From: Bacteroidales bacterium
GTDB taxonomy: Bacteria > Bacteroidota > Bacteroidia > Bacteroidales > UBA932
Length of the DNA stretch: 64,000 nucleotides
Direction of reading: 5' to 3'
NCBI GenBank assembly: GCA_017480345.1
Contig: JAFVAU010000021.1
Span: 1 to 64,000 of the forward strand
In this document: piece by piece, positions 1 to 64,000 of the stretch
Position numbering within the stretch: position 1 is the first letter of the stretch
Layout: each line of letters starts with the position of its first letter
Notes under the pieces: generated by a model
Databases searched by the model: none
The model's input: the letters and a program-made list of their open reading frames with translations, nothing else
What the model was told of the DNA's origin: nothing
Position numbers and translations under genes: made by a program

Positions 1-129
1 AACTATTTGATTATCAAACAAGAAGGCACCCCGTGGAAAGTAAGTTTCCGCAAGGTTACCGATGCTGAGTTTCAACGGGATGGGATAAGAAGATTTTCGA
101 AAAATTTCGTTTTATCGGATGCTATATAA
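1..129 (+). CDS. C-terminal end of an unidentified protein (partial)
   Basis: An open frame runs in from the left edge and stops with TAA at 127-129, giving the last 42 residues of a protein. The segment is charged and soluble-looking (KQEGTPWKVSFRKVTDAEFQ) with no membrane segment or motif I recognise. A strong hairpin follows 24 bases later, which fits the 3' end of a real plus-strand gene. The family cannot be named from this fragment. Confidence 0.55.
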   Translation, partial: NYLIIKQEGTPWKVSFRKVTDAEFQRDGIRRFSKNFVLSDAI

Positions 130-152
130 ACATTCTCAATGAAATCTCAATA

Positions 153-187
153 AAGCTCCGACAACATATGCGATGTTGCCGGAGCTT
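153..187 (+). terminator. Hairpin terminator after the partial gene
   Basis: The arms AAGCTCCG and CGGAGCTT, continued inward by CAACA/TGTTG with one mismatch, form a stem of about 13 bp with a short loop. It lies 24 bases after a stop codon and is followed by a weak T-rich stretch, so it is probably a transcription terminator. Confidence 0.6.
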
Positions 188-242
188 GTTTATGCCTATA
201 AATTACGATTTGTCTTACAGTACAAATGTAATCATTTTCTGT

Positions 243-457
243 GAGATGAAGAGCCGGGCGGGCGGAGGTGGCGCCGGAAGGGCCCACCTCTGGCTGCCGG
301 GCTCTGTGGGTGCGCGGCCGAGGGACAGTCTGGTGCCGGCTTGCCGGTGCCAGTCTGTCACCGGGTTGGACTTCGGCGGCAGCTCTGCTGTCGCTGAGGT
401 CCAAAGCGCGGGAAAGCTCCGATGAAGTGGCCGGCTTGCCGGACGCTTGGTCGGAGC
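243..457. repeat. Non-coding block of four consecutive stem-loops
   Basis: No convincing gene lies between 188 and 503. Four hairpins follow each other: 250-305 (AGAGCC/GGCTCT with a nested GAGGTGG/CCACCTC stem), 324-359 (GACAGTCTGG/CCAGTCTGTC), 368-402 (GGACTTC/GAGGTCC around GCGGCAG/CTGTCGC) and 416-457 (GCTCCGA/TCGGAGC). Two of them carry a GCCGGCTTGCCGG-like tip. The outer frame of the first hairpin (GAGATGAAGAGCCGG and GGGCTCTGTGGG) recurs at 6382-6432. This could be a structured RNA or a cluster of REP-like elements. The reading frames across it look like chance. Confidence 0.55.
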
Positions 458-503
458 GTGCGGTAGGCTTTGCCATGTGCTGGAAAATGTGTAAATTAGC
501 GAC

Positions 504-662
504 ATGGAACTAATTGATGCAATCAAGGCACGGCATTCCGTGCGGAAGTACATGGATAAGCCCATTGAGGTGGCCAAGGTGGCTGCTACACATATAGACC
601 TGGGAATCGTGAAGTATCATTTTGAGATTGGCGCCGGGAAGGAAAACTTCAGTTGGCAGTAA
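504..662 (+). pseudogene. Nitroreductase remnant lacking its middle
   Basis: The frame starts at the ATG at 504 and gives 52 residues. The first 22 (MELIDAIKARHSVRKYMDKP and on) match the start of flavin-dependent nitroreductases, with the SVRKY flavin-contact motif. The last ~27 (HIDLGIVKYHFEIGAGKENF) look like the end of the same family. About 120-150 central residues, with most of the FMN and dimer surface, are missing, and the two ends are joined in frame. A family member is normally 170-200 residues, so this cannot be a working enzyme. A short residual peptide may still be made. No clear -7 promoter lies just upstream. Confidence 0.7.
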
Positions 663-790
663 AATACGACACGGCGGGACTTCTTCATTGCTTAATCCCT
701 TTATGGCTATGTTCCGCTTGTGACACCGTTCAGGTGTGGCCGGGGCCCTATTCACGCGGGGCTCCGGTTTCGTTTTACTATTTTTCGTGC

Positions 791-798
791 TATCTTTG
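791..798 (+). promoter_or_regulatory. -7 promoter box (TATCTTTG) for the lipoprotein esterase
   Basis: TATCTTTG matches the Bacteroidetes -7 consensus exactly and lies 25 bases before the ATG at 824. It supports that start over the longer upstream frame. Confidence 0.65.
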
Positions 799-823
799 TA
801 ACATATTCCCTATCAGATTTGCG

Positions 824-1762
824 ATGACGACTATTAAACGGCTATTGGCTCTCTCCCTTCTCCCTCTGCTCCTTGGATGCACGAGCGTCAAGGTCTCCAA
901 GCCCATGCTCAAGATGATTGTCGATGCGACCATCAAGCTGTCCGAGGCCCCGGTCTATGCTGATTCGTGCAGGCACACCATCGGGCTCCCTTACGCGGAG
1001 AACGGGTCCGGGAGGCAGGTCCTCGACGTCTACTATGCCCCGGAGTCCGTCCGGCGGGACATCGTCCTCATTGACATTCACGGAGGCTTCTACGTGGGCG
1101 GTGACCGGCGGAACAACCGGGTCTTCGCCTCGGCCTTTCTCCGGGAGGGCATTGATGTGGTCCTCCTGGAGTACCGGCTCAATGACGGGAAAGACATCGA
1201 TGTGGAGACGGAGCTCGGGGACTGCGCAGCTGCGCTCGATTACCTCACGGACCATACCGGGGAGCTGGGACTCAACAGGGACGCCATGTTCCTAACGGGA
1301 GACTCGGCGGGTGGCCATTTCGCCCTCTACCTTGCAGAAGGGGCCGAGGACCGCTCTCTGCCCGTCCATCCTGAACGGTTTGTCCCGAGAGGTGTCCTCC
1401 TCAACTGCCCCGCCTATGACTACGAGGCCTTCGCCATCACCAACGGGTTCACGCGAAGCGCCCTTGAGTGGTTCATCGGCCCCCGTTACCGGGACACGGC
1501 CTGGATGGCCTCCATGTCTCCCAGGACCCGTATAGGCAGCTATACGGGACCCCTGTTCGTTTCCACCTGCAAGAATGACTTCATCCGGGGAGAATCCCTG
1601 AAGCTCATCTCCGACTGTGAGGCCCTTGGACGTGAGGTGGAGTTTATCGACATCCATGCCAGCGAGAGGAAAGTGGGACATGTGCATAACGTCACGGACC
1701 CGGCCCTTCCGGAATCCCGGGAGGTCAATGACCGGATGATCGCTTTCATGAACAACAACTGA
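824..1762 (+). CDS. Alpha/beta hydrolase-fold lipoprotein (HSL/BD-FAE-like esterase)
   Basis: A 312-residue protein that probably hydrolyses an ester at the cell envelope. The N-terminus is a lipoprotein signal with lipobox LLLGC (Cys19). HGG at ~86-88 is the oxyanion-hole motif of hormone-sensitive-lipase-like esterases. GDSAGG with Ser161 is the nucleophile elbow. An Asp near 250 (KND) and a His near 290 (VGHVH) would complete the triad. The frame is open further upstream, but the -7 box at 791 and the signal peptide point to 824. A 64-residue gene follows after 10 bases, probably in the same transcript. Substrate unknown. Confidence 0.85.
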   Translation: MTTIKRLLALSLLPLLLGCTSVKVSKPMLKMIVDATIKLSEAPVYADSCRHTIGLPYAENGSGRQVLDVYYAPESVRRDIVLIDIHGGFYVGGDRRNNRVFASAFLREGIDVVLLEYRLNDGKDIDVETELGDCAAALDYLTDHTGELGLNRDAMFLTGDSAGGHFALYLAEGAEDRSLPVHPERFVPRGVLLNCPAYDYEAFAITNGFTRSALEWFIGPRYRDTAWMASMSPRTRIGSYTGPLFVSTCKNDFIRGESLKLISDCEALGREVEFIDIHASERKVGHVHNVTDPALPESREVNDRMIAFMNNN

Positions 1763-1772
1763 CAGCTCTTAT

Positions 1773-1967
1773 ATGGCACAGACATCTTACCCCTGCGAGA
1801 ACTGCAAGTTCCGCGCATCCTATGACAAGGATCCCAAGTCGCTGAAAGGCCGATTCTGGCGCTGGCACATCAATTTCTGTCCGGGCTGGAAGGCCTTCTT
1901 CACCCATCAGGACGAAGAGACCAAGGCTGCCCTCCGGAAGAAATATAACTTCAAGAAGCATCAGTAA
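1773..1967 (+). CDS. Small conserved Cys-containing protein
   Basis: A 64-residue soluble, basic protein with a CENC pair near the N-terminus (residues 8-11) and one further Cys in FCPGW. Spacing to its neighbours is tight (10 bases before, 3 bases after), so it is probably co-transcribed with the esterase and the following membrane protein. The Trp/Phe-rich centre (GRFWRWHINFCPGWK) looks like a small conserved Bacteroidales hypothetical protein. Three cysteines could bind a metal, but no function can be assigned. Confidence 0.75.
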   Translation: MAQTSYPCENCKFRASYDKDPKSLKGRFWRWHINFCPGWKAFFTHQDEETKAALRKKYNFKKHQ

Positions 1968-1970
1968 CCC

Positions 1971-2453
1971 ATGGTATTCTTGATTGAGTCCATCGTCGCG
2001 TGCGCCCTTTTCACCCTCTTCGTGTTCCTGATATCCAGGGACCCGGTGAAGATTGTCTTCAACTACCCCCCTGCCATCATTGAGCGCTGCAGGAGCCTCG
2101 GCCTGGTGGATGATTCCAACAAGCCCGGTGGGACGGTCTTCTACGTTAAGAAGATCACCGCAGTACTCCTTTTCGGGGTACTCCTGGGCCTGCTGGTCCG
2201 GTATATCAACGGTTGCACGACTTTCTGGGGCGGGGTCCTCATGGCGTACGCCCTCTGGAACGTCGTCAACTGGTTCGACGCCCTTGTCCTCGACTGCCTG
2301 TGGTTCTGCCATGACAAACACTTTGTCATACCCGGGACTGAGGATATGTCCAAAGATTACCACGATTACTGGTTCCACATCAAGGGGGCTTTTATCGGCA
2401 TGGTGCTCGCCATTCCGGCCACCCTCGTTGCGGGAGCCATCACCATTCTATAG
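1971..2453 (+). CDS. Hypothetical integral membrane protein
   Basis: A 160-residue protein with about four hydrophobic segments: the N-terminus (IESIVACALFTLFVFLI), residues ~60-80, ~80-105 and the C-terminus (GMVLAIPATLVAGAITIL). A polar loop after the first helix carries RDPVKIVFNYPP. It starts 3 bases after the small Cys protein, and the GNAT remnant starts 3 bases after its stop, so the set was probably one operon. I do not recognise a family with a known role. Confidence 0.7.
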   Translation: MVFLIESIVACALFTLFVFLISRDPVKIVFNYPPAIIERCRSLGLVDDSNKPGGTVFYVKKITAVLLFGVLLGLLVRYINGCTTFWGGVLMAYALWNVVNWFDALVLDCLWFCHDKHFVIPGTEDMSKDYHDYWFHIKGAFIGMVLAIPATLVAGAITIL

Positions 2454-2455
2454 CC

Positions 2456-2635
2456 ATGACTGACACACACTACATCATACGCAAAGCGGAGCCCCGCGAC
2501 CTCGAGGCCGTGAACGACCTCCTTCAGCAGGTGCTCTCGGTCCATCACAAGGGCCGTCCGGACCTTTTCAACGAGATCGGCAAGAAATACACGGATGCCG
2601 AGGAAACTCGTTGGATAACTGCGCGCAGGCCGTAG
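2456..2635 (+). pseudogene. GNAT acetyltransferase N-terminal remnant
   Basis: The first ~50 residues (from MTDTHYIIRKAEPRDLEAVN) are typical of the start of a GNAT-family N-acetyltransferase: beta-1, alpha-1 and the loop to alpha-2. The acetyl-CoA-binding motif A (R/QxxGxG/A) is absent because the frame leaves the family near residue 50 and stops at 60. At that point another frame (2611-2931) resembles a C_GCAxxG_C_C protein. Two genes therefore appear joined by a deletion, and no acetyltransferase activity is expected. Confidence 0.65.
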
Positions 2636-2931
2636 TCTGCACCTACTGCGACCTCGTCGGTCTACCCGAAGAGACCGCCCTCGATATCGCAGGGGCCTAC
2701 GGGACCGGCATGGGGAACATGGAAGGGACCTGCGGGGCAAACACTGTCGACAAGGTGTTTGACGAAACCGGGAAGGCCCTTGACGGAATCGATGTGTCCC
2801 ATCTGTCCGCAGATGATGAGTCGGCTCTTGAAAGTAAGATAGAAGAGAAAGTCTCCGCCACCATGAAACTTTTCGCTCAGACGTTTTTGCAAAGATTGCC
2901 ATCGGCCGTAGCGCAGGCTATGGCTCGGTGA
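2611..2931 (+). pseudogene. C_GCAxxG_C_C family fragment with unrelated tail
   Basis: Residues 3-44 (NCAQAVVC..., GAYGTGMGNMEGTCGA) match the conserved Cys-rich N-terminal part of C_GCAxxG_C_C proteins, which are redox or metal proteins of unknown role. The normal start is missing; the frame opens only with a TTG inside the GNAT junction. After the CGA motif the sequence becomes an acidic stretch (ADDESALESKIEEK) that I cannot place, and the later family cysteines are not seen. This looks like a chimera of gene pieces, not a working gene. Confidence 0.5.
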
Positions 2932-3034
2932 CAATATCATGGCCGGTGCAATTGCAGTATGCAAAGGCGGATTTTACCAGAAAATATTTTTTGAACATGA
3001 CTAATCATGCAACCTGGCTGCAAAAAGAATCGTT

Positions 3035-3042
3035 TATCTTTG
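3035..3042 (+). promoter_or_regulatory. -7 promoter box (TATCTTTG) for the DUF6512 gene
   Basis: An exact TATCTTTG lies 20 bases upstream of the ATG at 3063. It indicates that the downstream membrane-protein gene starts at 3063 and not at the upstream in-frame ATG near 2928. Confidence 0.65.
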
Positions 3043-3062
3043 CCGCATCAGACGAACTGATT

Positions 3063-3554
3063 ATGACTCGCAAAGAAACCGCTATCGCCATTATTCTGCT
3101 GATCGTCATCGGCACCGGGATGCATTTCGTACATCACGCACCCTTCTTCAATCACTTCCTCGGATATATCTTCCCCGTGACGGAAAGCGTGATGGCCCAT
3201 ATGAAAATGGTTTTCTATCCGATGCTGCTGCTCAGTCTATTCTTCCTCATAAGCCGCCACGACATCCGCGAGGTGGGCGCTCCCCTTCTGGGCGGACTGG
3301 CCGTAATGCCGCTGATCGTCGCGGCCTTTTTCGCATACTGGATCTTTGTCCGCCACGAACTGCTATTTCTGGACATCATCATCTATATCGTGGCGATGGT
3401 GAGAGCCATTCACCTGACCAAACGCTGGAGAGAGAACCGTTTCATAAGAGACTGGTGGCCGCTATGGATCACCGCCGCGGTCGCCATCATCCTACTGACC
3501 GGCTTCCTGACATGCAACCCGCCCGCCGGCATCGTTTTCGCCGACCTGGGATAG
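3063..3554 (+). CDS. DUF6512-like membrane protein
   Basis: A 163-residue protein with five hydrophobic segments (about residues 7-27, 50-66, 75-95, 99-118, 136-153). The motif PVTESVMAHMKMVFYPM after the first helix is the type of sequence seen in DUF6512 proteins, small membrane proteins without a known role. It has its own promoter, so it is independent of the chimeric fragments upstream. Membrane location is clear; function is not. Confidence 0.65.
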   Translation: MTRKETAIAIILLIVIGTGMHFVHHAPFFNHFLGYIFPVTESVMAHMKMVFYPMLLLSLFFLISRHDIREVGAPLLGGLAVMPLIVAAFFAYWIFVRHELLFLDIIIYIVAMVRAIHLTKRWRENRFIRDWWPLWITAAVAIILLTGFLTCNPPAGIVFADLG

Positions 3555-3623
3555 CGGAGGACCCGGACACAGATTCCCAGGACCAGACACGCAGAGGGCC
3601 GTTTCAAGACGCAGTCGCAAGGT

Positions 3624-3833
3624 GGAGTGAGCAACAACCATAATCTCCGTAACGCCCAGTTCGTTCACCGCCACAATAAGGCTGCGCATAGCGGAGTCCC
3701 AGAGAGAAGGGATTATCGCTCCGGCATTCTTGATAATCTTGGCATCGCCGTTCTTGAGGCCAAGGGCTTCCTGCAGCAGCACGGAAAGTCGCGTATCCAT
3801 GCAGCTGAGCACGTCCAGCTTCTTGTCCGGATA
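3624..3833 (-). pseudogene. Beta-carbonic anhydrase remnant
   Basis: Read on the minus strand from directly after the ATPase stop codon, the sequence gives YPDKKLDVLSCMDTRL, then ALGLKNGDAKIIKNAGA and VAVNELGVTEIMVVAHS. This is the zinc-binding N-terminal half of a beta-class carbonic anhydrase: Cys and Asp-Thr-Arg of CMDTR are zinc and dyad residues. The native start (about 25 residues) is missing. The sequence leaves the family where the second zinc motif (HTDCG) should be. It is in the same frame as the ATPase, separated by one TAG, so it could be reached only by readthrough. Confidence 0.7.
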
Positions 3834-4982
3834 CTACAGCATACTCCAAGGGATAAGTTCACCCTCAGAAGTACTCCTGTGCTGGCTACCGCCATAGACA
3901 ACCTGACGATGGTCTTTGTGCTCACCGGAGAGATTGCCCCAATACTTTAGGTTTTTAAAGAAATCAGCGCTATAAGTCTGTCCCGACTTGATTTCAACAG
4001 CATCGATGTGGTCGCCTTTGTTCATTAGTAGGTCAACTTCGTTGCCATTCGAATCTCGCCAAAATGTGAATGACGGCCGGTCTCCTTCATTGAACCCTCG
4101 CTTCAAGAATTCATTGATGACCATATTCTCGAAAAGTCCTCCTCGAAGGTAGTGATTGGACACTTGCGATGCTTGCTTGATTTCAAGGAGCGAACACGCC
4201 AATCCCGTATCATAGAAATACAGTTTGGGAGTTTTGACAAGTCGCTTGGAGAAGTTCCGGTAATCTGGTTGCAGCAGGTAGATGATATAGCTGGACTGCA
4301 GGACAGAAAGCCAAGAGTTTATGGTTGGAATCGTTACCCCGCACTCTGTTGCAAGCGAAGACATATTAAGGAGTTGACCTATCCTGCCAGCACACAACTT
4401 GAGGAGCCTGACAAAAGAGGAAAGGTTTCCAATGTCCTTCACGGACCTGACGTCCCGTTCTACATAGGTGTCGATATAACTTGGATAGAAGTCTCCGGCC
4501 GACAGACCGTTATCGTAAAGTCTTGGATAACTTCCATTAAAAATTTCCTCGTCAATGCTTTGAGGGAGAATGCCGCTATCACGCATCTCGATGTGGGAAA
4601 AAGGCAGAAGCGTCAGGATGGCCACCCTCCCAGCAAGCGACTGGTCAACGGAGGATAGAAGCTGAAAGTTCTGTGAGCCTGTCAGGATGTACATTCCATT
4701 CTTGCCAGCCAAATCCGAGTGAGTCTGGAGATAAGACAGCAGTTTCGGAACTCGCTGAACCTCATCAATGATGGTTTTTTCCGGGTACTCCGAAATAAAA
4801 CCACGCGGGTCTTCCTCTGCATAGCTTCGGTTGTCAGACTCTTCCAGTGAAACGTAAGAATAATCCGGAAAGGTATGACGCACGAGAGTGGACTTGCCGG
4901 ACTGCCTCGGCCCGGTAAGGAGCACGAATGGGAATTTGGTGGAGAAATATAGCAATTTTTCTCGAAGGGTTCGTTCTATCAT
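3834..4982 (-). CDS. AAA ATPase with C-terminal DUF4143 domain
   Basis: A 382-residue protein of a family common in gut Bacteroidales and often linked to mobile regions; its cell role is unresolved. Walker A GPRQSGKST lies at ~24-32, Walker B TIIDEVQ at ~70-76 and a sensor-like LTGSQNF at ~110. The DUF4143 part follows (~180-340) with a restriction-nuclease-like FWRDSNGNEVDLLM and VEIKSG near 305-335, that is, a D...ExK-like arrangement. A -7 box lies just upstream. The gene contains none of the 7-mer common elsewhere in the window, and its stop abuts a broken carbonic anhydrase gene, both suggesting insertion. Confidence 0.85.
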   Translation of the reverse strand: MIERTLREKLLYFSTKFPFVLLTGPRQSGKSTLVRHTFPDYSYVSLEESDNRSYAEEDPRGFISEYPEKTIIDEVQRVPKLLSYLQTHSDLAGKNGMYILTGSQNFQLLSSVDQSLAGRVAILTLLPFSHIEMRDSGILPQSIDEEIFNGSYPRLYDNGLSAGDFYPSYIDTYVERDVRSVKDIGNLSSFVRLLKLCAGRIGQLLNMSSLATECGVTIPTINSWLSVLQSSYIIYLLQPDYRNFSKRLVKTPKLYFYDTGLACSLLEIKQASQVSNHYLRGGLFENMVINEFLKRGFNEGDRPSFTFWRDSNGNEVDLLMNKGDHIDAVEIKSGQTYSADFFKNLKYWGNLSGEHKDHRQVVYGGSQHRSTSEGELIPWSML

Positions 4983-4999
4983 GATTCTATATTTTTATG

Positions 5000-5007
5000 C
5001 AAATATA
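5000..5007 (-). promoter_or_regulatory. -7 promoter box for the AAA/DUF4143 gene
   Basis: On the minus strand the bases read TATATTTG, 17 bases before the ATG at 4982. The surrounding ~100 bases (4983-5090) are AT-rich and hold nothing else I can identify. Confidence 0.6.
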
Positions 5008-5090
5008 AACTTTAATTTTAGAATAACATAAAATGAACGTAAAAATATGATCCTGACCTGCGAGTTGCTGCCACGAAGGAATTCGAGAAG

Positions 5091-6197
5091 CTAACAGTAT
5101 TCACCGTATTCGCATCCGATGTTCTCCGCATGGATGCGGTCAATGAGGGTCCCCTGATGGTCGAAGAGCTGGATGGTTCCCACACCGTTGCCGCCATTCC
5201 AGAGGCGGTTGTGACGCTTCTGCCCGTCCGGAGCCTCGTAGTTCACCAGGAGCATGTCCGCCTTCTCACAGGTGATGTCCGAAATCATCTTCCCGGAAAT
5301 GCTCGACTGCTCGACATGCCAGATGATCTGCGTGTCGGTTTCCTGGCAGTCGAACTTCGTTTTCACACCGGTCCATACCTTCGAGAAGTTGAACTCGAAG
5401 GGCTTCCCTTCATACCAGAAGGCCGACAACAGACGGCGAGGAAGAGCCAGACGGCCCACCTTGGGCCTCCCTCCGCCGATATCGAAGACGCTGTCCGTCA
5501 GTTTCTTTCCCGTGAGCTCGCTGGTGAGGTTGTTGGATGAAAGCCACACCCAGGGGCTGGTGAAATCCTTTCCCCAGTTCTTGTCGGCATAGCCGTAGCA
5601 GTCTTCAGGACGCACAACATAGCGGCGGCCGTTCCAGATGACCTCACCTTCGAACTCGCTCTTCATGCCCTCCGCATGCCAGAACATCTCGAAGGCCTCG
5701 GCCTTGCGGAAGACTTCATCGGCCCCAAAACCGACATTGAAGGCCGTTATCTTACGGATACTGAGGTTCCATGCCATCTCGCCGTCCTGGCACATCCACT
5801 CGGGATGCTCCGCCGCATTTTCCACTTTCACATGACCATGGGTATGGTCTTCCGTGAGGAAGCAGTCGTCGGCCGCAATGGAAAACGGGACGCCCCAGTC
5901 TACCTTAATCTTCTTCCAGCCCCAGAAACGATGAAGCTGAGCAGCGTCCTTTCCCCAAGCGCCACACTTAACCATCAGATAGGACGGCTTCTGCGGCTTC
6001 CCTGGAAGCTGGCCAAAGGCGGGCTCATCCCCACCAAGGGCGGGATTGCAGAGGAAGAACTCGATAAAGAAAGGCTTGGCGGCGCCAGTCTCGGCGTCAT
6101 ATCCGGTGAAAGAGTGCCACCACCAGTCGTAACCCTTGCTGGCCTGTGCCCCGAAAAGCTGGCAGGCATCGCGGGCGATATCGTGCTTGTTGAACAT
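5091..6197 (-). CDS. Tocopherol cyclase-like protein
   Basis: A 368-residue protein resembling the tocopherol cyclase-like family, lipocalin-like double-domain proteins. In bacteria without tocopherol their substrate is unknown. Visible marks are YDWWWHSFTGYDAETGAAKPFF near the N-terminus and NWGKDFTSPWVWLSSNNL near residue 210, the conserved W-G-K...P..W...N core. No signal peptide or membrane segment is seen. A TTG would allow two more residues, but the ATG at 6197 is the natural start. It is transcribed alone; ~250 bases of non-coding DNA with a hairpin repeat lie upstream. Confidence 0.65.
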   Translation of the reverse strand: MFNKHDIARDACQLFGAQASKGYDWWWHSFTGYDAETGAAKPFFIEFFLCNPALGGDEPAFGQLPGKPQKPSYLMVKCGAWGKDAAQLHRFWGWKKIKVDWGVPFSIAADDCFLTEDHTHGHVKVENAAEHPEWMCQDGEMAWNLSIRKITAFNVGFGADEVFRKAEAFEMFWHAEGMKSEFEGEVIWNGRRYVVRPEDCYGYADKNWGKDFTSPWVWLSSNNLTSELTGKKLTDSVFDIGGGRPKVGRLALPRRLLSAFWYEGKPFEFNFSKVWTGVKTKFDCQETDTQIIWHVEQSSISGKMISDITCEKADMLLVNYEAPDGQKRHNRLWNGGNGVGTIQLFDHQGTLIDRIHAENIGCEYGEYC

Positions 6198-6381
6198 TTT
6201 CAAACGTATCGTTTCTGTACTGACTTGTTATCAGCAAAACTCAGTCCAAGCCTTCCCTACTGACATTTTGTCGCAAATAAGGGCGCAGCCCTTCATGACT
6301 TCGCCCTTTATACCAATGAATGTGGCGTCAGAGATTATTGACAGAAGTCCAGTTTGTGGACAGATTGTCCAGGTTATAGGG

Positions 6382-6432
6382 AGATGAAGAGCCGGACAGG
6401 CGAACTTGTCCTGCTGCTGGGCTCTGTGGGGG
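6382..6432. repeat. Second copy of the AGAGCC/GGCTCT hairpin element
   Basis: The ends GAGATGAAGAGCCGG and GGGCTCTGTGGG match those of the first hairpin at 243-310. The inner part differs: here GGACAGG...TTGTCC gives a small nested stem. Conserved outer sequence with a changing but still paired interior suggests a structured element under constraint. It lies downstream of the aldo/keto reductase stop (minus strand) and may end that transcript. The rest of 6198-6449 shows nothing clear. Confidence 0.5.
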
Positions 6433-6449
6433 ATTAATGCGGAGAATGT

Positions 6450-7439
6450 TCAAATTCCGTTAGAATCTGTTTTTGCAAGTGCACCAACAATCTCGTGGGC
6501 CTTATAAGGCTCTTCAAGAAAGGCTATGTCTTCATGCGAAAGGGACAGATCTACGGCACGGACAGCGGCATCAAAGTGCGGCACTTTGGTGGCACCAACA
6601 ATTGGCGCGGCAACACCCTTGGCCAGCGTCCAGGCAAGGGCTACCTCCGTCATGGTCACTCCCAGGCGTTCGGCCAGAACCGCTACCCGCTCGATGATTT
6701 CCAGGTCGTTCTCCTTGGAGGCGTCGTACTTCTTGCGGATGGTCTTGTCCGTATTGGAGCGGGCTGTGCCGCTCTCCCAGCCCCGGTGCGTCAGGTGACC
6801 GCCCGCCAGCGGAGAATATGGAATGCGGGAAACGCCGTACTGCTCACAGACGGGAATCAGTTCCCGCTCATCCTCCCGGTACATCAGGTTGTAGTGGTTC
6901 TGCATGGTGGAAAAAAGTGTCCAGCCATTCCGCTCGGCGCAAATCTGCATGTTGTGGAACTGGAAACCGTACATGGCCGATGCCCCGATGGCACGCACCT
7001 TCCCCGCCTTCACCAGCGAATCCAGCGCCTCCATGGTCTCCTTGATGGGCGTACCGTAGTCAAAGCGATGAATCTGATACAGGTCCAGATAATCTGTACC
7101 CAGGCGACTGAGCGTTCCGTCAATCTCGCGGAGGATTGCTTTCCGGGAAAGCTGTCCCTCATTGAAGAACACCTTGGAGGCGAGAACTACTTTATCGCGG
7201 GGCACGCCGATGTTCCTCAGCGCCCGGCCCAGATACTCTTCGCTGGTGCCGAAGGAATAGATGTTGGCGGTGTCGAAGAAATTGACACCCAGGTCGATGG
7301 CGTGCTTCACCATAGCCTGTGTATCTTCAGGGCCCAGTGTCCACTGATGGAAGTCTTCCGAGGCTTTTCCGTAGGACATGCAACCTACGCAGATGCGGGA
7401 TACCTCAATCCCGGTGTTTCCAAGCGTTGTGTATTTCAT
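6450..7439 (-). CDS. Aldo/keto reductase
   Basis: A 329-residue NADPH-dependent oxidoreductase of the aldo/keto reductase superfamily (TIM barrel). The catalytic set is present: Asp56, Tyr61 (FFDTANIYS), Lys89 (LASKVFF) and His124 (YQIHRFDYG). The C-terminal cofactor part (VGATKVPHFDAAVRAVDL) is intact. I chose the Met that begins MKYTTLGNTGIEVSR, because the ten residues before it overlap the flavodoxin gene. It follows the flavodoxin with one base between stop and start, so the two form an operon. Substrate unknown. Confidence 0.9.
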   Translation of the reverse strand: MKYTTLGNTGIEVSRICVGCMSYGKASEDFHQWTLGPEDTQAMVKHAIDLGVNFFDTANIYSFGTSEEYLGRALRNIGVPRDKVVLASKVFFNEGQLSRKAILREIDGTLSRLGTDYLDLYQIHRFDYGTPIKETMEALDSLVKAGKVRAIGASAMYGFQFHNMQICAERNGWTLFSTMQNHYNLMYREDERELIPVCEQYGVSRIPYSPLAGGHLTHRGWESGTARSNTDKTIRKKYDASKENDLEIIERVAVLAERLGVTMTEVALAWTLAKGVAAPIVGATKVPHFDAAVRAVDLSLSHEDIAFLEEPYKAHEIVGALAKTDSNGI

Positions 7440-7440
7440 A

Positions 7441-8004
7441 CTATTGCTGATCTTTAACAAATTTTTCAATCTGAGCCTGGGCCGATTTCACTTTGGAGCC
7501 CTGGATGGAAAGGCCTTTCTTGACGAAGGCCGATGGAATAGCCTTCCTCAAATCGGAAAGTCCGCTGCCGAAACCGCTGCCTTCGTGGGTGGTGAAGGGG
7601 ATGACCGTCTTCCCGCTCCAATCATGGGCTTCCAGGAAAGTGGCGACGCACATCGGGTAGGTTCCCCACCAGCAGGGCCAGCCCAGATAGATGGTGTCGT
7701 ACTGGGAAATGTCGATATCGGCCTTCAGCGCAGGGCGCGCCTTGGCGTTCAATTCGTCCTTGGCCTCCTGAGTGCAGGTCATATAGTCGGCGGAGTATTC
7801 CTTGACGGTCTCCAGGCGGAAGATATCGGCCCCGGTAAGCTTCTGAATCTTCTCGGCAACCACCTGGGTATTGCCTACTTTGAGATCAACGATGCCGTCG
7901 GACGTATAGTTCTGCCCGGTGCGGGAATAATAGACCACAAGGGTCTGGGCCGATGCGCTCAGTGCGGCAAGGGCAAGGATGGCGGTAAGGAGGATGCGTT
8001 TCAT
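7441..8004 (-). CDS. Exported flavodoxin
   Basis: A 187-residue flavodoxin with an N-terminal signal peptide (about residues 1-20, ending SASAQ), so the FMN protein probably acts outside the cytoplasm. The phosphate-binding loop (VVYYSRTGQNY, ~23-33) and flavin loops (LGWPCWWGTYP; THEGSGFGSGLSDL) fit the long-type flavodoxins of Bacteroidetes. Its transcript runs on into the aldo/keto reductase one base later. An exported electron carrier next to a cytoplasmic reductase is notable, and their link is inferred from position only. Confidence 0.87.
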   Translation of the reverse strand: MKRILLTAILALAALSASAQTLVVYYSRTGQNYTSDGIVDLKVGNTQVVAEKIQKLTGADIFRLETVKEYSADYMTCTQEAKDELNAKARPALKADIDISQYDTIYLGWPCWWGTYPMCVATFLEAHDWSGKTVIPFTTHEGSGFGSGLSDLRKAIPSAFVKKGLSIQGSKVKSAQAQIEKFVKDQQ

Positions 8005-8197
8005 TTTGCTTGGGCGATTATTTGGTTGACTTCACGGTCACAATGGGAGTAGAATGCGATAAGTGTCTTTTCCATAATTCCATATCAATCGTTTGTTTTG
8101 TTTCCAATTGCAAAGGTCGGGAGAAAATCTCTTTCTGTTGTTTCACATTTTTAGCCATAGTTTTCACATTTTACATTTTTTTCACTATCTTCGCTCC

Positions 8198-8428
8198 ATG
8201 AATTTTTTCTTCTCAGAGAACATCGAGGACATCGGCCTTCCTGAGCTGAGGAATTGTTGCCTGCACCTGTTGTGCACCACAGGAGAAGGCTCCCTGGTGT
8301 ACTTCGACCGCTATAACCTACTTCCGAGAAAAAGGAATCGCCCCGCTGTTCAGCGAGGCGGTAGCGGCCGCATACTCCATGCAGGCAGGTCTTGGGGGAA
8401 GGAATGCCGGCTTCATACACGGCCTTGA
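8198..8428 (+). pseudogene. Fragment of an unidentified protein (intact start, broken downstream)
   Basis: The frame opens at an ATG only 4 bases after a TATCTTCG -7 box (8186-8193) and begins MNFFFSENIEDIGLPELRN. For ~45 residues it reads like a real protein, possibly the N-terminal ligand domain of an AraC-type regulator. From about 8330 it becomes Arg-rich and shadow-like, and it stops at 8428. It runs toward, and slightly over, a kinase fragment on the other strand, so a deletion probably joined two convergent gene pieces here. Confidence 0.4.
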
Positions 8429-8582
8429 AGATATAAAACTCGCGTTCCACCGTATCCAGGCCTTGTTCGTAAATGAACATCTTGGCCATGGCATTGCCGT
8501 CTTTCCGGGTATAAGTAAGGGCCTGACCGCCCTCCCCGGTCTGGGTATAATCTTCCAGATTGATTTTTTCGTAATTGCTCAT
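8391..8582 (-). pseudogene. N-terminal fragment of an APH/choline-kinase-like phosphotransferase
   Basis: The frame gives MSNYEKINLEDYTQTGEGGQ, then AKMFIYEQGLDTVEREFYIFKAVYEAGIPSP: the N-lobe of a phosphotransferase related to the intact gene at 8648-9517 (compare SKAVFQMGIPSAEP). After ~64 residues the match ends. The catalytic HGDLNPxN and metal-binding IDLGD motifs are absent, and the remaining reading looks random. The same N-terminal sequence appears again as an 11-residue stub at 16635-16670. Not expected to be active. Confidence 0.6.
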
Positions 8583-8647
8583 ACTACTGACTATTTATCG
8601 GAAGCAAATTAAAAAGAGCGTCACTTCGATCGCATCCGGGCGGCAAT

Positions 8648-9517
8648 TTACATCCGGTCTCCGATGAAGAGGTTGATGGCTGTAGCGAGTTTCCTTCCCT
8701 GAAGATAGGGCAGGTTGACATGGTAGGACTGGGGCCACATGCAAATGGCCTTTCCTGCCATAATCTGGGCGATGCGGTGCATCTTCTCCTTGTGCTCCGG
8801 CGTATCCCACACGGGTCCGAAGTACTGCCTTCCCATAGACTGATAGAAGCGCGTAAGCATTTTTCTGTCCATGTGGAAAAGGTGCCTCAGCATAGGATTG
8901 GGACCGTACCCGCTCATGTGGGAGAGGATGTTGAAATCCAGCGAGGGATCACCATAGCCGAAGTCTCCCAAATCTATCCAGTACACCTTTCCCTGCGCCG
9001 TAATGATATTGCAAGGATTGAGGTCTCCGTGCAAACAGGTGGTTGCCGGCTCCAATTCATCGATATAGCCCGTCAGTCTTTCCTTGACATCGTCCGGAAT
9101 CACCGTGTTCCCCACAATCATTTCCCGGGTGCACATGGCTATGTTGTCAAATTGATCTGTATTGCAGGGGATGGAGTGAAGGGCCTTGGCATATTCTGCC
9201 GTAATGCCGGCCAGTTCATCCAGCCGTTCGGGATGGTCTGCGATAATCCTTCCAAAAGACTCCTTGCCCTGAATCCGCTGGACAGTCATGCCGTAACGCT
9301 GCCCGTCGGTAACGAATTCATACGGTTCGGCCGATGGAATCCCCATCTGAAAGACAGCCTTGGAGCGAAGAAACTCCTCCTCTGCCTTGCTGGCAGAAAT
9401 GCTGGTTTTATTGAGTTTAAGAATCACAGAGTCGTCCGTCTTGTTGTAGTAGGATTCTCCGAACCCTCCCCCACCAAAGGACACCCACTCTTGAAGGTCG
9501 ATGATTTTTGCTTCCAT
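8648..9517 (-). CDS. Phosphotransferase family protein (APH/choline kinase fold)
   Basis: A 289-residue protein of the protein-kinase-like aminoglycoside/choline phosphotransferase fold. A glycine-rich loop (SFGGGGFGES, ~13-22) is followed by a VILKLNK lysine (~36). The catalytic loop HGDLNPCN lies at ~163-170 and the metal-binding IDLGD at ~181-185, so all catalytic parts are present. The substrate could be a sugar, an amino alcohol or a drug; nothing here decides. On the minus strand a -7 box (TAATTTTG) lies about 20 bases before the start. Two broken relatives lie at 8391 and 16635. Confidence 0.82.
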   Translation of the reverse strand: MEAKIIDLQEWVSFGGGGFGESYYNKTDDSVILKLNKTSISASKAEEEFLRSKAVFQMGIPSAEPYEFVTDGQRYGMTVQRIQGKESFGRIIADHPERLDELAGITAEYAKALHSIPCNTDQFDNIAMCTREMIVGNTVIPDDVKERLTGYIDELEPATTCLHGDLNPCNIITAQGKVYWIDLGDFGYGDPSLDFNILSHMSGYGPNPMLRHLFHMDRKMLTRFYQSMGRQYFGPVWDTPEHKEKMHRIAQIMAGKAICMWPQSYHVNLPYLQGRKLATAINLFIGDRM

Positions 9518-9608
9518 AGTTCAATTTGTTCATGCAAAATTACAAAAATTTGCAAAATAGCATACTTATCATTGGGAAGTTACGAATTACGATTTGCTGT
9601 TGCCGGGC

Positions 9609-10277
9609 TTACTGTATTCCCAAAATCTGTTTGCAGGCAGACAGTTCCCCAGACATGGAGTCTTCTATCTGCCGAAGGGAGGCTCGGACATTCTGCATCC
9701 TGGAATAGAATATATTGAACTCGGTGAGCTCATGGAGATAACGGACATAGTCGCGGTCCGTTGCCTGCCAATCGCCATAGAAGCGGGCGTAGACATTATC
9801 GGCCACCACCCGTTTCTGGTCAATGACCTGGGAGGAGACGGCCGCATGCTGCCGGGCATAGGAATAGAACTGGTCGATATGGCCGATGAGCTCCACGTTG
9901 CCGATGGTACCAAGGATTTCAGCCTTGTAGGCATTGATGCCATTGTCAATATCGGCCTGGACATATTCGGACAGGGACAGATTGAGGAATCGGACCACCA
10001 CGGCGTCACTCACGCGGTCAAGCGTATCGGCCATAATAGCCAGGTGCAGGCACATGGAAGTGGAGTCGATGGCATCGTAGAGATCCTGATATTCATGCAG
10101 TTCCTGATAGGTCCGGTCCATGTTTTCGACAATTTGCCGAGCGAGAAGACGGGCTGTCTTCGCCCTTTTGGACGAGCTCACCATGCTGTCGATGCCGAAG
10201 GTGAGCAAAATGCCCAGTGCCGTTGCCAGGAATCCGGCCAGAAAGGTGGCCAGCCAGTTTCTTTTATCTGCGTTCAT
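9609..10277 (-). CDS. Membrane-anchored hypothetical protein
   Basis: A 222-residue protein with one N-terminal membrane helix (about residues 8-30, LATFLAGFLATALGILLTFGID). A mostly helical soluble part follows, rich in Tyr/Asp/Gln and likely to form coiled coils (RQIVENMDRTYQELHEYQDLYDAID). The layout suggests a signal-anchor protein with its C-terminal domain outside the cytoplasm. It ends 31 bases upstream of the MFS gene at 10309-11436 when viewed in genome order and is read on the same strand. No family role is known to me. Confidence 0.65.
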   Translation of the reverse strand: MNADKRNWLATFLAGFLATALGILLTFGIDSMVSSSKRAKTARLLARQIVENMDRTYQELHEYQDLYDAIDSTSMCLHLAIMADTLDRVSDAVVVRFLNLSLSEYVQADIDNGINAYKAEILGTIGNVELIGHIDQFYSYARQHAAVSSQVIDQKRVVADNVYARFYGDWQATDRDYVRYLHELTEFNIFYSRMQNVRASLRQIEDSMSGELSACKQILGIQ

Positions 10278-10308
10278 ATCCTAATTTGCTATTCGGAACG
10301 CAAAGATA

Positions 10309-11436
10309 CTAATTTTTCGGAAGCATCTGCTTTTTGCGCGTAAGAATGGCCTGGAACAGAAACAGGACTGCGATTCCTACACCCACGAAATAAGGCGAAG
10401 TTCCTGCGGCGGAAGCAATCGGAGAAACAATCAGCGGCGACAGGAACTGCCCCAGATAAAGAGCGGCAGAAAGCAGTGGCATCACCGTTGTTGCTGCCTC
10501 CTTGCCTGCTTTTACACTGCCTATGGTATTCAGGTACGGGACACCGATTCCATTGGCAAAGCCGATGAAGGCCGATCCCAGCAAGAGCCAGACAAGGCCG
10601 CTTCCAGCAGCCAGGCACAGGTATCCTGCGGCAAACCCCAACGGCGCGACATACTTCATCTGCGAAGCGAAACGCTTCATCATGGCGCCGAAAACCAGGC
10701 CCACCAGAAAAGCCACCACGTCCAGGCCCACCATCGTGAGCGTTACGCCCATCTCTGAAAGCGTTCCCAAGGCCGTAAGGGCAAAGTTGGTGGGATAGAT
10801 AAAGAAGAGAACCATCACCAGGAACATGCCCACCACAGACGGATGGAAGCGCTTGAGCAGCGAAAGGGATACTCCCCCACGCCCGGACAGGCGCTCATTC
10901 GGCAGGAACGCCGCCACCAGGATAACGGCGATGAGTCCAAGAAGATACACCAGGAAGGCATAGTTCCAATTGATTCCGGCCAGCATCCCGGCCAGGAAGG
11001 TAGCAACCACGCCGCCCATCTGGTTCATGGCAGCAGACAAGCCCATCAGACCGGCCTGCTCCTCCGGAGGGAAATAGTAAGCCAGCAGACCGGTGGAAAG
11101 GGGCATAATCATCCCGACGCTCACGCCCATCAGGGCACGGGAAACCAGCAAAAACCAAATATCGTCCACGAAGAAGGCACCAGCTCCGGAGAGCACGTAT
11201 AAGGCAAGTCCTGTCAGCGCCAGCGTGCGGGTTTTCATGAGGCGGCAGAGCCAGGGAAATACCAGGTTCGTGAGGATGATAAACAGGGCAGGAAGGCTGA
11301 CAATGAGATGGATCAGGAGCGGATTTCGTCCGGAGAAATGGGTACTGATAACACCCAGTGCAGGGGCGATGGCGGCACCCGCCATGACAGTGAGCAAACT
11401 GATGGAGAGAATGGTATACAGCAATCTCTTTTTCAT
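10309..11436 (-). CDS. MFS transporter (drug/sugar efflux type)
   Basis: A 375-residue major facilitator transporter with about 12 membrane segments. It starts MKKRLLYTILSISLLTVMAG and carries the loop-2/3 region LVFPWLCRLMKTRTLALTG and a DHA-like MPLSTGLLAYYFPPEEQAGLMG. The frame is open for 37 codons further upstream, but a -7 box at 11505-11512 lies inside that extension, which fixes the start near 11436. Transported substrate cannot be read from sequence. Confidence 0.85.
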   Translation of the reverse strand: MKKRLLYTILSISLLTVMAGAAIAPALGVISTHFSGRNPLLIHLIVSLPALFIILTNLVFPWLCRLMKTRTLALTGLALYVLSGAGAFFVDDIWFLLVSRALMGVSVGMIMPLSTGLLAYYFPPEEQAGLMGLSAAMNQMGGVVATFLAGMLAGINWNYAFLVYLLGLIAVILVAAFLPNERLSGRGGVSLSLLKRFHPSVVGMFLVMVLFFIYPTNFALTALGTLSEMGVTLTMVGLDVVAFLVGLVFGAMMKRFASQMKYVAPLGFAAGYLCLAAGSGLVWLLLGSAFIGFANGIGVPYLNTIGSVKAGKEAATTVMPLLSAALYLGQFLSPLIVSPIASAAGTSPYFVGVGIAVLFLFQAILTRKKQMLPKN

Positions 11437-11504
11437 GATAAACGGTTTAAAGTTAATGGAGATTGCAGCTCTACCAAGCTGCGAAAAGAGCTTTTTCGCG
11501 GATG

Positions 11505-11512
11505 CAAAGGTA
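11505..11512 (-). promoter_or_regulatory. -7 promoter box (TACCTTTG) for the MFS gene
   Basis: Minus-strand TACCTTTG, about 70 bases before the start at 11436. It shows that the longer upstream reading of the MFS frame is not translated. Confidence 0.55.
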
Positions 11513-11638
11513 CACTTTTTTCTTGGTTTTACAAGGTCACAAGTCAAGCGTTTTTCAGGCCGAAGAAACGAAGGGAGGTGAAGAAAAACTATCCCCCTGC
11601 TTTATCCAGAAAAACGTTCCATTTGTCAAAAAAATGGT

Positions 11639-11646
11639 TAATTTTG
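11639..11646 (+). promoter_or_regulatory. -7 promoter box (TAATTTTG) for the DUF308 gene
   Basis: TAATTTTG lies 29 bases before the ATG at 11676, with a TTTG (-33-like) about 20 bases further upstream at 11622-11625. It sets the gene start at 11676 despite an open frame upstream. Confidence 0.6.
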
Positions 11647-11675
11647 CACAGCGTAAAACTAAAACTTTGAACAGT

Positions 11676-12248
11676 ATGAAAACAAGTACCAAAATCTGGC
11701 TCTGCGTGGCAGGCCTCCTCCTTATTGTCCTTGGTGTAATTTGTATTGCCAAACCGGACATCACCCTCGTTTCTGCAGCATGGGTACTGGGATGCCTGAC
11801 ACTTGTCACGGGTATTTCCAAGCTGGTCTTCACCCTTAAGACGCAGCGCTTCCTCCCCAACAGCGGCACCCGCATGCTGAGCGCCTTGCTGGACATTTTC
11901 TTCGGATGCTTCTTCTTGTTCAACATTCTGGGAACGGCCATCTCCCTCCCTGTGGTATTTGCCATCTGGGTAATGATTGAAGGCGTAGTGATTGCCGTCC
12001 AGAGCTTCGACTACAAGAAGGTGGGCTTCCCGATGTGGTGGGTGCTGCTGGTTCTGGGTGTCGGCGCCGCTGTTTTGGGCTATCTCGGCCTCAAGAACCT
12101 GGATGTCACCGCCGGTGTGCTGTCGGCCATTATCGGCATTGGCATCATTTCTAACGGCCTGGCCTATATCCTTGCCGTGGTAGGTGTGAACCGTTTCGAA
12201 AAAAAGGTTGACCAGTTTGGCCGCATCATCGGAATAGACGAGCAGTAG
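11676..12248 (+). CDS. DUF308/HdeD-like membrane protein
   Basis: A 190-residue protein with six membrane segments arranged as three similar hairpins, which is the plan of DUF308 (HdeD-like) proteins. Examples are LCVAGLLLIVLGVICIAKPDITL and VLLVLGVGAAVLGYLGLKN, both carrying the G-x-x-x-L-G-x pattern. In enterobacteria HdeD is tied to acid stress; a role here is not shown. The C-terminal tail (RFEKKVDQFGRIIGIDEQ) is polar. It converges on an Hsp20 remnant on the other strand. Confidence 0.8.
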   Translation: MKTSTKIWLCVAGLLLIVLGVICIAKPDITLVSAAWVLGCLTLVTGISKLVFTLKTQRFLPNSGTRMLSALLDIFFGCFFLFNILGTAISLPVVFAIWVMIEGVVIAVQSFDYKKVGFPMWWVLLVLGVGAAVLGYLGLKNLDVTAGVLSAIIGIGIISNGLAYILAVVGVNRFEKKVDQFGRIIGIDEQ

Positions 12249-12320
12249 AAAGACATCATCTTCAGGAACCGGGTCTGTATTCAGCAGGATTTCCTCACCG
12301 GTAGAAAGCCGATAAATGGC

Positions 12321-12490
12321 CTTCTGGAGTTCCACTTTCTCCTTCTTGGGAATGTGGACATTCAGCACACCGTGCTCAACCTTGGCCTCGATCTTGTCGG
12401 CCTCGGCGTCCTCTCTTTCTCGTTCTCAATTACATTGATGGCCGGAGCAGTGTAGTTCGCTCTTTCCATCCAGCTGTTGTTGAAGAAGTC
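12321..12490 (-). pseudogene. Hsp20 (small heat-shock protein) remnant
   Basis: On the minus strand DFFNNSWMERANYTAPAINV and IENEKE match the N-terminal arm of Bacteroidetes Hsp20. Directly afterwards, in a shifted frame, DKIEAKVEHGVLNVHIPKK matches the end of the alpha-crystallin domain. About 75-90 central residues are lost. A TGA lies just before the first matched residues, so the true start is also gone. Downstream the frame continues into unrelated sequence (RLSTGEEILLN). The remnant sits just downstream of an MFS gene on the same strand. Confidence 0.65.
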
Positions 12491-12496
12491 TCAGGA

Positions 12497-13678
12497 TTAA
12501 TTTTTGAAAGTGCGACGTATAAGCAGAAGGCTAAGCACCAGCAGCACCGGGAAGACCGAAGCCGCCAGCAGGCCGCTCTGGATGCTGTTTTCGCTGGAAC
12601 GGGTACAAAGGCCCACCAAGGAAGGGCCCAGCGTGCCGCCGGCATCTCCGGCCAGGGCCAGCAGGGCAAAGAGCGCCGTGCCGCCTCCCGGCATCCGGGC
12701 CGATGTAATGCTGATGGACCCGGGCCACATGATGCCCACGGCCAGGCCGCTCACCATACAGCCCACAAAGGCCACCGCCGGAAGCGGAGAAAGGGAGGCT
12801 GTCAGATAAGCCGCAAAGCAAAGGACGCCGGCGCCCATCATATAGGCCGAAAGGTCCAGTTTCTGTCCCTTCTTCCCATACCAAAACCGACCCAATCCCA
12901 TGCAGAAGGCAAATCCGCAGGGACCGGCCAAATCCCCAATGGCTTTATCTACGCCCAGCGAGGCTTCGGCAAAGGCCGATGTCCACTGTGCCATCGAGCT
13001 CTCGGAAGCGCCTGCGGCCACCATCAGAACCAGGAAAAGCCAGAAAGTCTTGTTCCTCAGGAGCTGTCCCATGCTCATCCCTTCCGAATCGGCCACAATG
13101 GGGTCTATGGGGCAGGTTGCGAAATTCACGATGTTATAAAGCGGCACAAGGGCCCAGAGGCATGCCAGAATGCGCCAATTGTCCAGGCCGAAAAGCGAAA
13201 AGAACAGCGTGGAGCCCAGGATGACACCAACGGCTCCCCAACAATAGAAAGAATGGAGAAGGCTCATCATCCCCTCCTTGTTGGGGAAAGGACAGGCTTC
13301 GATGATGGGGCTGCACAGAACTTCAATGAGACCGCTTCCCACCGCATAAATGCCTACGCAGATAAGGATTCCCACCAGCGGATGTGGAAAAAGCTGAGGC
13401 AAAAAGGCCAGTCCCGCCAGTCCTGCGGCCGATGTAATCTCCGAAACGATGATGCTCCTGCGGTAGTCCAGGTCCTTGAACTTGGCGCAGAGGAAGTCCG
13501 TCACCAATTGGACCACATAGAAGACCGCCGGAATCAGGGCCAGGCTGGCTATGGGAATGTCGTATTCCCGGTGAAAAGCCAGAAACAGCAGCGGCGTGAA
13601 ATTGGCTACGATGGCCTGGGTCACAAAGCCCAGATAACAGGCCAACTTGGTCCTTTTGTATGCGTTTATGCCTTTCAT
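12497..13678 (-). CDS. MFS transporter
   Basis: A 393-residue major facilitator protein with 12 predicted membrane segments. The N-terminus is MKGINAYKRTKLACYLGF with no signal peptide. Features include DFLCAKFKDLDYRRSIIVSE (motif-A-like loop 2-3) and a C-terminal half with GLAVGIMWPGSISITSARMPGGGTALFALLAL, typical of sugar or fucose-permease-like MFS proteins. It is transcribed together with the DUF1349 protein, whose gene ends 21 bases upstream. Substrate not determinable. Confidence 0.85.
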   Translation of the reverse strand: MKGINAYKRTKLACYLGFVTQAIVANFTPLLFLAFHREYDIPIASLALIPAVFYVVQLVTDFLCAKFKDLDYRRSIIVSEITSAAGLAGLAFLPQLFPHPLVGILICVGIYAVGSGLIEVLCSPIIEACPFPNKEGMMSLLHSFYCWGAVGVILGSTLFFSLFGLDNWRILACLWALVPLYNIVNFATCPIDPIVADSEGMSMGQLLRNKTFWLFLVLMVAAGASESSMAQWTSAFAEASLGVDKAIGDLAGPCGFAFCMGLGRFWYGKKGQKLDLSAYMMGAGVLCFAAYLTASLSPLPAVAFVGCMVSGLAVGIMWPGSISITSARMPGGGTALFALLALAGDAGGTLGPSLVGLCTRSSENSIQSGLLAASVFPVLLVLSLLLIRRTFKN

Positions 13679-13699
13679 CGGCTCCCGTATGACAAAAGG

Positions 13700-14440
13700 C
13701 TATTCCGCATCCGGCTGCTGGCCGTCATGCGCCTTCCACATGCATTCGGTAATCTTCATGTCCGAGAAGACAGCCGTAAAGGAAGACTCTTCCGGCGAGC
13801 AGGCATAAATACCGAAGCTGATTACATCGCTTGCGGCATACATGTGACAGATGCGCATCTGGCTGAAGTCCACGCCATTGGTGGAGCACTCGATGCAGAA
13901 ATCGTCCTCCCGGCGGGAGAAACGGTACCACATCGTCTTCACATCGGCCGATATGGCCGTCGTGGCCCAGTCTGAATAGCCGTTATTGGTAGCCACACTG
14001 CCCAAGTGCTGAAACGCCTCGTTTTCGAACTCCACCGAGCCCTTGAGCCAGTTCTCACTGTCCAAGTACATGACAATGCCGCACTGGTCAAACCGCTGGT
14101 GACTCTGGGTAAAGTCTGTCTTTACCACAAAGCTGAAGAATTTTTCCCGGGTCTGCATCTGCAGCACGGGAGCGTTGTCGTTCCGGAAATGGTAATAGGT
14201 GCGCTGCCACAGATCCGTGTGCGGAGCCGTTGTGATACAGATGGTTCCGTCCTTGATTTCGTAGGAAGCGGGTTCCCGGGTCCATTTGAGCTGCTCCAGA
14301 TTGATTTCTCCGCCGGCGGCAAGCGCCATCGACACACTGTCGGTGAATTCTTTTTCTGCGCAGGAAATGGCGCACAGGCTCAAGGTCAGAATCAGGAACT
14401 TTGTGGCCCCGTCAATGGTATTTTTCAAGAGGGTTTTCAT
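13700..14440 (-). CDS. DUF1349-like concanavalin-fold lipoprotein
   Basis: A 246-residue protein with a signal sequence ending LCAISC (likely lipobox; Cys ~27) followed by a DUF1349-type beta-sandwich. Clues are the Trp/Phe-rich strands FRNDNAPVLQMQ, FSFVVKTDF, CGIVMYLDSENWLKGSVE, WATTAISADVKTMWYRFSRR and ISFGIYACSPEESSFTAVFSDM. Such domains are usually carbohydrate-binding or lectin-like. Its gene begins one base after the hydrolase stop (14442), so both are in one operon with the MFS transporter downstream; together they may handle one carbohydrate-related compound. Confidence 0.75.
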   Translation of the reverse strand: MKTLLKNTIDGATKFLILTLSLCAISCAEKEFTDSVSMALAAGGEINLEQLKWTREPASYEIKDGTICITTAPHTDLWQRTYYHFRNDNAPVLQMQTREKFFSFVVKTDFTQSHQRFDQCGIVMYLDSENWLKGSVEFENEAFQHLGSVATNNGYSDWATTAISADVKTMWYRFSRREDDFCIECSTNGVDFSQMRICHMYAASDVISFGIYACSPEESSFTAVFSDMKITECMWKAHDGQQPDAE

Positions 14441-14441
14441 C

Positions 14442-15485
14442 TTACTTCAAATTTTCTTTGAAGAAGGATTCCATCTTGTCATAAGGTATTACGCCTGCGA
14501 CATCATCATAAAGGTCCACGTGGGAGGCTCCGGGGATGATAAGGAGTTCCTTGTTGTTTCCGGTCATGCGCTCAAAGGCATACTCGCTGAAGTAGCGGCT
14601 GTGAGCCTTTTCGCCGTGGATGAGGAGCACGGGGTTTTCAATTTCATGGGCCCATGCAAGTAGCGGCTGGTTCAGGAAGCTTTGGCAGCCGATGACGTTC
14701 CATCCGTCGGTGGAGTTGCCGCTGCGTTCATGATAACCGCGGGGAGTCTTGTAATAGGCGTGGTAATCCTTGACAAACCAGGGAGCATTTTCCGGAAGCG
14801 GGTCGATGACGCCGCCCGCGCGGACATAACTGCCGCTCTTGTAATCGGCCGTACGCTGGGCGGCAAGGGCCTTGCGCTTTTCCATTCTCTGGGCGGGCGT
14901 ATCCTCGCTGGCGAAATACCCCTCCACGTTCACCTTGCTCATATCATACATGGTCGATGCTACCGTGGCCTTGATTCGCGGATCCAGCGCCGCTGCATTG
15001 ATGGCCATACCGCCAAATCCACATATGCCGATAATGCCGATTCTCTCCGGATCCACCCTATCACAATTGGACAGGAAGTCCACCGCGGCCAGGAAATCCT
15101 CCGTGTTGATATCGGGCGAAGCCATCCTGCGGGGCTCTCCCCCGCTTTCTCCGGTAAAGGAAGGATCGAAGGCAAGGGTCACGATGCCACGCTCCGCCAT
15201 GTGCTGTGCATAGAGGCCGCTGCTCTGCTCCTTCACGGCGCCGAAGGGTCCGCTCACCGCAATGGCGGGGAGTTTCCCTTCAGCCTCCTTGGGTACATAC
15301 ATATCGGCCGCCAATTCAATGCCGTAGCGGTTGTGGAAAGTGACCTTGCAATGATTGACAAGTTCTGATTTAGGGAACGTCTTGTCCCATTCCTGTGTGA
15401 GGGTAAGGGTATTCATATCTTTTGTGTTTGTTTTACAGCCAAGCAGCATCAGGGATGCAAGGGCAACAGGGATTAAATGTTTCAT
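14442..15485 (-). CDS. Alpha/beta hydrolase lipoprotein with nucleophile cysteine
   Basis: A 347-residue exported hydrolase. Residues 1-17 form a lipoprotein signal (MLLGC lipobox). The nucleophile elbow reads GICGFGG (~154-160), with Cys where most family members have Ser, as in dienelactone hydrolase-type enzymes. LAFDPSFTGESGG precedes it and PVLLIHGEKAHSRYFSEYAFE plus PGASHVDLYD near the C-terminus supply the Asp/Glu and His. It heads the operon that continues with DUF1349 and an MFS transporter. Substrate unknown. Confidence 0.83.
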   Translation of the reverse strand: MKHLIPVALASLMLLGCKTNTKDMNTLTLTQEWDKTFPKSELVNHCKVTFHNRYGIELAADMYVPKEAEGKLPAIAVSGPFGAVKEQSSGLYAQHMAERGIVTLAFDPSFTGESGGEPRRMASPDINTEDFLAAVDFLSNCDRVDPERIGIIGICGFGGMAINAAALDPRIKATVASTMYDMSKVNVEGYFASEDTPAQRMEKRKALAAQRTADYKSGSYVRAGGVIDPLPENAPWFVKDYHAYYKTPRGYHERSGNSTDGWNVIGCQSFLNQPLLAWAHEIENPVLLIHGEKAHSRYFSEYAFERMTGNNKELLIIPGASHVDLYDDVAGVIPYDKMESFFKENLK

Positions 15486-15515
15486 CTTGAACGTTTTTGC
15501 AAAGATAGGCCGAAT

Positions 15516-16595
15516 TTACATTCCAGCTTCTGAATAAATCTCATCCGTTACGGGTTCCAGCCATTCATTGGACTGATTGGCACCTGTAGCCACATGCGTG
15601 GTGAGATGTTGGAACCAGGAGTCTTTCTGGGCGCCGTGCCAGTGCTTGACTCCTTCGGGAATGTCCACAATCATTCCGGGGGTGAGCGCAATGGCGGATT
15701 TCCCCCACTCCTGATACCAGCCGCGGCCGGAGACGCAGATCAGGATCTGGTGTGCGCCATGATGGATGTGCCAGTTGTTGCGGCAGCCGGGTTCGAAGGT
15801 AACGTTGGAATAGCTGGCGACGCTTGTTTCACCCTCAGACAGATTGACCGGAGTGATGGGAGCCAAATGGCTGTTGCCGATAAAGAACCTGGCATAGGCA
15901 TCGTTGGGATTGCCCTTGGGCCAGGAACCGGAATTGGCATCGGCCGCGTAATCCACTTGCGAATACCCATTTGCAGAGAGCCATCGGCAAAGTTCGCCCA
16001 CCTGCTCCCGGGTGTTTCCCATATTCACGGCACCGGCCTTATGGGCGGCAAGCTGAGGTTCCACGCCCTTCAGGCTGCTGAGTGCGGCCACGGTTACCAG
16101 TTCGCGGTCTGCAGCCGATAGTTGGTCGCCGGCAAAGATGTCTCCAAAGAGGTGCGACTTCAGGTAGTAATCGTCCTGCGGACAGAAGTCGTAATTAAAC
16201 GGACGGCCGGAGAGCTGCGTCTGCACTTCGGTTCCCTGTTTCAGGGCAATATCGGCATTATCCCATACAGCAGGGCGTGCCCAAGGCTTGCCTTCACTGT
16301 CTTTGATGCCCTGAGCCTTTCTGTCCGCTAAAACCTTCTGCAGTACTCCCAATGCATTCAGGGAACGGGGAAATCCCGTGTATGCATAGAGCTGCGAGAA
16401 AGCTTCCTTGATTTCATTGACGGTGACGCCTCCATCCAAAGCCTTGCGGATGGCGGGGTCAAGACGCTCCAAGTCTCCCTGAGCTTCCAGCGAGGCACAG
16501 GTGCAGAGCAAAATCTGACGCTCGGTGAGCGTCTGTGCATGTATATTCATAGTTCCAGCTATCATTAAAAGGATTGCGATCAGTTTCTTTGCCAT
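15516..16595 (-). CDS. Carboxymuconolactone decarboxylase-like / cupin fusion, exported
   Basis: A 359-residue protein with a signal peptide (MAKKLIAILLMIAGTMNIHA). Two alpha-helical CMD-like domains follow: ~25-100 with LLCTCASLEAQGDLERLD, and ~120-220 with DRELVTVAALSSLKGVEPQLAAH. A C-terminal cupin carries WHIHHGAHQILICVSGRGWYQE and IPEGVKHWHGA. The CMD part lacks the CxxC...H redox motif of AhpD. The cupin keeps the two His-rich metal motifs. This fusion is known in Bacteroidetes, with no settled function. The frame is open four codons further upstream. The nearest promoter box is the one that once served the kinase stub at 16635-16670. Confidence 0.82.
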   Translation of the reverse strand: MAKKLIAILLMIAGTMNIHAQTLTERQILLCTCASLEAQGDLERLDPAIRKALDGGVTVNEIKEAFSQLYAYTGFPRSLNALGVLQKVLADRKAQGIKDSEGKPWARPAVWDNADIALKQGTEVQTQLSGRPFNYDFCPQDDYYLKSHLFGDIFAGDQLSAADRELVTVAALSSLKGVEPQLAAHKAGAVNMGNTREQVGELCRWLSANGYSQVDYAADANSGSWPKGNPNDAYARFFIGNSHLAPITPVNLSEGETSVASYSNVTFEPGCRNNWHIHHGAHQILICVSGRGWYQEWGKSAIALTPGMIVDIPEGVKHWHGAQKDSWFQHLTTHVATGANQSNEWLEPVTDEIYSEAGM

Positions 16596-16634
16596 AGTCG
16601 TAATCAATGTAAATATACGCTCTCCGGTCTGGAT

Positions 16635-16670
16635 TTAGTCTTCCAGGTTGATTTTCTCGTATTCACTCAT
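16635..16670 (-). pseudogene. 11-residue phosphotransferase N-terminal stub
   Basis: The minus strand reads MSEYEKINLED then TAA, followed in the same frame by IQTGE. The fragment at 8391-8582 begins MSNYEKINLEDYTQTGE, so this is the start of a related kinase gene with a stop at the Tyr codon and everything after IQTGE lost. A complete -7 box (TAACTTTG, 16695-16702) remains upstream. The stub now sits in the leader of the CMD-cupin gene and may act as a short upstream reading frame. Confidence 0.6.
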
Positions 16671-16802
16671 AACTACTAACTTAATTTGTATGTGCAAAGT
16701 TACCATTTTTTTCCGAGACGGGCAATTCCGGGCAATCCGAACACCCGGGATTGAAAATTCGGTCAAAAACAGTTAATTTTGCACTTGATTTTAGGTAAAA
16801 TA

Positions 16803-16874
16803 ATGGAATCCTATCAGCACATCAATATCGGTCAAGTAACGCATTTTTGGAATTATAATGTTAACTTTGCATGA
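16803..16874 (+). other. 23-codon reading frame behind its own promoter
   Basis: A TAATTTTG box (16774-16781) is followed by an ATG at 16803 and a short frame starting MESYQHINIGQV that ends at 16874. It may be the remaining start of a lost gene or a leader peptide. A second promoter box (TAACTTTG, 16862-16869) for the next gene overlaps its 3' end. No homology is visible at this length. Confidence 0.3.
16862..16869 (+). promoter_or_regulatory. -7 promoter box (TAACTTTG) for the M49-like gene
   Basis: TAACTTTG ends 19 bases before the ATG at 16889. An in-frame ATG at 16871 would lie only one base after the box, so 16889 (MKKHSV...) is the better start. Confidence 0.6.
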
Positions 16875-16888
16875 TAAAACTATCCGAC

Positions 16889-18490
16889 ATGAAGAAACAT
16901 TCAGTTTTACTACTCCTGACCGGCCTGTTCGCCCTTTCCTGCACGCAAGACAGGGCCGATGTGGGCAGACTTGTAAAAAACTATGCAGAGGTAACCATTC
17001 CGGCTCCGGACCTCACGGGCATCACCGACAATGGAAAAGAAGTCCTACGCCTTTACCGGAAGGCGGCCGATGAAGTGGACAAAATTTACTGGCAGCAGTA
17101 TTTCGGGAACGGGGACGCCTTCCTGGGCTCTCTTGACCATCCTTCCGAGAAACTCTACGCCCAGATTAACTATGGCCCCTGGGACCGCATTGACGGCAAG
17201 CCCTTCCTCCCCGGCTATGGCAGCCGGCCGGCAGGCGCCCGTTTCTATCCCGAGGACATGACCGCGGAGGAGTTCCGTTCCTGGGACAATCCTCTCAAAA
17301 ACAGCCCTTACACGCTGGTCAGGCGCACGGAAGACGGAAAACTGGAGACCGTCTGGTACCATGAAGCCTACGCGGAACAAATCGGCAAAATTGAAGAGTA
17401 TCTGAAACATGCCGCCGACGTCACCATCAAGGAGAGCGTGCGTCACTATCTTCTCCAGATGATCGAAGGCCTCAAGACGGATGATTATTTCAACAGCTAC
17501 AAGGCCTGGTTGGAGATGAACGACAGCAAGATGGACCTCGTCATCGGCCCCATCGAGGCTTTGGACGATGCCGTAAACGGCACCAAGGCCTCCTACGGAG
17601 CCTATGTGCTTCTGAAGAACCTGCAGCGCACGGAGGAACTCAACGCCCTGTCGGCCCGGATGCCTCAGCTGCAGCGTATGCTTCCCGGAGATCCGGCCAT
17701 CCTGAAGACTTTCGTTCCGGGCGCGGAATCCGATATCTTCTCCTGCAATGTGCTGTATTGCAGCGGTTACACCAATGCGGGCTATAAGGTAATTGGCATC
17801 AACTTCCCCTATGATGCCAAAGTACAGGAAGAGCTGGGCACCCGCACCATCATCTTCGACAACATTATCCGCGAAAAATTCAACCGCACCGTCCATCCGG
17901 TGGGAAAAGCCTTGCTGGAAGACGTTTACCAGCCTCATGTAGACGCCAGCGCCTTCTACTGGACCATCGTATTCCGCGAGATTGCCAAAGGCTTGGGCGT
18001 CAAGGAGACCGTGAACGGGAAAGGGACCGTGGCCCAAGCCCTGGCGGACGAAGCCCTGGTGCTGGAAAAGGCCAAATCCAACGTGCTGGGAGCCTGGCTC
18101 TGCGCCAAAGAAGCGGAGGCCTACAACATATCGGCCCTCTTCCACAAGGAAGACGTGCTCACCACCTTCGTGACCAACACCATCCGTTCCACCCGTTTCG
18201 GAGCGGCAGACCCTACCGGCATTGCCAATATCGTGGTGTATAACTACCTGCTGGAGAGCAAGTCCATCATCTGGAATCCTTCCGGCCGATACAGCATAGA
18301 CTTTGACAAAACCTGGGAGGCCCTGGAAACCCTGGGCGCCAAAATCCTGGACATGCAGGCCCACGGAGATGTGGAGGGCGCCCGCGCTTGGATTGCCAAG
18401 TACGGCGTGGCCGGTCCCGAAAGCCAGTCCGACAAGCGGGTTCTGGAGCAGGCCGGCATTCCCGTGGATATCCGCTTTTCCTACGAATAA
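16889..18490 (+). CDS. M49-like zinc-hydrolase homologue lacking its zinc ligands
   Basis: A 533-residue lipoprotein (lipobox LFALSC) of the dipeptidyl-peptidase III-like (M49) family found in Bacteroidetes. Working relatives carry HExxHGLG and a second EEAKAD-type motif. Here the first reads REIAKGLG (363-370) and the second EKAKSN (393-398). All three zinc ligands (His, His, Glu) are therefore replaced, by Arg363, Lys367 and Lys394, although neighbouring residues such as GLGVKETVNGKGTV are kept. The frame is full length, with a promoter, so it is probably expressed as a pseudoenzyme. A dicarboxylate transporter follows 26 bases later. Confidence 0.75.
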   Translation: MKKHSVLLLLTGLFALSCTQDRADVGRLVKNYAEVTIPAPDLTGITDNGKEVLRLYRKAADEVDKIYWQQYFGNGDAFLGSLDHPSEKLYAQINYGPWDRIDGKPFLPGYGSRPAGARFYPEDMTAEEFRSWDNPLKNSPYTLVRRTEDGKLETVWYHEAYAEQIGKIEEYLKHAADVTIKESVRHYLLQMIEGLKTDDYFNSYKAWLEMNDSKMDLVIGPIEALDDAVNGTKASYGAYVLLKNLQRTEELNALSARMPQLQRMLPGDPAILKTFVPGAESDIFSCNVLYCSGYTNAGYKVIGINFPYDAKVQEELGTRTIIFDNIIREKFNRTVHPVGKALLEDVYQPHVDASAFYWTIVFREIAKGLGVKETVNGKGTVAQALADEALVLEKAKSNVLGAWLCAKEAEAYNISALFHKEDVLTTFVTNTIRSTRFGAADPTGIANIVVYNYLLESKSIIWNPSGRYSIDFDKTWEALETLGAKILDMQAHGDVEGARAWIAKYGVAGPESQSDKRVLEQAGIPVDIRFSYE

Positions 18491-18516
18491 TCTTTTAACG
18501 CAATTGCAGAAGTCTT

Positions 18517-20022
18517 ATGTTCAAGAAATTCACCGGTTTCAATCTGGTTTCCAAGATGCAGCAGATGCGTCAGAAGAATAGACTGAACCCTTCCACGATA
18601 AAAAAGAAAAGTATCGGCCTCATCTTTGTGGCCATCGCCGTCCTGGCCCTCTGGTTCCTCCCTACGGAATCCTTCGGCATTGACGGCCTCACGCCGGTCC
18701 AGCAGCGGATTATCGCCATCTTTGTATATGCCACCCTCATGTGGGTGTTGGAACTGGTTCCCGCCTGGGCCACCTCCGTTTCCATCATAGTCCTGCTCCT
18801 GTTGTTTACCTCGGATTCCGGAATCAAATGGATCTGTGACCCGGAGCAGGTGGGCAAACTCCTCAGCTACAAGCAGGTGATGGCCAGCTTTGCAGACCCC
18901 GTGGTGATGCTGTTCATCGGCGGATTCATCCTGGCCATCGCAACCACCAAGACGGGCCTGGACGTCCATCTTGCCCGCGTTCTGTTAACTCCCTTCGGCA
19001 AGAAGAGCGAGAATATCCTCCTGGGATTCATGCTGGTGACGGCCCTGTTCTCCATGTTCATCAGCAACACGGCCACCACCGCCATGATGCTCACGTTCCT
19101 GACGCCGGTCTTCAAACAGCTCCCCGAAGCCGGGAAAGGACGTACCGCCATGGCGCTCAGCATCCCCATCGCCGCCAACCTGGGTGGCATGGGAACGCCC
19201 ATCGGCACCCCTCCCAATACCATTGCCCTGAAGTATTTGAACGACCCTGAGGGTCTCAATCTGGGCATCGGATTCGGTCAGTGGATGCTGTTCATGGTTC
19301 CATTGGTCATCATCATGATTGTGATTGCCTGGCTCATCCTGAAGAAGATTTTCCCCTTCTCCCAGAAGACCATCGAGCTCAAGATTGAAGGAGAGATGAA
19401 AAAGGGCAGGAATACCATCCTGGTCATTATTACGTTCATCGTTACCATCTTCCTCTGGATGATGGACATGTTCACCGGCATCAATACCTACACGGTGGCC
19501 TTGATTCCGTTTGCCGTGTTTGCCATGTTCGGCATCATCAGCAAGTACGACCTGGAGGAAATCAACTGGTCCGTTATCTGGATGGTGGCCGGCGGCTTCG
19601 CCCTGGGCTATGCCATGAACGGTTCCGGTCTGGCCGCCCTGGTGGTGCGTGCCATCCCCTTCGGCAACTTCTCGCCGCTGCTCATCGTCATCTTGTCCGG
19701 CCTGCTTTGCTACGGACTGTCCAACCTGATTTCTCACTCTGCCACCGCGGCACTGCTGATGCCCATCCTGGTGGTGGTGTGCACGGCCATGGGTGACAAA
19801 CTGGCTGCCATTGGCGGAACGTCCACCGTACTCATCGGTGTGGCCATCGCCTCTTCCAGCGCCATGATCCTGCCCATCTCCACGCCCCCGAATGCGCTGG
19901 CCTATGCCACCAACCTCATTCAGCAGAAGGATATGATCAAGATGGGCGTCATCATCGGTTCCATCAGTGTAGTACTGGGATATCTGACTCTGTTTGCAGC
20001 AGGTTACCTGCACATAGTCTAA
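18517..20022 (+). CDS. DASS/SLC13-type sodium:dicarboxylate symporter
   Basis: A 501-residue inner-membrane transporter of the divalent anion:sodium symporter family, importing C4-dicarboxylates, citrate or related anions. It has about 11-12 membrane segments and both signature hairpin motifs: SNT at 183-185 (FISNTATTAMM) and SNLISHSAT at 402-410, which bind sodium and substrate. NLGGMGTPIGTPPN and MILPISTPPNALAY are the matching tip sequences. It follows the M49-like gene and ends at a strong hairpin terminator. Exact substrate is not readable. Confidence 0.9.
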   Translation: MFKKFTGFNLVSKMQQMRQKNRLNPSTIKKKSIGLIFVAIAVLALWFLPTESFGIDGLTPVQQRIIAIFVYATLMWVLELVPAWATSVSIIVLLLLFTSDSGIKWICDPEQVGKLLSYKQVMASFADPVVMLFIGGFILAIATTKTGLDVHLARVLLTPFGKKSENILLGFMLVTALFSMFISNTATTAMMLTFLTPVFKQLPEAGKGRTAMALSIPIAANLGGMGTPIGTPPNTIALKYLNDPEGLNLGIGFGQWMLFMVPLVIIMIVIAWLILKKIFPFSQKTIELKIEGEMKKGRNTILVIITFIVTIFLWMMDMFTGINTYTVALIPFAVFAMFGIISKYDLEEINWSVIWMVAGGFALGYAMNGSGLAALVVRAIPFGNFSPLLIVILSGLLCYGLSNLISHSATAALLMPILVVVCTAMGDKLAAIGGTSTVLIGVAIASSSAMILPISTPPNALAYATNLIQQKDMIKMGVIIGSISVVLGYLTLFAAGYLHIV

Positions 20023-20043
20023 TCACGCCTCCCCATAACAAAT

Positions 20044-20079
20044 GCGCCAGTCAAGTTTGACTGGCGCTTGTTTTTTTAG
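20044..20079. terminator. Bidirectional hairpin terminator
   Basis: GCGCCAGTCAA and TTGACTGGCGC pair perfectly around a 2-base loop and are followed by a T-run on the plus strand; A-rich sequence on the other side serves the minus strand. It separates the convergent dicarboxylate transporter and alcohol dehydrogenase genes. Confidence 0.85.
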
Positions 20080-21239
20080 AGGGAGTCTATCAGGATTTTC
20101 TTTATATCCTCTTCCGTGAGCGGGACGTAGGCATTCTCCAGCCCTTCATTCACGGCAATGTGATGGGCCATTTCGTCTATGCGCTCAGGGCCGATACCCA
20201 GCTTATGCAGGTGCATGGGAATGCCGATGCTCTCGAAGAAGTAATAGGTTTCGTTGATGGCCTTTTCCGCAATTTCCTGCTTGGGGAGCGTGGGGTCAAG
20301 GCCGAAGACATTGACGCCGTACTTGACAAAGCGGTCCAGCGTGCGCCCACTCAGGTTATGCAGCATCCAGCGGGGCGTGATGATGGCCAGGCCCTCGCCG
20401 TGGGTGATGTCATAGTAGGCGCTCAGGGCATGCTCGATGGCGTGGCAGGGCCAGCCGCTGTCACTGTTGCCTAAGGACAGGATGCCGTTGCAGCCCAGGG
20501 TGCAGCAGAACATCATCTCCGCCCGGGCGGTGTAATCTTCCGGATCGGCCAGGCATTTGCGGGTATTGTACATCAGGCTTCGGAGCATGGACTCGCAGAA
20601 GCCGTCGTTGAGCAACGTGCTGTCTTCGCAGAAATACTGCTCGATGGTATGGTTCATGGCATCGGCACAACCGGCCGCCGTCTGCTTCTTGGAAACGGTA
20701 AAGGTATAGCGGGGATCCAGGAAGGAGGCCACCGGGAAGAGGAGCGGGTCCACATAGCCTATTTTGTCGTTGGTATCCGTGCGGGAAATGACGCCGCCGC
20801 AGTCGTATTCGCTGCCGGTGGCGGCCAGGGTGAGGATATCCACAATGGGAAGCGCGGCCTGGGCCTTCACTTTATAGGTAATGAGGTCCCAGGGGTCTCC
20901 GTCATATTTGGCACCGGCCGCAATGGCCTTGGAGCAGTCCAGCACGCTGCCGCCACCCACGGAAAGGATGACTTCAATGTTGTTCTCCTTGCAAAGACGG
21001 ACGCCTTCCAGCACGCTGGGATCTTATTTGGGATTGGGCTGGATGCCGGGAAGCTCCGTAATCTCAAAATCCTTCAAAATCTCTTTCACACGGTCATACA
21101 GGCCGATTTTCTTGATGCTTCCGCCGCCATAGGTAAGAAGCACTTTCTTGCCGATAGCGGCCATCACATCGTGAAGTTTTTCAATGGCATTCTCGCCGAA
21201 AATCAGGCGAGTAGGAGTCATGTAGTCAAAGTTTTGCAT
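20076..21239 (-). pseudogene. Iron-containing alcohol dehydrogenase interrupted by one in-frame TAA
   Basis: Read through, this is a 387-residue iron-containing (type III) alcohol dehydrogenase similar to the YqhD/butanol dehydrogenase group. The N-terminus (MQNFDYMTPTRLIFGENAIE), the NAD(P) motif GGGSVLDCSKAIAAG and the metal region with DAMNH, CHAIEH and THGEG are all intact. One TAA at 21024-21026, after PGIQPNPK, breaks it, where relatives usually have a sense codon such as Tyr. Both parts are in the same frame with no other damage. It is either a very recent pseudogene or a sequence error. Confidence 0.8.
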
Positions 21240-21281
21240 GAGGCTTTTTATCTATTGTTATCCAGAGTACAAATGGGAAAA

Positions 21282-21815
21282 CTATTCAAAAACAGAGGAA
21301 AGGAAGTCTGTGAGTTCATCTCCGATGAGGTCACATGCCGCAATGACGCCGTCAGGGCCGATGAGCACGTTGTACGGAATGCCTTCGACGCCGTATTTCT
21401 GCGCGGCGCCGCACTCCCATCAGCCCAAATCCGAAAGGTGGATCCAGTTCAGGCCCCAGGACTGAATGGCACCCAGCCACTCGTCCTTGCTCTGGTCAAG
21501 TGAAATACCCACAATGTCAAAACCCTTGCCATGGAATTTCTTGTAGGCGGAAACGACATTGGGCATTTCCTCCTGGCAGGGGCCACACCAGGAAGCCCAG
21601 AAATCCAGGAGCACCCACCTCCCCTTGCCTGCATACTCGCTGAGCTTATGCACTTTACCGTCAGCATCCCTGGACTGCACGTCCATGAAGTGACGGCCGA
21701 TGAGCGGGTCCTGCTGCACGGCCGCAGGAGCCTGGATATATTCCGCGGGAGAGTAAGCCGTACTGGAAACCGCAGCTGCCAGTATAAGGGTAAGGGTAAC
21801 GATTGAAATACGCAT
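21282..21815 (-). pseudogene. TlpA/thioredoxin-like exported protein interrupted by one in-frame TGA
   Basis: A signal peptide (ending near residue 20) is followed by a redoxin domain with WASWCGPC (the CxxC active site) and GISLDQSKDEWLGAI. After NWIHLSDLG an in-frame TGA (21418-21420) occurs, and the same frame goes on with WECGAAQKYGVEGIPYNVLI, GPDGVIAACDLIGDEL and so on to TAG at 21282. The part after the stop holds the cis-Pro motif (GIPYN) needed for thioredoxin function. UGA is a normal stop in this genome (for example glpA ends in TGA), so the gene is broken unless the base is an error. Confidence 0.75.
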
Positions 21816-21903
21816 AGTCTGTCTTCAGTTTAGATTTCTCTGCAAAATTAACATTATTTCTTGATTTTCTGATTCTCTTGTCGTCAACCCCGGCCCACGT
21901 TTT

Positions 21904-21930
21904 GTCATGCCCGGCTTGACCGGGAATCTC
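21904..21930. repeat. REP-like palindrome (copy 1)
   Basis: The core CCCGGCTTGACCGGG, flanked by GTCATG and AATCTC, forms a short hairpin. A near-identical sequence lies on the minus strand at 44167-44191. This is an extragenic palindromic element of the REP class in a 200-base gap. Nothing else is visible between 21816 and 22000. Confidence 0.6.
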
Positions 21931-22000
21931 AATCTGCGACACTTTGTCACAATTCTGGCTCTCAATCAACAACAATTTCAAAGTACCAGTAGAGAGACCC

Positions 22001-22086
22001 TGTCGTTCAAAAAGGATTTACCTGTCGTTCAAAATTTGTAATATGATGAAAATCATGTATCTTTGCGTGAAGAATTTTGAACGACA
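22001..22086 (+). promoter_or_regulatory. Promoter with three TGTCGTTCAAAA sites upstream of fic
   Basis: TGTCGTTCAAAA occurs at 22001-22012 and again at 22023-22034. Its inverted form TTTTGAACGACA occurs at 22075-22086, touching the start codon. The -7 box TATCTTTG (22058-22065) sits between the second and third copies. Two direct sites plus one inverted site around a promoter suggest an operator. The Fic protein carries a C-terminal DNA-binding-like domain, so autoregulation is the simplest reading. Confidence 0.6.
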
Positions 22087-23108
22087 TGTCCACATTTGAC
22101 GAATACTACCATTCTGTCTCCGAACCGGAAAAAAGGAAACGATACGAGAATTGGGCGGCCTCGAAAGGGATGCAAGCCGTAGATGGTCTCAAGACTTCCG
22201 AATATCTCGATGAGGTGGCAAGAAAGAACATCGAAGGAGATATTTCCAGTTATGAGGTAGTAAAACTGATCGAGACCTATTATGAGGTCAAAGGGGACCG
22301 GGAGGATTCAGGAGACGAAAAGGAAGCGGATCTCGTTTCTTCGCGGATTAATTTGCTTATCAGTGATTCGGGATTCAGCCTGGTCCCGGAAGAATTGTCC
22401 AATATTCACGGTTTTCTCTTTGAAGGTCTCATTAAGAATGCCGGCAAATATCGGGACAGGAACATCATGAAGCATGAATGGGTTCTGGACGGAGACACGG
22501 TAACCTATGGAGACTACCGCTATATTCCAGACAATCTTGAGCGTCTGATCAGACGGGAACGTTTGCTGAAATATACGGGAATGGAATCGGACGAGATGCT
22601 TTTTCATCTGACAAAATGTGTGTCGGATATTTGGCAAGTGCATCCTTTCCCGGAAGGGAACACCAGAACCGTAGCGGTTTTTGCCATTAAGTATTTCCGT
22701 TTCTTGGGCTTCGATGTAGACAATCGTGTTTTTCAGAATAACTCATGGTTTTTCCGAAATGCCCTTGTCAGAGCCAATTATACAAATGTCCACAAAAACG
22801 TAGATTCTGATATATCCTATCTTGAAGATTTTCTTTCCTGTATCCTGTTCGGGATGCCGGAAGGCAAGGAATTTCACAACCGGCTGCTGCATATTCGTTC
22901 TTTGGAGCATCATGTTACTCCTACACCCGGCAATTTGGATGACATGATCCGTTCAGACATCTCCGGCAATGATACTATAAGCCGTAGCGCCATGGCCCAG
23001 AGACATCATGTGAGTGAGAAGACCATTGAACGTCACCTGAAAAAACTGGGCTACGTTTTTGAAGGGCCTTCAAAGACCGGACATTGGGTTAAAAAACAAA
23101 ACAGCTAA
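22086..23108 (+). CDS. Fic family protein with C-terminal winged-helix-like region
   Basis: A 340-residue protein. The Fic core motif HPFPEGNTRT lies at ~186-195 and matches HPFxxGNGR-type AMP/nucleotidyl transferases, although the second Gly is Thr here. The C-terminus (~285-340: SRSAMAQRHHVSEKTIERHL and on) is a helix-turn-helix domain of the kind fused to many bacterial Fic proteins, some of which act as toxin/antitoxin-type or self-regulating enzymes. It contains none of the 7-mer common elsewhere and is AT-richer than its neighbours, so recent acquisition is likely. Its 3' end overlaps the convergent permease by 4 bases. Target protein unknown. Confidence 0.85.
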   Translation: MSTFDEYYHSVSEPEKRKRYENWAASKGMQAVDGLKTSEYLDEVARKNIEGDISSYEVVKLIETYYEVKGDREDSGDEKEADLVSSRINLLISDSGFSLVPEELSNIHGFLFEGLIKNAGKYRDRNIMKHEWVLDGDTVTYGDYRYIPDNLERLIRRERLLKYTGMESDEMLFHLTKCVSDIWQVHPFPEGNTRTVAVFAIKYFRFLGFDVDNRVFQNNSWFFRNALVRANYTNVHKNVDSDISYLEDFLSCILFGMPEGKEFHNRLLHIRSLEHHVTPTPGNLDDMIRSDISGNDTISRSAMAQRHHVSEKTIERHLKKLGYVFEGPSKTGHWVKKQNS

Positions 23109-24331
23109 CGGGATATACCTTTGAAGGTATAGCCCGTCTTGTCCACGGCGGCCTTGATGTCCTCCTCCTTGGCCGGGCCCTTGATGGTGAGGGTTTTGCG
23201 GGAGGCGTTGGCCTTGGCGCTTTCCACACCGGGCACTTCCTCTACGGAGCGAACCACGGCCGCCTCGCAGTGGCTGCAGTGCATCCCTTCCACCGTATAT
23301 ACGGTTACATCGGCCTCCTGGGTCTGTTTGTGAAGGATTTTGTCAAATAGTTTCATAGTCAAAGCAAAGATAATCAAAAGCGTAAGGACGGCGGCACAAA
23401 TGAGCTTGAAAAGGCTCGGTCCCCCTGCCCCGTGATGGGCGGCATGGTGCATGAAGTCCATGGGAATCTGCAGGCCGATGGCATTCACCAGGAAACCGAA
23501 GCCGATGGCAAACACCACGATGGTGAGCAGGTAAATCCAGGTGAAACGGTTTCCCAGGGCCTTGCGGACAACCAGGATGGAGGCCATGTTCACCGCCGGA
23601 CCAGCCATGAGCATCACCAGGGCCGCCCCCGGGGAGAGTCCCTTCATGATAAGGGCCGCCGCCACCGGAATGCTGCCGGTGGAGCAGATGTACATGGGAA
23701 TGGCTATAACAAGGATGACCAGCATCTGCAGCAGGGGCTGCGAGCCGAAGCGCAAGAAAAAGCTGTCCGGCACCGCCACCTGGATGAGGGCGGCCACCAG
23801 CAGGCCCAGGACCAGACGCCCGCCAATGTCCTGAATCATGTCATAGTAACCATATTTGAGCACCCGCCAGAGGGGATTTCCGCTCTCAACGTCACAGGAA
23901 GCGTCCACAAAGCCATCCCCCTCCCCTTCCTTGACAAAACGGTTCACCAGAAGGCCCCCGCAAACGCCGGTAATGAGGGCCGCCACGGGACGCACGATGG
24001 CAAAGCCCAGCCCCATGAGGGAGAAGGTGGCCAGGATGGAATCTATGCCCGTCTGGGGCGTGGCAATGAGGAAAGAGGCCACTGCGCCCTTGGAGGCACC
24101 TTCCCGTTTGAGGCCCACCGCCGTGGGAATGACCCCGCAGGAGCAGAGCGGAAGCGGCACGCCCAGCAGCGCCGCCCAAAGGACGGCGAACTTGTTGTCC
24201 TGGGAAAGGTATTTGGAATAGAAGCGTTTGGGAACAAAGACGTGCAGAATGCCGGCTATGAGAAAGCCCAGCAGAAGATACGGGGCCATCTCACAGACCA
24301 CATTCAGAAGAGATGTAAAGAATGCATGCAT
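23105..24331 (-). CDS. SO_0444-type Cu/Zn efflux permease with HMA domain
   Basis: A 408-residue membrane protein: a permease domain with ~8-10 helices (DUF318/ArsP-like) holding CSCG at ~63-66 (PLPLCSCGVIP) and a second conserved part PMYICSTGSIPVAAAL, then a C-terminal heavy-metal-associated domain with GMHCSHC (~349-355). This architecture matches SO_0444-family transporters thought to export copper or zinc. A His-rich linker (MHHAAHHGAGG) may add metal binding. It is transcribed alone from near 24331. Confidence 0.87.
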   Translation of the reverse strand: MHAFFTSLLNVVCEMAPYLLLGFLIAGILHVFVPKRFYSKYLSQDNKFAVLWAALLGVPLPLCSCGVIPTAVGLKREGASKGAVASFLIATPQTGIDSILATFSLMGLGFAIVRPVAALITGVCGGLLVNRFVKEGEGDGFVDASCDVESGNPLWRVLKYGYYDMIQDIGGRLVLGLLVAALIQVAVPDSFFLRFGSQPLLQMLVILVIAIPMYICSTGSIPVAAALIMKGLSPGAALVMLMAGPAVNMASILVVRKALGNRFTWIYLLTIVVFAIGFGFLVNAIGLQIPMDFMHHAAHHGAGGPSLFKLICAAVLTLLIIFALTMKLFDKILHKQTQEADVTVYTVEGMHCSHCEAAVVRSVEEVPGVESAKANASRKTLTIKGPAKEEDIKAAVDKTGYTFKGISR

Positions 24332-24358
24332 ATGAGCACGAAGATACTATTTTTTTCT

Positions 24359-24366
24359 TATATTTG
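24359..24366 (+). promoter_or_regulatory. -7 promoter box (TATATTTG) for the DUF4491 gene
   Basis: TATATTTG ends 15 bases before the ATG at 24382, in the 50-base gap between divergent genes. Confidence 0.6.
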
Positions 24367-24381
24367 TAAAAATGTATTTGA

Positions 24382-24750
24382 ATGAACTTTAACGGAATCA
24401 TCGTAGGCGTAGCCGTCTTCCTCATCATCGGCATCTGCCATCCCGTCGTCATTAAAATGGAGTATTACTGGGGCAAACGCAGCTGGTGGGTGCTGGCCCT
24501 GGCCGGCGTCCTGTTCTCTGTCCTGTCCCTTTTTCTGGAAGGCTTCGTCCCCTCCACCATTTCCGGAGCCGCCGCCTTCTCCTGCTTCTGGGGCATTCAT
24601 GAACTGCTCTTCCAGGAAACCCGTGTCCTCAGGGGCTGGTTTCCCGAAAACCCGGCCCGCCACGCGTATTATGAGCGCCGGCGCAAAGAACTGGGAGACA
24701 AGCTCACCCCCTACGCCAACCACAAGTTTCTGAAAGAAAAAGTGAAATAA
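24382..24750 (+). CDS. DUF4491 membrane protein
   Basis: A 122-residue protein with three membrane segments (about 4-22, 36-56, 60-78) and a polar C-terminal tail of ~45 residues rich in Arg/Glu (GWFPENPARHAYYERRRKEL). It matches the small DUF4491 family, typical of Bacteroidetes, for which no role is known. It has its own promoter. The ferritin-like operon begins 95 bases later behind another promoter. Confidence 0.75.
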   Translation: MNFNGIIVGVAVFLIIGICHPVVIKMEYYWGKRSWWVLALAGVLFSVLSLFLEGFVPSTISGAAAFSCFWGIHELLFQETRVLRGWFPENPARHAYYERRRKELGDKLTPYANHKFLKEKVK

Positions 24751-24768
24751 TTTTGCACTTTTTTCAAA

Positions 24769-24784
24769 ATATCGCTTGCGATAT
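24769..24784. promoter_or_regulatory. Perfect 16-bp palindrome, likely operator
   Basis: ATATCGCTTGCGATAT is palindromic apart from its two central bases and covers the expected -33 region of the promoter whose -7 box (TATATTTG) is at 24798-24805. A related half-site (CGATATAA) follows at 24818. The operon it controls ends with a MarR-family regulator, and MarR proteins bind palindromes of this type, so it is a candidate autoregulatory site. Confidence 0.55.
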
Positions 24785-24845
24785 AAAATATTTGTCGTAT
24801 ATTTGCATCGTGAACGATATAAACAAACGATAAAAACGCAAAACT

Positions 24846-25301
24846 ATGGACAAGAACAAATCTATTCAGGTACTTCAGGCCTATGCAACCGGCCTTAGCG
24901 CACAATCCCGTCAGCACAAAGTGCAGAGCCAGGTCTTCGCCTCCATGGGCTTTGGCAAACTGGCAGAAAAATACAACGACCATTCCAAGGAAGAGGCCGA
25001 ATGGGTGGAAAAGATGGTGAACCGCATCATAGACCTGGGTGGAGAAGCCAAAGTGGAAGCCACGCCCGCACAGACCATCTACAAGGATGTGGTGGAATTT
25101 ATCAAGGCGGATTTAGCCGTCTCTGAAAAAGAAGTTCCCGTACTGGGTCAGGTTACCCTTTCCCTCGCAGAGGACATGACCACCTACGACCTCATGAAAG
25201 GCTACTACCAGGACGAAGAGGAAGACATGTACTGGATGCAGGAACAGCTGGAGCTGATTCAGCTCATCGGCCTTCAGAATTGGCTTGTAAAACAACTTTA
25301 A
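24846..25301 (+). CDS. Ferritin-like diiron protein
   Basis: A 151-residue, almost fully helical protein of the ferritin-like superfamily, probably storing iron or scavenging peroxide. The four-helix bundle is marked by Glu/His-rich repeats, with EEAEWVEKMVNRIIDLGG in the second helix and DEEEDMYWMQEQLELIQLIG in the fourth. The first part (SAQSRQHKVQSQVFASMGFG) differs from classic bacterioferritin, so I avoid a precise name. It leads a three-gene operon with glutathione peroxidase (3 bases later) and a MarR regulator. Confidence 0.75.
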   Translation: MDKNKSIQVLQAYATGLSAQSRQHKVQSQVFASMGFGKLAEKYNDHSKEEAEWVEKMVNRIIDLGGEAKVEATPAQTIYKDVVEFIKADLAVSEKEVPVLGQVTLSLAEDMTTYDLMKGYYQDEEEDMYWMQEQLELIQLIGLQNWLVKQL

Positions 25302-25304
25302 TTA

Positions 25305-25853
25305 ATGAAAAGAATCTTTACTGCCGTCCTCCTGGGTCTTCTGGCCCTGGGAGCGGCGGCACAAAACGGACAAGACATGGAAAAGATTTACGATTTCAAG
25401 GCCCTGAACAACAAAGGGGCAGAGGTGGACTTCGCCCAGTACGAAGGCAAAGTGCTCATGATTGTGAATACCGCCTCCAAATGCGGTTTCACCCCTCAGT
25501 ATGACGGCCTGGAGGCCCTGTACAAGAAATATCAGGACCAGGGTCTGGTAATTGTAGGCTTCCCCTGCGACCAGTTTGCGCACCAGGAGCCCGGCTCCGA
25601 CGAGGAGATTGCGGAATTCTGCCGCCTGAACCATGGCGTCACCTTCCCGCTCATGGCCAAGATTGAGGTGAACGGGGACAACGCCCACCCCATCTACAAA
25701 TACCTCAAGGCCCAGACCAAGGGCATCCTGGGCAGCGCCATCAAGTGGAACTTCACCAAATTCCTCATCAACCGGGACGGTACCGTAATCAAGCGTTACG
25801 CCCCCACCGTCACCCCGGAAAAGATGGAGAAGGACATTCAGGCTATGCTCTAA
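25305..25853 (+). CDS. Glutathione peroxidase family protein, exported
   Basis: A 182-residue peroxidase with a signal peptide (residues 1-20, ending AAAQ). The active-site Cys is Cys60 in NTASKCGFT, with Gln in GFPCDQF and Trp in KWNFTKFL completing the catalytic set. As Cys-type bacterial members usually work with thioredoxin, glutathione is probably not the donor. The signal peptide suggests periplasmic peroxide removal. It is the middle gene of the ferritin-peroxidase-MarR operon. Confidence 0.9.
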   Translation: MKRIFTAVLLGLLALGAAAQNGQDMEKIYDFKALNNKGAEVDFAQYEGKVLMIVNTASKCGFTPQYDGLEALYKKYQDQGLVIVGFPCDQFAHQEPGSDEEIAEFCRLNHGVTFPLMAKIEVNGDNAHPIYKYLKAQTKGILGSAIKWNFTKFLINRDGTVIKRYAPTVTPEKMEKDIQAML

Positions 25854-26311
25854 TGGCTGCAGAGGAATTTTTTTTGGACAATCAGCTCTGTTTCAGGCTG
25901 TACACCGCTTCGCGCCTTCTCACCCAGGCCTACCATCCCCTGCTGAGCGCAAAGGGTCTCACCTACCCTCAGTATCTGGTACTGCTGGTCCTGTGGGAGA
26001 AGGACGCCCAGCCGGTGAACGACATTGCCAAGCGCCTGATGCTGGAGACCAACACCGTCACTCCCCTCATCAAGAGGATGGAGGCCGAAGGCATCCTGAA
26101 CCGCCGCAAGGGGGAAAAGGACGCCCGGCAAATGATTGTTTCCCTTACGCCCAAAGGAAAGAGACTGCAAAATGAACTGAGGGACGTTCCCGCCACGGTG
26201 GGAAGCGCCGTCCTCTGCAAGGAAGTGACTCCCGAATCCGTTCCGGGGCTGTTTGTAGCGTTGGACGGGATTATCGGCCAATTATCCAAAAGCAAGCTTG
26301 CCAATCCATGA
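25853..26311 (+). CDS. MarR family transcriptional regulator
   Basis: A 152-residue winged-helix repressor. It starts at an ATG overlapping the peroxidase stop (TAATG), so it is translationally coupled. The DNA-binding core is LTYPQYLVLLVLWEKDAQPV, IAKRLMLETNTVTPLIKRME and the wing GEKDARQMIVSLTPKGK. It resembles OhrR-type regulators, but the N-terminal sensing Cys of OhrR is shifted: LCFRLYTASR carries one Cys near residue 13. Operon context points to oxidative-stress sensing, probably through the palindrome at 24769. Confidence 0.88.
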   Translation: MAAEEFFLDNQLCFRLYTASRLLTQAYHPLLSAKGLTYPQYLVLLVLWEKDAQPVNDIAKRLMLETNTVTPLIKRMEAEGILNRRKGEKDARQMIVSLTPKGKRLQNELRDVPATVGSAVLCKEVTPESVPGLFVALDGIIGQLSKSKLANP

Positions 26312-26332
26312 AAGAGGCCATCGAAGCCCTGC

Positions 26333-27394
26333 TCAATTAATCTTAAAGAGCATTCCTCCTATGTTGTCCTGTCTGGCTCCGGTGACGGAGCTCAGGCAGG
26401 ACACTTGGTTTGTCATGTACAGCACGCCCAGGAAGGCGAAGATGAGGGCCTCCTTGAACTCGATGATGGCCGTTTCCGGCACCACGATGTTGCAGCCGGA
26501 GAGTTCCCGCATCCGCTCAATGAGGAACTTGTTGTAGGCGCCGCCGCCCGTTACCAGCAGGCTGCGCCCCGGAACGGTGACCTTGGAGAGCTGCACGGCG
26601 CAATGCTCGTAATACGTCCGAAGAAGGTCTTCCAGGGAAAGGCCGCAGCCGTCCAAGAGCGGGAACACGTTGGCTTCCACCCATTCCCGGCCCAAGGACT
26701 TGGGCGCCGGGCGGGAATAATAATCCAGGGCGTTAAGCCTTCGAAGCAGCGCCTGGTCCACATGTCCCTTGGACGCCATGAGCCCGTCCCGGTCCATTTC
26801 CAGGCCCACCGTGCGGGCAAAACGGTTGATCACATAATTCACAGGCGAAATGTCAAAGGCAACGCGCCTCTCTCCTTCCCGCCAGGAAATATTGGAAAAG
26901 CCGCCGATATTGAGGCAATAGTCGTATTCTCCGAAAAGGAGGTTGTCCCCCACCGGCACCAGCGGGGCGCCCTGGCCACCCAGCATGATATCCAGCCGGC
27001 GGAAGTCCGAGACCGTGGGAATGCCCGTTTCGGCCGCAATGGCAGCGCCGTCTCCAATCTGGTACATAATCCTTTTGGCGGGCTCATGGAAGACGGTGGA
27101 GCCGTGGGAGGCGATGATATCCGGCTTCACGCCGAACTCCGCCATGAACTCGTTCACCCGCTGCCCCAGATATCGGCCATATTCGCTATGGAAGGCCACG
27201 AATTCATAGGCCGACATATTCTGGACATCCCGGCCCAGCTTCTGCCTGAGCTCCTGCGGGTAGTCGTAGCCCCGGGCGCAGTCAATGTGGAAGGACCATT
27301 TGCCGTCCTTACGGGTAAACGTGGCGCAGCACACATCCAGGCCATCCACGGAGGTCCCGGACATGAGGCCGATACTGGTCATCTTTTGTGTCAT
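26333..27394 (-). CDS. anmK: Anhydro-N-acetylmuramic acid kinase
   Basis: A 353-residue cytoplasmic kinase that opens and phosphorylates 1,6-anhydro-MurNAc to MurNAc-6-phosphate during peptidoglycan recycling. The N-terminal GLMSGTSVDGLD is the ATP-binding signature, followed by SHGSTVFHEP, a QIGDGAAIAAETGIPTVSDFR block and a C-terminal VTGGGAYNKFLIERM. The length is normal. A -7 box (TATCTTTG on minus, 27417-27424) precedes it, divergent from the FNT gene. NamZ, another muropeptide enzyme, lies 20 kb away in this window. Confidence 0.92.
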   Translation of the reverse strand: MTQKMTSIGLMSGTSVDGLDVCCATFTRKDGKWSFHIDCARGYDYPQELRQKLGRDVQNMSAYEFVAFHSEYGRYLGQRVNEFMAEFGVKPDIIASHGSTVFHEPAKRIMYQIGDGAAIAAETGIPTVSDFRRLDIMLGGQGAPLVPVGDNLLFGEYDYCLNIGGFSNISWREGERRVAFDISPVNYVINRFARTVGLEMDRDGLMASKGHVDQALLRRLNALDYYSRPAPKSLGREWVEANVFPLLDGCGLSLEDLLRTYYEHCAVQLSKVTVPGRSLLVTGGGAYNKFLIERMRELSGCNIVVPETAIIEFKEALIFAFLGVLYMTNQVSCLSSVTGARQDNIGGMLFKIN

Positions 27395-27463
27395 GGCGTT
27401 ATCTGTTAAATCTATACAAAGATAGAAGATTTTTCGTATATTTGGGAGTTAAACAGCCTTACC

Positions 27464-28039
27464 ATGAGTAAAGACAACAGACTTTCCCTCTTCGCCGGCC
27501 TCCTGATTGGCCTGGGTGCATACGGTTTTCTGGCCCTCGGAGGCATTCCCGGGGCCGTTATCTTCGCCTTCGGCCTGGTGGGCGTGGTGCTTTCCGGCAC
27601 CCTGCTGTATACCGGCAAGGCCGGCGTGATGACAGATATCGGCGCCCTTACCAAAATCTGGCTGTTCAATGTGCTGGGCTGTATCCTGATTGGTCTGCTG
27701 GTGCTCTCCATTGGCGGAGAGCCCATGGAAAGGGCGCAGACGGTGGTGGCCGGAAGACTGGCCCAGGGACCTTGGCGGTCCTTCCTGCGGGCCGTGGGAT
27801 GCGGACTCATCATAGACATCTCCGTATGGCTGTACCGCAGTTCCAAGAATCTGGTACCGGTCCTCTTCGGCGTGCCGCTGTTCATCGTATGCGGCTTCTA
27901 CCACTCCATCGCGGATGTGGTATACCTGGTGGGGGCCTGGACCTGGAGTCCCGCCATCCTCTGGTATTACCCCATTATCGTGGTTGGAAACTACGTGGGC
28001 TGCAATGTGCGCCGCGTGGTGCTTCCCAAAGAGAGTTAA
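27464..28039 (+). CDS. Short formate/nitrite transporter (FNT)-like channel
   Basis: A 191-residue membrane protein with FNT-family features: GLLIGLGAYGFL at the first helix, the LYTGKAGVM motif, and late CGFYHSIADVVYLVGAW with the conserved His. Classic FocA/NirC channels have ~270 residues and six helices; this one has about 170 membrane-region residues, so a part is missing compared with them. Similar short FNT-like proteins exist, so I do not call it broken. Promoter box TATATTTG at 27437-27444. It ends overlapping the convergent TonB receptor. Confidence 0.78.
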   Translation: MSKDNRLSLFAGLLIGLGAYGFLALGGIPGAVIFAFGLVGVVLSGTLLYTGKAGVMTDIGALTKIWLFNVLGCILIGLLVLSIGGEPMERAQTVVAGRLAQGPWRSFLRAVGCGLIIDISVWLYRSSKNLVPVLFGVPLFIVCGFYHSIADVVYLVGAWTWSPAILWYYPIIVVGNYVGCNVRRVVLPKES

Positions 28040-30042
28040 ATGGGAACGGCCACCTTCACGCTGATGTTCCGGCCCATATTGTACACCCCCGCCTCCTTGA
28101 GCCTGCTCAGGTGCGGCATATAGGCCTTGTCCGTCAGGTTGGTGCCAATCAGATATACGGAGAAGCGCTTTTTCCCCTTAATCACCACATCCGTTCCGGC
28201 CGATGCACCCAGCAGCGCATAGGCCGGCGTGGCGGTCTCCGTACCGTCGATGGCATAAAAACGGTTCTGGGCCATGTTCCAGTCCAGGTTCAGGGCCAGG
28301 AAAGCATTGTTGAAGGTTTTCCCGCCGTGGGTGAACTCATATTTGATTTCCGAGAAAAGACGCGGGGCAGGAATCAGCGGCAGGGCCTCTCCCCCTTGTT
28401 TATGGGCGAATACGCAGCTGAAGGCGCTGGAAAGGTGCAGGCTGTGGATGGGATGTACGTCTAGCACCAGCTCGCCGCCCTGCAGATGGGCCAGGCCGCT
28501 CACAAAAGCATAGACCGGCAGACCTTCGTCGGAAACCTCCCCGTTCTTGACGGCAAAGATGTAATTGTCCACCCGGCTGGCAAAGAAGGCTCCCTGCACG
28601 GAAACATATTTTGAGTTGAAATCCAGGCCGATATCCCCTTGCAAGCTGTATTCGGGCTTCAGGTCCTTGTTTCCCAGTTCGTAGCGGAGCGTTCCTTCGT
28701 GCTCGCCGTTGGAGCCCAATTCGGACAGGTTGGGAGCCCGGAAGCCGCGGGCCAGGTTGGTGCGAAGGGTGAAGTGCTCTCCCAGCGGCCTCACGGCGCC
28801 GATGCTGGCACTGATGCCCGGGAAAGTGCGGGAGAAGGCCTCGAACCTGTCTTCCAGGGCGTAGCTGTGGAGACGGCGGAAATCGGCCCTTATGCCGCCG
28901 GAGAAAGTCCAGCCCCGCCACTGCTTGAAAGCGGTGGCAAAGAGGCCGGCGTCGAAGAGCCGGTAGTCGGGAATGAGGTACTCCTCCCCCAGATTCCTGT
29001 TCTGCTGGAACATGCCGCCAAAGCCCCAGGCGGCCTTCCAATCGGCCGGGAACTCCATCTGGTAGCGGATGTCGTAGTTGACGGTGTTCAGCTTGAGGTC
29101 CAGACCGCACTCGGTGGCGCTTTCCTCAAACTCCTGCCGGCGGTTCTGCTGCCAGCCCACGATGGCCTTGAGGTTGCCCTCGCCAAGGCGGATGGTATTG
29201 TCGCTTACCACCTTGTAATGGCGCACCTGCTGGAAGGGCAGGCCGGGCAGGGATGTGAGCGAGCCTTCCTCCCCTCCCTCAATGATGCCGGGGGTGAGGT
29301 GGTAATAGCTGAATTTGAGGCGGGAATAGCCCCAGGAGGCGTTTCGGCCAAACATGCCGGAGGCGGCGCGCTCCCGGAAGCCGGAGTTATACACCGGGCC
29401 GTTGATGCTGTTGCGGTAGGCCTGGGCGTATTTGTCGGAGAAACGGGCGTTCCATACCCAGCCGCTGTGATTGCCGCCTGCCGCCAGGGAGTACGTGAAA
29501 AGATGGTTGTTGCTCTGATACTCGGCACTGATGTTTCCCTGCACCGTACCCATGGGAGCCACGGGCGTGCCCTGGAAAATGAGTACGCCGGCCAGGGCGT
29601 CGGAGCCGTACATGAAGGAGGCCGGTCCCTTGAGGATTTCCACGGAATGGACGGCTGCGCCATCCAGCTCTATTCCGTGCTCGTCTCCCCACTGCTGGCC
29701 CTCCTGGCGGATGCCGTCGTTCACTACCACCACACGGTTGTATCCAAGACCGCGGATCACCGGTTTGGCAATGCCCGCCCCGGTTGTAATGGAACTGAGG
29801 CCCGGTTCCGCAGCCAGGGCGTTGATGATATTGGTGGAAGCCCTTCCCATCAGGTCCGTGGGACGGATGACGGAAATGGGAGAAGGGGTATGTTTCACTT
29901 TGGTGTCTCCGGCCAGGCCGGTCACCACCACCTCATTGAGCTGAAGATGCCGGAAGAAGAGGTCGGATGAGTCCGGCTGTTCCTGAGCCGACGCTACTGC
30001 GCACAGACACAGGGCAAGGGCAAGTATGACAGTTCGTTTCAT
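28036..30042 (-). CDS. TonB-dependent outer-membrane receptor
   Basis: A 668-residue receptor. A signal peptide (ending VASAQ near 20) is followed directly by a plug domain (NEVVVTGLAGDTKVKHTPSP, IINALAAEPGLSSI, VIRGLGYNRVVVVNDGIRQE). A 22-strand barrel ends in the aromatic C-terminus VKVAVPI. There is no N-terminal carboxypeptidase-like domain and no SusD partner, so it is not a SusC-type glycan receptor. It resembles receptors for metal complexes, vitamin B12 or siderophores. The -7 box lies only 7 bases from the start codon. Ligand unknown. Confidence 0.85.
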   Translation of the reverse strand: MKRTVILALALCLCAVASAQEQPDSSDLFFRHLQLNEVVVTGLAGDTKVKHTPSPISVIRPTDLMGRASTNIINALAAEPGLSSITTGAGIAKPVIRGLGYNRVVVVNDGIRQEGQQWGDEHGIELDGAAVHSVEILKGPASFMYGSDALAGVLIFQGTPVAPMGTVQGNISAEYQSNNHLFTYSLAAGGNHSGWVWNARFSDKYAQAYRNSINGPVYNSGFRERAASGMFGRNASWGYSRLKFSYYHLTPGIIEGGEEGSLTSLPGLPFQQVRHYKVVSDNTIRLGEGNLKAIVGWQQNRRQEFEESATECGLDLKLNTVNYDIRYQMEFPADWKAAWGFGGMFQQNRNLGEEYLIPDYRLFDAGLFATAFKQWRGWTFSGGIRADFRRLHSYALEDRFEAFSRTFPGISASIGAVRPLGEHFTLRTNLARGFRAPNLSELGSNGEHEGTLRYELGNKDLKPEYSLQGDIGLDFNSKYVSVQGAFFASRVDNYIFAVKNGEVSDEGLPVYAFVSGLAHLQGGELVLDVHPIHSLHLSSAFSCVFAHKQGGEALPLIPAPRLFSEIKYEFTHGGKTFNNAFLALNLDWNMAQNRFYAIDGTETATPAYALLGASAGTDVVIKGKKRFSVYLIGTNLTDKAYMPHLSRLKEAGVYNMGRNISVKVAVPI

Positions 30043-30055
30043 GGGGAGGCAAAGG

Positions 30056-30091
30056 TACAAAAAAAGGAGGAAGGTACAAACCCTTCCTCCT
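30056..30091 (-). terminator. Hairpin terminator of the hyp/DUF5692 operon
   Basis: AGGAGGAAGG and CCTTCCTCCT pair perfectly around a 7-base loop. On the minus strand the stem is followed by a run of T, so it ends the transcript of the five-gene operon that finishes with the DUF5692 gene. Confidence 0.8.
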
Positions 30092-30111
30092 CATGGACAG
30101 GATAAAAGACC

Positions 30112-31209
30112 TTAGCTCATGTCGGCACGGGCAAGGGCATCCTTGTAGTACTTCTGGTCCACGAATACGTCTTCCTTGTACGGGTTGATGTGACGCTTCT
30201 TGGAAACGGCGATGATGTAGCAGATGGCGATGCAGTTGGTCACCAGGGCCAGGGCGCTGATTACAATCATCATGGTAGGATTGGCGGCCACCACGGAAGG
30301 ATCTACGGTAGTACCCACAGCGGCAGCCTCTCCACCGGCCACTTCATAGAGCTTGGCGATGGTATCCACACCTTCGGGATAGAGCACGGGCAGGGTGGCC
30401 CAGCTGAACCACTGCTGACCGTTCTTGAAGGTCTCCTGGAACAGGGGGAACACCTGGGCGAACATGCACCAGATGGCCAGGGTGTTGGCGCGGTTCTGGA
30501 TCCAGCCGCCACGGTTCCACAGGAGGGCAGCCACGGTGGGGGCCAGTAGCAGGGCGATACCGCAGTACCAGCTGTGCGTAGGCAGGCAGTTGTAGGTGTA
30601 GGCGAAGTTCCAGATGTCGTAGATGAGGATGTAGACCCAAGTCATATCGGCCCAGATCATGTCCTTCTTGTCCTTGGAAGGATACACGTTCCACCAGGCG
30701 GTCATACACATGATGTTGACCAGGCCGGCTACGCCGTTCATCACATTGTGCCAGCCACCATACTGCCACACACCCTCGGAGGTGAGCCACCACTTGTTCC
30801 AGCCCATGACGGCGCTTTCAAAGTCGGAGACGCAGGCAATAAGGATGTTGATACCCACAATCACAAACGGGAAGGGCTTGAACCAGTGCTTGGCGCCGAT
30901 TCCCCATTTGTACTTGATCATCATGAAGCCGATACAGCCGGCGGTGGCGGCATACAGCTTGGCATAATGGAACCAGCCCTGCATGTAGATGTGCGTCTGG
31001 TTCTCCAGGGCCCACTGGCTTCCGTTACGGACACCGATCCAGATGGCCAGGAAGTAAACGGTAAGGGCCAGCGGAACGGCCAGGAAAGTGATGATACCGC
31101 CCAGTTTGGTGCGGCGGGCAAACTCATTGAGGAGAATCAGGCCCAGAAGGACCACGATAAGCATTCCCCACTGAGACAGGGCGTTAGCCCCATAAACTTG
31201 GAAAAACAT
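30112..31209 (-). CDS. DUF5692-like polytopic membrane protein
   Basis: A 365-residue inner-membrane protein with about 9-10 hydrophobic segments, very rich in Trp and Tyr (WYCGIALLLAPTVAALLWNR; IYDIWNFAYTYNCLPTHSWY). It looks like the DUF5692 family, whose role is unknown. A His/Trp-rich central part (YGGWHNVMNGVAGLVN) could hold a buried metal or substrate. It is the last gene of the hypB-flavoprotein-hypA operon, 12 bases after a 111-residue membrane protein, and a terminator follows. Confidence 0.7.
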   Translation of the reverse strand: MFFQVYGANALSQWGMLIVVLLGLILLNEFARRTKLGGIITFLAVPLALTVYFLAIWIGVRNGSQWALENQTHIYMQGWFHYAKLYAATAGCIGFMMIKYKWGIGAKHWFKPFPFVIVGINILIACVSDFESAVMGWNKWWLTSEGVWQYGGWHNVMNGVAGLVNIMCMTAWWNVYPSKDKKDMIWADMTWVYILIYDIWNFAYTYNCLPTHSWYCGIALLLAPTVAALLWNRGGWIQNRANTLAIWCMFAQVFPLFQETFKNGQQWFSWATLPVLYPEGVDTIAKLYEVAGGEAAAVGTTVDPSVVAANPTMMIVISALALVTNCIAICYIIAVSKKRHINPYKEDVFVDQKYYKDALARADMS

Positions 31210-31221
31210 AATGAATTAGGT

Positions 31222-31557
31222 TTAGTTATTTGTTGGTAAAAGTATTTTTTCCTTAACAACAACCCATACGGCCCAGGCGGCTGTGAGCACTAGGGCCATG
31301 GGAACACCTACGGTGAGGATTTCCCGCCACATGACGGCGGCCCCGCCGGTCTGCGTAAGGGCCGTAAAGAACGGGAAGGCCCAGGTAAGTTCTCCGTTAA
31401 TCACATGATCTACGATGAGCATGAGCGTACCGCCCCAAAGCATCTTCTCCAGGTCCGGGAGACGATGTAGGAAGGGAGAATTGCCGGCCTTCAGGCCGCT
31501 TTTACGGATGGCGGTCACCGCGATGGCTTCCACCAGGGGAGCAATAAAACAAGCCAT
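31222..31557 (-). CDS. Small membrane protein of the hyp operon
   Basis: A 111-residue protein with two or three membrane segments: the N-terminus (CFIAPLVEAIAVTAI), ~38-55 (LWGGTLMLIVDHVINGELTW) and ~82-104. DHVINGELTW in the second helix has a possible metal-binding Asp-His pair. It starts two bases after the hypA stop and ends 12 bases before the DUF5692 gene, so all three are co-transcribed. No known function; by position it may pair with the DUF5692 protein. Confidence 0.65.
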   Translation of the reverse strand: MACFIAPLVEAIAVTAIRKSGLKAGNSPFLHRLPDLEKMLWGGTLMLIVDHVINGELTWAFPFFTALTQTGGAAVMWREILTVGVPMALVLTAAWAVWVVVKEKILLPTNN

Positions 31558-31559
31558 AA

Positions 31560-31910
31560 TTATTGATTTGGTACTTCTATTTCTTTAATTTCCACTTCAT
31601 TACCTCTCAAAAGGTAAGTATGTTCACTGCCGCAGTAGGGACAAATCTTCCCATGTTCCACCGTGCCGTACTCACTGTGACAGTCTTCACAGTACGTCAC
31701 CGCCGGAATGGTATTGATTTTTAGCTCGGCGCCCTTCAGGAGGTCCTCCTTGTCGGCCGCCCAGCGCCAGCAGTCCTGCAGATAATCCGGCACAATCGTG
31801 GACACCTCTCCTATATTCATCACCACCCCGGAAACCTTGCTCACAGCATTATCCAGGGCCGCCTGCTTGACGTCCTTGATAATATAGAAAACGATCCCCA
31901 ACTCGTGCAT
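31560..31910 (-). CDS. hypA: Hydrogenase/urease nickel incorporation protein HypA
   Basis: A 116-residue nickel chaperone. It begins MHELG, with the N-terminal His2 that binds nickel in HypA, and carries two zinc-binding CxxC motifs (CEDCHSEYG and CPYCGSE). The frame is open nine codons further upstream, but nickel binding requires MHE at the N-terminus, which fixes the start. HypA hands Ni to HypB during NiFe-hydrogenase maturation. No hydrogenase, HypCDEF or urease gene lies in this window. It is the third gene of the operon begun by hypB. Confidence 0.88.
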   Translation of the reverse strand: MHELGIVFYIIKDVKQAALDNAVSKVSGVVMNIGEVSTIVPDYLQDCWRWAADKEDLLKGAELKINTIPAVTYCEDCHSEYGTVEHGKICPYCGSEHTYLLRGNEVEIKEIEVPNQ

Positions 31911-31948
31911 TTCAACTTCGTTTAAATGCACGAACACTTCGTTATGAC

Positions 31949-31968
31949 TGGGGGGCGTACCCCCCAGA
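31949..31968. repeat. CTGGGGGG/CCCCCCAG hairpin in the operon gap
   Basis: Two perfect 8-bp arms flank CGTA, followed by ACCCCCTGAGTCGCTTCGCTCC. It lies in the ~140-base gap between the Fe-S flavoprotein and hypA, the only wide gap of the operon. It may be a mobile or REP-like element, or an RNA-processing hairpin. The rest of the gap shows no gene. Confidence 0.45.
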
Positions 31969-32048
31969 CCCCCTGAGTCGCTTCGCTCCGGATTCCTTGA
32001 TTCATCCTTATCAACATAGCAAAAGAATTCAATAAGATGTATATCTTA

Positions 32049-34868
32049 TTATTTCTTACTGAACAAAATTTTACCAGTACGTTTGATCATGTACGGAAGG
32101 ATGCCGCCGAATTTGCCTTCGGAGGTGCGCATGATGCTGGCCTCCGGATGCACGCGGTGCAAATGGATGGCGTCGAAGCCGCACTTGGTGGTGCAGACGC
32201 CGCAGCCGATGCATTTGTTCTCGTCCACCACGGACGCACCGCAACCCAGGCAGCGGGCCGTTTCCTTGCGCACCTGCTCTTCCGTGAGCGTGCCGTGATA
32301 CTCCGTGAACTTGCCCTTCACAGGAACCACGCCAGGATCCTGACGGGAGCCGTTGTCGTAGCTTTCCACCACGATGTCCTGCTTGTTCAGTTCGATGAAA
32401 TTCCTCCGGTTGCGGCCGATGGTCATGTGACCGTGCTGCACGAAGCGATGGAGCGATTCCGCAGCCTCCTTGCCGGCGGCAATGGCGTCGATGGCAAACT
32501 TGGGACCCGTGAAGACGTCTCCGCCCACGAAGATGTCCGGCTCCGCCGTCTGATACGTGAGCTTGTCGGCAATGGGATAAACCCCGCGGAAGAATTCCAC
32601 CTTGGTGTCCTTCAGGAGGTCTTTCAGGATTACCGTCTGGCCGATGGCGAAGATGACCTTATCGGCCTCCAACGTGATGGTTTCCTCCTCGTTGTAGGTG
32701 GGGGCGAACTTGTGCTCCGCATTGAAGACGGAGGTGCACTTCTTGAAGACGATGCCGGTGACCTTGTCCGTGCCCAGCACTTCCTTGGGACCCCAGCCGG
32801 GGTTGATGACAACCCCGTCCTCGCGGGCTTCCATACGCTCTTCCAGGGAGGCGGGCATGATGTCTTCCGTTTCCAGGGACAGCATGGTAACCTCGGAGGC
32901 ACCGCTCCGGAGCGCCACGCGGGCCGCGTCGATGGCCACGTTGCCACCACCCACAACCACCACCTTGCCGCTCAGTTTCTTGTCTCCGCAGTTGGCCTCG
33001 TGCAGGAAGTCGATGGCCGTGGTAGTACCGGGCAGCGTATCTCCGGGAACGCCGGGCAGTTTGCCGCCCTGGCAGCCGATGGCCACGTAGAAGCCCTTGT
33101 AGCCCTGTTCCCGCAGCTGGGCAATGGTAATGTCCTTGCCCACCTCTACGCCGGTGCGGATTTCCACACCGATTTCCTTCAGGATATCAATCTCCGCCTT
33201 CACCACATCCTTGCCAAGCTTATAGGAAGGAATGCCGTAGCGGAGCATGCCGCCGGGCTCTTCATTCTTTTCAAACACGGTGGGCTTGTAACCCAGGGTG
33301 GCCAGGTAATAGGCGCAGGAGAGGCCGGCAGGGCCGCCGCCGATGATGGCAATCTTCTCCTCCCAGCGGTCCTGCACGGAGGATGCAATCACAATCTCCG
33401 GCACAAAACGGGTTTCCGCATGCAGGTCCTGCTCCGCGATGAATTTCTTCACGGCGTCGATGGCCACGGCACGGTCTATGGTACCGCGGGTGCAGGCATC
33501 CTCGCAGCGGCGGTTGCACACGCGGCCGCACACGGCCGGGAACGGATTCTCCCGCTTGATGAGCTCAAGGGCTTCCGTGTACTTGCCCTCGGCCGCCTTC
33601 TTCAGATAGCCCTGAACGGCAATATGGGCCGGGCAGGCGGTCTTACAGGGGGAGGTACCGGTTTCGTAGCAATTGATGCGGTTCTTGTCCCGGTAGTCTT
33701 CCGTCCAATGGTCGGGGCCCCAGGCTTTGGCATCCGGCAGTTCGTGCTTGGGATACTGGATGGGGCCGCTGTGGGTGCAGAGCTTCTGGCCCAGCTTCAC
33801 GGCTCCGGCGGGACAATACTCCACGCATCGGCCACAGGCCACGCAGTTCTTGGGATCCACTTCGGCCACATAGGCGCTGCGGCTCATGTTGGGCGTATTG
33901 AAGAGCTGGGAGGTGCGCAGGGCGTTGCAAATCTTCACGTTGCAGTTGCAGATGGCGAAAATCTTCCCTTCTCCGTCAATGTTGGTCACCTGGTGCACGT
34001 AGCCGTTGTCCTCGGCCTTCTTGAGAATGGCCATGCACTCGTCGTAGGTAATATAATGGCCACGGCCGGTCTCGGCCAGATAATCGGCCATATCCCCTAC
34101 TCCGATGCACCAGTCGCGGTAGTCGTCGGCGCAGCCCTCGTCCAACTTCTTGCGGCCGTAGCGGCAGCTGCAGATGCCCACGCCCAGGTGGCCTTCATAT
34201 TTCTTGAGCCAGTATGAAATATGCTCAATGTCAATGGATTCGTTTTCCATGGAGATGGCCTTCTCTACCGGAATCACATGCATACCGATTCCGCTGCCGC
34301 CCATGGGGACCATGGGGGTGATCTTCTCCAGCGGGAGGAAGGTCATGCGCTCGAAGAACATGGCCAGCTCCGGATGCTTGTCCATGAGCTCCACGTTCAT
34401 GTTGGTGTACTCCGCACTGCCGGGAACGAACATGGGAACCCAATAGACACGGTCCTTGCGCTCGAAAGTGGTGCCGGCATCCGGACCCTGCCCGTTGGTG
34501 TAATGGTCTCCGTAGTCGTACTCCAGCATGCCGAAGAAAGCCAGCTTGTCCAGCAGGTCGTCAAACTCCTTCTCGGAGGAGGCATAGTGCTTCTTGGCGT
34601 TGAGCTCGTGCAGTTGGGCGCGTGTCCAGTGCTTGCGCACCTTGAAGGGATTGCCGGGAAGCATGTCTAAGAGCAGGTCTAAGGAGGCTTCGCGGGTGAT
34701 GGGGTCCATCTCATCCTCAAAGATGCAGGCCAGGCCCCAGTACTCCGGGGCTTCGGTGGTCATCTTGATCTTTCCGGGAATGCGGTCCGTAATGTGGCGG
34801 ACCAGCTTGATGAGCTTGGGGTTAGGATTTTTGTCACCAAAGTGCTTGGGGACAAACTTCTTTGACAT
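32049..34868 (-). CDS. Multi-cluster Fe-S flavoprotein oxidoreductase (GltD/NfnB-like)
   Basis: A 939-residue cytoplasmic protein. A unique N-terminal region (1-225) is followed by Cys motifs at ~234-255 (CSCRYG...CADD...C) and ~307-315 (CNCNVKIC). Then come a ferredoxin motif CVACGRCVEYCP (~342-353) and a GltD-type cluster part CKTACP...CGRVCNRRCEDAC (~408-459). FAD binding is at IIGGGPAGLSC (~508-518), NAD(P) binding at VVVGGGNVAIDAA (~637-649), and a C-terminal ferredoxin repeat (CLGCG...CIGCGVCTTKC) near 880-905. It probably moves electrons between NAD(P)H and a low-potential acceptor. It lies between hypB and hypA in one operon; its partner is not evident. Confidence 0.82.
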   Translation of the reverse strand: MSKKFVPKHFGDKNPNPKLIKLVRHITDRIPGKIKMTTEAPEYWGLACIFEDEMDPITREASLDLLLDMLPGNPFKVRKHWTRAQLHELNAKKHYASSEKEFDDLLDKLAFFGMLEYDYGDHYTNGQGPDAGTTFERKDRVYWVPMFVPGSAEYTNMNVELMDKHPELAMFFERMTFLPLEKITPMVPMGGSGIGMHVIPVEKAISMENESIDIEHISYWLKKYEGHLGVGICSCRYGRKKLDEGCADDYRDWCIGVGDMADYLAETGRGHYITYDECMAILKKAEDNGYVHQVTNIDGEGKIFAICNCNVKICNALRTSQLFNTPNMSRSAYVAEVDPKNCVACGRCVEYCPAGAVKLGQKLCTHSGPIQYPKHELPDAKAWGPDHWTEDYRDKNRINCYETGTSPCKTACPAHIAVQGYLKKAAEGKYTEALELIKRENPFPAVCGRVCNRRCEDACTRGTIDRAVAIDAVKKFIAEQDLHAETRFVPEIVIASSVQDRWEEKIAIIGGGPAGLSCAYYLATLGYKPTVFEKNEEPGGMLRYGIPSYKLGKDVVKAEIDILKEIGVEIRTGVEVGKDITIAQLREQGYKGFYVAIGCQGGKLPGVPGDTLPGTTTAIDFLHEANCGDKKLSGKVVVVGGGNVAIDAARVALRSGASEVTMLSLETEDIMPASLEERMEAREDGVVINPGWGPKEVLGTDKVTGIVFKKCTSVFNAEHKFAPTYNEEETITLEADKVIFAIGQTVILKDLLKDTKVEFFRGVYPIADKLTYQTAEPDIFVGGDVFTGPKFAIDAIAAGKEAAESLHRFVQHGHMTIGRNRRNFIELNKQDIVVESYDNGSRQDPGVVPVKGKFTEYHGTLTEEQVRKETARCLGCGASVVDENKCIGCGVCTTKCGFDAIHLHRVHPEASIMRTSEGKFGGILPYMIKRTGKILFSKK

Positions 34869-34887
34869 CTCAGGCATATATCAGATT

Positions 34888-35565
34888 TTATTGTTGTTTC
34901 CACTGTTTCACCTCATCTTCCAGCCACTGGGCGAATACCTCCACGCCCTCCCCTGTCTTGGCACAGATGGGGATTACCTGTGCCTTGGGGTTGCGCATGT
35001 GCACATACTCCTTGCACTTCTCCGGGTCAAAATCGAAGTATGGCAGCACGTCCATCTTGTTAATCACAACCACGTCGCATATAGAGAACATCAGGGGGTA
35101 TTTGAGCGGCTTGTCATGGCCTTCCGGCACGGAGAGGATCATGGCGTTCTTGACGGAGCCGGTATCGAATTCCGCCGGGCACACCAGATTGCCCACGTTT
35201 TCCAGAATTACCAGATCCAGCCCATCCAGGGCCACATGGTCCAGCCCCTGGCGCGTCATTTCCGCATCCAGGTGGCACATGCCGCCGGTATGGAGCTGGA
35301 TGGAAGGGATGCCGGTGGCTTCCTTGATTTTGCGGGCATCCACGTCGGAGTCTATATCGGCCTCCATCACGGCCAGGCGGAGCTTGTCCTTCAAAAGGCC
35401 GATGGTTTGGATGAGCGTGGTGGTTTTGCCGCTGCCTGGGGAAGACATCAGATTGAGGAGGAAAACCCCTTTCCGCTTCAGTTCCGCCCGGAGGGCATCG
35501 GCATCCTTTTCATTATCTTCGAAGATACTCTTCTTAATTTCAATGACTTTGACTTCGTCCGTCAT
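34888..35565 (-). CDS. hypB: Hydrogenase nickel incorporation GTPase HypB
   Basis: A 225-residue G3E-family GTPase that delivers nickel with HypA. P-loop SSPGSGKTT lies at ~41-49; the metal-site TGGMCHLD, ENVGNLVCPAEFD and the NKMD guanine motif follow. The His-rich N-terminal nickel store seen in some HypB proteins is absent. The frame is open upstream, but a -7 box (35598-35605, minus) lies in that extension, fixing MTDEVK as the start. It opens a five-gene operon, divergent from glpA. Confidence 0.9.
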   Translation of the reverse strand: MTDEVKVIEIKKSIFEDNEKDADALRAELKRKGVFLLNLMSSPGSGKTTTLIQTIGLLKDKLRLAVMEADIDSDVDARKIKEATGIPSIQLHTGGMCHLDAEMTRQGLDHVALDGLDLVILENVGNLVCPAEFDTGSVKNAMILSVPEGHDKPLKYPLMFSICDVVVINKMDVLPYFDFDPEKCKEYVHMRNPKAQVIPICAKTGEGVEVFAQWLEDEVKQWKQQ

Positions 35566-35597
35566 GGAAAGCTTGGTTTTAGTGTTATTTTGGTCTT

Positions 35598-35636
35598 CAA
35601 ATATACGCATTTTTTCGCAAAGTTTCACTATATTTG
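35598..35636. promoter_or_regulatory. Divergent promoters of hypB and glpA
   Basis: Minus-strand TATATTTG at 35598-35605 serves hypB. Plus-strand TATATTTG at 35629-35636 serves glpA and lies 20 bases before its ATG. The two boxes point away from each other within 40 bases, so the promoters share upstream DNA and could be co-regulated or compete. Confidence 0.6.
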
Positions 35637-35656
35637 TCTATCATAATTAAGACACG

Positions 35657-37252
35657 ATGAATCCTAACGAATTTGATGTCATCATCATTGGCGGCGGCAT
35701 CACGGGGGCCGGAACCCAGCGGGACTGCGCCATGCGCGGGCTGCGCACGCTCCTGGTAGACCGCTCGGACATTGCCACCGGCGCCACGGGCCGCAACCAC
35801 GGCCTGCTGCACTCCGGGGCGCGCTACGCCGTCAACGATGCGGAATCCGGAGCGGAGTGCATCCAGGAAAACCTCATTCTCAGAAAGATAGCCTCCCACT
35901 GCATAGACCCTTCCGACGGCCTGTTCATCACCCTCCCGGAAGACGACTTGGGCTACCAAGCCACCTTCGTGGAGGCCTGCCGCGCTTCGGGCATATCGGC
36001 CGAAATCATAGACCCGGACCTGGCCCGCCGGCTGGAACCGTCCGTTAATCCGGAAATTATAGGCGCCGTCCGCGTGCCGGACGCCAGCGTGGACCCCTTC
36101 CGCCTGTGCGCCGCCAATATGCTGGACGCCAAACTGCACGGCGGCCAGGTGCGCCTGCACACGGAAGTGACGGGGCTCATCAAGGAAGAGAACACCGTCA
36201 AGGGCATCCATACCCGTAGTCGCCTCAGCGGAGAAGAGAAAGACTTTTTCGCCCCGGTCGTGGTGAACGCCAGCGGCGTGTGGGGAGAACAGATCTGCAA
36301 CATGGCCGGCACCCGCCTCACCATGTTCCCCGCCAAGGGCGCCCTACTCATCTTCGCCCACCGGGTCAACAACATGGTCATCAACCGCTGCCGCAAGCCC
36401 GCCAACGCGGATATCCTGGTTCCCGGAGACACCGTCTGCATCATCGGCACCACTTCTTCCCGCATCCCGCTGGAAGAATGCCTGAACGTAGCCGTAACGC
36501 CGGAAGAAGTGAACCTCCTCATCACCGAGGGCGCCCGCCTGGCCCCCAGCCTGCTTTCTACGCGCATTCTCCGGGCCTATGCCGGCGTGCGTCCGCTGGT
36601 AAGTGAAGACAACGACCCTTCCGGCAGGAATATCTCCCGCGGCATCGTCTGCCTGGACCACGAGACCCGGGACGGCATCAAGGGCTTTGTCACCATCTCC
36701 GGCGGCAAGCTCACCACCTACAGACTCATGGCCGAGATGGCCACCGACGTGGTTTGCCGCAAACTGGGCGTGGAAAAGGCCTGCGAAACGGCCGTGAAGG
36801 CCCTTCCGGGCTCGGAAGAAGGCTCCTACGAGGAAGTGGCCCGGAAGATTTGGGAGAACCCGTCCACCAGCCAGAAGGCGGCCGCCTCCCGCATGGGCAG
36901 CCGCGTTTCCCGCATCAACAGTGATGACCGCCGGGACGAAGCCCTCATCTGCGAATGCGAGGAAGTGAGCGTAGGAGAAGTGAATGCGGCCATCGACCGC
37001 ATGGAAGTGAATTCCCTCACGGACCTTCGCCGCCGCACGCGCGTGGGCATGGGAACCTGCCAGGGAGAGTTCTGCGCCTGCCGGGCCGCCGGCCTGCTGG
37101 CCAAGGCGCACGGCTGCGTGGAAAGGGAAAGGAAAGACGTGGCCTCCTTCCTCCAGGAGCGCTGGAAGGGCAACTTCCCCATCGGCTGGGGAGATACCCT
37201 CCGGGAGGCCGAATATACCCAGTGGGTCTATAAAAATGTTCTGGGCCTATGA
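35657..37252 (+). CDS. glpA: Anaerobic glycerol-3-phosphate dehydrogenase subunit A
   Basis: A 531-residue flavoprotein that oxidises glycerol-3-phosphate to dihydroxyacetone phosphate. The N-terminus is the FAD motif VIIIGGGITGAGTQRDCAMRG, the DAO fold follows, and the C-terminal ~80 residues hold a BFD-like [2Fe-2S] domain (CECEEVSVGEVNAAI...CQGEFCACR). Length is normal for GlpA. The stop TGA overlaps the glpB ATG (ATGA), showing tight coupling in the glpABC-glpT operon. Electrons pass through GlpC to the quinone pool. Confidence 0.93.
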   Translation: MNPNEFDVIIIGGGITGAGTQRDCAMRGLRTLLVDRSDIATGATGRNHGLLHSGARYAVNDAESGAECIQENLILRKIASHCIDPSDGLFITLPEDDLGYQATFVEACRASGISAEIIDPDLARRLEPSVNPEIIGAVRVPDASVDPFRLCAANMLDAKLHGGQVRLHTEVTGLIKEENTVKGIHTRSRLSGEEKDFFAPVVVNASGVWGEQICNMAGTRLTMFPAKGALLIFAHRVNNMVINRCRKPANADILVPGDTVCIIGTTSSRIPLEECLNVAVTPEEVNLLITEGARLAPSLLSTRILRAYAGVRPLVSEDNDPSGRNISRGIVCLDHETRDGIKGFVTISGGKLTTYRLMAEMATDVVCRKLGVEKACETAVKALPGSEEGSYEEVARKIWENPSTSQKAAASRMGSRVSRINSDDRRDEALICECEEVSVGEVNAAIDRMEVNSLTDLRRRTRVGMGTCQGEFCACRAAGLLAKAHGCVERERKDVASFLQERWKGNFPIGWGDTLREAEYTQWVYKNVLGL

Positions 37253-38367
37253 GATTTGATACCGTAATCCTTGGCGGCGGCCTCACCGGACTGGTGGCCG
37301 GCATCCGCCTGCAGAAAGCCGGAAAGGAAACGGCCATCGTCAGTTCCGGACAGAATGCCCTGCATTTCTTCTCCGGCAGTTTCGAGTCCTTCGGAGAACC
37401 CACCCGTGAGCTTGCAGACCTCTTCTCGGAGGCCGGCATCCACCTGCACTACCAGGAAGGCGTGCGCCTGATGCCCATGGGCACCTTCCGTCCGTCGGCC
37501 CTTTCGCTGGAAGACATCAGCCTTTTCCCCAACCCAAAATTCGGGAACAAGGTCCTTCTGGTGAACATTGTGGGCTACCATGATTTCTTCTCCTCCTTCC
37601 TGGCGCAAGGCCTGGAAGAGGCGGGCATGAGCGTGCGCATCCGTTTCCTGAACCTGATGGAAATGGGCATCAAGACGCCCGGAGAGATGCGCTCCGTCCA
37701 GCTGGCCCGCGCCCTGGACCGCAACTGGGAGAAGGTGGTGCAGGAAGTGCGCCTGCTCCTCAAAGACGACGACACCATCATCCTGCCCCAGGTATTCGGC
37801 CTGGAAGACGCCTCCATCCCGGGACGCATCCGCCAAAGCCTGCCCGCCCAGGTGGTCTTTGCCGGCACCCTGCCTCCCTCCGTTCCCGGCATCCGCACGC
37901 TGCATCTTCTGAAGCACCGTTACGAAGTGCTGGGAGGAACCTACCTCATGGGAGACGAGGTGGTGCAAGCACACCTGCACGAAGGCGTGGTGCACAGCGT
38001 CGTCACCAAGAACCTGGGCCAGCACTATCTGGAAGCGGAGAATTTCATCCTCTGCACCGGTTCCTTCTTTTCCAAGGGGCTGGCCTCCACGCCGGAAAAG
38101 GTGTACGAGCCCATTTTCGGGGCCGATGTCTCCTTCCTCCCGGACAGAAGCAGTTGGTACAACCCCTCCTTTGCGGAAAAACAGCCCTATATCGGCTTCG
38201 GCGTCTGCACGGACGAATGCCTGAAGGTGCTCAAGGAAGGGGCTCCCCTTTCCAACCTGTACGCCGCCGGTTCCATCCTGGGCGCCACGCATCCGGAATT
38301 GGGCATGGGGGCCGGCATGTGCCTCAGAAGTGCCCTCAAGGCCGCAGATTCCATCCTTGAACTATAA
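37249..38367 (+). CDS. glpB: Anaerobic glycerol-3-phosphate dehydrogenase subunit B
   Basis: A 372-residue flavoprotein subunit. It begins MRFDTVILGGGLTGLVAGIRLQ (dinucleotide motif), contains NALHFFSGSFESFGEP and ends in AAGSILGATHPELGMGAGMCL. GlpB works with GlpA in the soluble dehydrogenase part of the complex. It starts inside the glpA stop codon and glpC follows one base after its own stop. The length is a little below that of the E. coli protein, as in other Bacteroidales. Confidence 0.9.
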   Translation: MRFDTVILGGGLTGLVAGIRLQKAGKETAIVSSGQNALHFFSGSFESFGEPTRELADLFSEAGIHLHYQEGVRLMPMGTFRPSALSLEDISLFPNPKFGNKVLLVNIVGYHDFFSSFLAQGLEEAGMSVRIRFLNLMEMGIKTPGEMRSVQLARALDRNWEKVVQEVRLLLKDDDTIILPQVFGLEDASIPGRIRQSLPAQVVFAGTLPPSVPGIRTLHLLKHRYEVLGGTYLMGDEVVQAHLHEGVVHSVVTKNLGQHYLEAENFILCTGSFFSKGLASTPEKVYEPIFGADVSFLPDRSSWYNPSFAEKQPYIGFGVCTDECLKVLKEGAPLSNLYAAGSILGATHPELGMGAGMCLRSALKAADSILEL

Positions 38368-38368
38368 T

Positions 38369-39580
38369 ATGAAGTACCAAGAATATACGGAAAGCCCTCA
38401 CAATTTTGAGGAATGTACCAAATGCACCGTCTGTACGGTGTACTGCCCCGTGCTGGAAGTGAATCCACTCTATCCGGGTCCCAAGCAGGCCGGCCCGGAC
38501 GGAGAAAGGCTGCGCCTCAAAGACCCCGCCTTCTTCGACGCCGCCCTCAAGTACTGCCTCAATTGCAAGCGCTGCGAGGTGGCCTGCCCTTCCGGGGTAA
38601 AAGTGGCCGATCTTATCCAAAGCGCCCGTCTCCGCTACGACCGCTCCCCCATCAAATTGCGGGACCGCATCCTGGCCTCTACGGATTTCATGGGCAAGAT
38701 GGTAAGGCCGGTGGCCCCCATCGTCAACCTGGTCACGGGCATGGGCATCACCAAAACGGCCATGGACGCCTTCCTGGCCGTGGACCGGCACCGCACCTTC
38801 CCCAAATACAGCGGAAGCAGCTTTGAATTCTGGCTGGGGCGCCAGCGCAAGGAGCAGGCGGCCTTCCCCCAGCAAGTGGCGTATTTCCACGGCTGCTATG
38901 TGAACTACAACTACCCCCAGCTGGGAAAAGACCTGGTGAAGGTGCTCAATGCCCTGGGCGTGGGCGTACAGCTGCTGGAGAAGGAGAAATGCTGCGGCAT
39001 AGCCCTCATCACCAACAAGATGACCAAGGAAGCCACGGCCCACGCCACCCACAACGTGGCCGTACTTGGAAAAGCCGTGGAGAAAGGACTCAAACTTATC
39101 ACCACCTCCTCCACCTGCACCCTCACCCTCCGGGACGAATATCCGGAGCTGCTGGGCGTGGACAATTCCGCCGTGCGGGACTCCATCCTGCTGGCCACCC
39201 GCTTCATCTATGAGAAGTTGGAGCAGGGCGCCACGCTCCCCTTCCGCAAGGATTTCCATAAGAAGGTGGCCTACCACACGCCCTGCCACATGGAGAAACT
39301 GGGCTGGGGCGTTTTCTCGGAAAAGCTCCTCCGCATGATTCCCGGGGTGGAATTCACCCTGCTGGACAGCGCCTGCTGCGGCATCGCCGGCACCTACGGC
39401 TTCAAGAAGGAGAACTACAAGACTTCCCAGGCCATCGGCGAACCCCTGTTCGAGAACATCAGAACCGTGAATCCGGACGTGGTGGCCTGCGACTGTGAAA
39501 CCTGTAAATGGCAGATTGAGATGAGCACCGGTTACCCCGTCCAGAATCCCATCTCCATCCTGGCCGATGCATTGGAATAA
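38369..39580 (+). CDS. glpC: Anaerobic glycerol-3-phosphate dehydrogenase subunit C
   Basis: A 403-residue iron-sulfur subunit that links GlpAB to the membrane. Two [4Fe-4S] motifs open the protein (CTKCTVCTVYCP at ~15-26 and CLNCKRCEVACPSG at ~65). Two cysteine-rich CCG-type domains follow (FHGCYVNYN...KCCGIAL and YHTPCHMEKLG...DSACCGIAGTYG). The ATG at 38369 comes one base after the glpB stop; the longer upstream frame lies in glpB. It is the third gene of the operon. Confidence 0.92.
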   Translation: MKYQEYTESPHNFEECTKCTVCTVYCPVLEVNPLYPGPKQAGPDGERLRLKDPAFFDAALKYCLNCKRCEVACPSGVKVADLIQSARLRYDRSPIKLRDRILASTDFMGKMVRPVAPIVNLVTGMGITKTAMDAFLAVDRHRTFPKYSGSSFEFWLGRQRKEQAAFPQQVAYFHGCYVNYNYPQLGKDLVKVLNALGVGVQLLEKEKCCGIALITNKMTKEATAHATHNVAVLGKAVEKGLKLITTSSTCTLTLRDEYPELLGVDNSAVRDSILLATRFIYEKLEQGATLPFRKDFHKKVAYHTPCHMEKLGWGVFSEKLLRMIPGVEFTLLDSACCGIAGTYGFKKENYKTSQAIGEPLFENIRTVNPDVVACDCETCKWQIEMSTGYPVQNPISILADALE

Positions 39581-39591
39581 ACCATAATAAC

Positions 39592-40968
39592 ATGCTCAAA
39601 TTTCTGCAACAGCCGGCCTACCTGCCGGCACAGACCGGCCCCGAGGCCGACGCCAAGTACAAGCGCCTGCGCCTTCAAGTCTTCCTGGGCGCCTTTATCG
39701 GCTATGCCGGTTTCTACCTGGTAAGAAAGAACCTGTCCATGGCCATCCCGGCCATGGCGCCCTTAGGCTTTGACAAGACGGAGCTGGGCTTTGTCCTGGG
39801 CCTTAACGCCGCCGCCTACGCCCTGTCCAAATTCCTGATGGGCAGCGTATCGGACCGTTCCAACGCCCGCGTCTTCCTGCCGCTGGGCCTCATCCTCACG
39901 GCCATCTCCATGTGCTTCATGATTGTGCCCATCCAGTTTATCGGGGCCGACCATAAGGCCCTGGCCATCCTCGTGATGGGCATTCTGAACGCCTTAGTGG
40001 GCTGGTTCAACGGCATGGGCTGGCCTCCCTGCGGCCGTGTGATGACACACTGGTTCTCGCCGGGTGAACGGGGCACCATGATGAGCATCTGGAACTGCGC
40101 GCATAACGTGGGCGGCGCCCTGGTGGGCCCCATGGCCACCTATGGTGCCGTCTGGTTCGGCAGCTGGTTCTACGCTGCCCACACGGAGCTCTACTTCCTC
40201 ATCGGCACTTTTGCCTTCCCGGCGGCCGTAGCCATCTTCATCGCCCTTCTGGCCTATATCCTCCTCCGGGACACCCCGCAGTCCTGCGGCCTGCCTTCCG
40301 TTGAAGCCTGGAGGAACGACTATCCCAAGAACTACTCGGCCAAACATGAGGAAACCCTCACCGCCAAGGAGATTTTCTTCCAGTACGTGCTCAACAACAA
40401 GTTCCTCTGGTACATAGCCCTGTCCAACGCCTTCGTGTATATGGTGCGCTACGGCTGCCTGGACTGGGCTCCCACCATCCTCACGGAAAAGGGAATCGAC
40501 CTCAAGAGCGCCGGCTGGGCCTATTTCGCCTATGAGTTCGCCGCTATTCCGGGGACGCTGCTCTGCGGCTGGATGTCGGACAAACTCTTCAAGGGCAAGC
40601 GCGCCCTGCCCACCATGCTCTTCATGGGGCTGGTGCTGGTGTTCATCGTGCTTTACTGGCAGTACATCGACAACCTCACCATGGTCATCATCTGCCTCAT
40701 CGGCATCGGTTTCTTCATCTACGGCCCCGTGATGCTCATCGGCGTGCAGGCCCTGGACCTGGCCCCCAAGAACGCCGCCGGAACGGCCGCCGGCCTCACC
40801 GGCTTCTTCGGCTACTTCCTGGGCACCTTCATCCTGGCCAATACGGTGATTGGCTGGGTTGCCCAGACCGCCGGCTGGAACTGGACCTTCCTGCTGCTGA
40901 TCGCCGCCTGCCTCCTGGCCATCTTCTTCATGGGCCTCACCCTCAAGGAAGAGCGCCGCTCCGCCTAA
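39592..40968 (+). CDS. glpT: Glycerol-3-phosphate:phosphate antiporter
   Basis: A 458-residue MFS transporter of the organophosphate:phosphate antiporter group, importing glycerol-3-phosphate. Signs are YAGFYLVRKNLSMAIPAM near the start, FLMGSVSDRSNARVFLPLG (motif A) and WFNGMGWPPCGRVMTHWFSPGERG with the family's Arg and Gly residues, and 12 membrane segments. It lies 11 bases after glpC in the same operon and feeds the GlpABC dehydrogenase. The operon ends in the inverted-repeat element at 40973. Confidence 0.92.
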   Translation: MLKFLQQPAYLPAQTGPEADAKYKRLRLQVFLGAFIGYAGFYLVRKNLSMAIPAMAPLGFDKTELGFVLGLNAAAYALSKFLMGSVSDRSNARVFLPLGLILTAISMCFMIVPIQFIGADHKALAILVMGILNALVGWFNGMGWPPCGRVMTHWFSPGERGTMMSIWNCAHNVGGALVGPMATYGAVWFGSWFYAAHTELYFLIGTFAFPAAVAIFIALLAYILLRDTPQSCGLPSVEAWRNDYPKNYSAKHEETLTAKEIFFQYVLNNKFLWYIALSNAFVYMVRYGCLDWAPTILTEKGIDLKSAGWAYFAYEFAAIPGTLLCGWMSDKLFKGKRALPTMLFMGLVLVFIVLYWQYIDNLTMVIICLIGIGFFIYGPVMLIGVQALDLAPKNAAGTAAGLTGFFGYFLGTFILANTVIGWVAQTAGWNWTFLLLIAACLLAIFFMGLTLKEERRSA

Positions 40969-40972
40969 AAAA

Positions 40973-41082
40973 GGTGACAGCTAACTCACTGTAACTCATA
41001 TACTTATATAGAATTTCTCGTTCAAAATTTGAACGAGAAATTCTATGTAAACGCCTGTAGGACAGATAATTAGCCGTCACCC
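40973..41082. repeat. ~110-bp inverted-repeat element, copy A (MITE-like)
   Basis: The ends GGTGACAGCTAACT and ATTAGCCGTCACC are imperfect inverted repeats of about 20 bp. The centre (41009-41045) is a perfect palindrome with 18-bp arms built on TCTCGTTCAAA/TTTGAACGAGA. A second copy of the same length and plan is at 43300-43408; both keep AAACGCCTG and GGACAG in the right arm. No coding capacity, so it looks like a miniature inverted-repeat element. Placed between convergent glpT and galactosidase genes, it may also end both transcripts. Confidence 0.7.
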
Positions 41083-41093
41083 CGGAATGCCGC

Positions 41094-43298
41094 TTATTCG
41101 GCTTCCAGTACAAAAACGGCCGATGAATAGAGCTGCGGAAGACGGGGATTGAAGCCGCCCCCCATCAGGAAGGAGCCGGTGAACGCCTTGTCGTGGCCCC
41201 ACCAGCAGGATGCGTCCACATTCTGCTCCACCACCTTATAGGTACGAGCCGGGTCTAAACCCTGCAGGCGGAATACCTTGCCGCCCACAGTGCGGGGCTC
41301 ATAGGCCACACAATAGGTAAACACAACGGCGCGGGACCTGTCCTCAGACACGTACATGAGCCCGTAGTAAGGGGAATCATAAGGAGACGCGAACCTGTAC
41401 AGGTCTCCGCCAAACACCAAATCACGGTATTGTTTGTATGAGCCGATGCAACGCTCTGCCAACGCCCGCTCCCCGTCCGAGAGATTTCTCGGCTGCAATT
41501 CCATGCCCAAGCGGCCGGAACAAGCCATGTCAAAGCGGAACTTGAGCGGCGTCACGTTGCCGGTCTGATGATTGGGAACGGTGGATACATGAGAGGCCAT
41601 CACGCATGCAGGGTATATCAAACTCTGGGAATACTGGATGAAGGCGCGCTGGAGCGCATCCGTATCGTCAGAGGTCCAAACCTCGTTGCAATAGCGCAGG
41701 GAACCGTAATCTACACGTCCTCCGCCGGAGGAGCAGCATTGTATCAGCACATGCGGGTATTTTTCCCGGATGCGGCGCATCACATTGTAAAGGCCTTGTA
41801 CATAGGCCACATAGAATTTATCCTGCACAGCGCCAAGATAAGGGCTGCCAAAACTCTGAATCACGCGGTTGCAGTCCCATTTGATATAGTCAATGTTCGG
41901 GGCCAGCTGCATGGTCCTGTCAAAAATGCCATACACAAAATCCTCCACGGCGGGATTGGACAGGTCCAGCACCCATTGGTTACGCCCTTGATAAATTTCC
42001 CGGCCGGGACTCTGCACCACCCATTCCGGATGGGAATGAGCCAGCTCCGAGTCAGGATTGACCATCTCGGGCTCTATCCAGATGCCAAACTTGAGTCCCT
42101 TGGAGTGGGCATACGAGGCCACATAGTCAATTCCTTCCGGAAGTTTGGAAACATTCACTTCCCAGTCTCCCAGGCCGGCATTGTCGGAATTGCGCGGGAA
42201 AGCATTGCCAAACCAGCCATCGTCCAGCACAAACATCTCCAGTCCCATACCGGTCGCATCGTCAATCATACGAAGAAGCGTTTCCGTAGTGAAGTTAAAG
42301 TATGCGCCTTCCCAACTGTTCAGGAGGGTGGGATTCACCGTACCCCCACCATATACACTGTATTTCCTTCCCCAACGGTGCAGGTTGCGGGATGCTCCTC
42401 CGGCACCCTCGCATGACCAGGTGTAAAGCATATCCGGAGTGGTAAAGCTTTCCCCGGCGGCCAGCGGCCAGGCGCTGGCATGAGGGCTGATACCGGAAAC
42501 GATGGTCAGCCGGCCGCTGCTCTCACGCTCAAAGCTGATGCGATAATTGCCGCTCCAGGCCAGCGCTCCGGCAATGACCTCACCGCTGGTCTCACTGAAA
42601 TCACGCGTATTCAGGCTAAGGAGGAAAGAGGGATTATTGGCCTGGGTAGCCTGCACGCCGCGACGGCTTTCAATCACCTTCATGTCGTGCCCCAGCAATT
42701 CCTGCTCCATCTGCATCTCCTTGGCCCAAGCCCCCCAGGTATGGGTGAGCAGATAATCTTTGGCATCCAGGAAAAGGGCAGATGAAGCATAATTATGAAG
42801 TTCCACCGGCTTTGAGCCGCCATTCCGTATTTCCACATGCATGCCAATGACATCCTCTGCAGGATACGCATCATACACCAGATTCACCTGCAACTTCGTC
42901 ACATCGTCTTTCAGGCCGACGATAGTGGTAACGCATCCCTCCCGACGCGTCTGCGTAGCACCCGTAAAGCGCAGTTCCGTGTTGTGGGTACCATCGGCAT
43001 ACTTTACATGCAAGGCAGGCTCGCCGATAAACCGGCCGCCCGTAGCCGGATAGGCCAGGCCCTCGCAGCTGTTATAGTCCTCCTCAGAGGAACTCATGGC
43101 AAGGAACTGCGAAGGATTCCCCACCGACGCTCCGTAATGCAGGGTCTTTACCAGACCGTTTTCCTGCACCAACAGCACCAGGACAGTGTTATTCGTTTCT
43201 ACGGCAATAACCTCTTGCTTCGCTTTGCGCGCATCTGTGGGATGGGTCAGCAGCAAGGCCGCTAAACAAAGGACTAATACGCTCTTCTGTTTACGCAT
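41094..43298 (-). CDS. GH36 alpha-galactosidase, exported
   Basis: A 734-residue glycoside hydrolase that releases terminal alpha-galactose. The signal peptide ends near residue 23 (TDARKA). The GH36 catalytic nucleophile is the Asp of YIKWDCNRVI and the acid/base is in TSDDTDALQR; EMFVLDDGWFG and LKFGIWIEPEMVNPDS are other family marks. Length is normal. It lies between two copies of the same ~110-bp element and has only one copy of the window's common 7-mer, at its very end. Its position next to glpF/glpK suggests a galactosyl-glycerol substrate. Confidence 0.92.
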   Translation of the reverse strand: MRKQKSVLVLCLAALLLTHPTDARKAKQEVIAVETNNTVLVLLVQENGLVKTLHYGASVGNPSQFLAMSSSEEDYNSCEGLAYPATGGRFIGEPALHVKYADGTHNTELRFTGATQTRREGCVTTIVGLKDDVTKLQVNLVYDAYPAEDVIGMHVEIRNGGSKPVELHNYASSALFLDAKDYLLTHTWGAWAKEMQMEQELLGHDMKVIESRRGVQATQANNPSFLLSLNTRDFSETSGEVIAGALAWSGNYRISFERESSGRLTIVSGISPHASAWPLAAGESFTTPDMLYTWSCEGAGGASRNLHRWGRKYSVYGGGTVNPTLLNSWEGAYFNFTTETLLRMIDDATGMGLEMFVLDDGWFGNAFPRNSDNAGLGDWEVNVSKLPEGIDYVASYAHSKGLKFGIWIEPEMVNPDSELAHSHPEWVVQSPGREIYQGRNQWVLDLSNPAVEDFVYGIFDRTMQLAPNIDYIKWDCNRVIQSFGSPYLGAVQDKFYVAYVQGLYNVMRRIREKYPHVLIQCCSSGGGRVDYGSLRYCNEVWTSDDTDALQRAFIQYSQSLIYPACVMASHVSTVPNHQTGNVTPLKFRFDMACSGRLGMELQPRNLSDGERALAERCIGSYKQYRDLVFGGDLYRFASPYDSPYYGLMYVSEDRSRAVVFTYCVAYEPRTVGGKVFRLQGLDPARTYKVVEQNVDASCWWGHDKAFTGSFLMGGGFNPRLPQLYSSAVFVLEAE

Positions 43299-43299
43299 A

Positions 43300-43408
43300 G
43301 GTGACAGTTAACTTATTGATACTCATCTACTTTTAACACATTTCTCGTTCAAAATTTGAACGAGAAATACTATACAAACGCCTGAGGGACAGGCTATTAG
43401 CTATCACC
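43300..43408. repeat. ~110-bp inverted-repeat element, copy B (MITE-like)
   Basis: Same plan as copy A: ends GGTGACAGTTAACT and GCTATCACC, centre palindrome (43340-43368) with ATTTCTCGTTCAAA/TTTGAACGAGAAAT arms. It fills the whole gap between the galactosidase start (one base away) and the glpF stop. Any glpF-to-galactosidase transcript must therefore pass through this hairpin just before the galactosidase start codon. Confidence 0.7.
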
Positions 43409-44152
43409 TTAGAAGACAAGCAGGTAGAGGCCGGCGGCAGCAGCGGCGCCCAGCATGGGGCCGCAGACCGGAACCCAGCTGTAGGACCAGCCGCTGTCAC
43501 GTTTGCCGGCAATGGGAAGCACGGCATGGGCGCAGCGGGGACTCAGGTCACGGGCCGGATTCATGGCATAACCGGTGGTTCCGCCAAGGGACATACCCAG
43601 GGCCATGATCACACAAGTCACAGGCCAGGCACCCAGGGCACCGGCAGAAGCGCTCACAGGGCCCACCTGGAAGGCATTTCCCTGCGTGCCGATGGCCAGA
43701 ATCAGGAACACCAGAAGGCAAGTGGCGATGAATTCACTCAGGAAGTTGCGCCAGGGATTCCAGATGGCAGGCATGGTGCAGAAGGTTCCCAAGATGGTAT
43801 CCGGCTGATCGGCCGTAGCCTTGTAGTGGTCTTTGTAGAAAACCCACACCAGGCAGGCGCCCACAAAGCCGCCCAGCATCTGGGCTACGATATAGCCAAG
43901 GACCAGGTTCCAGCCAAACTTGCCGGCAATGGCCAGGCCCAGCGTGACGGCAGGGTTCAGGTGGGCACCGGAAACGGGACCGGCAATGAGCACGCCCATC
44001 ATGACGGCCAGGCCCCAGGCCAGGGCAATCACCACCCAGCCGGCGCCCTGCGCCTTGGACTTATTGAGGGAACAGGCGGCGCAGACGCCATCACCGAACA
44101 GCACAAGCACCAGGGTGCCGATAAACTCAAAAAGATACTGTGTCATAATCAT
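43409..44152 (-). CDS. glpF: Glycerol uptake facilitator (aquaglyceroporin)
   Basis: A 247-residue MIP-family channel with six membrane helices. Both pore motifs are present: HLNPAVTLGLA (first NPA) and AMNPARDLSPR (second NPA, with the Asp after Arg typical of aquaglyceroporins). It conducts glycerol into the cell, where GlpK traps it. It follows glpK by 40 bases on the same strand, with a REP-like palindrome in the gap. Confidence 0.92.
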   Translation of the reverse strand: MIMTQYLFEFIGTLVLVLFGDGVCAACSLNKSKAQGAGWVVIALAWGLAVMMGVLIAGPVSGAHLNPAVTLGLAIAGKFGWNLVLGYIVAQMLGGFVGACLVWVFYKDHYKATADQPDTILGTFCTMPAIWNPWRNFLSEFIATCLLVFLILAIGTQGNAFQVGPVSASAGALGAWPVTCVIMALGMSLGGTTGYAMNPARDLSPRCAHAVLPIAGKRDSGWSYSWVPVCGPMLGAAAAAGLYLLVF

Positions 44153-44166
44153 TTAGTTTTTAAAGA

Positions 44167-44191
44167 GATGCCCGGTCAAGCCGGGCATGAC
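44167..44191. repeat. REP-like palindrome (copy 2)
   Basis: CCCGGTCAAGCCGGG flanked by GATG and CATGAC is the reverse complement of the element at 21904-21930 with only small changes at one edge. It lies between glpK and glpF on their transcript, where such hairpins often stabilise the upstream mRNA or reduce downstream expression. Confidence 0.6.
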
Positions 44192-44192
44192 T

Positions 44193-45674
44193 CTACTTTG
44201 AAACCGTCCTACTGATGGCATCGGCCCAACCGGCCTTGACGCCGGTCATATCGGCCCCGGAGGGAGCGAAACAGCGCTCCACCTGCCACTGGGCTTTGAT
44301 CTCGTCCAAGGAGCTCCAATAGCCCACGGCCAGGCCCGCCAGGTAGGCGGCACCCATGGCGGTGGTTTCCGTCACCACGGGGCGCACCACGTTGGCGCCC
44401 AAGATATCGGCCTGGAACTGCATCATAAGGTTGTTGCGGGAAGCGCCGCCGTCTACCTTCAGCTCTGCCAGGGGCACGCCGGCGTCCTTTTCCATGGCCC
44501 GCACGATGTCCATGGTCTGGAAAGCGATGCCTTCCAGGGCGGCACGGGCAATGTGGGCGGCCGTAGTTCCGCGGGTGATGCCGCAGATGACACCATGGGC
44601 ATACTGGTCCCAGTAAGGGGCGCCCATGCCCGTAAGGGCCGGCACAAAGTATACGCCGCCGTTGTCCTCAACAGAAGAAGCCAGGGCCTCCACCTCGGAA
44701 GAGGAACGGATAACTCCCAGGCCGTCACGCAGCCACTGGACTACGGAACCGCCCACGAAGATGGAACCTTCCAGGGCATAATTGACGGTATCCCCTATCT
44801 TCCACGCCACGGTGGTAAGGAGGTTATTCTTGGACAAAATGGGCTTGAAGCCCGTATTCATCAGGAGAAAGCAGCCCGTCCCATAAGTGTTCTTGACGGC
44901 GCCGGGCTCCGTACACATCTGGCCGAAGAGGGCGGCCTGCTGGTCACCGGCAATGCCGGCGATGGGCACCTCGTGCGCAAAGATGGTGGTCTTGGTATGG
45001 CCATATACCTCCGAGGAAGATTTTACGGCCGGCATCATGGACAGCGGAATATCCAGCAGCTCCATCAGTTCCCTGTCCCATTCCAGCGTGTTGATATTGA
45101 AGAGCATGGTACGGGAAGCGTTGGAAACATCCGTGATATGCACTTCCCCGCGGGTGAGCTGCCACACCAGCCAGCTGTCTACGGTGCCGAAACGCAGTTC
45201 CCCGGCCTCCGCCTTCTCCCGGGCCCCGGGCACGTTGTCCAGGATCCATTTGATCTTGGTGCCGGAGAAATAGGCGTCGATGATAAGGCCGGTCTTTTCC
45301 CGGATCTTGTCCACCAGCCCCCTCTCCTTCAGGGTATCACAAAAGGCCGATGTGCGCCTATCCTGCCAGACGATGGCGTTGTACACGGGAACACCCGTCC
45401 GGGCATCCCACACGATGGTTGTCTCCCGCTGGTTGGTGATGCCGATGGCGGCAATGTCCAGCCCGCCGATGCCAATCTCGGAGATAGCCTGGGCGATGAC
45501 GGCCGCCTCGGAGGACCAAATCTCCATGGGGTTGTGCTCCACCCAGCCGGGCTGGGGAAAGTACTGCGGGAATTCCTGCTGGGCCACCGAACGGATGTTG
45601 CCCTCGTGGTCAAAAACAATAGCCCTGGAGGAGCTGGTTCCTTGATCCAGGGCTAAGATAAACTTATTTGTCAT
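44193..45674 (-). CDS. glpK: Glycerol kinase
   Basis: A 493-residue FGGY-family kinase that phosphorylates glycerol to glycerol-3-phosphate. It starts [18 protein letters not shown] (phosphate-1 motif) and carries the FGGY signatures, [13 protein letters not shown] and [19 protein letters not shown]. The start codon overlaps the last 11 bases of the upstream hydrolase gene, so the two are translationally coupled. Six earlier codons are open but lie inside that gene. The product feeds GlpABC encoded 8 kb away. Confidence 0.94.
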
Positions 45675-46647
45675 AGATGCTGCCATCTTCAATCATGTTG
45701 TGGACGGTCTTGAGGAAATTGCTCACCCGATGGATGTATTCTTCAGGATTCTTCTGATAGGAATTGGCATGAACGGCGCCGGGGCACACGTACATTTCCT
45801 TGTATCCCTTCTTTTTTGCCTTGAAGTTCTTCTCAAGATGGGAGAAAGGAACAAAATCATCCGCATCACCATGGATAAAGAGCATGGGCTTTTCGCACTT
45901 GGCCAGCTGATTCACGGAAGAAGCCTCCTTGAAGCCCCAGCCATAACGGTTGCGCGTAACGATGCTGGCACTGTTCAGAATGGGGAAAGGAGGAAGGTGG
46001 AAGCTGTCCTTGAGGTTGGTGGCAAACTGGTCCCAGGCCGATGAATAGCCGCAGTCTTCCACAAAACACTTCACATAGTCAGGAAGCGGGTCTCCACTGG
46101 TCATCATCACCGTGGCGGCACCCATGGAAACGCCATGGAGCACCATGAAATCGTCCTTGAAGACATCGTGGGCCACTTCAATCCATTTTTCCACATCCAG
46201 GCGGTCCTTCCAGCCCATCTGGGCCTCGTCGCCCTCGGAATAGCCGTGATACTGCAGATCCGGGAACAGGACGTTGTAATTGAGCTTGTCACGATACATG
46301 CGGACCAGATAGAGGAAAACGAAGTGATTATCGGTATAGCCGTGTACTACGATGGCAGTACCCTGTGCCTCTTCCGGCTTGGCGGCAGGCACATAGCAGG
46401 CGTGCAGTTTGTAGCCCTCGTCGCTGGTGATCCAGCTGTCTTTCAGGATGCCTTGGGCCTTGAGACCGTCGTACCAGGCGGTGGAACCGGGCAGCAGGGA
46501 ATCGGCCTTGTGGCGGGTGCGCTCGATATCATCCACCCCGTGCGGAGTGGGCTTCAGGGCATAATTGGACATGAACTTGCCGGCGAGGCAGCTGTTCAGG
46601 GAAATGGCCATCAGGGCGACGGCCGCTATGTTCAATACTTTCTTCAT
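45664..46647 (-). CDS. Alpha/beta hydrolase lipoprotein of the glycerol operon
   Basis: A 327-residue hydrolase with lipoprotein signal (AISLNSC). The nucleophile is Ser in GVSMGAAT (~163-170), VVHGYTDN carries the oxyanion region, and GDADDFVPF and PGAVHANSY supply Asp and His. It resembles the YqkD/BAAT-like esterases. Coupling to glpK by an 11-base overlap and an outer-membrane barrel gene upstream suggest it may release glycerol from an ester at the envelope; this is inference from context. Confidence 0.8.
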
Positions 46648-46650
46648 GGC

Positions 46651-48045
46651 TTAGAACTGATAGTTAATGCCGATACCAATCCACAGGCCGGCATCCAGGG
46701 GTTTATAGAGGCACTTGGCCAGTTCTGCAGAAATGATGAAGTTCTGGTTCATGGCAATCTTGAGACCGGCGCCGGCGCTCATGATAACTTTGCCGATATT
46801 GGAAGCGTCATAAATCAGCGTTTCCTGTGCAACGGCAGGATAGGCGAGTTTGAGGTCGTAAAGTTTACCATCCTGTGCCACCTTGTTAATTTCGGCAGCC
46901 CTGTATGCCTTGGTAATGATACCGGCATCGAAGAACGGATTCAGGGCAATGTAGAAGAACTGGTTGAAGAGCTTGAAATTGACAAGCTTTACACGAAGTT
47001 CCAGGTTGGCCCAGGCAAAACCTTCCGACAGGATGCGGTTTTCACGGATACCACGGATGGTGTTGGAAGATCCGAAGCCTTCGGAAATCATGTTGCGCTG
47101 AACCAGCAGCGGAACGTTCTGGATCATGTAGAAAGGCGTTTCACCGGCGATGGTCTGCTGCCAGGCCAAACGGTAGGCAAACACAGGGTCTCCCGCAGGA
47201 ATGTGAATGGGAATGTCAATATAATGACGGAAATACAGGCAAGCTTTCAGATACTGGTGCTGAAGCACATTGCCATTCAGGTAAGCCTCTGCCCAGATAC
47301 CTCTGTTGGGAGCCGCCTCGATGTCACGGGTGTCATACACTACGCCCGCATTCAGTTCAAGGGCCAGGCCGCCGTTCTTCTCGCTCTCCTTAATGAGCCC
47401 GAGGTCCTTGTAGGTCTCAAAGAGGGTGAGATCCGTGTCATAGTAGCTTTTCTCCTTGGTCTGCTTGTTGATGGTAACGCCGTTATCCCTCATGGAGCCC
47501 ATTCTCCACCACCAGAAGTTCACGCCGGCAGCCCAGTTGAGATGCGGGATAATCTGTCCTTGGAAATTGGCCAGCACGCGAAGCATGTCGCGGCTCATTC
47601 CGTAATAGTTTACATTCTTACCGTTGTCCAGCGTAATCTTCCGGCTGGACCAGACATCGTAGTTCTGCACGGAAGCCGGACCGTTGAAGCCCCAGAAAGA
47701 ATAAAGCGGGTCTCCCACATAAGTGACGGAAGCGTTTACGCGCATGTTGGGGATGAGGTACTTGGAGTCGTAAGCCAGATAAAAACGCATCCGGTGGCTG
47801 TTGGTGAAGTAAGAGCCCTCCCAGCTGATTTTGTGGAGCGGATCCGGATAGGTGGAGCCATCTCCATAATAATACACGTCACCGAAGGCGCCGGCCTGGA
47901 AGCCGTTGTCCCTGGAATACGTGGCTGTGGGCAGGACGCCAAAGCTCCAGCCCTTCTTCATTTCCTTCTGTTCCTCTTTCTTTTCCTGTGCAAAAGCCGG
48001 TAAAATGGCGGCCATAAGCAGCAGAGCAGCAATGATTTTTTTCAT
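46651..48045 (-). CDS. BamA/Omp85-like surface-antigen outer-membrane protein
   Basis: A 464-residue protein with signal peptide (ILPAFAQ) and a beta-barrel of alternating strands ending in the aromatic C-terminus GIGINYQF. GFGSSNTIRGIRENRILSEGFAWANLELRV is the surface-antigen/Omp85 motif region. No POTRA domains precede the barrel, so it is a single-barrel paralogue and not BamA itself. It starts the operon (four bases before the hydrolase) behind a -7 box (48092-48099, minus). It could be a lipid- or solute-passing porin. It contains none of the window's common 7-mer. Confidence 0.72.
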   Translation of the reverse strand: MKKIIAALLLMAAILPAFAQEKKEEQKEMKKGWSFGVLPTATYSRDNGFQAGAFGDVYYYGDGSTYPDPLHKISWEGSYFTNSHRMRFYLAYDSKYLIPNMRVNASVTYVGDPLYSFWGFNGPASVQNYDVWSSRKITLDNGKNVNYYGMSRDMLRVLANFQGQIIPHLNWAAGVNFWWWRMGSMRDNGVTINKQTKEKSYYDTDLTLFETYKDLGLIKESEKNGGLALELNAGVVYDTRDIEAAPNRGIWAEAYLNGNVLQHQYLKACLYFRHYIDIPIHIPAGDPVFAYRLAWQQTIAGETPFYMIQNVPLLVQRNMISEGFGSSNTIRGIRENRILSEGFAWANLELRVKLVNFKLFNQFFYIALNPFFDAGIITKAYRAAEINKVAQDGKLYDLKLAYPAVAQETLIYDASNIGKVIMSAGAGLKIAMNQNFIISAELAKCLYKPLDAGLWIGIGINYQF

Positions 48046-48143
48046 GAATATAGTTTTAGCTAGTTAGTTAATAATAGTCAATAATCATTTACAAAATTAC
48101 AAATTATTTTGTTATTTCCCCCATTTCCCCTTAAATTCGTAAC

Positions 48144-49352
48144 ATGAAAACGAAACTTGTCCGGATGCTGGCCGCCATCCTTGCACTCAGCGGCATTCTA
48201 TCTACCTCCTGCGCTTCCAAGAATACGGAGCGCGTCATCCTGGGAGACGAACAGTTCAGCGAGTACCTTCCCCTCCTGGAAGGACAGCGAGTGGCCATTT
48301 TCAGCAACCAGACCGGTCTTGTGGGAAACACCGGCACCCACATCCTGGACACCCTCATCGCCCAGGGCGTGAACGTCACCGCCATCTTCTCCCCGGAGCA
48401 TGGTTTCCGGGATCTGGCCGATGACGGCTCCCACGTGGGAGACGGCGTGGAGCCCGTGACGGGCGTCCCCATCCTCTCCCTTTACGGCGGAGCCGGCGGC
48501 AACCATCCTACCGCTCAGGCCATGGACATGTTCGACGTACTCATTGTGGACATCCAGGACGTAGGCCTGCGCTTCTACACCTACTATATCACCCTATGCC
48601 ACCTGATGGACGCCTGCGGAGAAGCCGGCAAGCACATGGTCCTGCTGGACCGCCCCAATCCCAACGGCATGTATGTGGACGGCCCCATCCTGGATATGAG
48701 CCTGAAGAGCGGCGTGGGCTATCTGCCCATCCCCACCGTCCACGGCCTCACGCTGGGAGAACTGGCCCGCATGGCCCAGGGAGAGAAATGGCTCAAGGAA
48801 GGCAACGGGTGCAAGCTCACCGTCATCCCCTGCAAGAACTACACGCACCGGACGCTCTATGAGCTCCCGGTACGTCCCAGCCCCAACCTGCCCAATATGC
48901 AGGCCATCTACCTCTACCCTTCCCTCTGCGGTTTCGAGGGCACGGTGGTGAGCCTGGGCCGCGGAACGGACAAGCCCTTCCAGCAGTATGGCCATCCTGC
49001 CTTTGAAGGGAAATACAGCTATAGTTTCACGCCCCGGAGCGTAAAGGGTTCCTCCAATCCCCCGCTGCTGGGCCAGCTGTGCTACGGCGTGGATTTATCG
49101 GCCCTTTCCCAGAAAGAGATCCGGGAGAAGAAAATGGACCTTTCCTATGTCATCAATGCCTATTCCATCATGAAGGAGCAGGGGCTGGAGGCCGGTTTCT
49201 TCCGCCGTTTCTTCGATCTGCTCATGGGCCAGCGCTACATCCGCGAGATGATAGAAAACGGAGCCACCGAGCCGGAAATCCGGGCCCGATGGCAGGAAGA
49301 CGTGGAGGCGTTCCTGCTTCAACGCAGGCCTTACCTCCTCTATGAGGAATAG
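48144..49352 (+). CDS. namZ: DUF1343 exo-beta-N-acetylmuramidase (NamZ type), lipoprotein
   Basis: A 402-residue exported enzyme. The N-terminus is a lipoprotein signal (LSTSCAS). Family motifs include NQTGLVGN, FSPEHGFRD, IVDIQDVGLRFYTY, LLDRPNPNG and ENGATEPEIRARWQEDVEAF. DUF1343 proteins include NamZ, which removes MurNAc from the non-reducing end of peptidoglycan chains. The -7 box (TAAATTCG, 48132-48139) lies only 4 bases before the ATG. Together with AnmK it fits peptidoglycan turnover. Confidence 0.87.
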   Translation: MKTKLVRMLAAILALSGILSTSCASKNTERVILGDEQFSEYLPLLEGQRVAIFSNQTGLVGNTGTHILDTLIAQGVNVTAIFSPEHGFRDLADDGSHVGDGVEPVTGVPILSLYGGAGGNHPTAQAMDMFDVLIVDIQDVGLRFYTYYITLCHLMDACGEAGKHMVLLDRPNPNGMYVDGPILDMSLKSGVGYLPIPTVHGLTLGELARMAQGEKWLKEGNGCKLTVIPCKNYTHRTLYELPVRPSPNLPNMQAIYLYPSLCGFEGTVVSLGRGTDKPFQQYGHPAFEGKYSYSFTPRSVKGSSNPPLLGQLCYGVDLSALSQKEIREKKMDLSYVINAYSIMKEQGLEAGFFRRFFDLLMGQRYIREMIENGATEPEIRARWQEDVEAFLLQRRPYLLYEE

Positions 49353-49354
49353 TC

Positions 49355-50431
49355 CTAAAGAATAATCTTAAAGCGGAATCCCCGGGAGGTGGGTTCCTCT
49401 ATCACTTCCTTTACCCGGGAACGGATGCCGTCCAGGACGGAATCGTCCCTCAAGGGAGAAGCGGAGATGCCCTCTATCATGAAATCCAGGGCCGTCTCTC
49501 CGGTGAGCTCCGTATAGCTCAGGCGGAACGTGAGGGGACGGATGTCCTTCAGGTACTGGCGAAGCATCTCAACGGCTATCTCATCGGCCAAATCCCACTT
49601 GTCCGGCAGGTTGTACTTGATCCAGAAACGTTTGATTTCCGTCTCCATCTGATAATAGTCGAAGGTGCCGGAACCGTCAATCTCATAGACGATTCTCTGA
49701 ATGCGATTCACGAATTCCTTGGTGGCGCTGCGCTTGGGATGCTCAAAGATTTGCTCCGGAGAGCCGTCTTCGTAGATGACGCCCTCGTTCATAAAGAAGA
49801 TACGGGTGCTCACATCCCGGGCAAAACGCATCTCATGGGTAACGATAAGCATGGTGAGCCCTTCTTTGGCCAGCGAACGGATGACGCTGAGCACCTCCCC
49901 TACCATAGTAGGGTCCAAGGCCGATGTGGGTTCATCAAACAGGACCACCTCCGGATACATGGCCAGGCTGCGGGCGATGGCCACGCGCTGCTTCTGCCCG
50001 CCGGACATGGAGGAGGGGTAGACATCGGCCTTCTGGGCCAGACCCACCTTCCTCAGGAGCTCCATCGCTTCTTGTTTAGCCTGCTCTTCAGGCAGTTTGA
50101 GCAGCTCCATGGGCGCATAGATGATATTCTGAAGCACCGTCATGTGATCGAAAAGGTTGAAACTCTGGAACACCATGCCCATCTTCCGGCGCATCTTGTG
50201 CAGCGGATACCCTTTGGCCGTGATGTTCTCCCCGTCCACCCAGATTTCTCCGGAAGTGGGCGGTTCCAGCATGTTGATGGCCCTCAGGAGGGTACTCTTG
50301 CCGGTTCCGGAAGGGCCGATGATGCTGATGACCTCTCCCTTCTGGATCTCACAGTTGACGTCTTTAAGTACCGTCAGGCTTTGGCCGTCCGGATTTTTGA
50401 ACGTCTTGCTCAAATGTTTGATGCTTATCAT
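49355..50431 (-). CDS. Polar amino-acid ABC transporter ATPase with ~110-residue C-terminal extension
   Basis: A 358-residue ATPase of the GlnQ type. Walker [10 protein letters not shown] (~39-47), signature MSGGQKQR, Walker [13 protein letters not shown] and the switch His (TLIVTHEM-like) are all there. GlnQ proteins end near 240-250; here a further ~110 residues follow (from [20 protein letters not shown] to the C-terminus), mixed alpha/beta with regular strands. It may bind a regulator or a small molecule. It follows the substrate-binding/permease fusion by one base. Confidence 0.88.
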
Positions 50432-50432
50432 A

Positions 50433-51875
50433 TTACTTCTTGTTAAGGAAAAGGTTCAACAGAATTCTCAGGAACCAGGCCAGGACAAAATACAGGACGG
50501 TGACTATGAGCAGCGGCACCAGCGCGTCGAAGGTGCGGCTGCGGATGAGGTCGCTGGCGCGGGTGATATCCTGGATGGCGATATATCCCACGATGGAGGT
50601 GCTCTTCAGGAGGGACACGCATTCACTTGAAAAAAGCGGAAGGCCTTTGCGGATCGCCTGGGGGAAAACGATGCCCATGAAGGTCTTGAAAGGCGTGAAG
50701 CCCAGGCTGAGACCGGCCTCCGTCTGCCCCACGGGCACGGAAGAGATGGCCGTATCGAAGATGCCGCCGCTGGCCGATGCGAAACAGAGGGCGAAGGTGA
50801 TCACCGCCACTATGGAGGCGTTCAGGCCCGTACCGGCAAATACCACATAGAACATTATCAGAAGCAGCACAAGCGTGGGCATGCCGTTCACAAGATACTC
50901 ATACACGCCCACCGCCGAGCGCACCCAGCTTCGCTTGCTGCGCCGGCAGACGCAGACTCCCACTCCCAGAATGGTTCCCAGCAGGATGGACAGGAGGGTT
51001 ATCTTGAGGGTTTCCAGGAGGCCGTCGGCCAGCAGCTTCCAACGCTGCTCCGTGAGCAGGTTCATTTTCAGGCGTTCTGCCAGGCTCAGGCCCGCCTTAG
51101 CACCCGTATTCCGCACGAAATAGCCCGGACTGCACTTATAATAAGGGAGAGTAAAATCCACGGATTTCTTGCGCTCCTCCGTTACAAACAGGCAGGCGGC
51201 CACCACGTCGCACTGCCCTGTAGCCAAGGCCACAAGGGCCGATGAGAATTCCTGGTATTTCATCTCGAAAGGACGGCCGCTCCAAAGGGCGAAGCGCCGC
51301 AGGACATCGGCATCCATGCCCAGCCATTGCCCGCCTTCACCCAAATAGCAGATGGGCTCCAGGTTGGTGGATGTAATGCAACGGAACGGTTTGGCATCGG
51401 GTTTCAGGGCCTCGGAAGGGTATTCCGGCGCAGGCGTCCCCTTCATCCAGTGAGCGATGGCGGCGTCCAGGGTACCGTCGGCCTTTGAGGCAGAGATGAA
51501 ACGGTTCATCTCCTCCACCAGCTCTTCGTCTCCCTTCCGGACGGCGAAGGCGACGTCAAAGTTTTCCTCTCCACGGAAGGCCTGGAAAATGTTCAGGCGC
51601 TTTTGCGTCTGCTCGTTCAAGGCCACCTCGTCGGTCACGAAAACATCGGCCTTGCCTTGCTTCAGGGCCTGCACGGCATCGGCTTCAGTATTAACGCGAA
51701 GCAGGGTGACATTCTCCCACTGGGAATATTTCTGGTCATAATAAGTACCGGCCGATGTGGCTATCACCAAGCCTTGAAGGTCCGCTTCCGAATGAAGTTC
51801 CAGCGTCTTCCCGCTTTTGGGCGAGCAAGCCAGGAAAGCGAGAAGATACACTAAAATAATACAGGAGTTTCTCAT
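50433..51875 (-). CDS. Amino-acid ABC transporter substrate-binding/permease fusion
   Basis: A 480-residue fusion. A lipoprotein-like N-terminus ([18 protein letters not shown]) is followed by two periplasmic-binding segments: ~25-145 ([20 protein letters not shown]) and ~155-270 ([20 protein letters not shown]). A BPD-type permease follows (~275-480) with the EAA-like loop ([20 protein letters not shown]). The set imports a polar amino acid, probably glutamine/glutamate-like, with the ATPase one base downstream. The frame is open 14 codons upstream, but MRNSC gives the proper signal. Confidence 0.87.
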
Positions 51876-51939
51876 ATTGTGCTTTCTACATCGAACAAAA
51901 TTACTACTTTTTTTCAAAAAAATTCCGGAGAAATATCGC

Positions 51940-51947
51940 TATCTTTG
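51940..51947 (+). promoter_or_regulatory. -7 promoter box (TATCTTTG) for the tyrosine phosphatase gene
   Basis: TATCTTTG lies 21 bases before the ATG at 51969 and downstream of earlier in-frame ATGs, which it rules out. Confidence 0.6.
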
Positions 51948-51968
51948 TACGATTTATACATTTTCAGC

Positions 51969-52856
51969 ATGATCATGAAGAATTATCTGAAATTTTTGAT
52001 TCCTATTCTGATGTTTTCCGCATGCACTTCTGCTCCCGCTCCCAAGGACAGAACCCTTTCCTTTGACGGGATAGAAAACGCCCGTGAACTGGGCGGTCTG
52101 GTGATGCAGGACGGCCGTACCATCCGCAGCGGCTTTCTGGTCCGCTCCGGAGAACTCTCCAAAGCCTCCGACAACGATGTGGCCATCCTGAAAGAGCGTT
52201 TTTCCCTCACGGACGTCTTCGATTTCCGCTTTGACAGGGAGCGCAGCGGCAAACCCGACCGGGAGATGGAAGGCGTCACCAATACCTGGCTTCCCACCCT
52301 TCCGCAGGCTTTCCTGGCCTCTTTCTCCTCCGGCCGCGCAGACAGCACCACCGTGCAGTCGGCCAACATGATGGATGCCCTGGTCAAGTATGCCTCCCTC
52401 CCCCAGGCCCAGGAGATGGCCGGCCGCCTGTATCCGGCCATCGTGACGGACACCACCTCGCAGCAGCGCTACGGTGAATTCCTCCGCGGAGTGTTGAAGG
52501 CCGATGGCGGCGCCCTCTGGCACTGCTCGCAGGGCAAGGACCGCTGCGGCTGGGGTTCGGCCTTCGTGCTGGCAGCCCTGGGCGCCAGCCGGGAAACCAT
52601 CGTGGAAGACTTCGCCCTTTCCAATGTCTCTTATGCCCCTACGGTGGAGGCCCTGTCGGCCAAAATCATCGAGAACGGCGGCGGAGAGCCGGAACTTGCC
52701 TTCATCCGCGCCATGGTGGGCGTGAGCGTGGAGAATTTCGAGAAGACGCTGGACCTGATTGACGCCCAGTACGGTTCCCTCCAGGCCTATCTGGAAAAGG
52801 CCCTGGGCTTCAGCGCCGAGGAACAGGAAAAGATGAAACAGAAATACTTGCAATAA
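51969..52856 (+). CDS. Tyrosine-protein phosphatase family lipoprotein
   Basis: A ~295-residue exported protein with a lipobox (MFSACTS) and a tyrosine phosphatase (Y_phosphatase3) domain. NARELGGL and RSGELSKAS come first, and the active-site loop HCSQGKDRCGWGSA carries the C(x)5R signature. An alternative ATG lies two codons later (51975). It probably dephosphorylates a periplasmic or surface substrate. A hairpin terminator follows immediately. The tRNA-Arg gene is on the other strand beyond it. Confidence 0.85.
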   Translation: MIMKNYLKFLIPILMFSACTSAPAPKDRTLSFDGIENARELGGLVMQDGRTIRSGFLVRSGELSKASDNDVAILKERFSLTDVFDFRFDRERSGKPDREMEGVTNTWLPTLPQAFLASFSSGRADSTTVQSANMMDALVKYASLPQAQEMAGRLYPAIVTDTTSQQRYGEFLRGVLKADGGALWHCSQGKDRCGWGSAFVLAALGASRETIVEDFALSNVSYAPTVEALSAKIIENGGGEPELAFIRAMVGVSVENFEKTLDLIDAQYGSLQAYLEKALGFSAEEQEKMKQKYLQ

Positions 52857-52883
52857 AAAAGAAGGCCCTCAAGCCTTCTTTTT
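52857..52883. terminator. Bidirectional hairpin terminator
   Basis: AAGAAGGC and GCCTTCTT pair around a 6-base loop, with A-run before and T-run after, so it can end both the phosphatase mRNA (plus) and the tRNA-Arg transcript (minus). Confidence 0.8.
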
Positions 52884-52884
52884 G

Positions 52885-52956
52885 TACCCCCGCTCGGAAT
52901 CGAACCGGGACCAACGGAACCGGAATCCGTTATTCTATCCTTTAAACTACAGGGGC
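52885..52956 (-). tRNA. tRNA-Arg (anticodon CCG)
   Basis: The minus strand folds into a full cloverleaf of 72 nt. Acceptor GCCCCTG pairs with CGGGGGT (with wobbles), the anticodon stem is ACGGA/TCCGT around the 7-base loop TTCCGGT, and the T arm holds GGTTCGATTCC. Anticodon CCG reads the Arg codon CGG. CCA is not encoded. A -7 box (TAACTTTG, 52974-52981 minus) lies 17 bases upstream. Confidence 0.92.
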
Positions 52957-53006
52957 ATCCCGTTAAAGGACCACAAAGTTACTTCTTTTTTTCGAATTGG
53001 CAAATT

Positions 53007-53663
53007 ATGAAAGCAGTCTTGAAAATAATGCTGGCATCGGCCCTTATCCTGGCCTGCACGGCAAAGCAGGCTTTTACGAAACGGGAACGCACCGTCATCC
53101 GCAGCAGCGACTCCCTGATGTACGTGACGGTGCTGCCGGAAGACAGCGTGATCCTGCGGGCCAAAAGCATCGATCTGGGTCCCACGGAACTTCGCTCGGA
53201 AGAGCTAAAGGTACTCACGGAGAAGATGCTCTACACCGTGAAACACCCTTCCCAGGACGGTGTGGGTATCGCCGCGCCGCAGGTGGGAATCAACCGGCGG
53301 ATTTTCTGGGTGATGCGCATGGACAAGCCGGGAGAGCCCTTTGAGTGCTATCTGAACCCGCAGATGGACAGTCTGTGGGGAGAAATCACGCACGGGCCGG
53401 AGGGCTGCCTCTCCGTTCCGCCCATGCGCGGCCTTGTCCCCCGCTATGACCACATCCGCATCACTTACACCCATCCCGGGACGCTGGAAAGGGTGACGGA
53501 GACGGTGGAGGGATACACCGCCATCATCTTCCAGCATGAGTACGACCATCTGGAGGGGACCCTCTACATAGACAGGGCCGACACCCTCTTCCGGCACGAT
53601 GCCTGGGCTGCGGAGAGAAGCGCCTTCAACTACGCCAAACCCGCCTGGTGGCCGGAAAAATAG
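53007..53663 (+). CDS. Peptide deformylase family protein with lipoprotein signal
   Basis: A 218-residue protein. All three deformylase motifs are present: GVGIAAPQVG (~86-95), EGCLSVP (~132-138) and QHEYDHLEG (~174-182), with Cys and two His to bind the metal. Unusually, the first 18 residues (MKAVLKIMLASALILACT) form a lipoprotein signal, so it would be exported, unlike the housekeeping cytoplasmic Def. Relatives of this type exist in Bacteroidetes; a periplasmic N-formyl target is not known to me. It is read away from the tRNA gene. Confidence 0.88.
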   Translation: MKAVLKIMLASALILACTAKQAFTKRERTVIRSSDSLMYVTVLPEDSVILRAKSIDLGPTELRSEELKVLTEKMLYTVKHPSQDGVGIAAPQVGINRRIFWVMRMDKPGEPFECYLNPQMDSLWGEITHGPEGCLSVPPMRGLVPRYDHIRITYTHPGTLERVTETVEGYTAIIFQHEYDHLEGTLYIDRADTLFRHDAWAAERSAFNYAKPAWWPEK

Positions 53664-53703
53664 TTCCTAAATTCTTTTATTAGGGGAATTAAGGTTTTTT
53701 ACC

Positions 53704-53711
53704 TATATTTG
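53704..53711 (+). promoter_or_regulatory. -7 promoter box (TATATTTG) for fabD
   Basis: TATATTTG ends 17 bases before the fabD ATG at 53729 in a short AT-rich gap. Confidence 0.65.
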
Positions 53712-53728
53712 TACGATTAAAGAATTAG

Positions 53729-54673
53729 ATGAAAACCGCCTATATTTTCCCCGGCCAGGGTTCCCAATTCCCGGGAATGGCCCAAGAATTATATACAGAG
53801 CACAAGGAGCTGATGGAGAAAGCCAACAGCCTCCTTGGGTTCCGCATTACGGACATCATGTTCGAAGGGTCGGCCGATGAGCTGAAGGCCACGCGCGTGA
53901 CCCAGCCGGCCATCTTCCTTCACAGCGTCCTGCTGGCCCTGAGTCGGACCGAGCGCCCGGACATGGTGGCCGGTCACTCTCTTGGAGAATTCTCCGCCCT
54001 GGTGGCCGCCGGAGCCATGAGCTTTGAAGACGGCCTCAAGCTGGTTTCCCTCCGCGCCCAAGCCATGCAGGAGTGCTGCGAAAGCACACCGGGCGCCATG
54101 GCGGCCATCATCAAGTTGCCGGACAGCGTCATCGAAGAAGTCTGCGCCGGCATCCCGGGGGTGGTCCCGGCCAATTTCAACAGCCCCGGCCAGGTGGTCA
54201 TTTCCGGAGAGGAAGCCGCCGTGGACCAGGCCTGCGCCCTGCTCAAGGAGAAAGGCGCCAAGCGGGCCCTCAAACTGCCTGTGAGCGGAGCCTTCCACTC
54301 CCCGCTCATGGAACCGGCCCGCGAGAAGTTGGCCCAGGCCATCGAAGCCACGCCGTTCAAGGCGCCGCTGTGCCCCATTTACCAGAATGTATCGGCCCTT
54401 CCCACCCTGGACCCGGCCATGATCAAGGAGAACCTCCTGAGGCAGCTCACCTCCCCCGTCCGCTGGACGCAGACGGTGCAGAACATGCTCTCCGACGGAG
54501 CCCGCAAGTTCGTGGAACTGGGCCCCGGAACCGTTCTGCAAGGCCTTGTAAAGCGAATTGTTACTTCGGAGGAAAATACCCTTTCCGGAGCATTTGCCCG
54601 TACAGGGTCGCGAAGCGACGCGGAGGAAAGGGTATTTTCCGCAGAAGAAATAATCATAGAAGGAATACAATAA
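53729..54673 (+). CDS. fabD: Malonyl-CoA:ACP transacylase with element-derived C-terminus
   Basis: A 314-residue enzyme that loads malonate onto acyl carrier protein for fatty-acid synthesis. The active-site Ser84 lies in GHSLGEF, the oxyanion Gln in FPGQGSQ and the catalytic His in GAFHSPLM. The normal end of FabD comes shortly after VLQGLVKRI. The last ~38 residues (starting VTSEENTLSG) are read through a long inverted repeat at 54571-54640 that contains GTCGCGAAGCGAC, so the tail is probably added by an inserted element. nifJ follows 25 bases later. Confidence 0.92.
   Translation: MKTAYIFPGQGSQFPGMAQELYTEHKELMEKANSLLGFRITDIMFEGSADELKATRVTQPAIFLHSVLLALSRTERPDMVAGHSLGEFSALVAAGAMSFEDGLKLVSLRAQAMQECCESTPGAMAAIIKLPDSVIEEVCAGIPGVVPANFNSPGQVVISGEEAAVDQACALLKEKGAKRALKLPVSGAFHSPLMEPAREKLAQAIEATPFKAPLCPIYQNVSALPTLDPAMIKENLLRQLTSPVRWTQTVQNMLSDGARKFVELGPGTVLQGLVKRIVTSEENTLSGAFARTGSRSDAEERVFSAEEIIIEGIQ
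54571..54640. repeat. Long inverted repeat inside the 3' end of fabD
   Basis: Perfect 16-bp arms GGAAAATACCCTTTCC (54571-54586) and GGAAAGGGTATTTTCC (54625-54640) enclose 38 bases with the palindrome GTCGCGAAGCGAC. It is translated as the FabD tail. A second hairpin with the same inner palindrome is at 62924-63039. Confidence 0.65.
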
Positions 54674-54698
54674 CTAATTACATAAACCCAAACTAATT

Positions 54699-57600
54699 AT
54701 GGCTAAAGAACAGAAATTCATCACCTGTGATGGTAACTATGCCGCCTCGAACATCGCTTACCTGTTCAGCGAGCACGCCGCCATCTACCCGATCACGCCC
54801 TCTTCCACAATGGCAGAGAACATTGACGAGTGGGCCGCTCACGGCAAAAAGAACCTCTGGGGAGAAACCGTGAAAGTGACGGAGATGCAGAGCGAGGCCG
54901 GTGCCGCCGGTGCCGTGCATGGTTCCCTCCAGGCTGGTGCTCTTACCTCTACCTTCACCGCATCCCAGGGTCTTCTGCTGATGATCCCCAACATGTACAA
55001 GATTGCCGGCGAGATGCTGCCCACCGTATTCCATGTGAGCGCCCGCGCCCTGGCCAGCCACGCCCTCTCCATCTTCGGAGACCATCAGGACGTGATGGCC
55101 TGCCGCCAGACCGGTTTCTGCATGCTGGCCTCCGGTTCCGTACAGGAAGCCCAGGACCTGGCCGCCGTGGCCCATCTGAGCGCTATCAAGAGCAGCCTCC
55201 CCTTCCTGCACTTCTTCGACGGTTTCCGTACCTCCCATGAGATCCAGAAGATCGAAGCCCTGGACGAGGAAGCCCTCCGCGACATGGTATCCACCAAGGC
55301 CCTCGCGAAGTTCCGCGCCCGTGCCCTGAACCCGGACGCTCCCGTTACCCGCGGCACCGCCCAGAACGGTGACGTCTACTTCCAGGCCGTGGAAACCCGC
55401 AACCAGTTCTATGAGGCCGTTCCGGACGTGGTGGCCCGCTACATGGGTGAAATCACCGAGCTCACCGGCCGTACCTACCGTCCCTTCGAGTACTACGGAG
55501 ACCCTACCGCAGAGAACATCATCGTGGCCATGGGTTCCGTGACGGAGACCATCAAGGAAACCATCGACTATCTGGAGGGCCGCGGCCGCAAGTACGGCCT
55601 CATCACCGTGCACCTGTATCGGCCTTTCTCCGAGAAGTACTTCTTCGCCGTGCTGCCCAAGAGCGTCCGCCGCATTGCCGTCCTGGACCGCACCAAGGAG
55701 CCCGGCGCCGTGGGAGAGCCCCTCTTCACGGATGTCAAGGCCCTCTTCCAGGGCAAGGACAACGTCCAGATCATCGGCGGCCGTTACGGCCTGTCCTCCA
55801 AGGACACCACGCCCGCCCAGATCGTAGCCGTCTTCGACAACCTGGACATGAAGGAGCCCAAGGCCGATTTCACCATCGGCATCGTGGACGACGTCACCTT
55901 CAAGAGCCTGCCCATCAAGAGCGAAGTTTCCATCGTGAAGCCCGGCACCACCGAGTGCAAGTTCTACGGACTGGGCTCAGACGGTACCGTGGGTGCCAAC
56001 AAGAACACCATCAAGATCATCGGCTCCCACACGGACCTTTACAGCCAGGCCTATTTTGACTACGACTCCAAGAAGTCCGGCGGCTACACCTGCTCCCACC
56101 TGCGCTTCGGCCAGCAGCCCATCAAGGCTCCCTATCTGGTGAATACCCCCGACTTCGTAGCCTGCCACGTTCCTTCCTACCTCAAGAAGTACGACGTGCT
56201 CAAGGGCATCAAGGAAGGCGGCACCCTGCTGCTGAACTCCCTCTGGGACGAGGAAGAGACCATCAAGAACATTCCCGACAACGTGAAGGCCACCATCGGC
56301 CGCAAGCACATCAAGGTGTATATCATCAACGCCACCAAGATTGCCGCGGAGATTGGTCTGGGCGGACGCACCAACACCATCCTCCAGAGCGCCTTCTTCA
56401 AGATTACGGGCATCATCCCCTACGAGGACGCCGTGAAGTACATGAAGGACGCCATCGTGAAGTCCTACGGCAAGAAGGGTGAGAACGTGGTGAACATGAA
56501 CTACGCTGCCGTAGACCGCGGCGGTGAGTACACGGAGCTCCATGTTCCGGCCGATTGGGCGGGCCTCACGGCCAAGTTCGAAAATCCGAACAAGGACCGT
56601 CTGGCTCCCGCCTTCGTGAAGGACATAGCCGATGTGGTGAACGCCCAGGCCGGTGACACCCTCCCGGTGAGCGCCTTCCTCCCCTATGCCGACGGCACCA
56701 TGCCCGCCGGTACCGCCGCCTTCGAGAAGCGCGGCGTGGCTGTAAATGTTCCCACCTGGGACGCCGAAAAGTGTATCCAGTGCAACACCTGCGCCTTCGT
56801 GTGCCCGCACGCCGCCATCCGCCCGTTCCTCCTCACCGAGGAAGAGGCCGCCAAGGTTCCCGCCAACGTGAAGCTGGCCCAGGGCAAGGCCAACCTGAAG
56901 GATTACAAGTATGCCATCGCCATCTCCGTGGACGACTGCACCGGTTGCGGCAACTGCGTGGATGTGTGTCTGGCCAAGCCTGAAAAGGCCCTCAAGATGG
57001 TTCCTTACATCAACGACAAGGAAGACCAGGCCGCCTTCGACTACCTGAACAAGAAGGTGGGTTACAAGGAGTATGTGGACAAGAAGGCCAATATGAAGAA
57101 CAGCCAGTTCGCACAGCCTCTGTTCGAGTTCTCCGGCGCCTGCGCAGGTTGCGGTGAAACCCCCAACATCAAGACCATCACCCAGCTCTTCGGAGACCAC
57201 ATGATGATTGCCAACGCCACAGGTTGCTCCTCCATCTACGGCGCTTCCTTCCCGGCCAGCCCTTACTGCACCAACGCTGCAGGCCACGGTCCGGCATGGG
57301 CCAACTCCCTGTTCGAGGACTTCTGCGAGTTCGGCCTGGGTATGAAACTGGGTTCCGACCGCGCCCGTGAGACGGTTGCCGGTGCCATGCGCAAAGCCCT
57401 GGAGTGCGATTGCTGCTCCCAGGATATCAAGGCCCTGGCCGCCAAGTGGCTGGAAGCCCCCAAGGATGCCGCCGTCACCCGTGAGGTGGCCGACAAACTG
57501 GTTCCCCTTGCCAAGGACTGCGACTGCGAAGCCTGCAAGAAACTGGTGGAATACCAGCACTTCATCCCGGCCCGCAGCCAGTGGATCTTCGGTGGTGACG

Positions 57601-58223
57601 GTGCCTCCTACGACATCGGTTACGGCGGTCTGGACCACGTACTGGCCAGCGGCGAGAACGTGAACGTCCTGGTTCTGGACACCGAGGTGTACTCCAACAC
57701 CGGCGGACAGAGCTCCAAGGCCACTCCGGTGGGCGCCATCGCCAAGTTTGCCGCTTCCGGCAAGAAGATCCGCAAGAAGGATCTGGGCATGATGGCCATC
57801 AGCTACGGCTACGTCTATGTGGCCCAGGTGGCCATGGGTGCCAGCCCGGTTCAGTTCTTCAACGCCATCAAGGAAGCCGAGGCTTACGACGGCCCGTCCC
57901 TGATCATCGCCTACAGCCCTTGTATCAACCACGGTCTGAAGGCCGGCATGGGTCTGAGCCAGAAGGAAGAGAAGTTGGCCGTAGAGTGCGGTTACTGGCA
58001 CCTATACCGTTACAACCCGGCCCTGGAAGGAACGGACAAGAACCCGTTCACGCTGGATTCCAAGGAACCCGACTGGACCAAGTTCCAGGACTTCCTCAAG
58101 GGAGAGGTCCGCTTCGCTTCCCTGTACAAGATGTTCCCGGAAAGTGCCGACGAACTCCTGACCAAGACGGAAGAGTTTGCCAAGGTGCGCCTGAACACCT
58201 ACAAACGCCTGGCCGGAAAATAG
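54699..58223 (+). CDS. nifJ: Pyruvate:ferredoxin (flavodoxin) oxidoreductase
   Basis: A 1174-residue homodimer-type enzyme converting pyruvate and CoA to acetyl-CoA, CO2 and reduced ferredoxin. Domains run in the usual order: alpha/TPP-pyrimidine domain (DGNYAASNIAYLFSEHAAIY), the beta and gamma domains, a two-cluster ferredoxin domain (CIQCNTCAFVCP ~690; CTGCGNCVDVC ~750), the proximal cluster CAGCGETP (~815) and TPP binding GDGASYDIGYGG (~965). Codon use is very regular, as for a highly expressed gene. A ferredoxin gene lies at 61529-61702. Confidence 0.96.
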   Translation: MAKEQKFITCDGNYAASNIAYLFSEHAAIYPITPSSTMAENIDEWAAHGKKNLWGETVKVTEMQSEAGAAGAVHGSLQAGALTSTFTASQGLLLMIPNMYKIAGEMLPTVFHVSARALASHALSIFGDHQDVMACRQTGFCMLASGSVQEAQDLAAVAHLSAIKSSLPFLHFFDGFRTSHEIQKIEALDEEALRDMVSTKALAKFRARALNPDAPVTRGTAQNGDVYFQAVETRNQFYEAVPDVVARYMGEITELTGRTYRPFEYYGDPTAENIIVAMGSVTETIKETIDYLEGRGRKYGLITVHLYRPFSEKYFFAVLPKSVRRIAVLDRTKEPGAVGEPLFTDVKALFQGKDNVQIIGGRYGLSSKDTTPAQIVAVFDNLDMKEPKADFTIGIVDDVTFKSLPIKSEVSIVKPGTTECKFYGLGSDGTVGANKNTIKIIGSHTDLYSQAYFDYDSKKSGGYTCSHLRFGQQPIKAPYLVNTPDFVACHVPSYLKKYDVLKGIKEGGTLLLNSLWDEEETIKNIPDNVKATIGRKHIKVYIINATKIAAEIGLGGRTNTILQSAFFKITGIIPYEDAVKYMKDAIVKSYGKKGENVVNMNYAAVDRGGEYTELHVPADWAGLTAKFENPNKDRLAPAFVKDIADVVNAQAGDTLPVSAFLPYADGTMPAGTAAFEKRGVAVNVPTWDAEKCIQCNTCAFVCPHAAIRPFLLTEEEAAKVPANVKLAQGKANLKDYKYAIAISVDDCTGCGNCVDVCLAKPEKALKMVPYINDKEDQAAFDYLNKKVGYKEYVDKKANMKNSQFAQPLFEFSGACAGCGETPNIKTITQLFGDHMMIANATGCSSIYGASFPASPYCTNAAGHGPAWANSLFEDFCEFGLGMKLGSDRARETVAGAMRKALECDCCSQDIKALAAKWLEAPKDAAVTREVADKLVPLAKDCDCEACKKLVEYQHFIPARSQWIFGGDGASYDIGYGGLDHVLASGENVNVLVLDTEVYSNTGGQSSKATPVGAIAKFAASGKKIRKKDLGMMAISYGYVYVAQVAMGASPVQFFNAIKEAEAYDGPSLIIAYSPCINHGLKAGMGLSQKEEKLAVECGYWHLYRYNPALEGTDKNPFTLDSKEPDWTKFQDFLKGEVRFASLYKMFPESADELLTKTEEFAKVRLNTYKRLAGK

Positions 58224-58236
58224 TCCGGTTAGTTAA

Positions 58237-58276
58237 GAAAGAAACGGTGGCCTGCAAAGGTCACCGTTTCTTATTT
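58237..58276. terminator. Bidirectional hairpin terminator after nifJ
   Basis: GAAACGGTG-GCC and GGT-CACCGTTTC form a stem of ~12 bp with a TGCAAA loop, preceded by A-rich and followed by T-rich sequence. It separates convergent nifJ and the LysR-type gene and overlaps the latter's stop codon. Confidence 0.8.
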
Positions 58277-58537
58277 GGCGAAGACGCTGTTAAAAGCGTT
58301 GTTGGCTAAATCATATGCCTGCTGGATGCGACGTGCATAGCCCAGGAAGATTTCTCCGGAAGGAGTGAGCCTTAGCTCCCGGCCCCGCTCAAAGAGCTCT
58401 GTACCAAGGGACTCCTCCAGAGCCGCAATCTGCGCACTCACCGCCGGCTGCGAAATTCCTATCTGCGCTGCAGCGCGCGTAAAATTCCTTTCCTTCTCCA
58501 CTTCCAGGAAAGCACGGATTTTGCTGTCTTCCAACAT
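58271..58537 (-). CDS. Stand-alone LysR-type DNA-binding domain
   Basis: An 88-residue protein starting MLEDSKIRAFLEVEKERNFT. It holds a complete LysR helix-turn-helix (AAAQIGISQPAVSAQIAALE, then LGTELFERGRELRLTPSGE) and the first linker helix (YARRIQQAYDLANNAF). The ~200-residue ligand-binding part of LysR proteins is absent, and the frame simply ends, 34 bases from nifJ. Short DBD-only LysR proteins do occur in Bacteroidales, so this may be a working regulator or dominant-negative form, not a broken gene. An earlier ATG lies nine codons upstream. Confidence 0.72.
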   Translation of the reverse strand: MLEDSKIRAFLEVEKERNFTRAAAQIGISQPAVSAQIAALEESLGTELFERGRELRLTPSGEIFLGYARRIQQAYDLANNAFNSVFAK

Positions 58538-58572
58538 ATAATCAAACTCTTTTATCTTTTGCAAAAATAATG

Positions 58573-58580
58573 TAAATTTG
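58573..58580 (+). promoter_or_regulatory. -7 promoter box (TAAATTTG) for the M16 peptidase gene
   Basis: TAAATTTG lies 31 bases before the ATG at 58612, in the divergent gap with the LysR-type gene. Confidence 0.6.
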
Positions 58581-58611
58581 TCGGATAGAAAAACCTAATT
58601 TCAACTAAAAT

Positions 58612-61476
58612 ATGAAGAGACTCTTTTTAGCTATCGCTGCCCTGGCCATCCTGGTTCCCCAGGCTCAGGCACAGCAGCCCACCCGTGAGCAGATGGAAGC
58701 AGCCATTGCCCAGATGCCCAAGATTCCCAATTCGGATCAAGTGAAAATCGGCCACCTTGACAATGGCCTCACTTACTACATCCGCCACAACGAGCTCCCC
58801 AAGGGCCGCGCAGAATTCTACCTGGCCACCAACGTAGGTGCCATTCAGGAGATTCAGCCCCAGCAGGACGGCCTGGCCCACTTCCTGGAGCACATGTGCT
58901 TCAACGGAACCAAGAACTTCCCCGACAAGACCATCCTTAACTACCTGCGTTCCATCGGCGCGGAATTCGGCCGCAACATCAACGCCTCCACCGGTTTCGA
59001 GGAAACCCAGTACATGCTCAACAACATTCCCGTAGAACGTGAGAGCGTAGTGGACAGCTGCCTCATGATCTTGGGAGACTATTCCCACAATGTGCTCAAC
59101 GAGCCCAAGGAGATTGACGCCGAGCGCGGAGTCATCATCGAGGAGCGCCGCACCCGCCGCAACGCCTCCTGGCGTTCCATGGAGCGTTCACTCCCCTACT
59201 ATTTCGGGACCGATTCCAAACTGGCAGAGTGCACGCTCATCGGCACCCAGGAGCACCTGGAGACCTTCAAATATGAAAGCCTGAACGATTTCTACCACAC
59301 CTGGTACCACCCCGGCAACCAGGCCGTCATTGTGGTGGGTGACGTGGATGTGGACCGCACCGAGGCCAAGATCAAGGAAATCTTCGGCGCCATCCCCGCC
59401 AAGGAGAATCCGCTTGCAAAGCCCATCCAGAGCATTGCAGACCATGCAGAGCCCCGCGTAGGCATCATCACGGACCCCGAAACCACCGCCCCCTCCATCG
59501 AGCTCATCTGGCACAGCGAAGCCATGCCCGAGAGCGTCAACGGTACGGCCTTGGGCCAGGTGACGGACCTTCTGGAGAGCGTCATCCGCATGGTCATGCG
59601 CGAGCGTTTCAACGATATCACCTCCAAGCCCGGCTCCTCTTATCTGAGCGGAAGTTTCGGCGTGAGCGACCTCATCTACGAAGACATCGAGGCCGTGATG
59701 GGTGACGTCACCCTCAAGGAAGACAACATCTTGGGTGGCTTCAAGGACTTCTACACGGAATTGGTGCGCCTGCAGCGCTACGGCATCACCGACGCCGAGT
59801 TCAAGCGCGTCAAGGCAGACTATCTCTCCATGCTGGAAACCCGCGCAAACCGTGCCAGCACCCGTCAGAATCCCGAATTCATCTACCCCATCCTCTCCAA
59901 CTTCTTTGACAAGGAACCCATCCTGGAACCGGCCGATCAGAAAGAACTCATCGAGGCCTTCTTCGGCCAGCTCAACGCCGCCGCCATCAGCCAGGCCGTA
60001 GCCCAGCTCTGGAGCGGTGAAAACATGGTCATCGTGTACAACGGCCCCGAGAAGGAAGGCATCGCCACTCCTACGGCCGAGCAGCTCCTCCAGGTTATTG
60101 AGGAGGTGAACGCTTCCGAGATTGCCGCCCCAGAGGGTGAAGACATCCCCGAGGCCTTCCTGGATCCCGCCAAGCTCAAGGGTGCCAAGATTGCCAAGAC
60201 CGGCACCACCATCTACGGTGCCAGCGAGTGGACCCTCAAGAACGGTGTGAAGGTGATCGTCTATCCTACGGACCTCCAGAAAGACCAGATTCTCTTCAAC
60301 CTGGTCAAGGACGGCGGCACCAGCCTCATCTCCGACGAGGACCTCTCCTCCTTCGAGAGCAATGTGCTGGCCCTCTTCCAGAGCAACAGCGGCGTATCGG
60401 CCTTCTCCGGCACCACCGTCACCAAGATGCTCACCGGCAAGAACCTGAGCGTGAATCCTTACTTTGACCGCCTTGAGAACGGTATCAACGGCAACAGCAC
60501 CGTCAAAGACTTCGAGACGGCCATGCAGCTGGTATACCTCTATTATATGGATCCCCGCTTCGACCCCGAAGAGTGGCAGAACGGAATTGACCAGATCAAG
60601 GCCATCCTGCCCAACCTGGTGAACCAGCCCAACTACAAGCTCCAGACCGAGCTGTACAAGACCCTCTATGGCGGCAGCCCCCGTCGTCTGCTGATTTCCG
60701 ACGATGTCCTGGCCAAAGCCAACCTGGCCACCGTTCAGAAGAACTGGAAGACCCTCTTTGCCGATGCCGCCGGCGCCAAGCTGGTCATCGTGGGTGATGT
60801 GAACCCCGAGGCCATCAAACCCGTGGTGGAGAAATACATCGGCTCCCTGCCCAAGGGCAAGAAAGCCCTCAATTGGGTGGACAACAACGACGACATCGTG
60901 AAGGGCCGCGTGGAGAAGGTGATTGAAGTGGACATGCAGACTCCCAAGAGCACCGTCCTTCAGGTGTATACGGCCCATGTGCCCTTCAGCTATGAGAAGG
61001 ACGCCGCCATGGACGCCATCTCCTACATCCTGGACATGCACTACACGGAGAGCCTCCGCGAAGAGGAAGGCGGCACCTATGGCGCCAGCACCTCCGCAAC
61101 CCTTTCCCGCCGTCCCAAGGAGCAGGCCCTCATCCAGGTCTACTTCGACTGCAAGCCCGCCCTTTGCGACAAGCTCCGTGAGCTGGCCATCAAGGGCATC
61201 AAGGACTTTGCCGCCAATGGCCCCACAGACGAGGAGCTGAACATGGCCAAGCTGAACCTCCAGAAGAACATTCCGGAAAGCCGTCAGCGCAACTCCTGGT
61301 GGAGAAACAACATCGAGCTCTACCTCACCTACGGCACGGACCGCGACACCGCCTACGAGGCTGCCGTGAACGGACTCACCAAGGAGTCCATCCAGGCCAC
61401 CCTGCAGGAAATCCTGGCGCAGGACAACTTTATCGAACTGGTGATGAAGCCCGCTGCTATCGCCGAGGCTGAATAA
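58612..61476 (+). CDS. M16 family zinc metallopeptidase, exported
   Basis: A 954-residue peptidase with a signal peptide (ending AQAQ near 21). The inverse zinc motif HFLEH lies at ~90-94 (His90, Glu93, His94), with the third ligand Glu ~80 residues later (DAERGVIIEE). A second, inactive M16 half follows in the C-terminal ~450 residues (TIYGASEWTLKNGVKVIVYP, then SLREEEGGTYGAS). The layout matches the pitrilysin-like two-repeat family; peptides or small proteins in the periplasm are the likely substrates. A terminator follows. Confidence 0.92.
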   Translation: MKRLFLAIAALAILVPQAQAQQPTREQMEAAIAQMPKIPNSDQVKIGHLDNGLTYYIRHNELPKGRAEFYLATNVGAIQEIQPQQDGLAHFLEHMCFNGTKNFPDKTILNYLRSIGAEFGRNINASTGFEETQYMLNNIPVERESVVDSCLMILGDYSHNVLNEPKEIDAERGVIIEERRTRRNASWRSMERSLPYYFGTDSKLAECTLIGTQEHLETFKYESLNDFYHTWYHPGNQAVIVVGDVDVDRTEAKIKEIFGAIPAKENPLAKPIQSIADHAEPRVGIITDPETTAPSIELIWHSEAMPESVNGTALGQVTDLLESVIRMVMRERFNDITSKPGSSYLSGSFGVSDLIYEDIEAVMGDVTLKEDNILGGFKDFYTELVRLQRYGITDAEFKRVKADYLSMLETRANRASTRQNPEFIYPILSNFFDKEPILEPADQKELIEAFFGQLNAAAISQAVAQLWSGENMVIVYNGPEKEGIATPTAEQLLQVIEEVNASEIAAPEGEDIPEAFLDPAKLKGAKIAKTGTTIYGASEWTLKNGVKVIVYPTDLQKDQILFNLVKDGGTSLISDEDLSSFESNVLALFQSNSGVSAFSGTTVTKMLTGKNLSVNPYFDRLENGINGNSTVKDFETAMQLVYLYYMDPRFDPEEWQNGIDQIKAILPNLVNQPNYKLQTELYKTLYGGSPRRLLISDDVLAKANLATVQKNWKTLFADAAGAKLVIVGDVNPEAIKPVVEKYIGSLPKGKKALNWVDNNDDIVKGRVEKVIEVDMQTPKSTVLQVYTAHVPFSYEKDAAMDAISYILDMHYTESLREEEGGTYGASTSATLSRRPKEQALIQVYFDCKPALCDKLRELAIKGIKDFAANGPTDEELNMAKLNLQKNIPESRQRNSWWRNNIELYLTYGTDRDTAYEAAVNGLTKESIQATLQEILAQDNFIELVMKPAAIAEAE

Positions 61477-61482
61477 CAAAAG

Positions 61483-61514
61483 AGCCCTGCCATCTGGCAG
61501 GGCTTCTTTTTTTA
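61483..61514. terminator. Bidirectional hairpin terminator after the M16 gene
   Basis: AGCCCTGCC and GGCAGGGCT pair perfectly around ATCT and are followed by TTCTTTTTTT. A-rich bases precede it, so it can also end the ferredoxin transcript coming from the other side. Confidence 0.85.
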
Positions 61515-61528
61515 ATCGTAACGAGCGA

Positions 61529-61702
61529 TTACGCTTCGCTAATCGCTTCGTTGGGGCAGGTGCCTTCGCAGGCGCCGCAATCAATGCACTCGTCGGCGTT
61601 GATGACGTAGGAGGCTTCACCGGCGCTGATGGCGCCAACGGGGCAGACTTCTGCACAGGAGCCGCAGGAAACGCAAAGCTCGGGATTGATGATTCTAGGC
61701 AT
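61529..61702 (-). CDS. 2[4Fe-4S] ferredoxin
   Basis: A 57-residue clostridial-type ferredoxin starting MPRIINPELC. Both cluster motifs are intact: CVSCGSCAEVCPVGAI and CIDCGACEGTCPNEAI, with the usual spacing and pseudo-twofold repeat. It is the probable electron acceptor of NifJ, 3 kb away, and possible donor for the flavoprotein at 32049. A -7 box (TATCTTCG, minus, 61746-61753) lies about 45 bases before the start. Confidence 0.93.
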   Translation of the reverse strand: MPRIINPELCVSCGSCAEVCPVGAISAGEASYVINADECIDCGACEGTCPNEAISEA

Positions 61703-61786
61703 AGTTTAAATCTTTTTTATTGTTGTTGTATTGTCTTCTAAGGTGCGAAGATAGGCATTAAATTTGAAAATAAAAAGAAGTGTAAC

Positions 61787-61794
61787 TAACTTTG
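61787..61794 (+). promoter_or_regulatory. -7 promoter box (TAACTTTG) for the DUF1573 gene
   Basis: TAACTTTG ends 5 bases before the ATG at 61800, so transcription would begin at or very near the start codon. Confidence 0.55.
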
Positions 61795-61799
61795 TGTGC

Positions 61800-62924
61800 A
61801 TGAAAGCTATGTTTTGGACCCTTCTTTTAGCCGCCTCCCTGGGCACCTGCGGTACCCGGAATGCAAATAGCGCGCCAGTGGTGGAACTGGTGGCCGTGGA
61901 AGATCCCCAGGCTCCCGAGACGGTGACCTTTGACAAAACGGTTCACGACTTTGGAGACGTGAGCGTCACGGACGGTCCCCTCTCCTGCACCTTCACCCTC
62001 ACCAACAAAGGGAAAGAGGTCATCAGCATCTACGAGGTGGTTTCCTCCTGCGGCTGCACGGACGTCAAGTGGACCAAGGGAACCATCGCTCCCGGCGAGA
62101 GCGGAACCATATCGGCCACCTACAAGAATGAAGACGGCCCCATGCCCTTTGACAAAACGCTTACCGTATACATTTCCGGCGTCAAAAGGCCGGTGGTGCT
62201 GCGCCTGATGGGCGTGGTGCACGAGAAAAAGAAATCCCTGAGCCAGCTCTACGGCGCTGAAAAGCTCGGGGATTTTGGTCTCAAGGCCCGCAAATTCAAA
62301 ACCGCCACCCTGAAGCAGGGACTCTCCGTGAGCGAAACCGCCACGGTGGCCAATCTGGGCAAGAAGCCACTGAAGGTAGAATGGGCCGATGTCTCCCCCC
62401 AGCTCAGCCTCTCCCTCACCCCTAACCCCATCCCGGCGGGCAGCACCGCCACCCTCACCTTCACCATCCGGGCCGATTCCGCCCTTTACGGGAAAACGGT
62501 CTACCATGCCACTCCCGTCCTGAACGGGAAGAAGGCGGCCGAGGGGCTGGAAGTATCGGCCTATACGCAGGAGAATTTCGCCTCCTGGAGCAGCGAGCGG
62601 AGGGATAAGGCGCCCCTCCCGGTGATGCAGTCAAGCACCATCAACCTGGGAACGGTGAAAAAGGGGGAAAAGAAGGAAATCGTCTTCGAATGCTCCAATC
62701 GCGGAAAAGAGGCCTTCCATATCTACAAGGCCGATGCCGAAGTGCCTGCCCTCAAAGCCGTTTCCCTTCCGGACGTAGCCCCCGGCAAAAAGGAAAACCT
62801 CCGCTTCACCCTTGACACCGCCGCCCTCCCAGAAGGGGAAAACGTCATCATGGTTTCCCTTACCACCAACTCTCCCCTCCGCCCGCTTGTTAACCTTTTC
62901 GTAGCAATTGTCATTAAAAAATAG
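61800..62924 (+). CDS. DUF1573 lipoprotein
   Basis: A ~374-residue exported protein of immunoglobulin-like beta domains. The signal ends near AASLGTCG (possible lipobox). The DUF1573 motif FDKTVHDFGDVSVTDGPLSC, then FTLTNKGKEVISIYEVVSSCGCTDVKW, is clear at ~40-90. Two further Ig-like repeats follow (~150-240 and ~270-374), the last with INLGTVKKGEKKEIVFECSN. Such proteins are common at the Bacteroidetes surface; no role is established. An alternative ATG lies three codons later. Confidence 0.8.
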   Translation: MKAMFWTLLLAASLGTCGTRNANSAPVVELVAVEDPQAPETVTFDKTVHDFGDVSVTDGPLSCTFTLTNKGKEVISIYEVVSSCGCTDVKWTKGTIAPGESGTISATYKNEDGPMPFDKTLTVYISGVKRPVVLRLMGVVHEKKKSLSQLYGAEKLGDFGLKARKFKTATLKQGLSVSETATVANLGKKPLKVEWADVSPQLSLSLTPNPIPAGSTATLTFTIRADSALYGKTVYHATPVLNGKKAAEGLEVSAYTQENFASWSSERRDKAPLPVMQSSTINLGTVKKGEKKEIVFECSNRGKEAFHIYKADAEVPALKAVSLPDVAPGKKENLRFTLDTAALPEGENVIMVSLTTNSPLRPLVNLFVAIVIKK

Positions 62925-63039
62925 GCAAAGGTATATATGCTCAAACCGTCGCTTCGCGACCCCTCCCAACCTTTCGGTTGGGCCCCTCCCTCTTACAAGG
63001 CCGAGGGTGGCCATGGGTTTGAGCATATACACCTTTGCC
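62924..63039. repeat. Long-armed hairpin element between DUF1573 and topoisomerase genes
   Basis: Arms of 24 bases (62924-62947 and 63016-63039) match at 23 positions: GGCAAAGG.ATATATGC-type against its complement. Inside are the palindrome GTCGCTTCGCGAC (62947-62959) and a CCAACC/GGTTGG hairpin. The same inner palindrome occurs inside the fabD inverted repeat. It may act as terminator for the DUF1573 gene, but the arms are longer than needed for that. Confidence 0.65.
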
Positions 63040-63057
63040 CATTCCAGCAAAATTTAT

Positions 63058-63065
63058 TAAATTTG
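63058..63065 (+). promoter_or_regulatory. -7 promoter box (TAAATTTG) for the topoisomerase gene
   Basis: TAAATTTG ends 19 bases before the ATG at 63085. Confidence 0.6.
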
Positions 63066-63084
63066 TAGGTTAAATAGAAGACGA

Positions 63085-64000
63085 ATGGCAGAGATTGTAA
63101 ACACCACCTACAACGACGATTCCATCCAGACCCTGGAATGGAACGAGCATATCCGCCGCAGGGCGGGCATGTATATCGGCCGGCTGGGAAACGGAGACCG
63201 CCAGGGAGATGGTATCTATGTGCTCTTGAAGGAAATCGTGGACAACTCCATCGACGAGTTTTCCATGGGCTTCGGCAAGCGCATAGACATCACCATCGAA
63301 GACAAGACGGTGACCGTCCGGGACTTCGGCCGCGGCATTCCCCTGAACAAGGTGGTGGACGCGACCTCCAAGCTCAACACCGGCGGCAAGTTTGACGACA
63401 CCAACTTCAAGAAGTCCGTAGGTATGAACGGCGTGGGCACCAAGGCCGTGAACGCCATGTCCGTGGATTTCTACGTGGCCTCCTACCGTGAGGGCCAGTG
63501 CTCCTACGCCCATTTCACCCGGGGCACGCTGCTGGAAAGCGCCATCGTCCCTTCCAATGAGAAAAACGGCACCTTCATCCGCTTCACCCCGGACGAGGAA
63601 ATGTTCAACGACTTTTCCTTCCACATGGAATTCGTGGAAAGCATGGTCAAGAACTATTCCTACCTCAAGAAGGGCCTCACGCTGAACCTGAACGGTACGC
63701 CGTACAAGAGCGAGAACGGCCTGCTGGACCTGGTGAGCGAGAACATGAACGAGACGCCCCTCTATCCCCTCATCCACCTGGAAGGGGAAGACATTGAGAT
63801 TGTGCTCACCCACGGCAACAGCTACGGAGAGAATATCGCCACCTTCGTGAACGGGCAGAACACCCGCGATGGAGGTACGCACCTGGCTGCCTATAGGGAA
63901 GCCATCGCCAAAACCTTCAAAGACTTCTACAAGAAGGACTACAAGCCCGAAGACATCCGTCAGGGCATTGTGGGCGCCATTTCCATCCAGATTCAGGAAC
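63085..64000 (+). CDS. parE: Type II topoisomerase ATPase subunit (ParE/GyrB-like), partial
   Basis: The first ~305 residues of a GHKL-type topoisomerase subunit that continues past the window. The ATP-binding motifs are ordered as expected: EIVDNSIDEF (N-box), DFGRGIPLN (G1), SVGMNGVGTKAVNAMS (ATP lid), then FVNGQNTRDGGTHL with the start of the transducer domain (EDIRQGIVGAISIQIQE). RRRAGMYIGRLGNGD near residue 25 is the conserved N-terminal arm. The shape fits the Bacteroidetes topoisomerase IV B subunit better than GyrB, but GyrB cannot be excluded from this part. Confidence 0.88.
   Translation, partial: MAEIVNTTYNDDSIQTLEWNEHIRRRAGMYIGRLGNGDRQGDGIYVLLKEIVDNSIDEFSMGFGKRIDITIEDKTVTVRDFGRGIPLNKVVDATSKLNTGGKFDDTNFKKSVGMNGVGTKAVNAMSVDFYVASYREGQCSYAHFTRGTLLESAIVPSNEKNGTFIRFTPDEEMFNDFSFHMEFVESMVKNYSYLKKGLTLNLNGTPYKSENGLLDLVSENMNETPLYPLIHLEGEDIEIVLTHGNSYGENIATFVNGQNTRDGGTHLAAYREAIAKTFKDFYKKDYKPEDIRQGIVGAISIQIQE

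Follow-up and report, generated by a model that had tools for sequence, protein, structure and literature searches.

The heptamer GGCCGAT (ATCGGCC on the other strand) is iterated at high density on both strands in the genome of an uncultured gut Bacteroidales bacterium and in its nearest relatives, and is kept in evolution better than ordinary words. We tentatively regard it as a clade-specific, maintained mark of the cell's own chromosome, most likely a tag for DNA uptake or homologous recombination. This function, and a protein that reads the word, we infer from the pattern described below.

The window, i.e., the whole stretch of 64,000 bases analysed here, contains 94 copies on the two strands (46 forward and 48 reverse), one per 681 bases. 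A first-pass annotation had located 89 copies by eye, spaced at about 700 bases; the repetition is stronger than it claimed. It expected about 10 copies, and 100 dinucleotide shuffles of the window gave a mean of 14.1 (maximum 28). The span it gave, 1849..63181, ends correctly; the first copy it cited starts at 1848, and the earliest copy lies at 1475. The two individual sites that it cited are both present. The positions of interest are:

1475..63181, both strands: span of all 94 copies of GGCCGAT/ATCGGCC (motif count)
1848..1854, + strand: GGCCGAT, first of the span given by the first-pass annotation, outside called genes (motif count)
2901..2907, - strand: GGCCGAT outside called genes, with an inverted one-mismatch partner 40 bases downstream (pair search)
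7441..8004, - strand: called gene of 188 codons, one of the densest in the window (5 copies; gene calls)
13943..13952, no strand assigned: ATCGGCCGAT, in which two copies of opposite orientation overlap (motif count)
32639..32667, no strand assigned: close inverted pair GGCCGAT ... ATCGGCC, 22 bases apart, within coding sequence
53872..53878, + strand: GGCCGAT cited by the first-pass annotation (motif count)
54699..58223, + strand: gene for pyruvate:ferredoxin (flavodoxin) oxidoreductase (PFOR) with 4 copies, from which the tree of related lineages was built
61800..62924, + strand: called gene of 375 codons, whose 5 copies include both orientations (gene calls)

The 47 genes called in the window carry 87 copies, compared with a mean of 15.9 (maximum 30, n = 500) in codon-preserving shuffles, and 7 copies lie outside them. 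At least one copy is found in 39 of these genes and in 29 of the 31 that are at least 900 bp long; the first-pass annotation had noted the word, in both orientations, in nearly all long genes. The whole genome (G000; 2,220,095 bases) holds 3,333 copies, 1,664 and 1,669 by strand, which corresponds to about one per 670 bases or ∼1.5 per kb; the reversed control word occurs 274 times. In a 598-kb sample of the genome GGCCGAT was the most over-represented 7-mer in the codon-preserving shuffle that had been proposed as a check, with 807 copies in 500 kb of coding sequence (385 and 422 by orientation) vs 163.5 expected. Outside called genes 93 copies were counted vs 12.2 expected, a 7.6-fold excess, in a class that may contain missed genes because the calls were made with our own simple codon-score caller. 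The sample also contains 18 overlapping palindromic doubles with a 3-base offset.

The majority of coding copies sit in Ala-Asp, Ser-Ala or Ile-Gly codons, as would be expected of a side effect of codon usage, codon pairs or protein composition. That explanation is nevertheless exceedingly improbable, as the first-pass annotation had argued: it is contradicted by the shuffles, by the excess outside genes and by the presence of both orientations within genes. Moreover, GGCCGAC, GGCCGAA and GGCCGAG, the first two of which the annotation had named as the telling comparison, number only 19, 23 and 15 in the window vs 94 GGCCGAT, and 211, 210 and 112 vs 807 in the 500 kb of coding sequence. Less-used codons are indeed chosen inside the word. 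After G-GCC, 337 of 482 Asp codons are GAT, compared with 2,693 of 9,425 overall, and between A and GCC 254 of 310 Ser codons are TCG, compared with 1,028 of 9,732. Synonymous odds ratios towards GGCCGAT were 5.6, 12.7, 11.2, 18.9, 1.8, 6.3 and 6.8 for positions 1 to 7, a pull at all seven positions that is weak at position 5. They were similar in the sister genome G149; a pool of four motif-poor members of the genus gave 0.2–1.3. In the flanks we saw weak preferences at -2 and +8 and no further extended consensus.

The copies, including the rare codons within them, are also retained between species. Over 118.6 kb in which G000 and G149 are 91.1% identical, 175 copies are shared, and 29 and 39 are private. 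The conserved fraction of GGCCGAT is 0.84, compared with a mean of 0.63 (sd 0.09) for 997 7-mers, which ranks it 11th. Inside the word Ser TCG was kept in 60 of 60 cases (93 of 121 elsewhere) and Asp GAT in 67 of 74 (277 of 383 elsewhere), and outside genes 10 of 11 copies were kept, compared with 3,837 of 7,344 7-mers there. For the PFOR region alone the data are thin: sharing was above expectation in L001 (12 vs 8.4), L005 (10 vs 6.1) and L019 (6 vs 2.9), and near it in L003 (5 vs 5.1), L008 (6 vs 6.2), L038 (3 vs 3.3), L029 (3 vs 3.1) and G067 (1 vs 1.7).

In related genomes, where the first-pass annotation had suggested looking, strong enrichment is essentially confined to a single crown clade among the Bacteroidales of ruminant guts. 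PFOR loci of this clade show GGCCGAT at 2.6–5.3 fold over codon shuffle and most other loci are near 1 (80 loci, of which 75 entered the enrichment with L024, L030, L032, L033 and L067 left out; L120, from G139, is all N and gave no information). Ten further genomes of the genus were sampled, and in nine of them GGCCGAT is at most 1.9 times as frequent as the control word. The highest count in any genome, 4,066, is that of the motif-bearing G152. Some sister lineages use another dialect: TGCCGAT is preferred in L025 and in G168 (L029), and both words occur in G084. In a PFOR tree of 45 loci and the window, read without branch supports, relatives share the word or its dialect along the phylogeny, as is the case for uptake sequences. 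GGCAATG in G174 was considered as a further dialect (198 vs 52.9 in coding sequence) and rejected, since its count outside genes matches expectation (4 vs 4.4); TGAATATG in G177 and G176 is more weakly enriched still.

No strand bias was found in G000 (chi-square 19.0 over 31 segments, the origin position not located) or in G149 (chi-square 33.4 over 41 segments). Because the strands are balanced, the replication-oriented, chromosome-organising role that had been suggested is unsupported. There was no regional concentration, 26 of the 31 segments holding 1.0–2.3 copies per kb, and gaps were near-exponential (CV 1.12 and 1.05), with no spacing more even than random. Neighbours within 400 bp favour opposite orientation (244 of 404 in G000 and 265 of 474 in G149), an effect that is absent for GCCGATG in G000 and absent in the dialect genomes. 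Between genes we found three perfect inverted pairs (6 of 93 copies), one of them followed by a T run, and 16 copies with an inverted partner of at most one mismatch vs 9.7 expected; terminator placement as in Neisseria is seen only as a trace. Among the five motif-free stretches longer than 4 kb, three carry apparent integrase, relaxase, phage-like primase or transposase genes, and L123 and L139 carry ordinary-looking genes. The L127 element has viral relatives at three loci, with best segments of 26–39% identity, too distant to use.

Candidate machinery was sought by protein family. Over the cut-off we found PF00145 (C5) in 4, PF01555 (N4/N6) in 3, PF02384 (type I-like) in 4, PF07669 (Eco57I-like) in 9 and PF02086 (Dam-like) in 6 of the 14 motif-bearing genomes among 20 searched; none of the five methyltransferase families is common to all 14, whose assemblies are incomplete. 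The type IV pilus ATPase PF00437 is over the cut-off in 1 of 37 genomes, the motif-poor G041. G000 and the motif-rich genomes searched have no such match, and most genomes other than G041 gave only weak sub-threshold ones. General competence proteins are present: ComEC (PF03772) in 37 of 37 genomes, and DprA (PF02481) in 18 of 20 including G000, being missed, perhaps through assembly gaps, in the motif-rich G161 and G164. Both are equally common in motif-poor genomes and thus not specific to motif-rich ones. Transformation in Riemerella, also of the Bacteroidota, involves ComEC, DprA, ComF and RecA together with proteins unlike known machinery (PMC8459023, in part).

Several other processes could in principle produce such a word. 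In the model that Elhai proposes for cyanobacterial HIPs, a solitary DNA methyltransferase modifies the word, and repair guided by this mark creates and preserves copies. HIPs likewise occur at nearly one per kb and are exchanged for other words in some lineages (PMC4390886, in part). If an asymmetric site carried a mark that tells the strands apart, the short-range preference for opposite orientations would fit, and G000 has one Eco57I-type protein (PF07669). We consider this unlikely, given that GGCCGAT is no palindrome, that no methyltransferase family of the five is shared in these incomplete assemblies, and that G152, G154 and G164 have no match over the cut-off in any of the five. About as unlikely is a recombination hotspot of the Chi kind, or a self-protection site, that nucleases of the AddAB/RecBCD type would recognise: the word is short and maintained, and with alternating neighbours either end of a broken fragment would meet an oriented site. 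However, the Chi sites known to date lie preferentially on the leading strand, whereas these strands are balanced; Chi does not typically switch to another word inside one genus; and nine of the ten further genomes sampled from the genus lack the enrichment.

It appears improbable that the word binds a nucleoid-associated protein of high abundance or labels self DNA for a defence nuclease. A general mark of the chromosome would be about this dense and this evenly spread over the strands, and scarcity in some mobile elements fits a self-mark; the lack of regional concentration speaks against this explanation. A functionless bias of mutation, repair or gene conversion would account for the enrichment outside genes and, if steady, would likewise raise sharing between species. 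However, each of positions 2 to 4 shows a deficit of every other base (at the fourth, A 6 vs 59, G 27 vs 229 and T 2 vs 44 expected), and since transitions and transversions are affected alike, no single chemistry fits, which makes such a bias decidedly improbable. Alternatives without depletion (T at position 1, C and T at 5, A at 7) look like graded recognition, and could also reflect a complex bias. The depletion of the position-2 neighbour GACCGAT (10 vs 55 expected) was dropped as evidence, because all twelve NACCGAT, NTCCGAT and NCCCGAT words fall below expectation.

In the uptake or recombination reading, which we prefer, the machinery would favour DNA bearing GGCCGAT, as with uptake sequences in Neisseriaceae and Pasteurellaceae. 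Alleles bearing the word would then spread, and it would therefore build up wherever the protein sequence permits and decay slowly. The reader may belong to a pilus-independent competence apparatus of Bacteroidota, comprising ComEC, DprA and a putative outer receptor, and its specificity may have shifted between GGCCGAT and TGCCGAT in sister lineages. Against an uptake tag speak the failure to find a receptor or, in motif-rich genomes, a PF00437 ATPase over the cut-off, the equal frequency of ComEC and DprA in motif-poor genomes and the missing DprA match in two motif-rich ones, the short-range opposite-orientation preference, which uptake sequences (DUS) do not predict, the few intergenic inverted pairs, the ordinary-looking genes in two of the five longest gaps, and near-expectation conservation of the PFOR region in several genomes. 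It is also possible, though we are less confident of this, that Bacteroidota independently evolved a self-DNA language: a 7-bp dialect tag, a putative pilus-independent receptor acting in transformation or recombination, and a strand-specific component that separates copies of the same orientation. If so, dense DNA languages can arise independently with machinery other than type IV pili, and this would bear on gene flow among gut Bacteroidales. Since genomes are at hand for relatives that bear the word, that use a dialect or that lack both, comparing them could reveal the responsible gene.

In Pasteurellaceae and Neisseriaceae, the families with dense uptake words, the reader is known or predicted to be a protein of the type IV pilus. 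In the open-access PMC papers searched, no GGCCGAT-like iterated motif is described from Bacteroidales, in agreement with the first-pass annotation, which knew of none. Its comparison with uptake sequences and HIP1 holds for density, clade restriction and dialects. A replication-oriented role in organising the chromosome is unsupported, and unlike HIP1 the word is no palindrome and has none of five methyltransferase families common to the bearers searched. Chi and KOPS-type motifs are likewise short, frequent words. They are orientation-biased, unlike GGCCGAT, which has no strand skew in the segments examined. HIP1 resembles it as a frequent word that is swapped for another in some lineages; HIPs, however, are palindromes matched by methyltransferases, whereas GGCCGAT is asymmetric. 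To our knowledge HIP1 still has no settled function. HIPs occur about once per kb, and certain cyanobacterial lineages use alternate words in place of HIP1 (PMC4390886, in part).

Neisseriaceae and Pasteurellaceae carry thousands of DUS or USS per genome, and DUS dialects follow phylogeny (PMC3630211, in part). The density of GGCCGAT, which exceeds one per kb over both strands, is of the same order, and its copies lie on both strands, inside and outside genes. It differs from DUS in phylum, in length (7 bases vs 10–13), in the lack of an over-cut-off pilus ATPase, and in showing little sign of inverted pairs at terminators. Pasteurellaceae USS form dialects with a common inner core that are restricted to subclades, and their receptor is predicted to be a type IV minor pilin (PMC12616744, in part). 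Although GGCCGAT has no extended consensus beyond its two weak flanking preferences, it is like USS in that the GGCCGAT and TGCCGAT dialects share an inner core, GCCGAT, and are restricted to subclades.

The heptamer GGCCGAT (reverse complement ATCGGCC) occurs 94 times on the two strands of the window, against a mean of 14.1 and a maximum of 28 in 100 dinucleotide-preserving shuffles. The first-pass annotation had thus seen a real enrichment, although its count of 89 copies was slightly low. The last-base variants, of which it had put forward GGCCGAC and GGCCGAA for comparison, proved ordinary (GGCCGAC 19, GGCCGAA 23, GGCCGAG 15). Coding copies in the 47 called window genes number 87, and codon-preserving shuffles gave a mean of 15.9 (maximum 30, 500 shuffles). 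Across the whole genome (G000; 2,220,095 bases in 46 contigs) we counted 1,664 copies on the forward and 1,669 on the reverse strand, compared with 117 and 157 for the reversed control word.

Codon use was controlled for in a 598 kb sample of G000 (27% of the genome), in which our simple gene caller found 429 genes with 500 kb of coding sequence. When synonymous codons were shuffled within genes 60 times, GGCCGAT was the top over-represented 7-mer (807 vs 163.5), with 385 and 422 copies in the two orientations. The 97.5 kb lying outside called genes, where some genes may have been missed, contain 93 copies vs 12.2 by first-order resampling. Codon choice at the sites is close to saturation: serine between A and GCC is encoded by TCG in 254 of 310 cases and by TCC, the codon preferred in general, in only 7, whereas TCG accounts for 1,028 of all 9,732 serine codons. 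Aspartate after G-GCC is GAT in 337/482 cases vs 2,693/9,425 overall. The enrichment is not a codon effect, and the word picks less-used codons, both as first suggested from the window. A second enriched word in G000 coding sequence is GTCTATG/CATAGAC (147 vs 47 by codon shuffle), which is also one of the top words in the G022 and G172 samples under a low-order Markov model; GGTCTATG is found 55 times vs 12.4.

For a synonymous logo we collected sites at which the other six bases matched and the remaining base was a synonymous third position, with the genome's own codon use as baseline. From position 1 to position 7, the motif base had odds ratios of 5.6, 12.7, 11.2, 18.9, 1.8, 6.3 and 6.8 in G000 and 5.0, 8.7, 28.2, 12.2, 2.1, 8.6 and 5.9 in the sister genome G149; in four genomes of this genus that are poor in the motif (G022, G041, G058 and G072, pooled, with small numbers) they were 0.2 to 1.3. 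At positions 2, 3 and 4 each of the three alternatives was depleted, whether it represents a transition or a transversion; one chemistry of mutation or repair therefore does not account for the pattern. Another base is tolerated at some positions: position 1 accepts T (observed 59, expected 66), position 5 accepts C (22, 14) and T (21, 23), and position 7 accepts A (119, 124); correspondingly, TGCCGAT and GGCCGAA reach 1.47 and 1.32 times the codon expectation. The flanks carry weak preferences only, A at -2 and little C at +8, the latter fitting a general avoidance of GATC. GATC is strongly avoided in the window (208 vs 540 expected), and in G000 coding sequence (window, L081-L090 and L121-L140; L-numbers denote loci or segments read) GATCGC occurs 30 times vs 315; despite this, G000 has no Dam-like PF02086 match. 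In the same coding sequence CTCGAGG hardly occurs (5 vs 130 expected), which would be in keeping with avoidance of a restriction site.

Since contig orientation is arbitrary, strand balance was assessed per segment; the segments proved balanced, with chi-square values of 19.0 (31 segments, G000) and 33.4 (41 segments, G149). Gaps between copies average 629 and 619 bases, respectively, and are nearly exponential. Five stretches longer than 4 kb in the G000 sample lack the word.

Motif-free stretches and their content, by our reading of translations
L121: relaxase- and integrase-like genes
L127: phage-like primase, integrase, amidase
L138: transposase-like gene
L123 and L139: ordinary-looking genes

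From the same reading, L121:6495-13755 and L127:1122-7934, with a relaxase or a phage-like primase and with integrase, are probable integrated mobile elements that are poor in the motif. Neighbours 8-400 bp apart prefer opposite orientations (244/404 in G000, 265/474 in G149; p = 0.003 and 0.012 when orientation is permuted within genes), and none of 2,000 permutations across genes reached the observed value. By our sums, such neighbours make up 42/65 in G152 and 30/60 in G168 plus G084, and for GCCGATG, which overlaps GGCCGAT, the preference is absent both in G000 (136/297) and in G168 plus G084 (96/184). One suggestion from this is that two copies on one strand, if only a few hundred bases apart, are in part redundant, at least in GGCCGAT genomes. 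The G000 sample holds 18 overlapping ATCGGCCGAT doubles; intergenic DNA has three perfect inverted pairs, one of them just ahead of a T run, and 16 of 93 copies have an inverted partner with at most one mismatch (9.7 expected).

G149, of which 677 kb were read, was the closest genome sampled in depth and carries 1.54 copies per kb. The 118.6 kb that align to G000, at 91.1% identity, contain 175 copies present in both genomes, 29 found only in G000 and 39 found only in G149. With a conserved fraction of 0.84 the word comes 11th among the 997 7-mers that reach 60 or more counts in the two genomes combined (mean 0.63, sd 0.09; GGCCGAC 0.54, TGCCGAT 0.76). Sharing would also increase under a steady bias that favours the word, so that sharing alone is no proof of selection. 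Inside the word serine TCG was kept in 60/60 cases vs 93/121 elsewhere and aspartate GAT in 67/74 vs 277/383, whereas GAC, favoured overall, was kept less after GGCC (22/31) than elsewhere (1,287/1,448). Outside called genes the word was kept in 10/11 cases vs 3,837/7,344 for 7-mers there. A smaller comparison of the PFOR region (pyruvate:ferredoxin oxidoreductase, our marker gene) gave conservation near expectation in several genomes and higher in others.

PFOR relatives were uncultured Bacteroidales and Bacteroidia MAGs, many of them ruminant-derived; the Candidatus Cryptobacteroides records among them have a protein identity of 83-84%. From these sources we infer a ruminant-gut habitat for the window species. 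Among 10 other genomes of the genus, G084 reaches 1,319 copies against 209 of the control word; in the remaining nine the counts are 267-504 against 223-373, and the ratio goes no higher than 1.9. The family comprised 149 genomes, in which the maximum outside the genus was 984, and among 344 evenly sampled order genomes no other came near the window genome's density, the highest having about 0.4 per kb by our reading. Copy numbers run from 876 to 4,066 in the 20 tested genomes from which loci L001-L029 come, G152 having the highest number counted; those of L031, L034, L050, L061, L067, L075, L078 and L080 carry 143 to 419, and that of L037 1,581 in 3.1 Mb. As raw counts also climb with G+C, codon shuffles, made for 75 of the 80 PFOR loci, are the better measure. 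They gave 2.6-5.3 fold enrichment in crown-clade loci, 1.3-1.8 fold in near outgroups (L013/16, L022/23, L026, L027/28) and about 1 in most others, except L036/53 (2.1), L037 (2.6) and L038 (3.4). When 45 loci were placed together with the window in a FastTree tree, the enriched genomes appeared as the crown group; L038 has a very long branch and an unreliable position.

Some relatives prefer another form. G168, the genome of L029, favours TGCCGAT (139 vs 29.3) over GGCCGAT (78 vs 21.7), L025 also leans to TGCCGAT, and G084 uses both, with GCCGATG as its top word; the core common to these dialects is GCCGAT. Words enriched in more distant genomes were not established as DNA-level signals: GGCAATG in G174 (L067, L101-L103, L171-L178) exceeds the codon shuffle 3.7-fold, and does so in both orientations, with no enrichment outside called genes of that genome, and the AT-rich GAATAT / TGAATATG exceeds it by about 2-4 fold in G177 (L080, L104-L106, L179-L184) and G176 (L078, L185-L186).

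Thousands of balanced copies, near full-length specificity, above-background sharing, dialects that follow phylogeny and scarcity in some mobile elements make this the pattern of a self-DNA tag. A methylation-guided role is a live rival. Of the five methyltransferase families searched, PF00145 (C5) and PF01555 each match above cut-off in 13 of 37 genomes, PF02384 and PF02086 each in 8 of 20 and PF07669 in 13 of 20; G000 has one PF07669 match and none to the other four. Three of the 14 motif-bearing genomes among the 20 (G152, G154 and G164) have no match above cut-off to any of the five, a result weakened for any single genome by assembly gaps. G172 has 11 C5 matches, the rest of the 37 at most 3 each. 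A Chi-like role and a self-marking role are live rivals as well. ComEC (PF03772) is present in 37/37 genomes and DprA (PF02481) in 18/20, the two without a match (G161, G164) being motif-rich. Transformation can take place in Bacteroidota without recognised pilus proteins; in Riemerella anatipestifer it needs ComEC, DprA, ComF, RecA and proteins unlike known machinery (PMC8459023). For this reason we tentatively favour a pilus-independent uptake or recombination tag, a reading that may well be wrong. A search of open-access PMC found no description of such a motif in Bacteroidota.

Type IV pili usually go with DNA uptake sequences such as the DUS of Neisseriaceae, and the type IV pilus/type II secretion ATPase (PF00437) was above cut-off in only 1 of 37 genomes, the motif-poor G041, so we do not file GGCCGAT as a DUS. 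Among known kinds it would nevertheless work most like a DNA uptake sequence: DUS and the USS of Pasteurellaceae occur as dialects around a conserved inner core (PMC3630211, PMC12616744), a parallel to the GCCGAT core found here.
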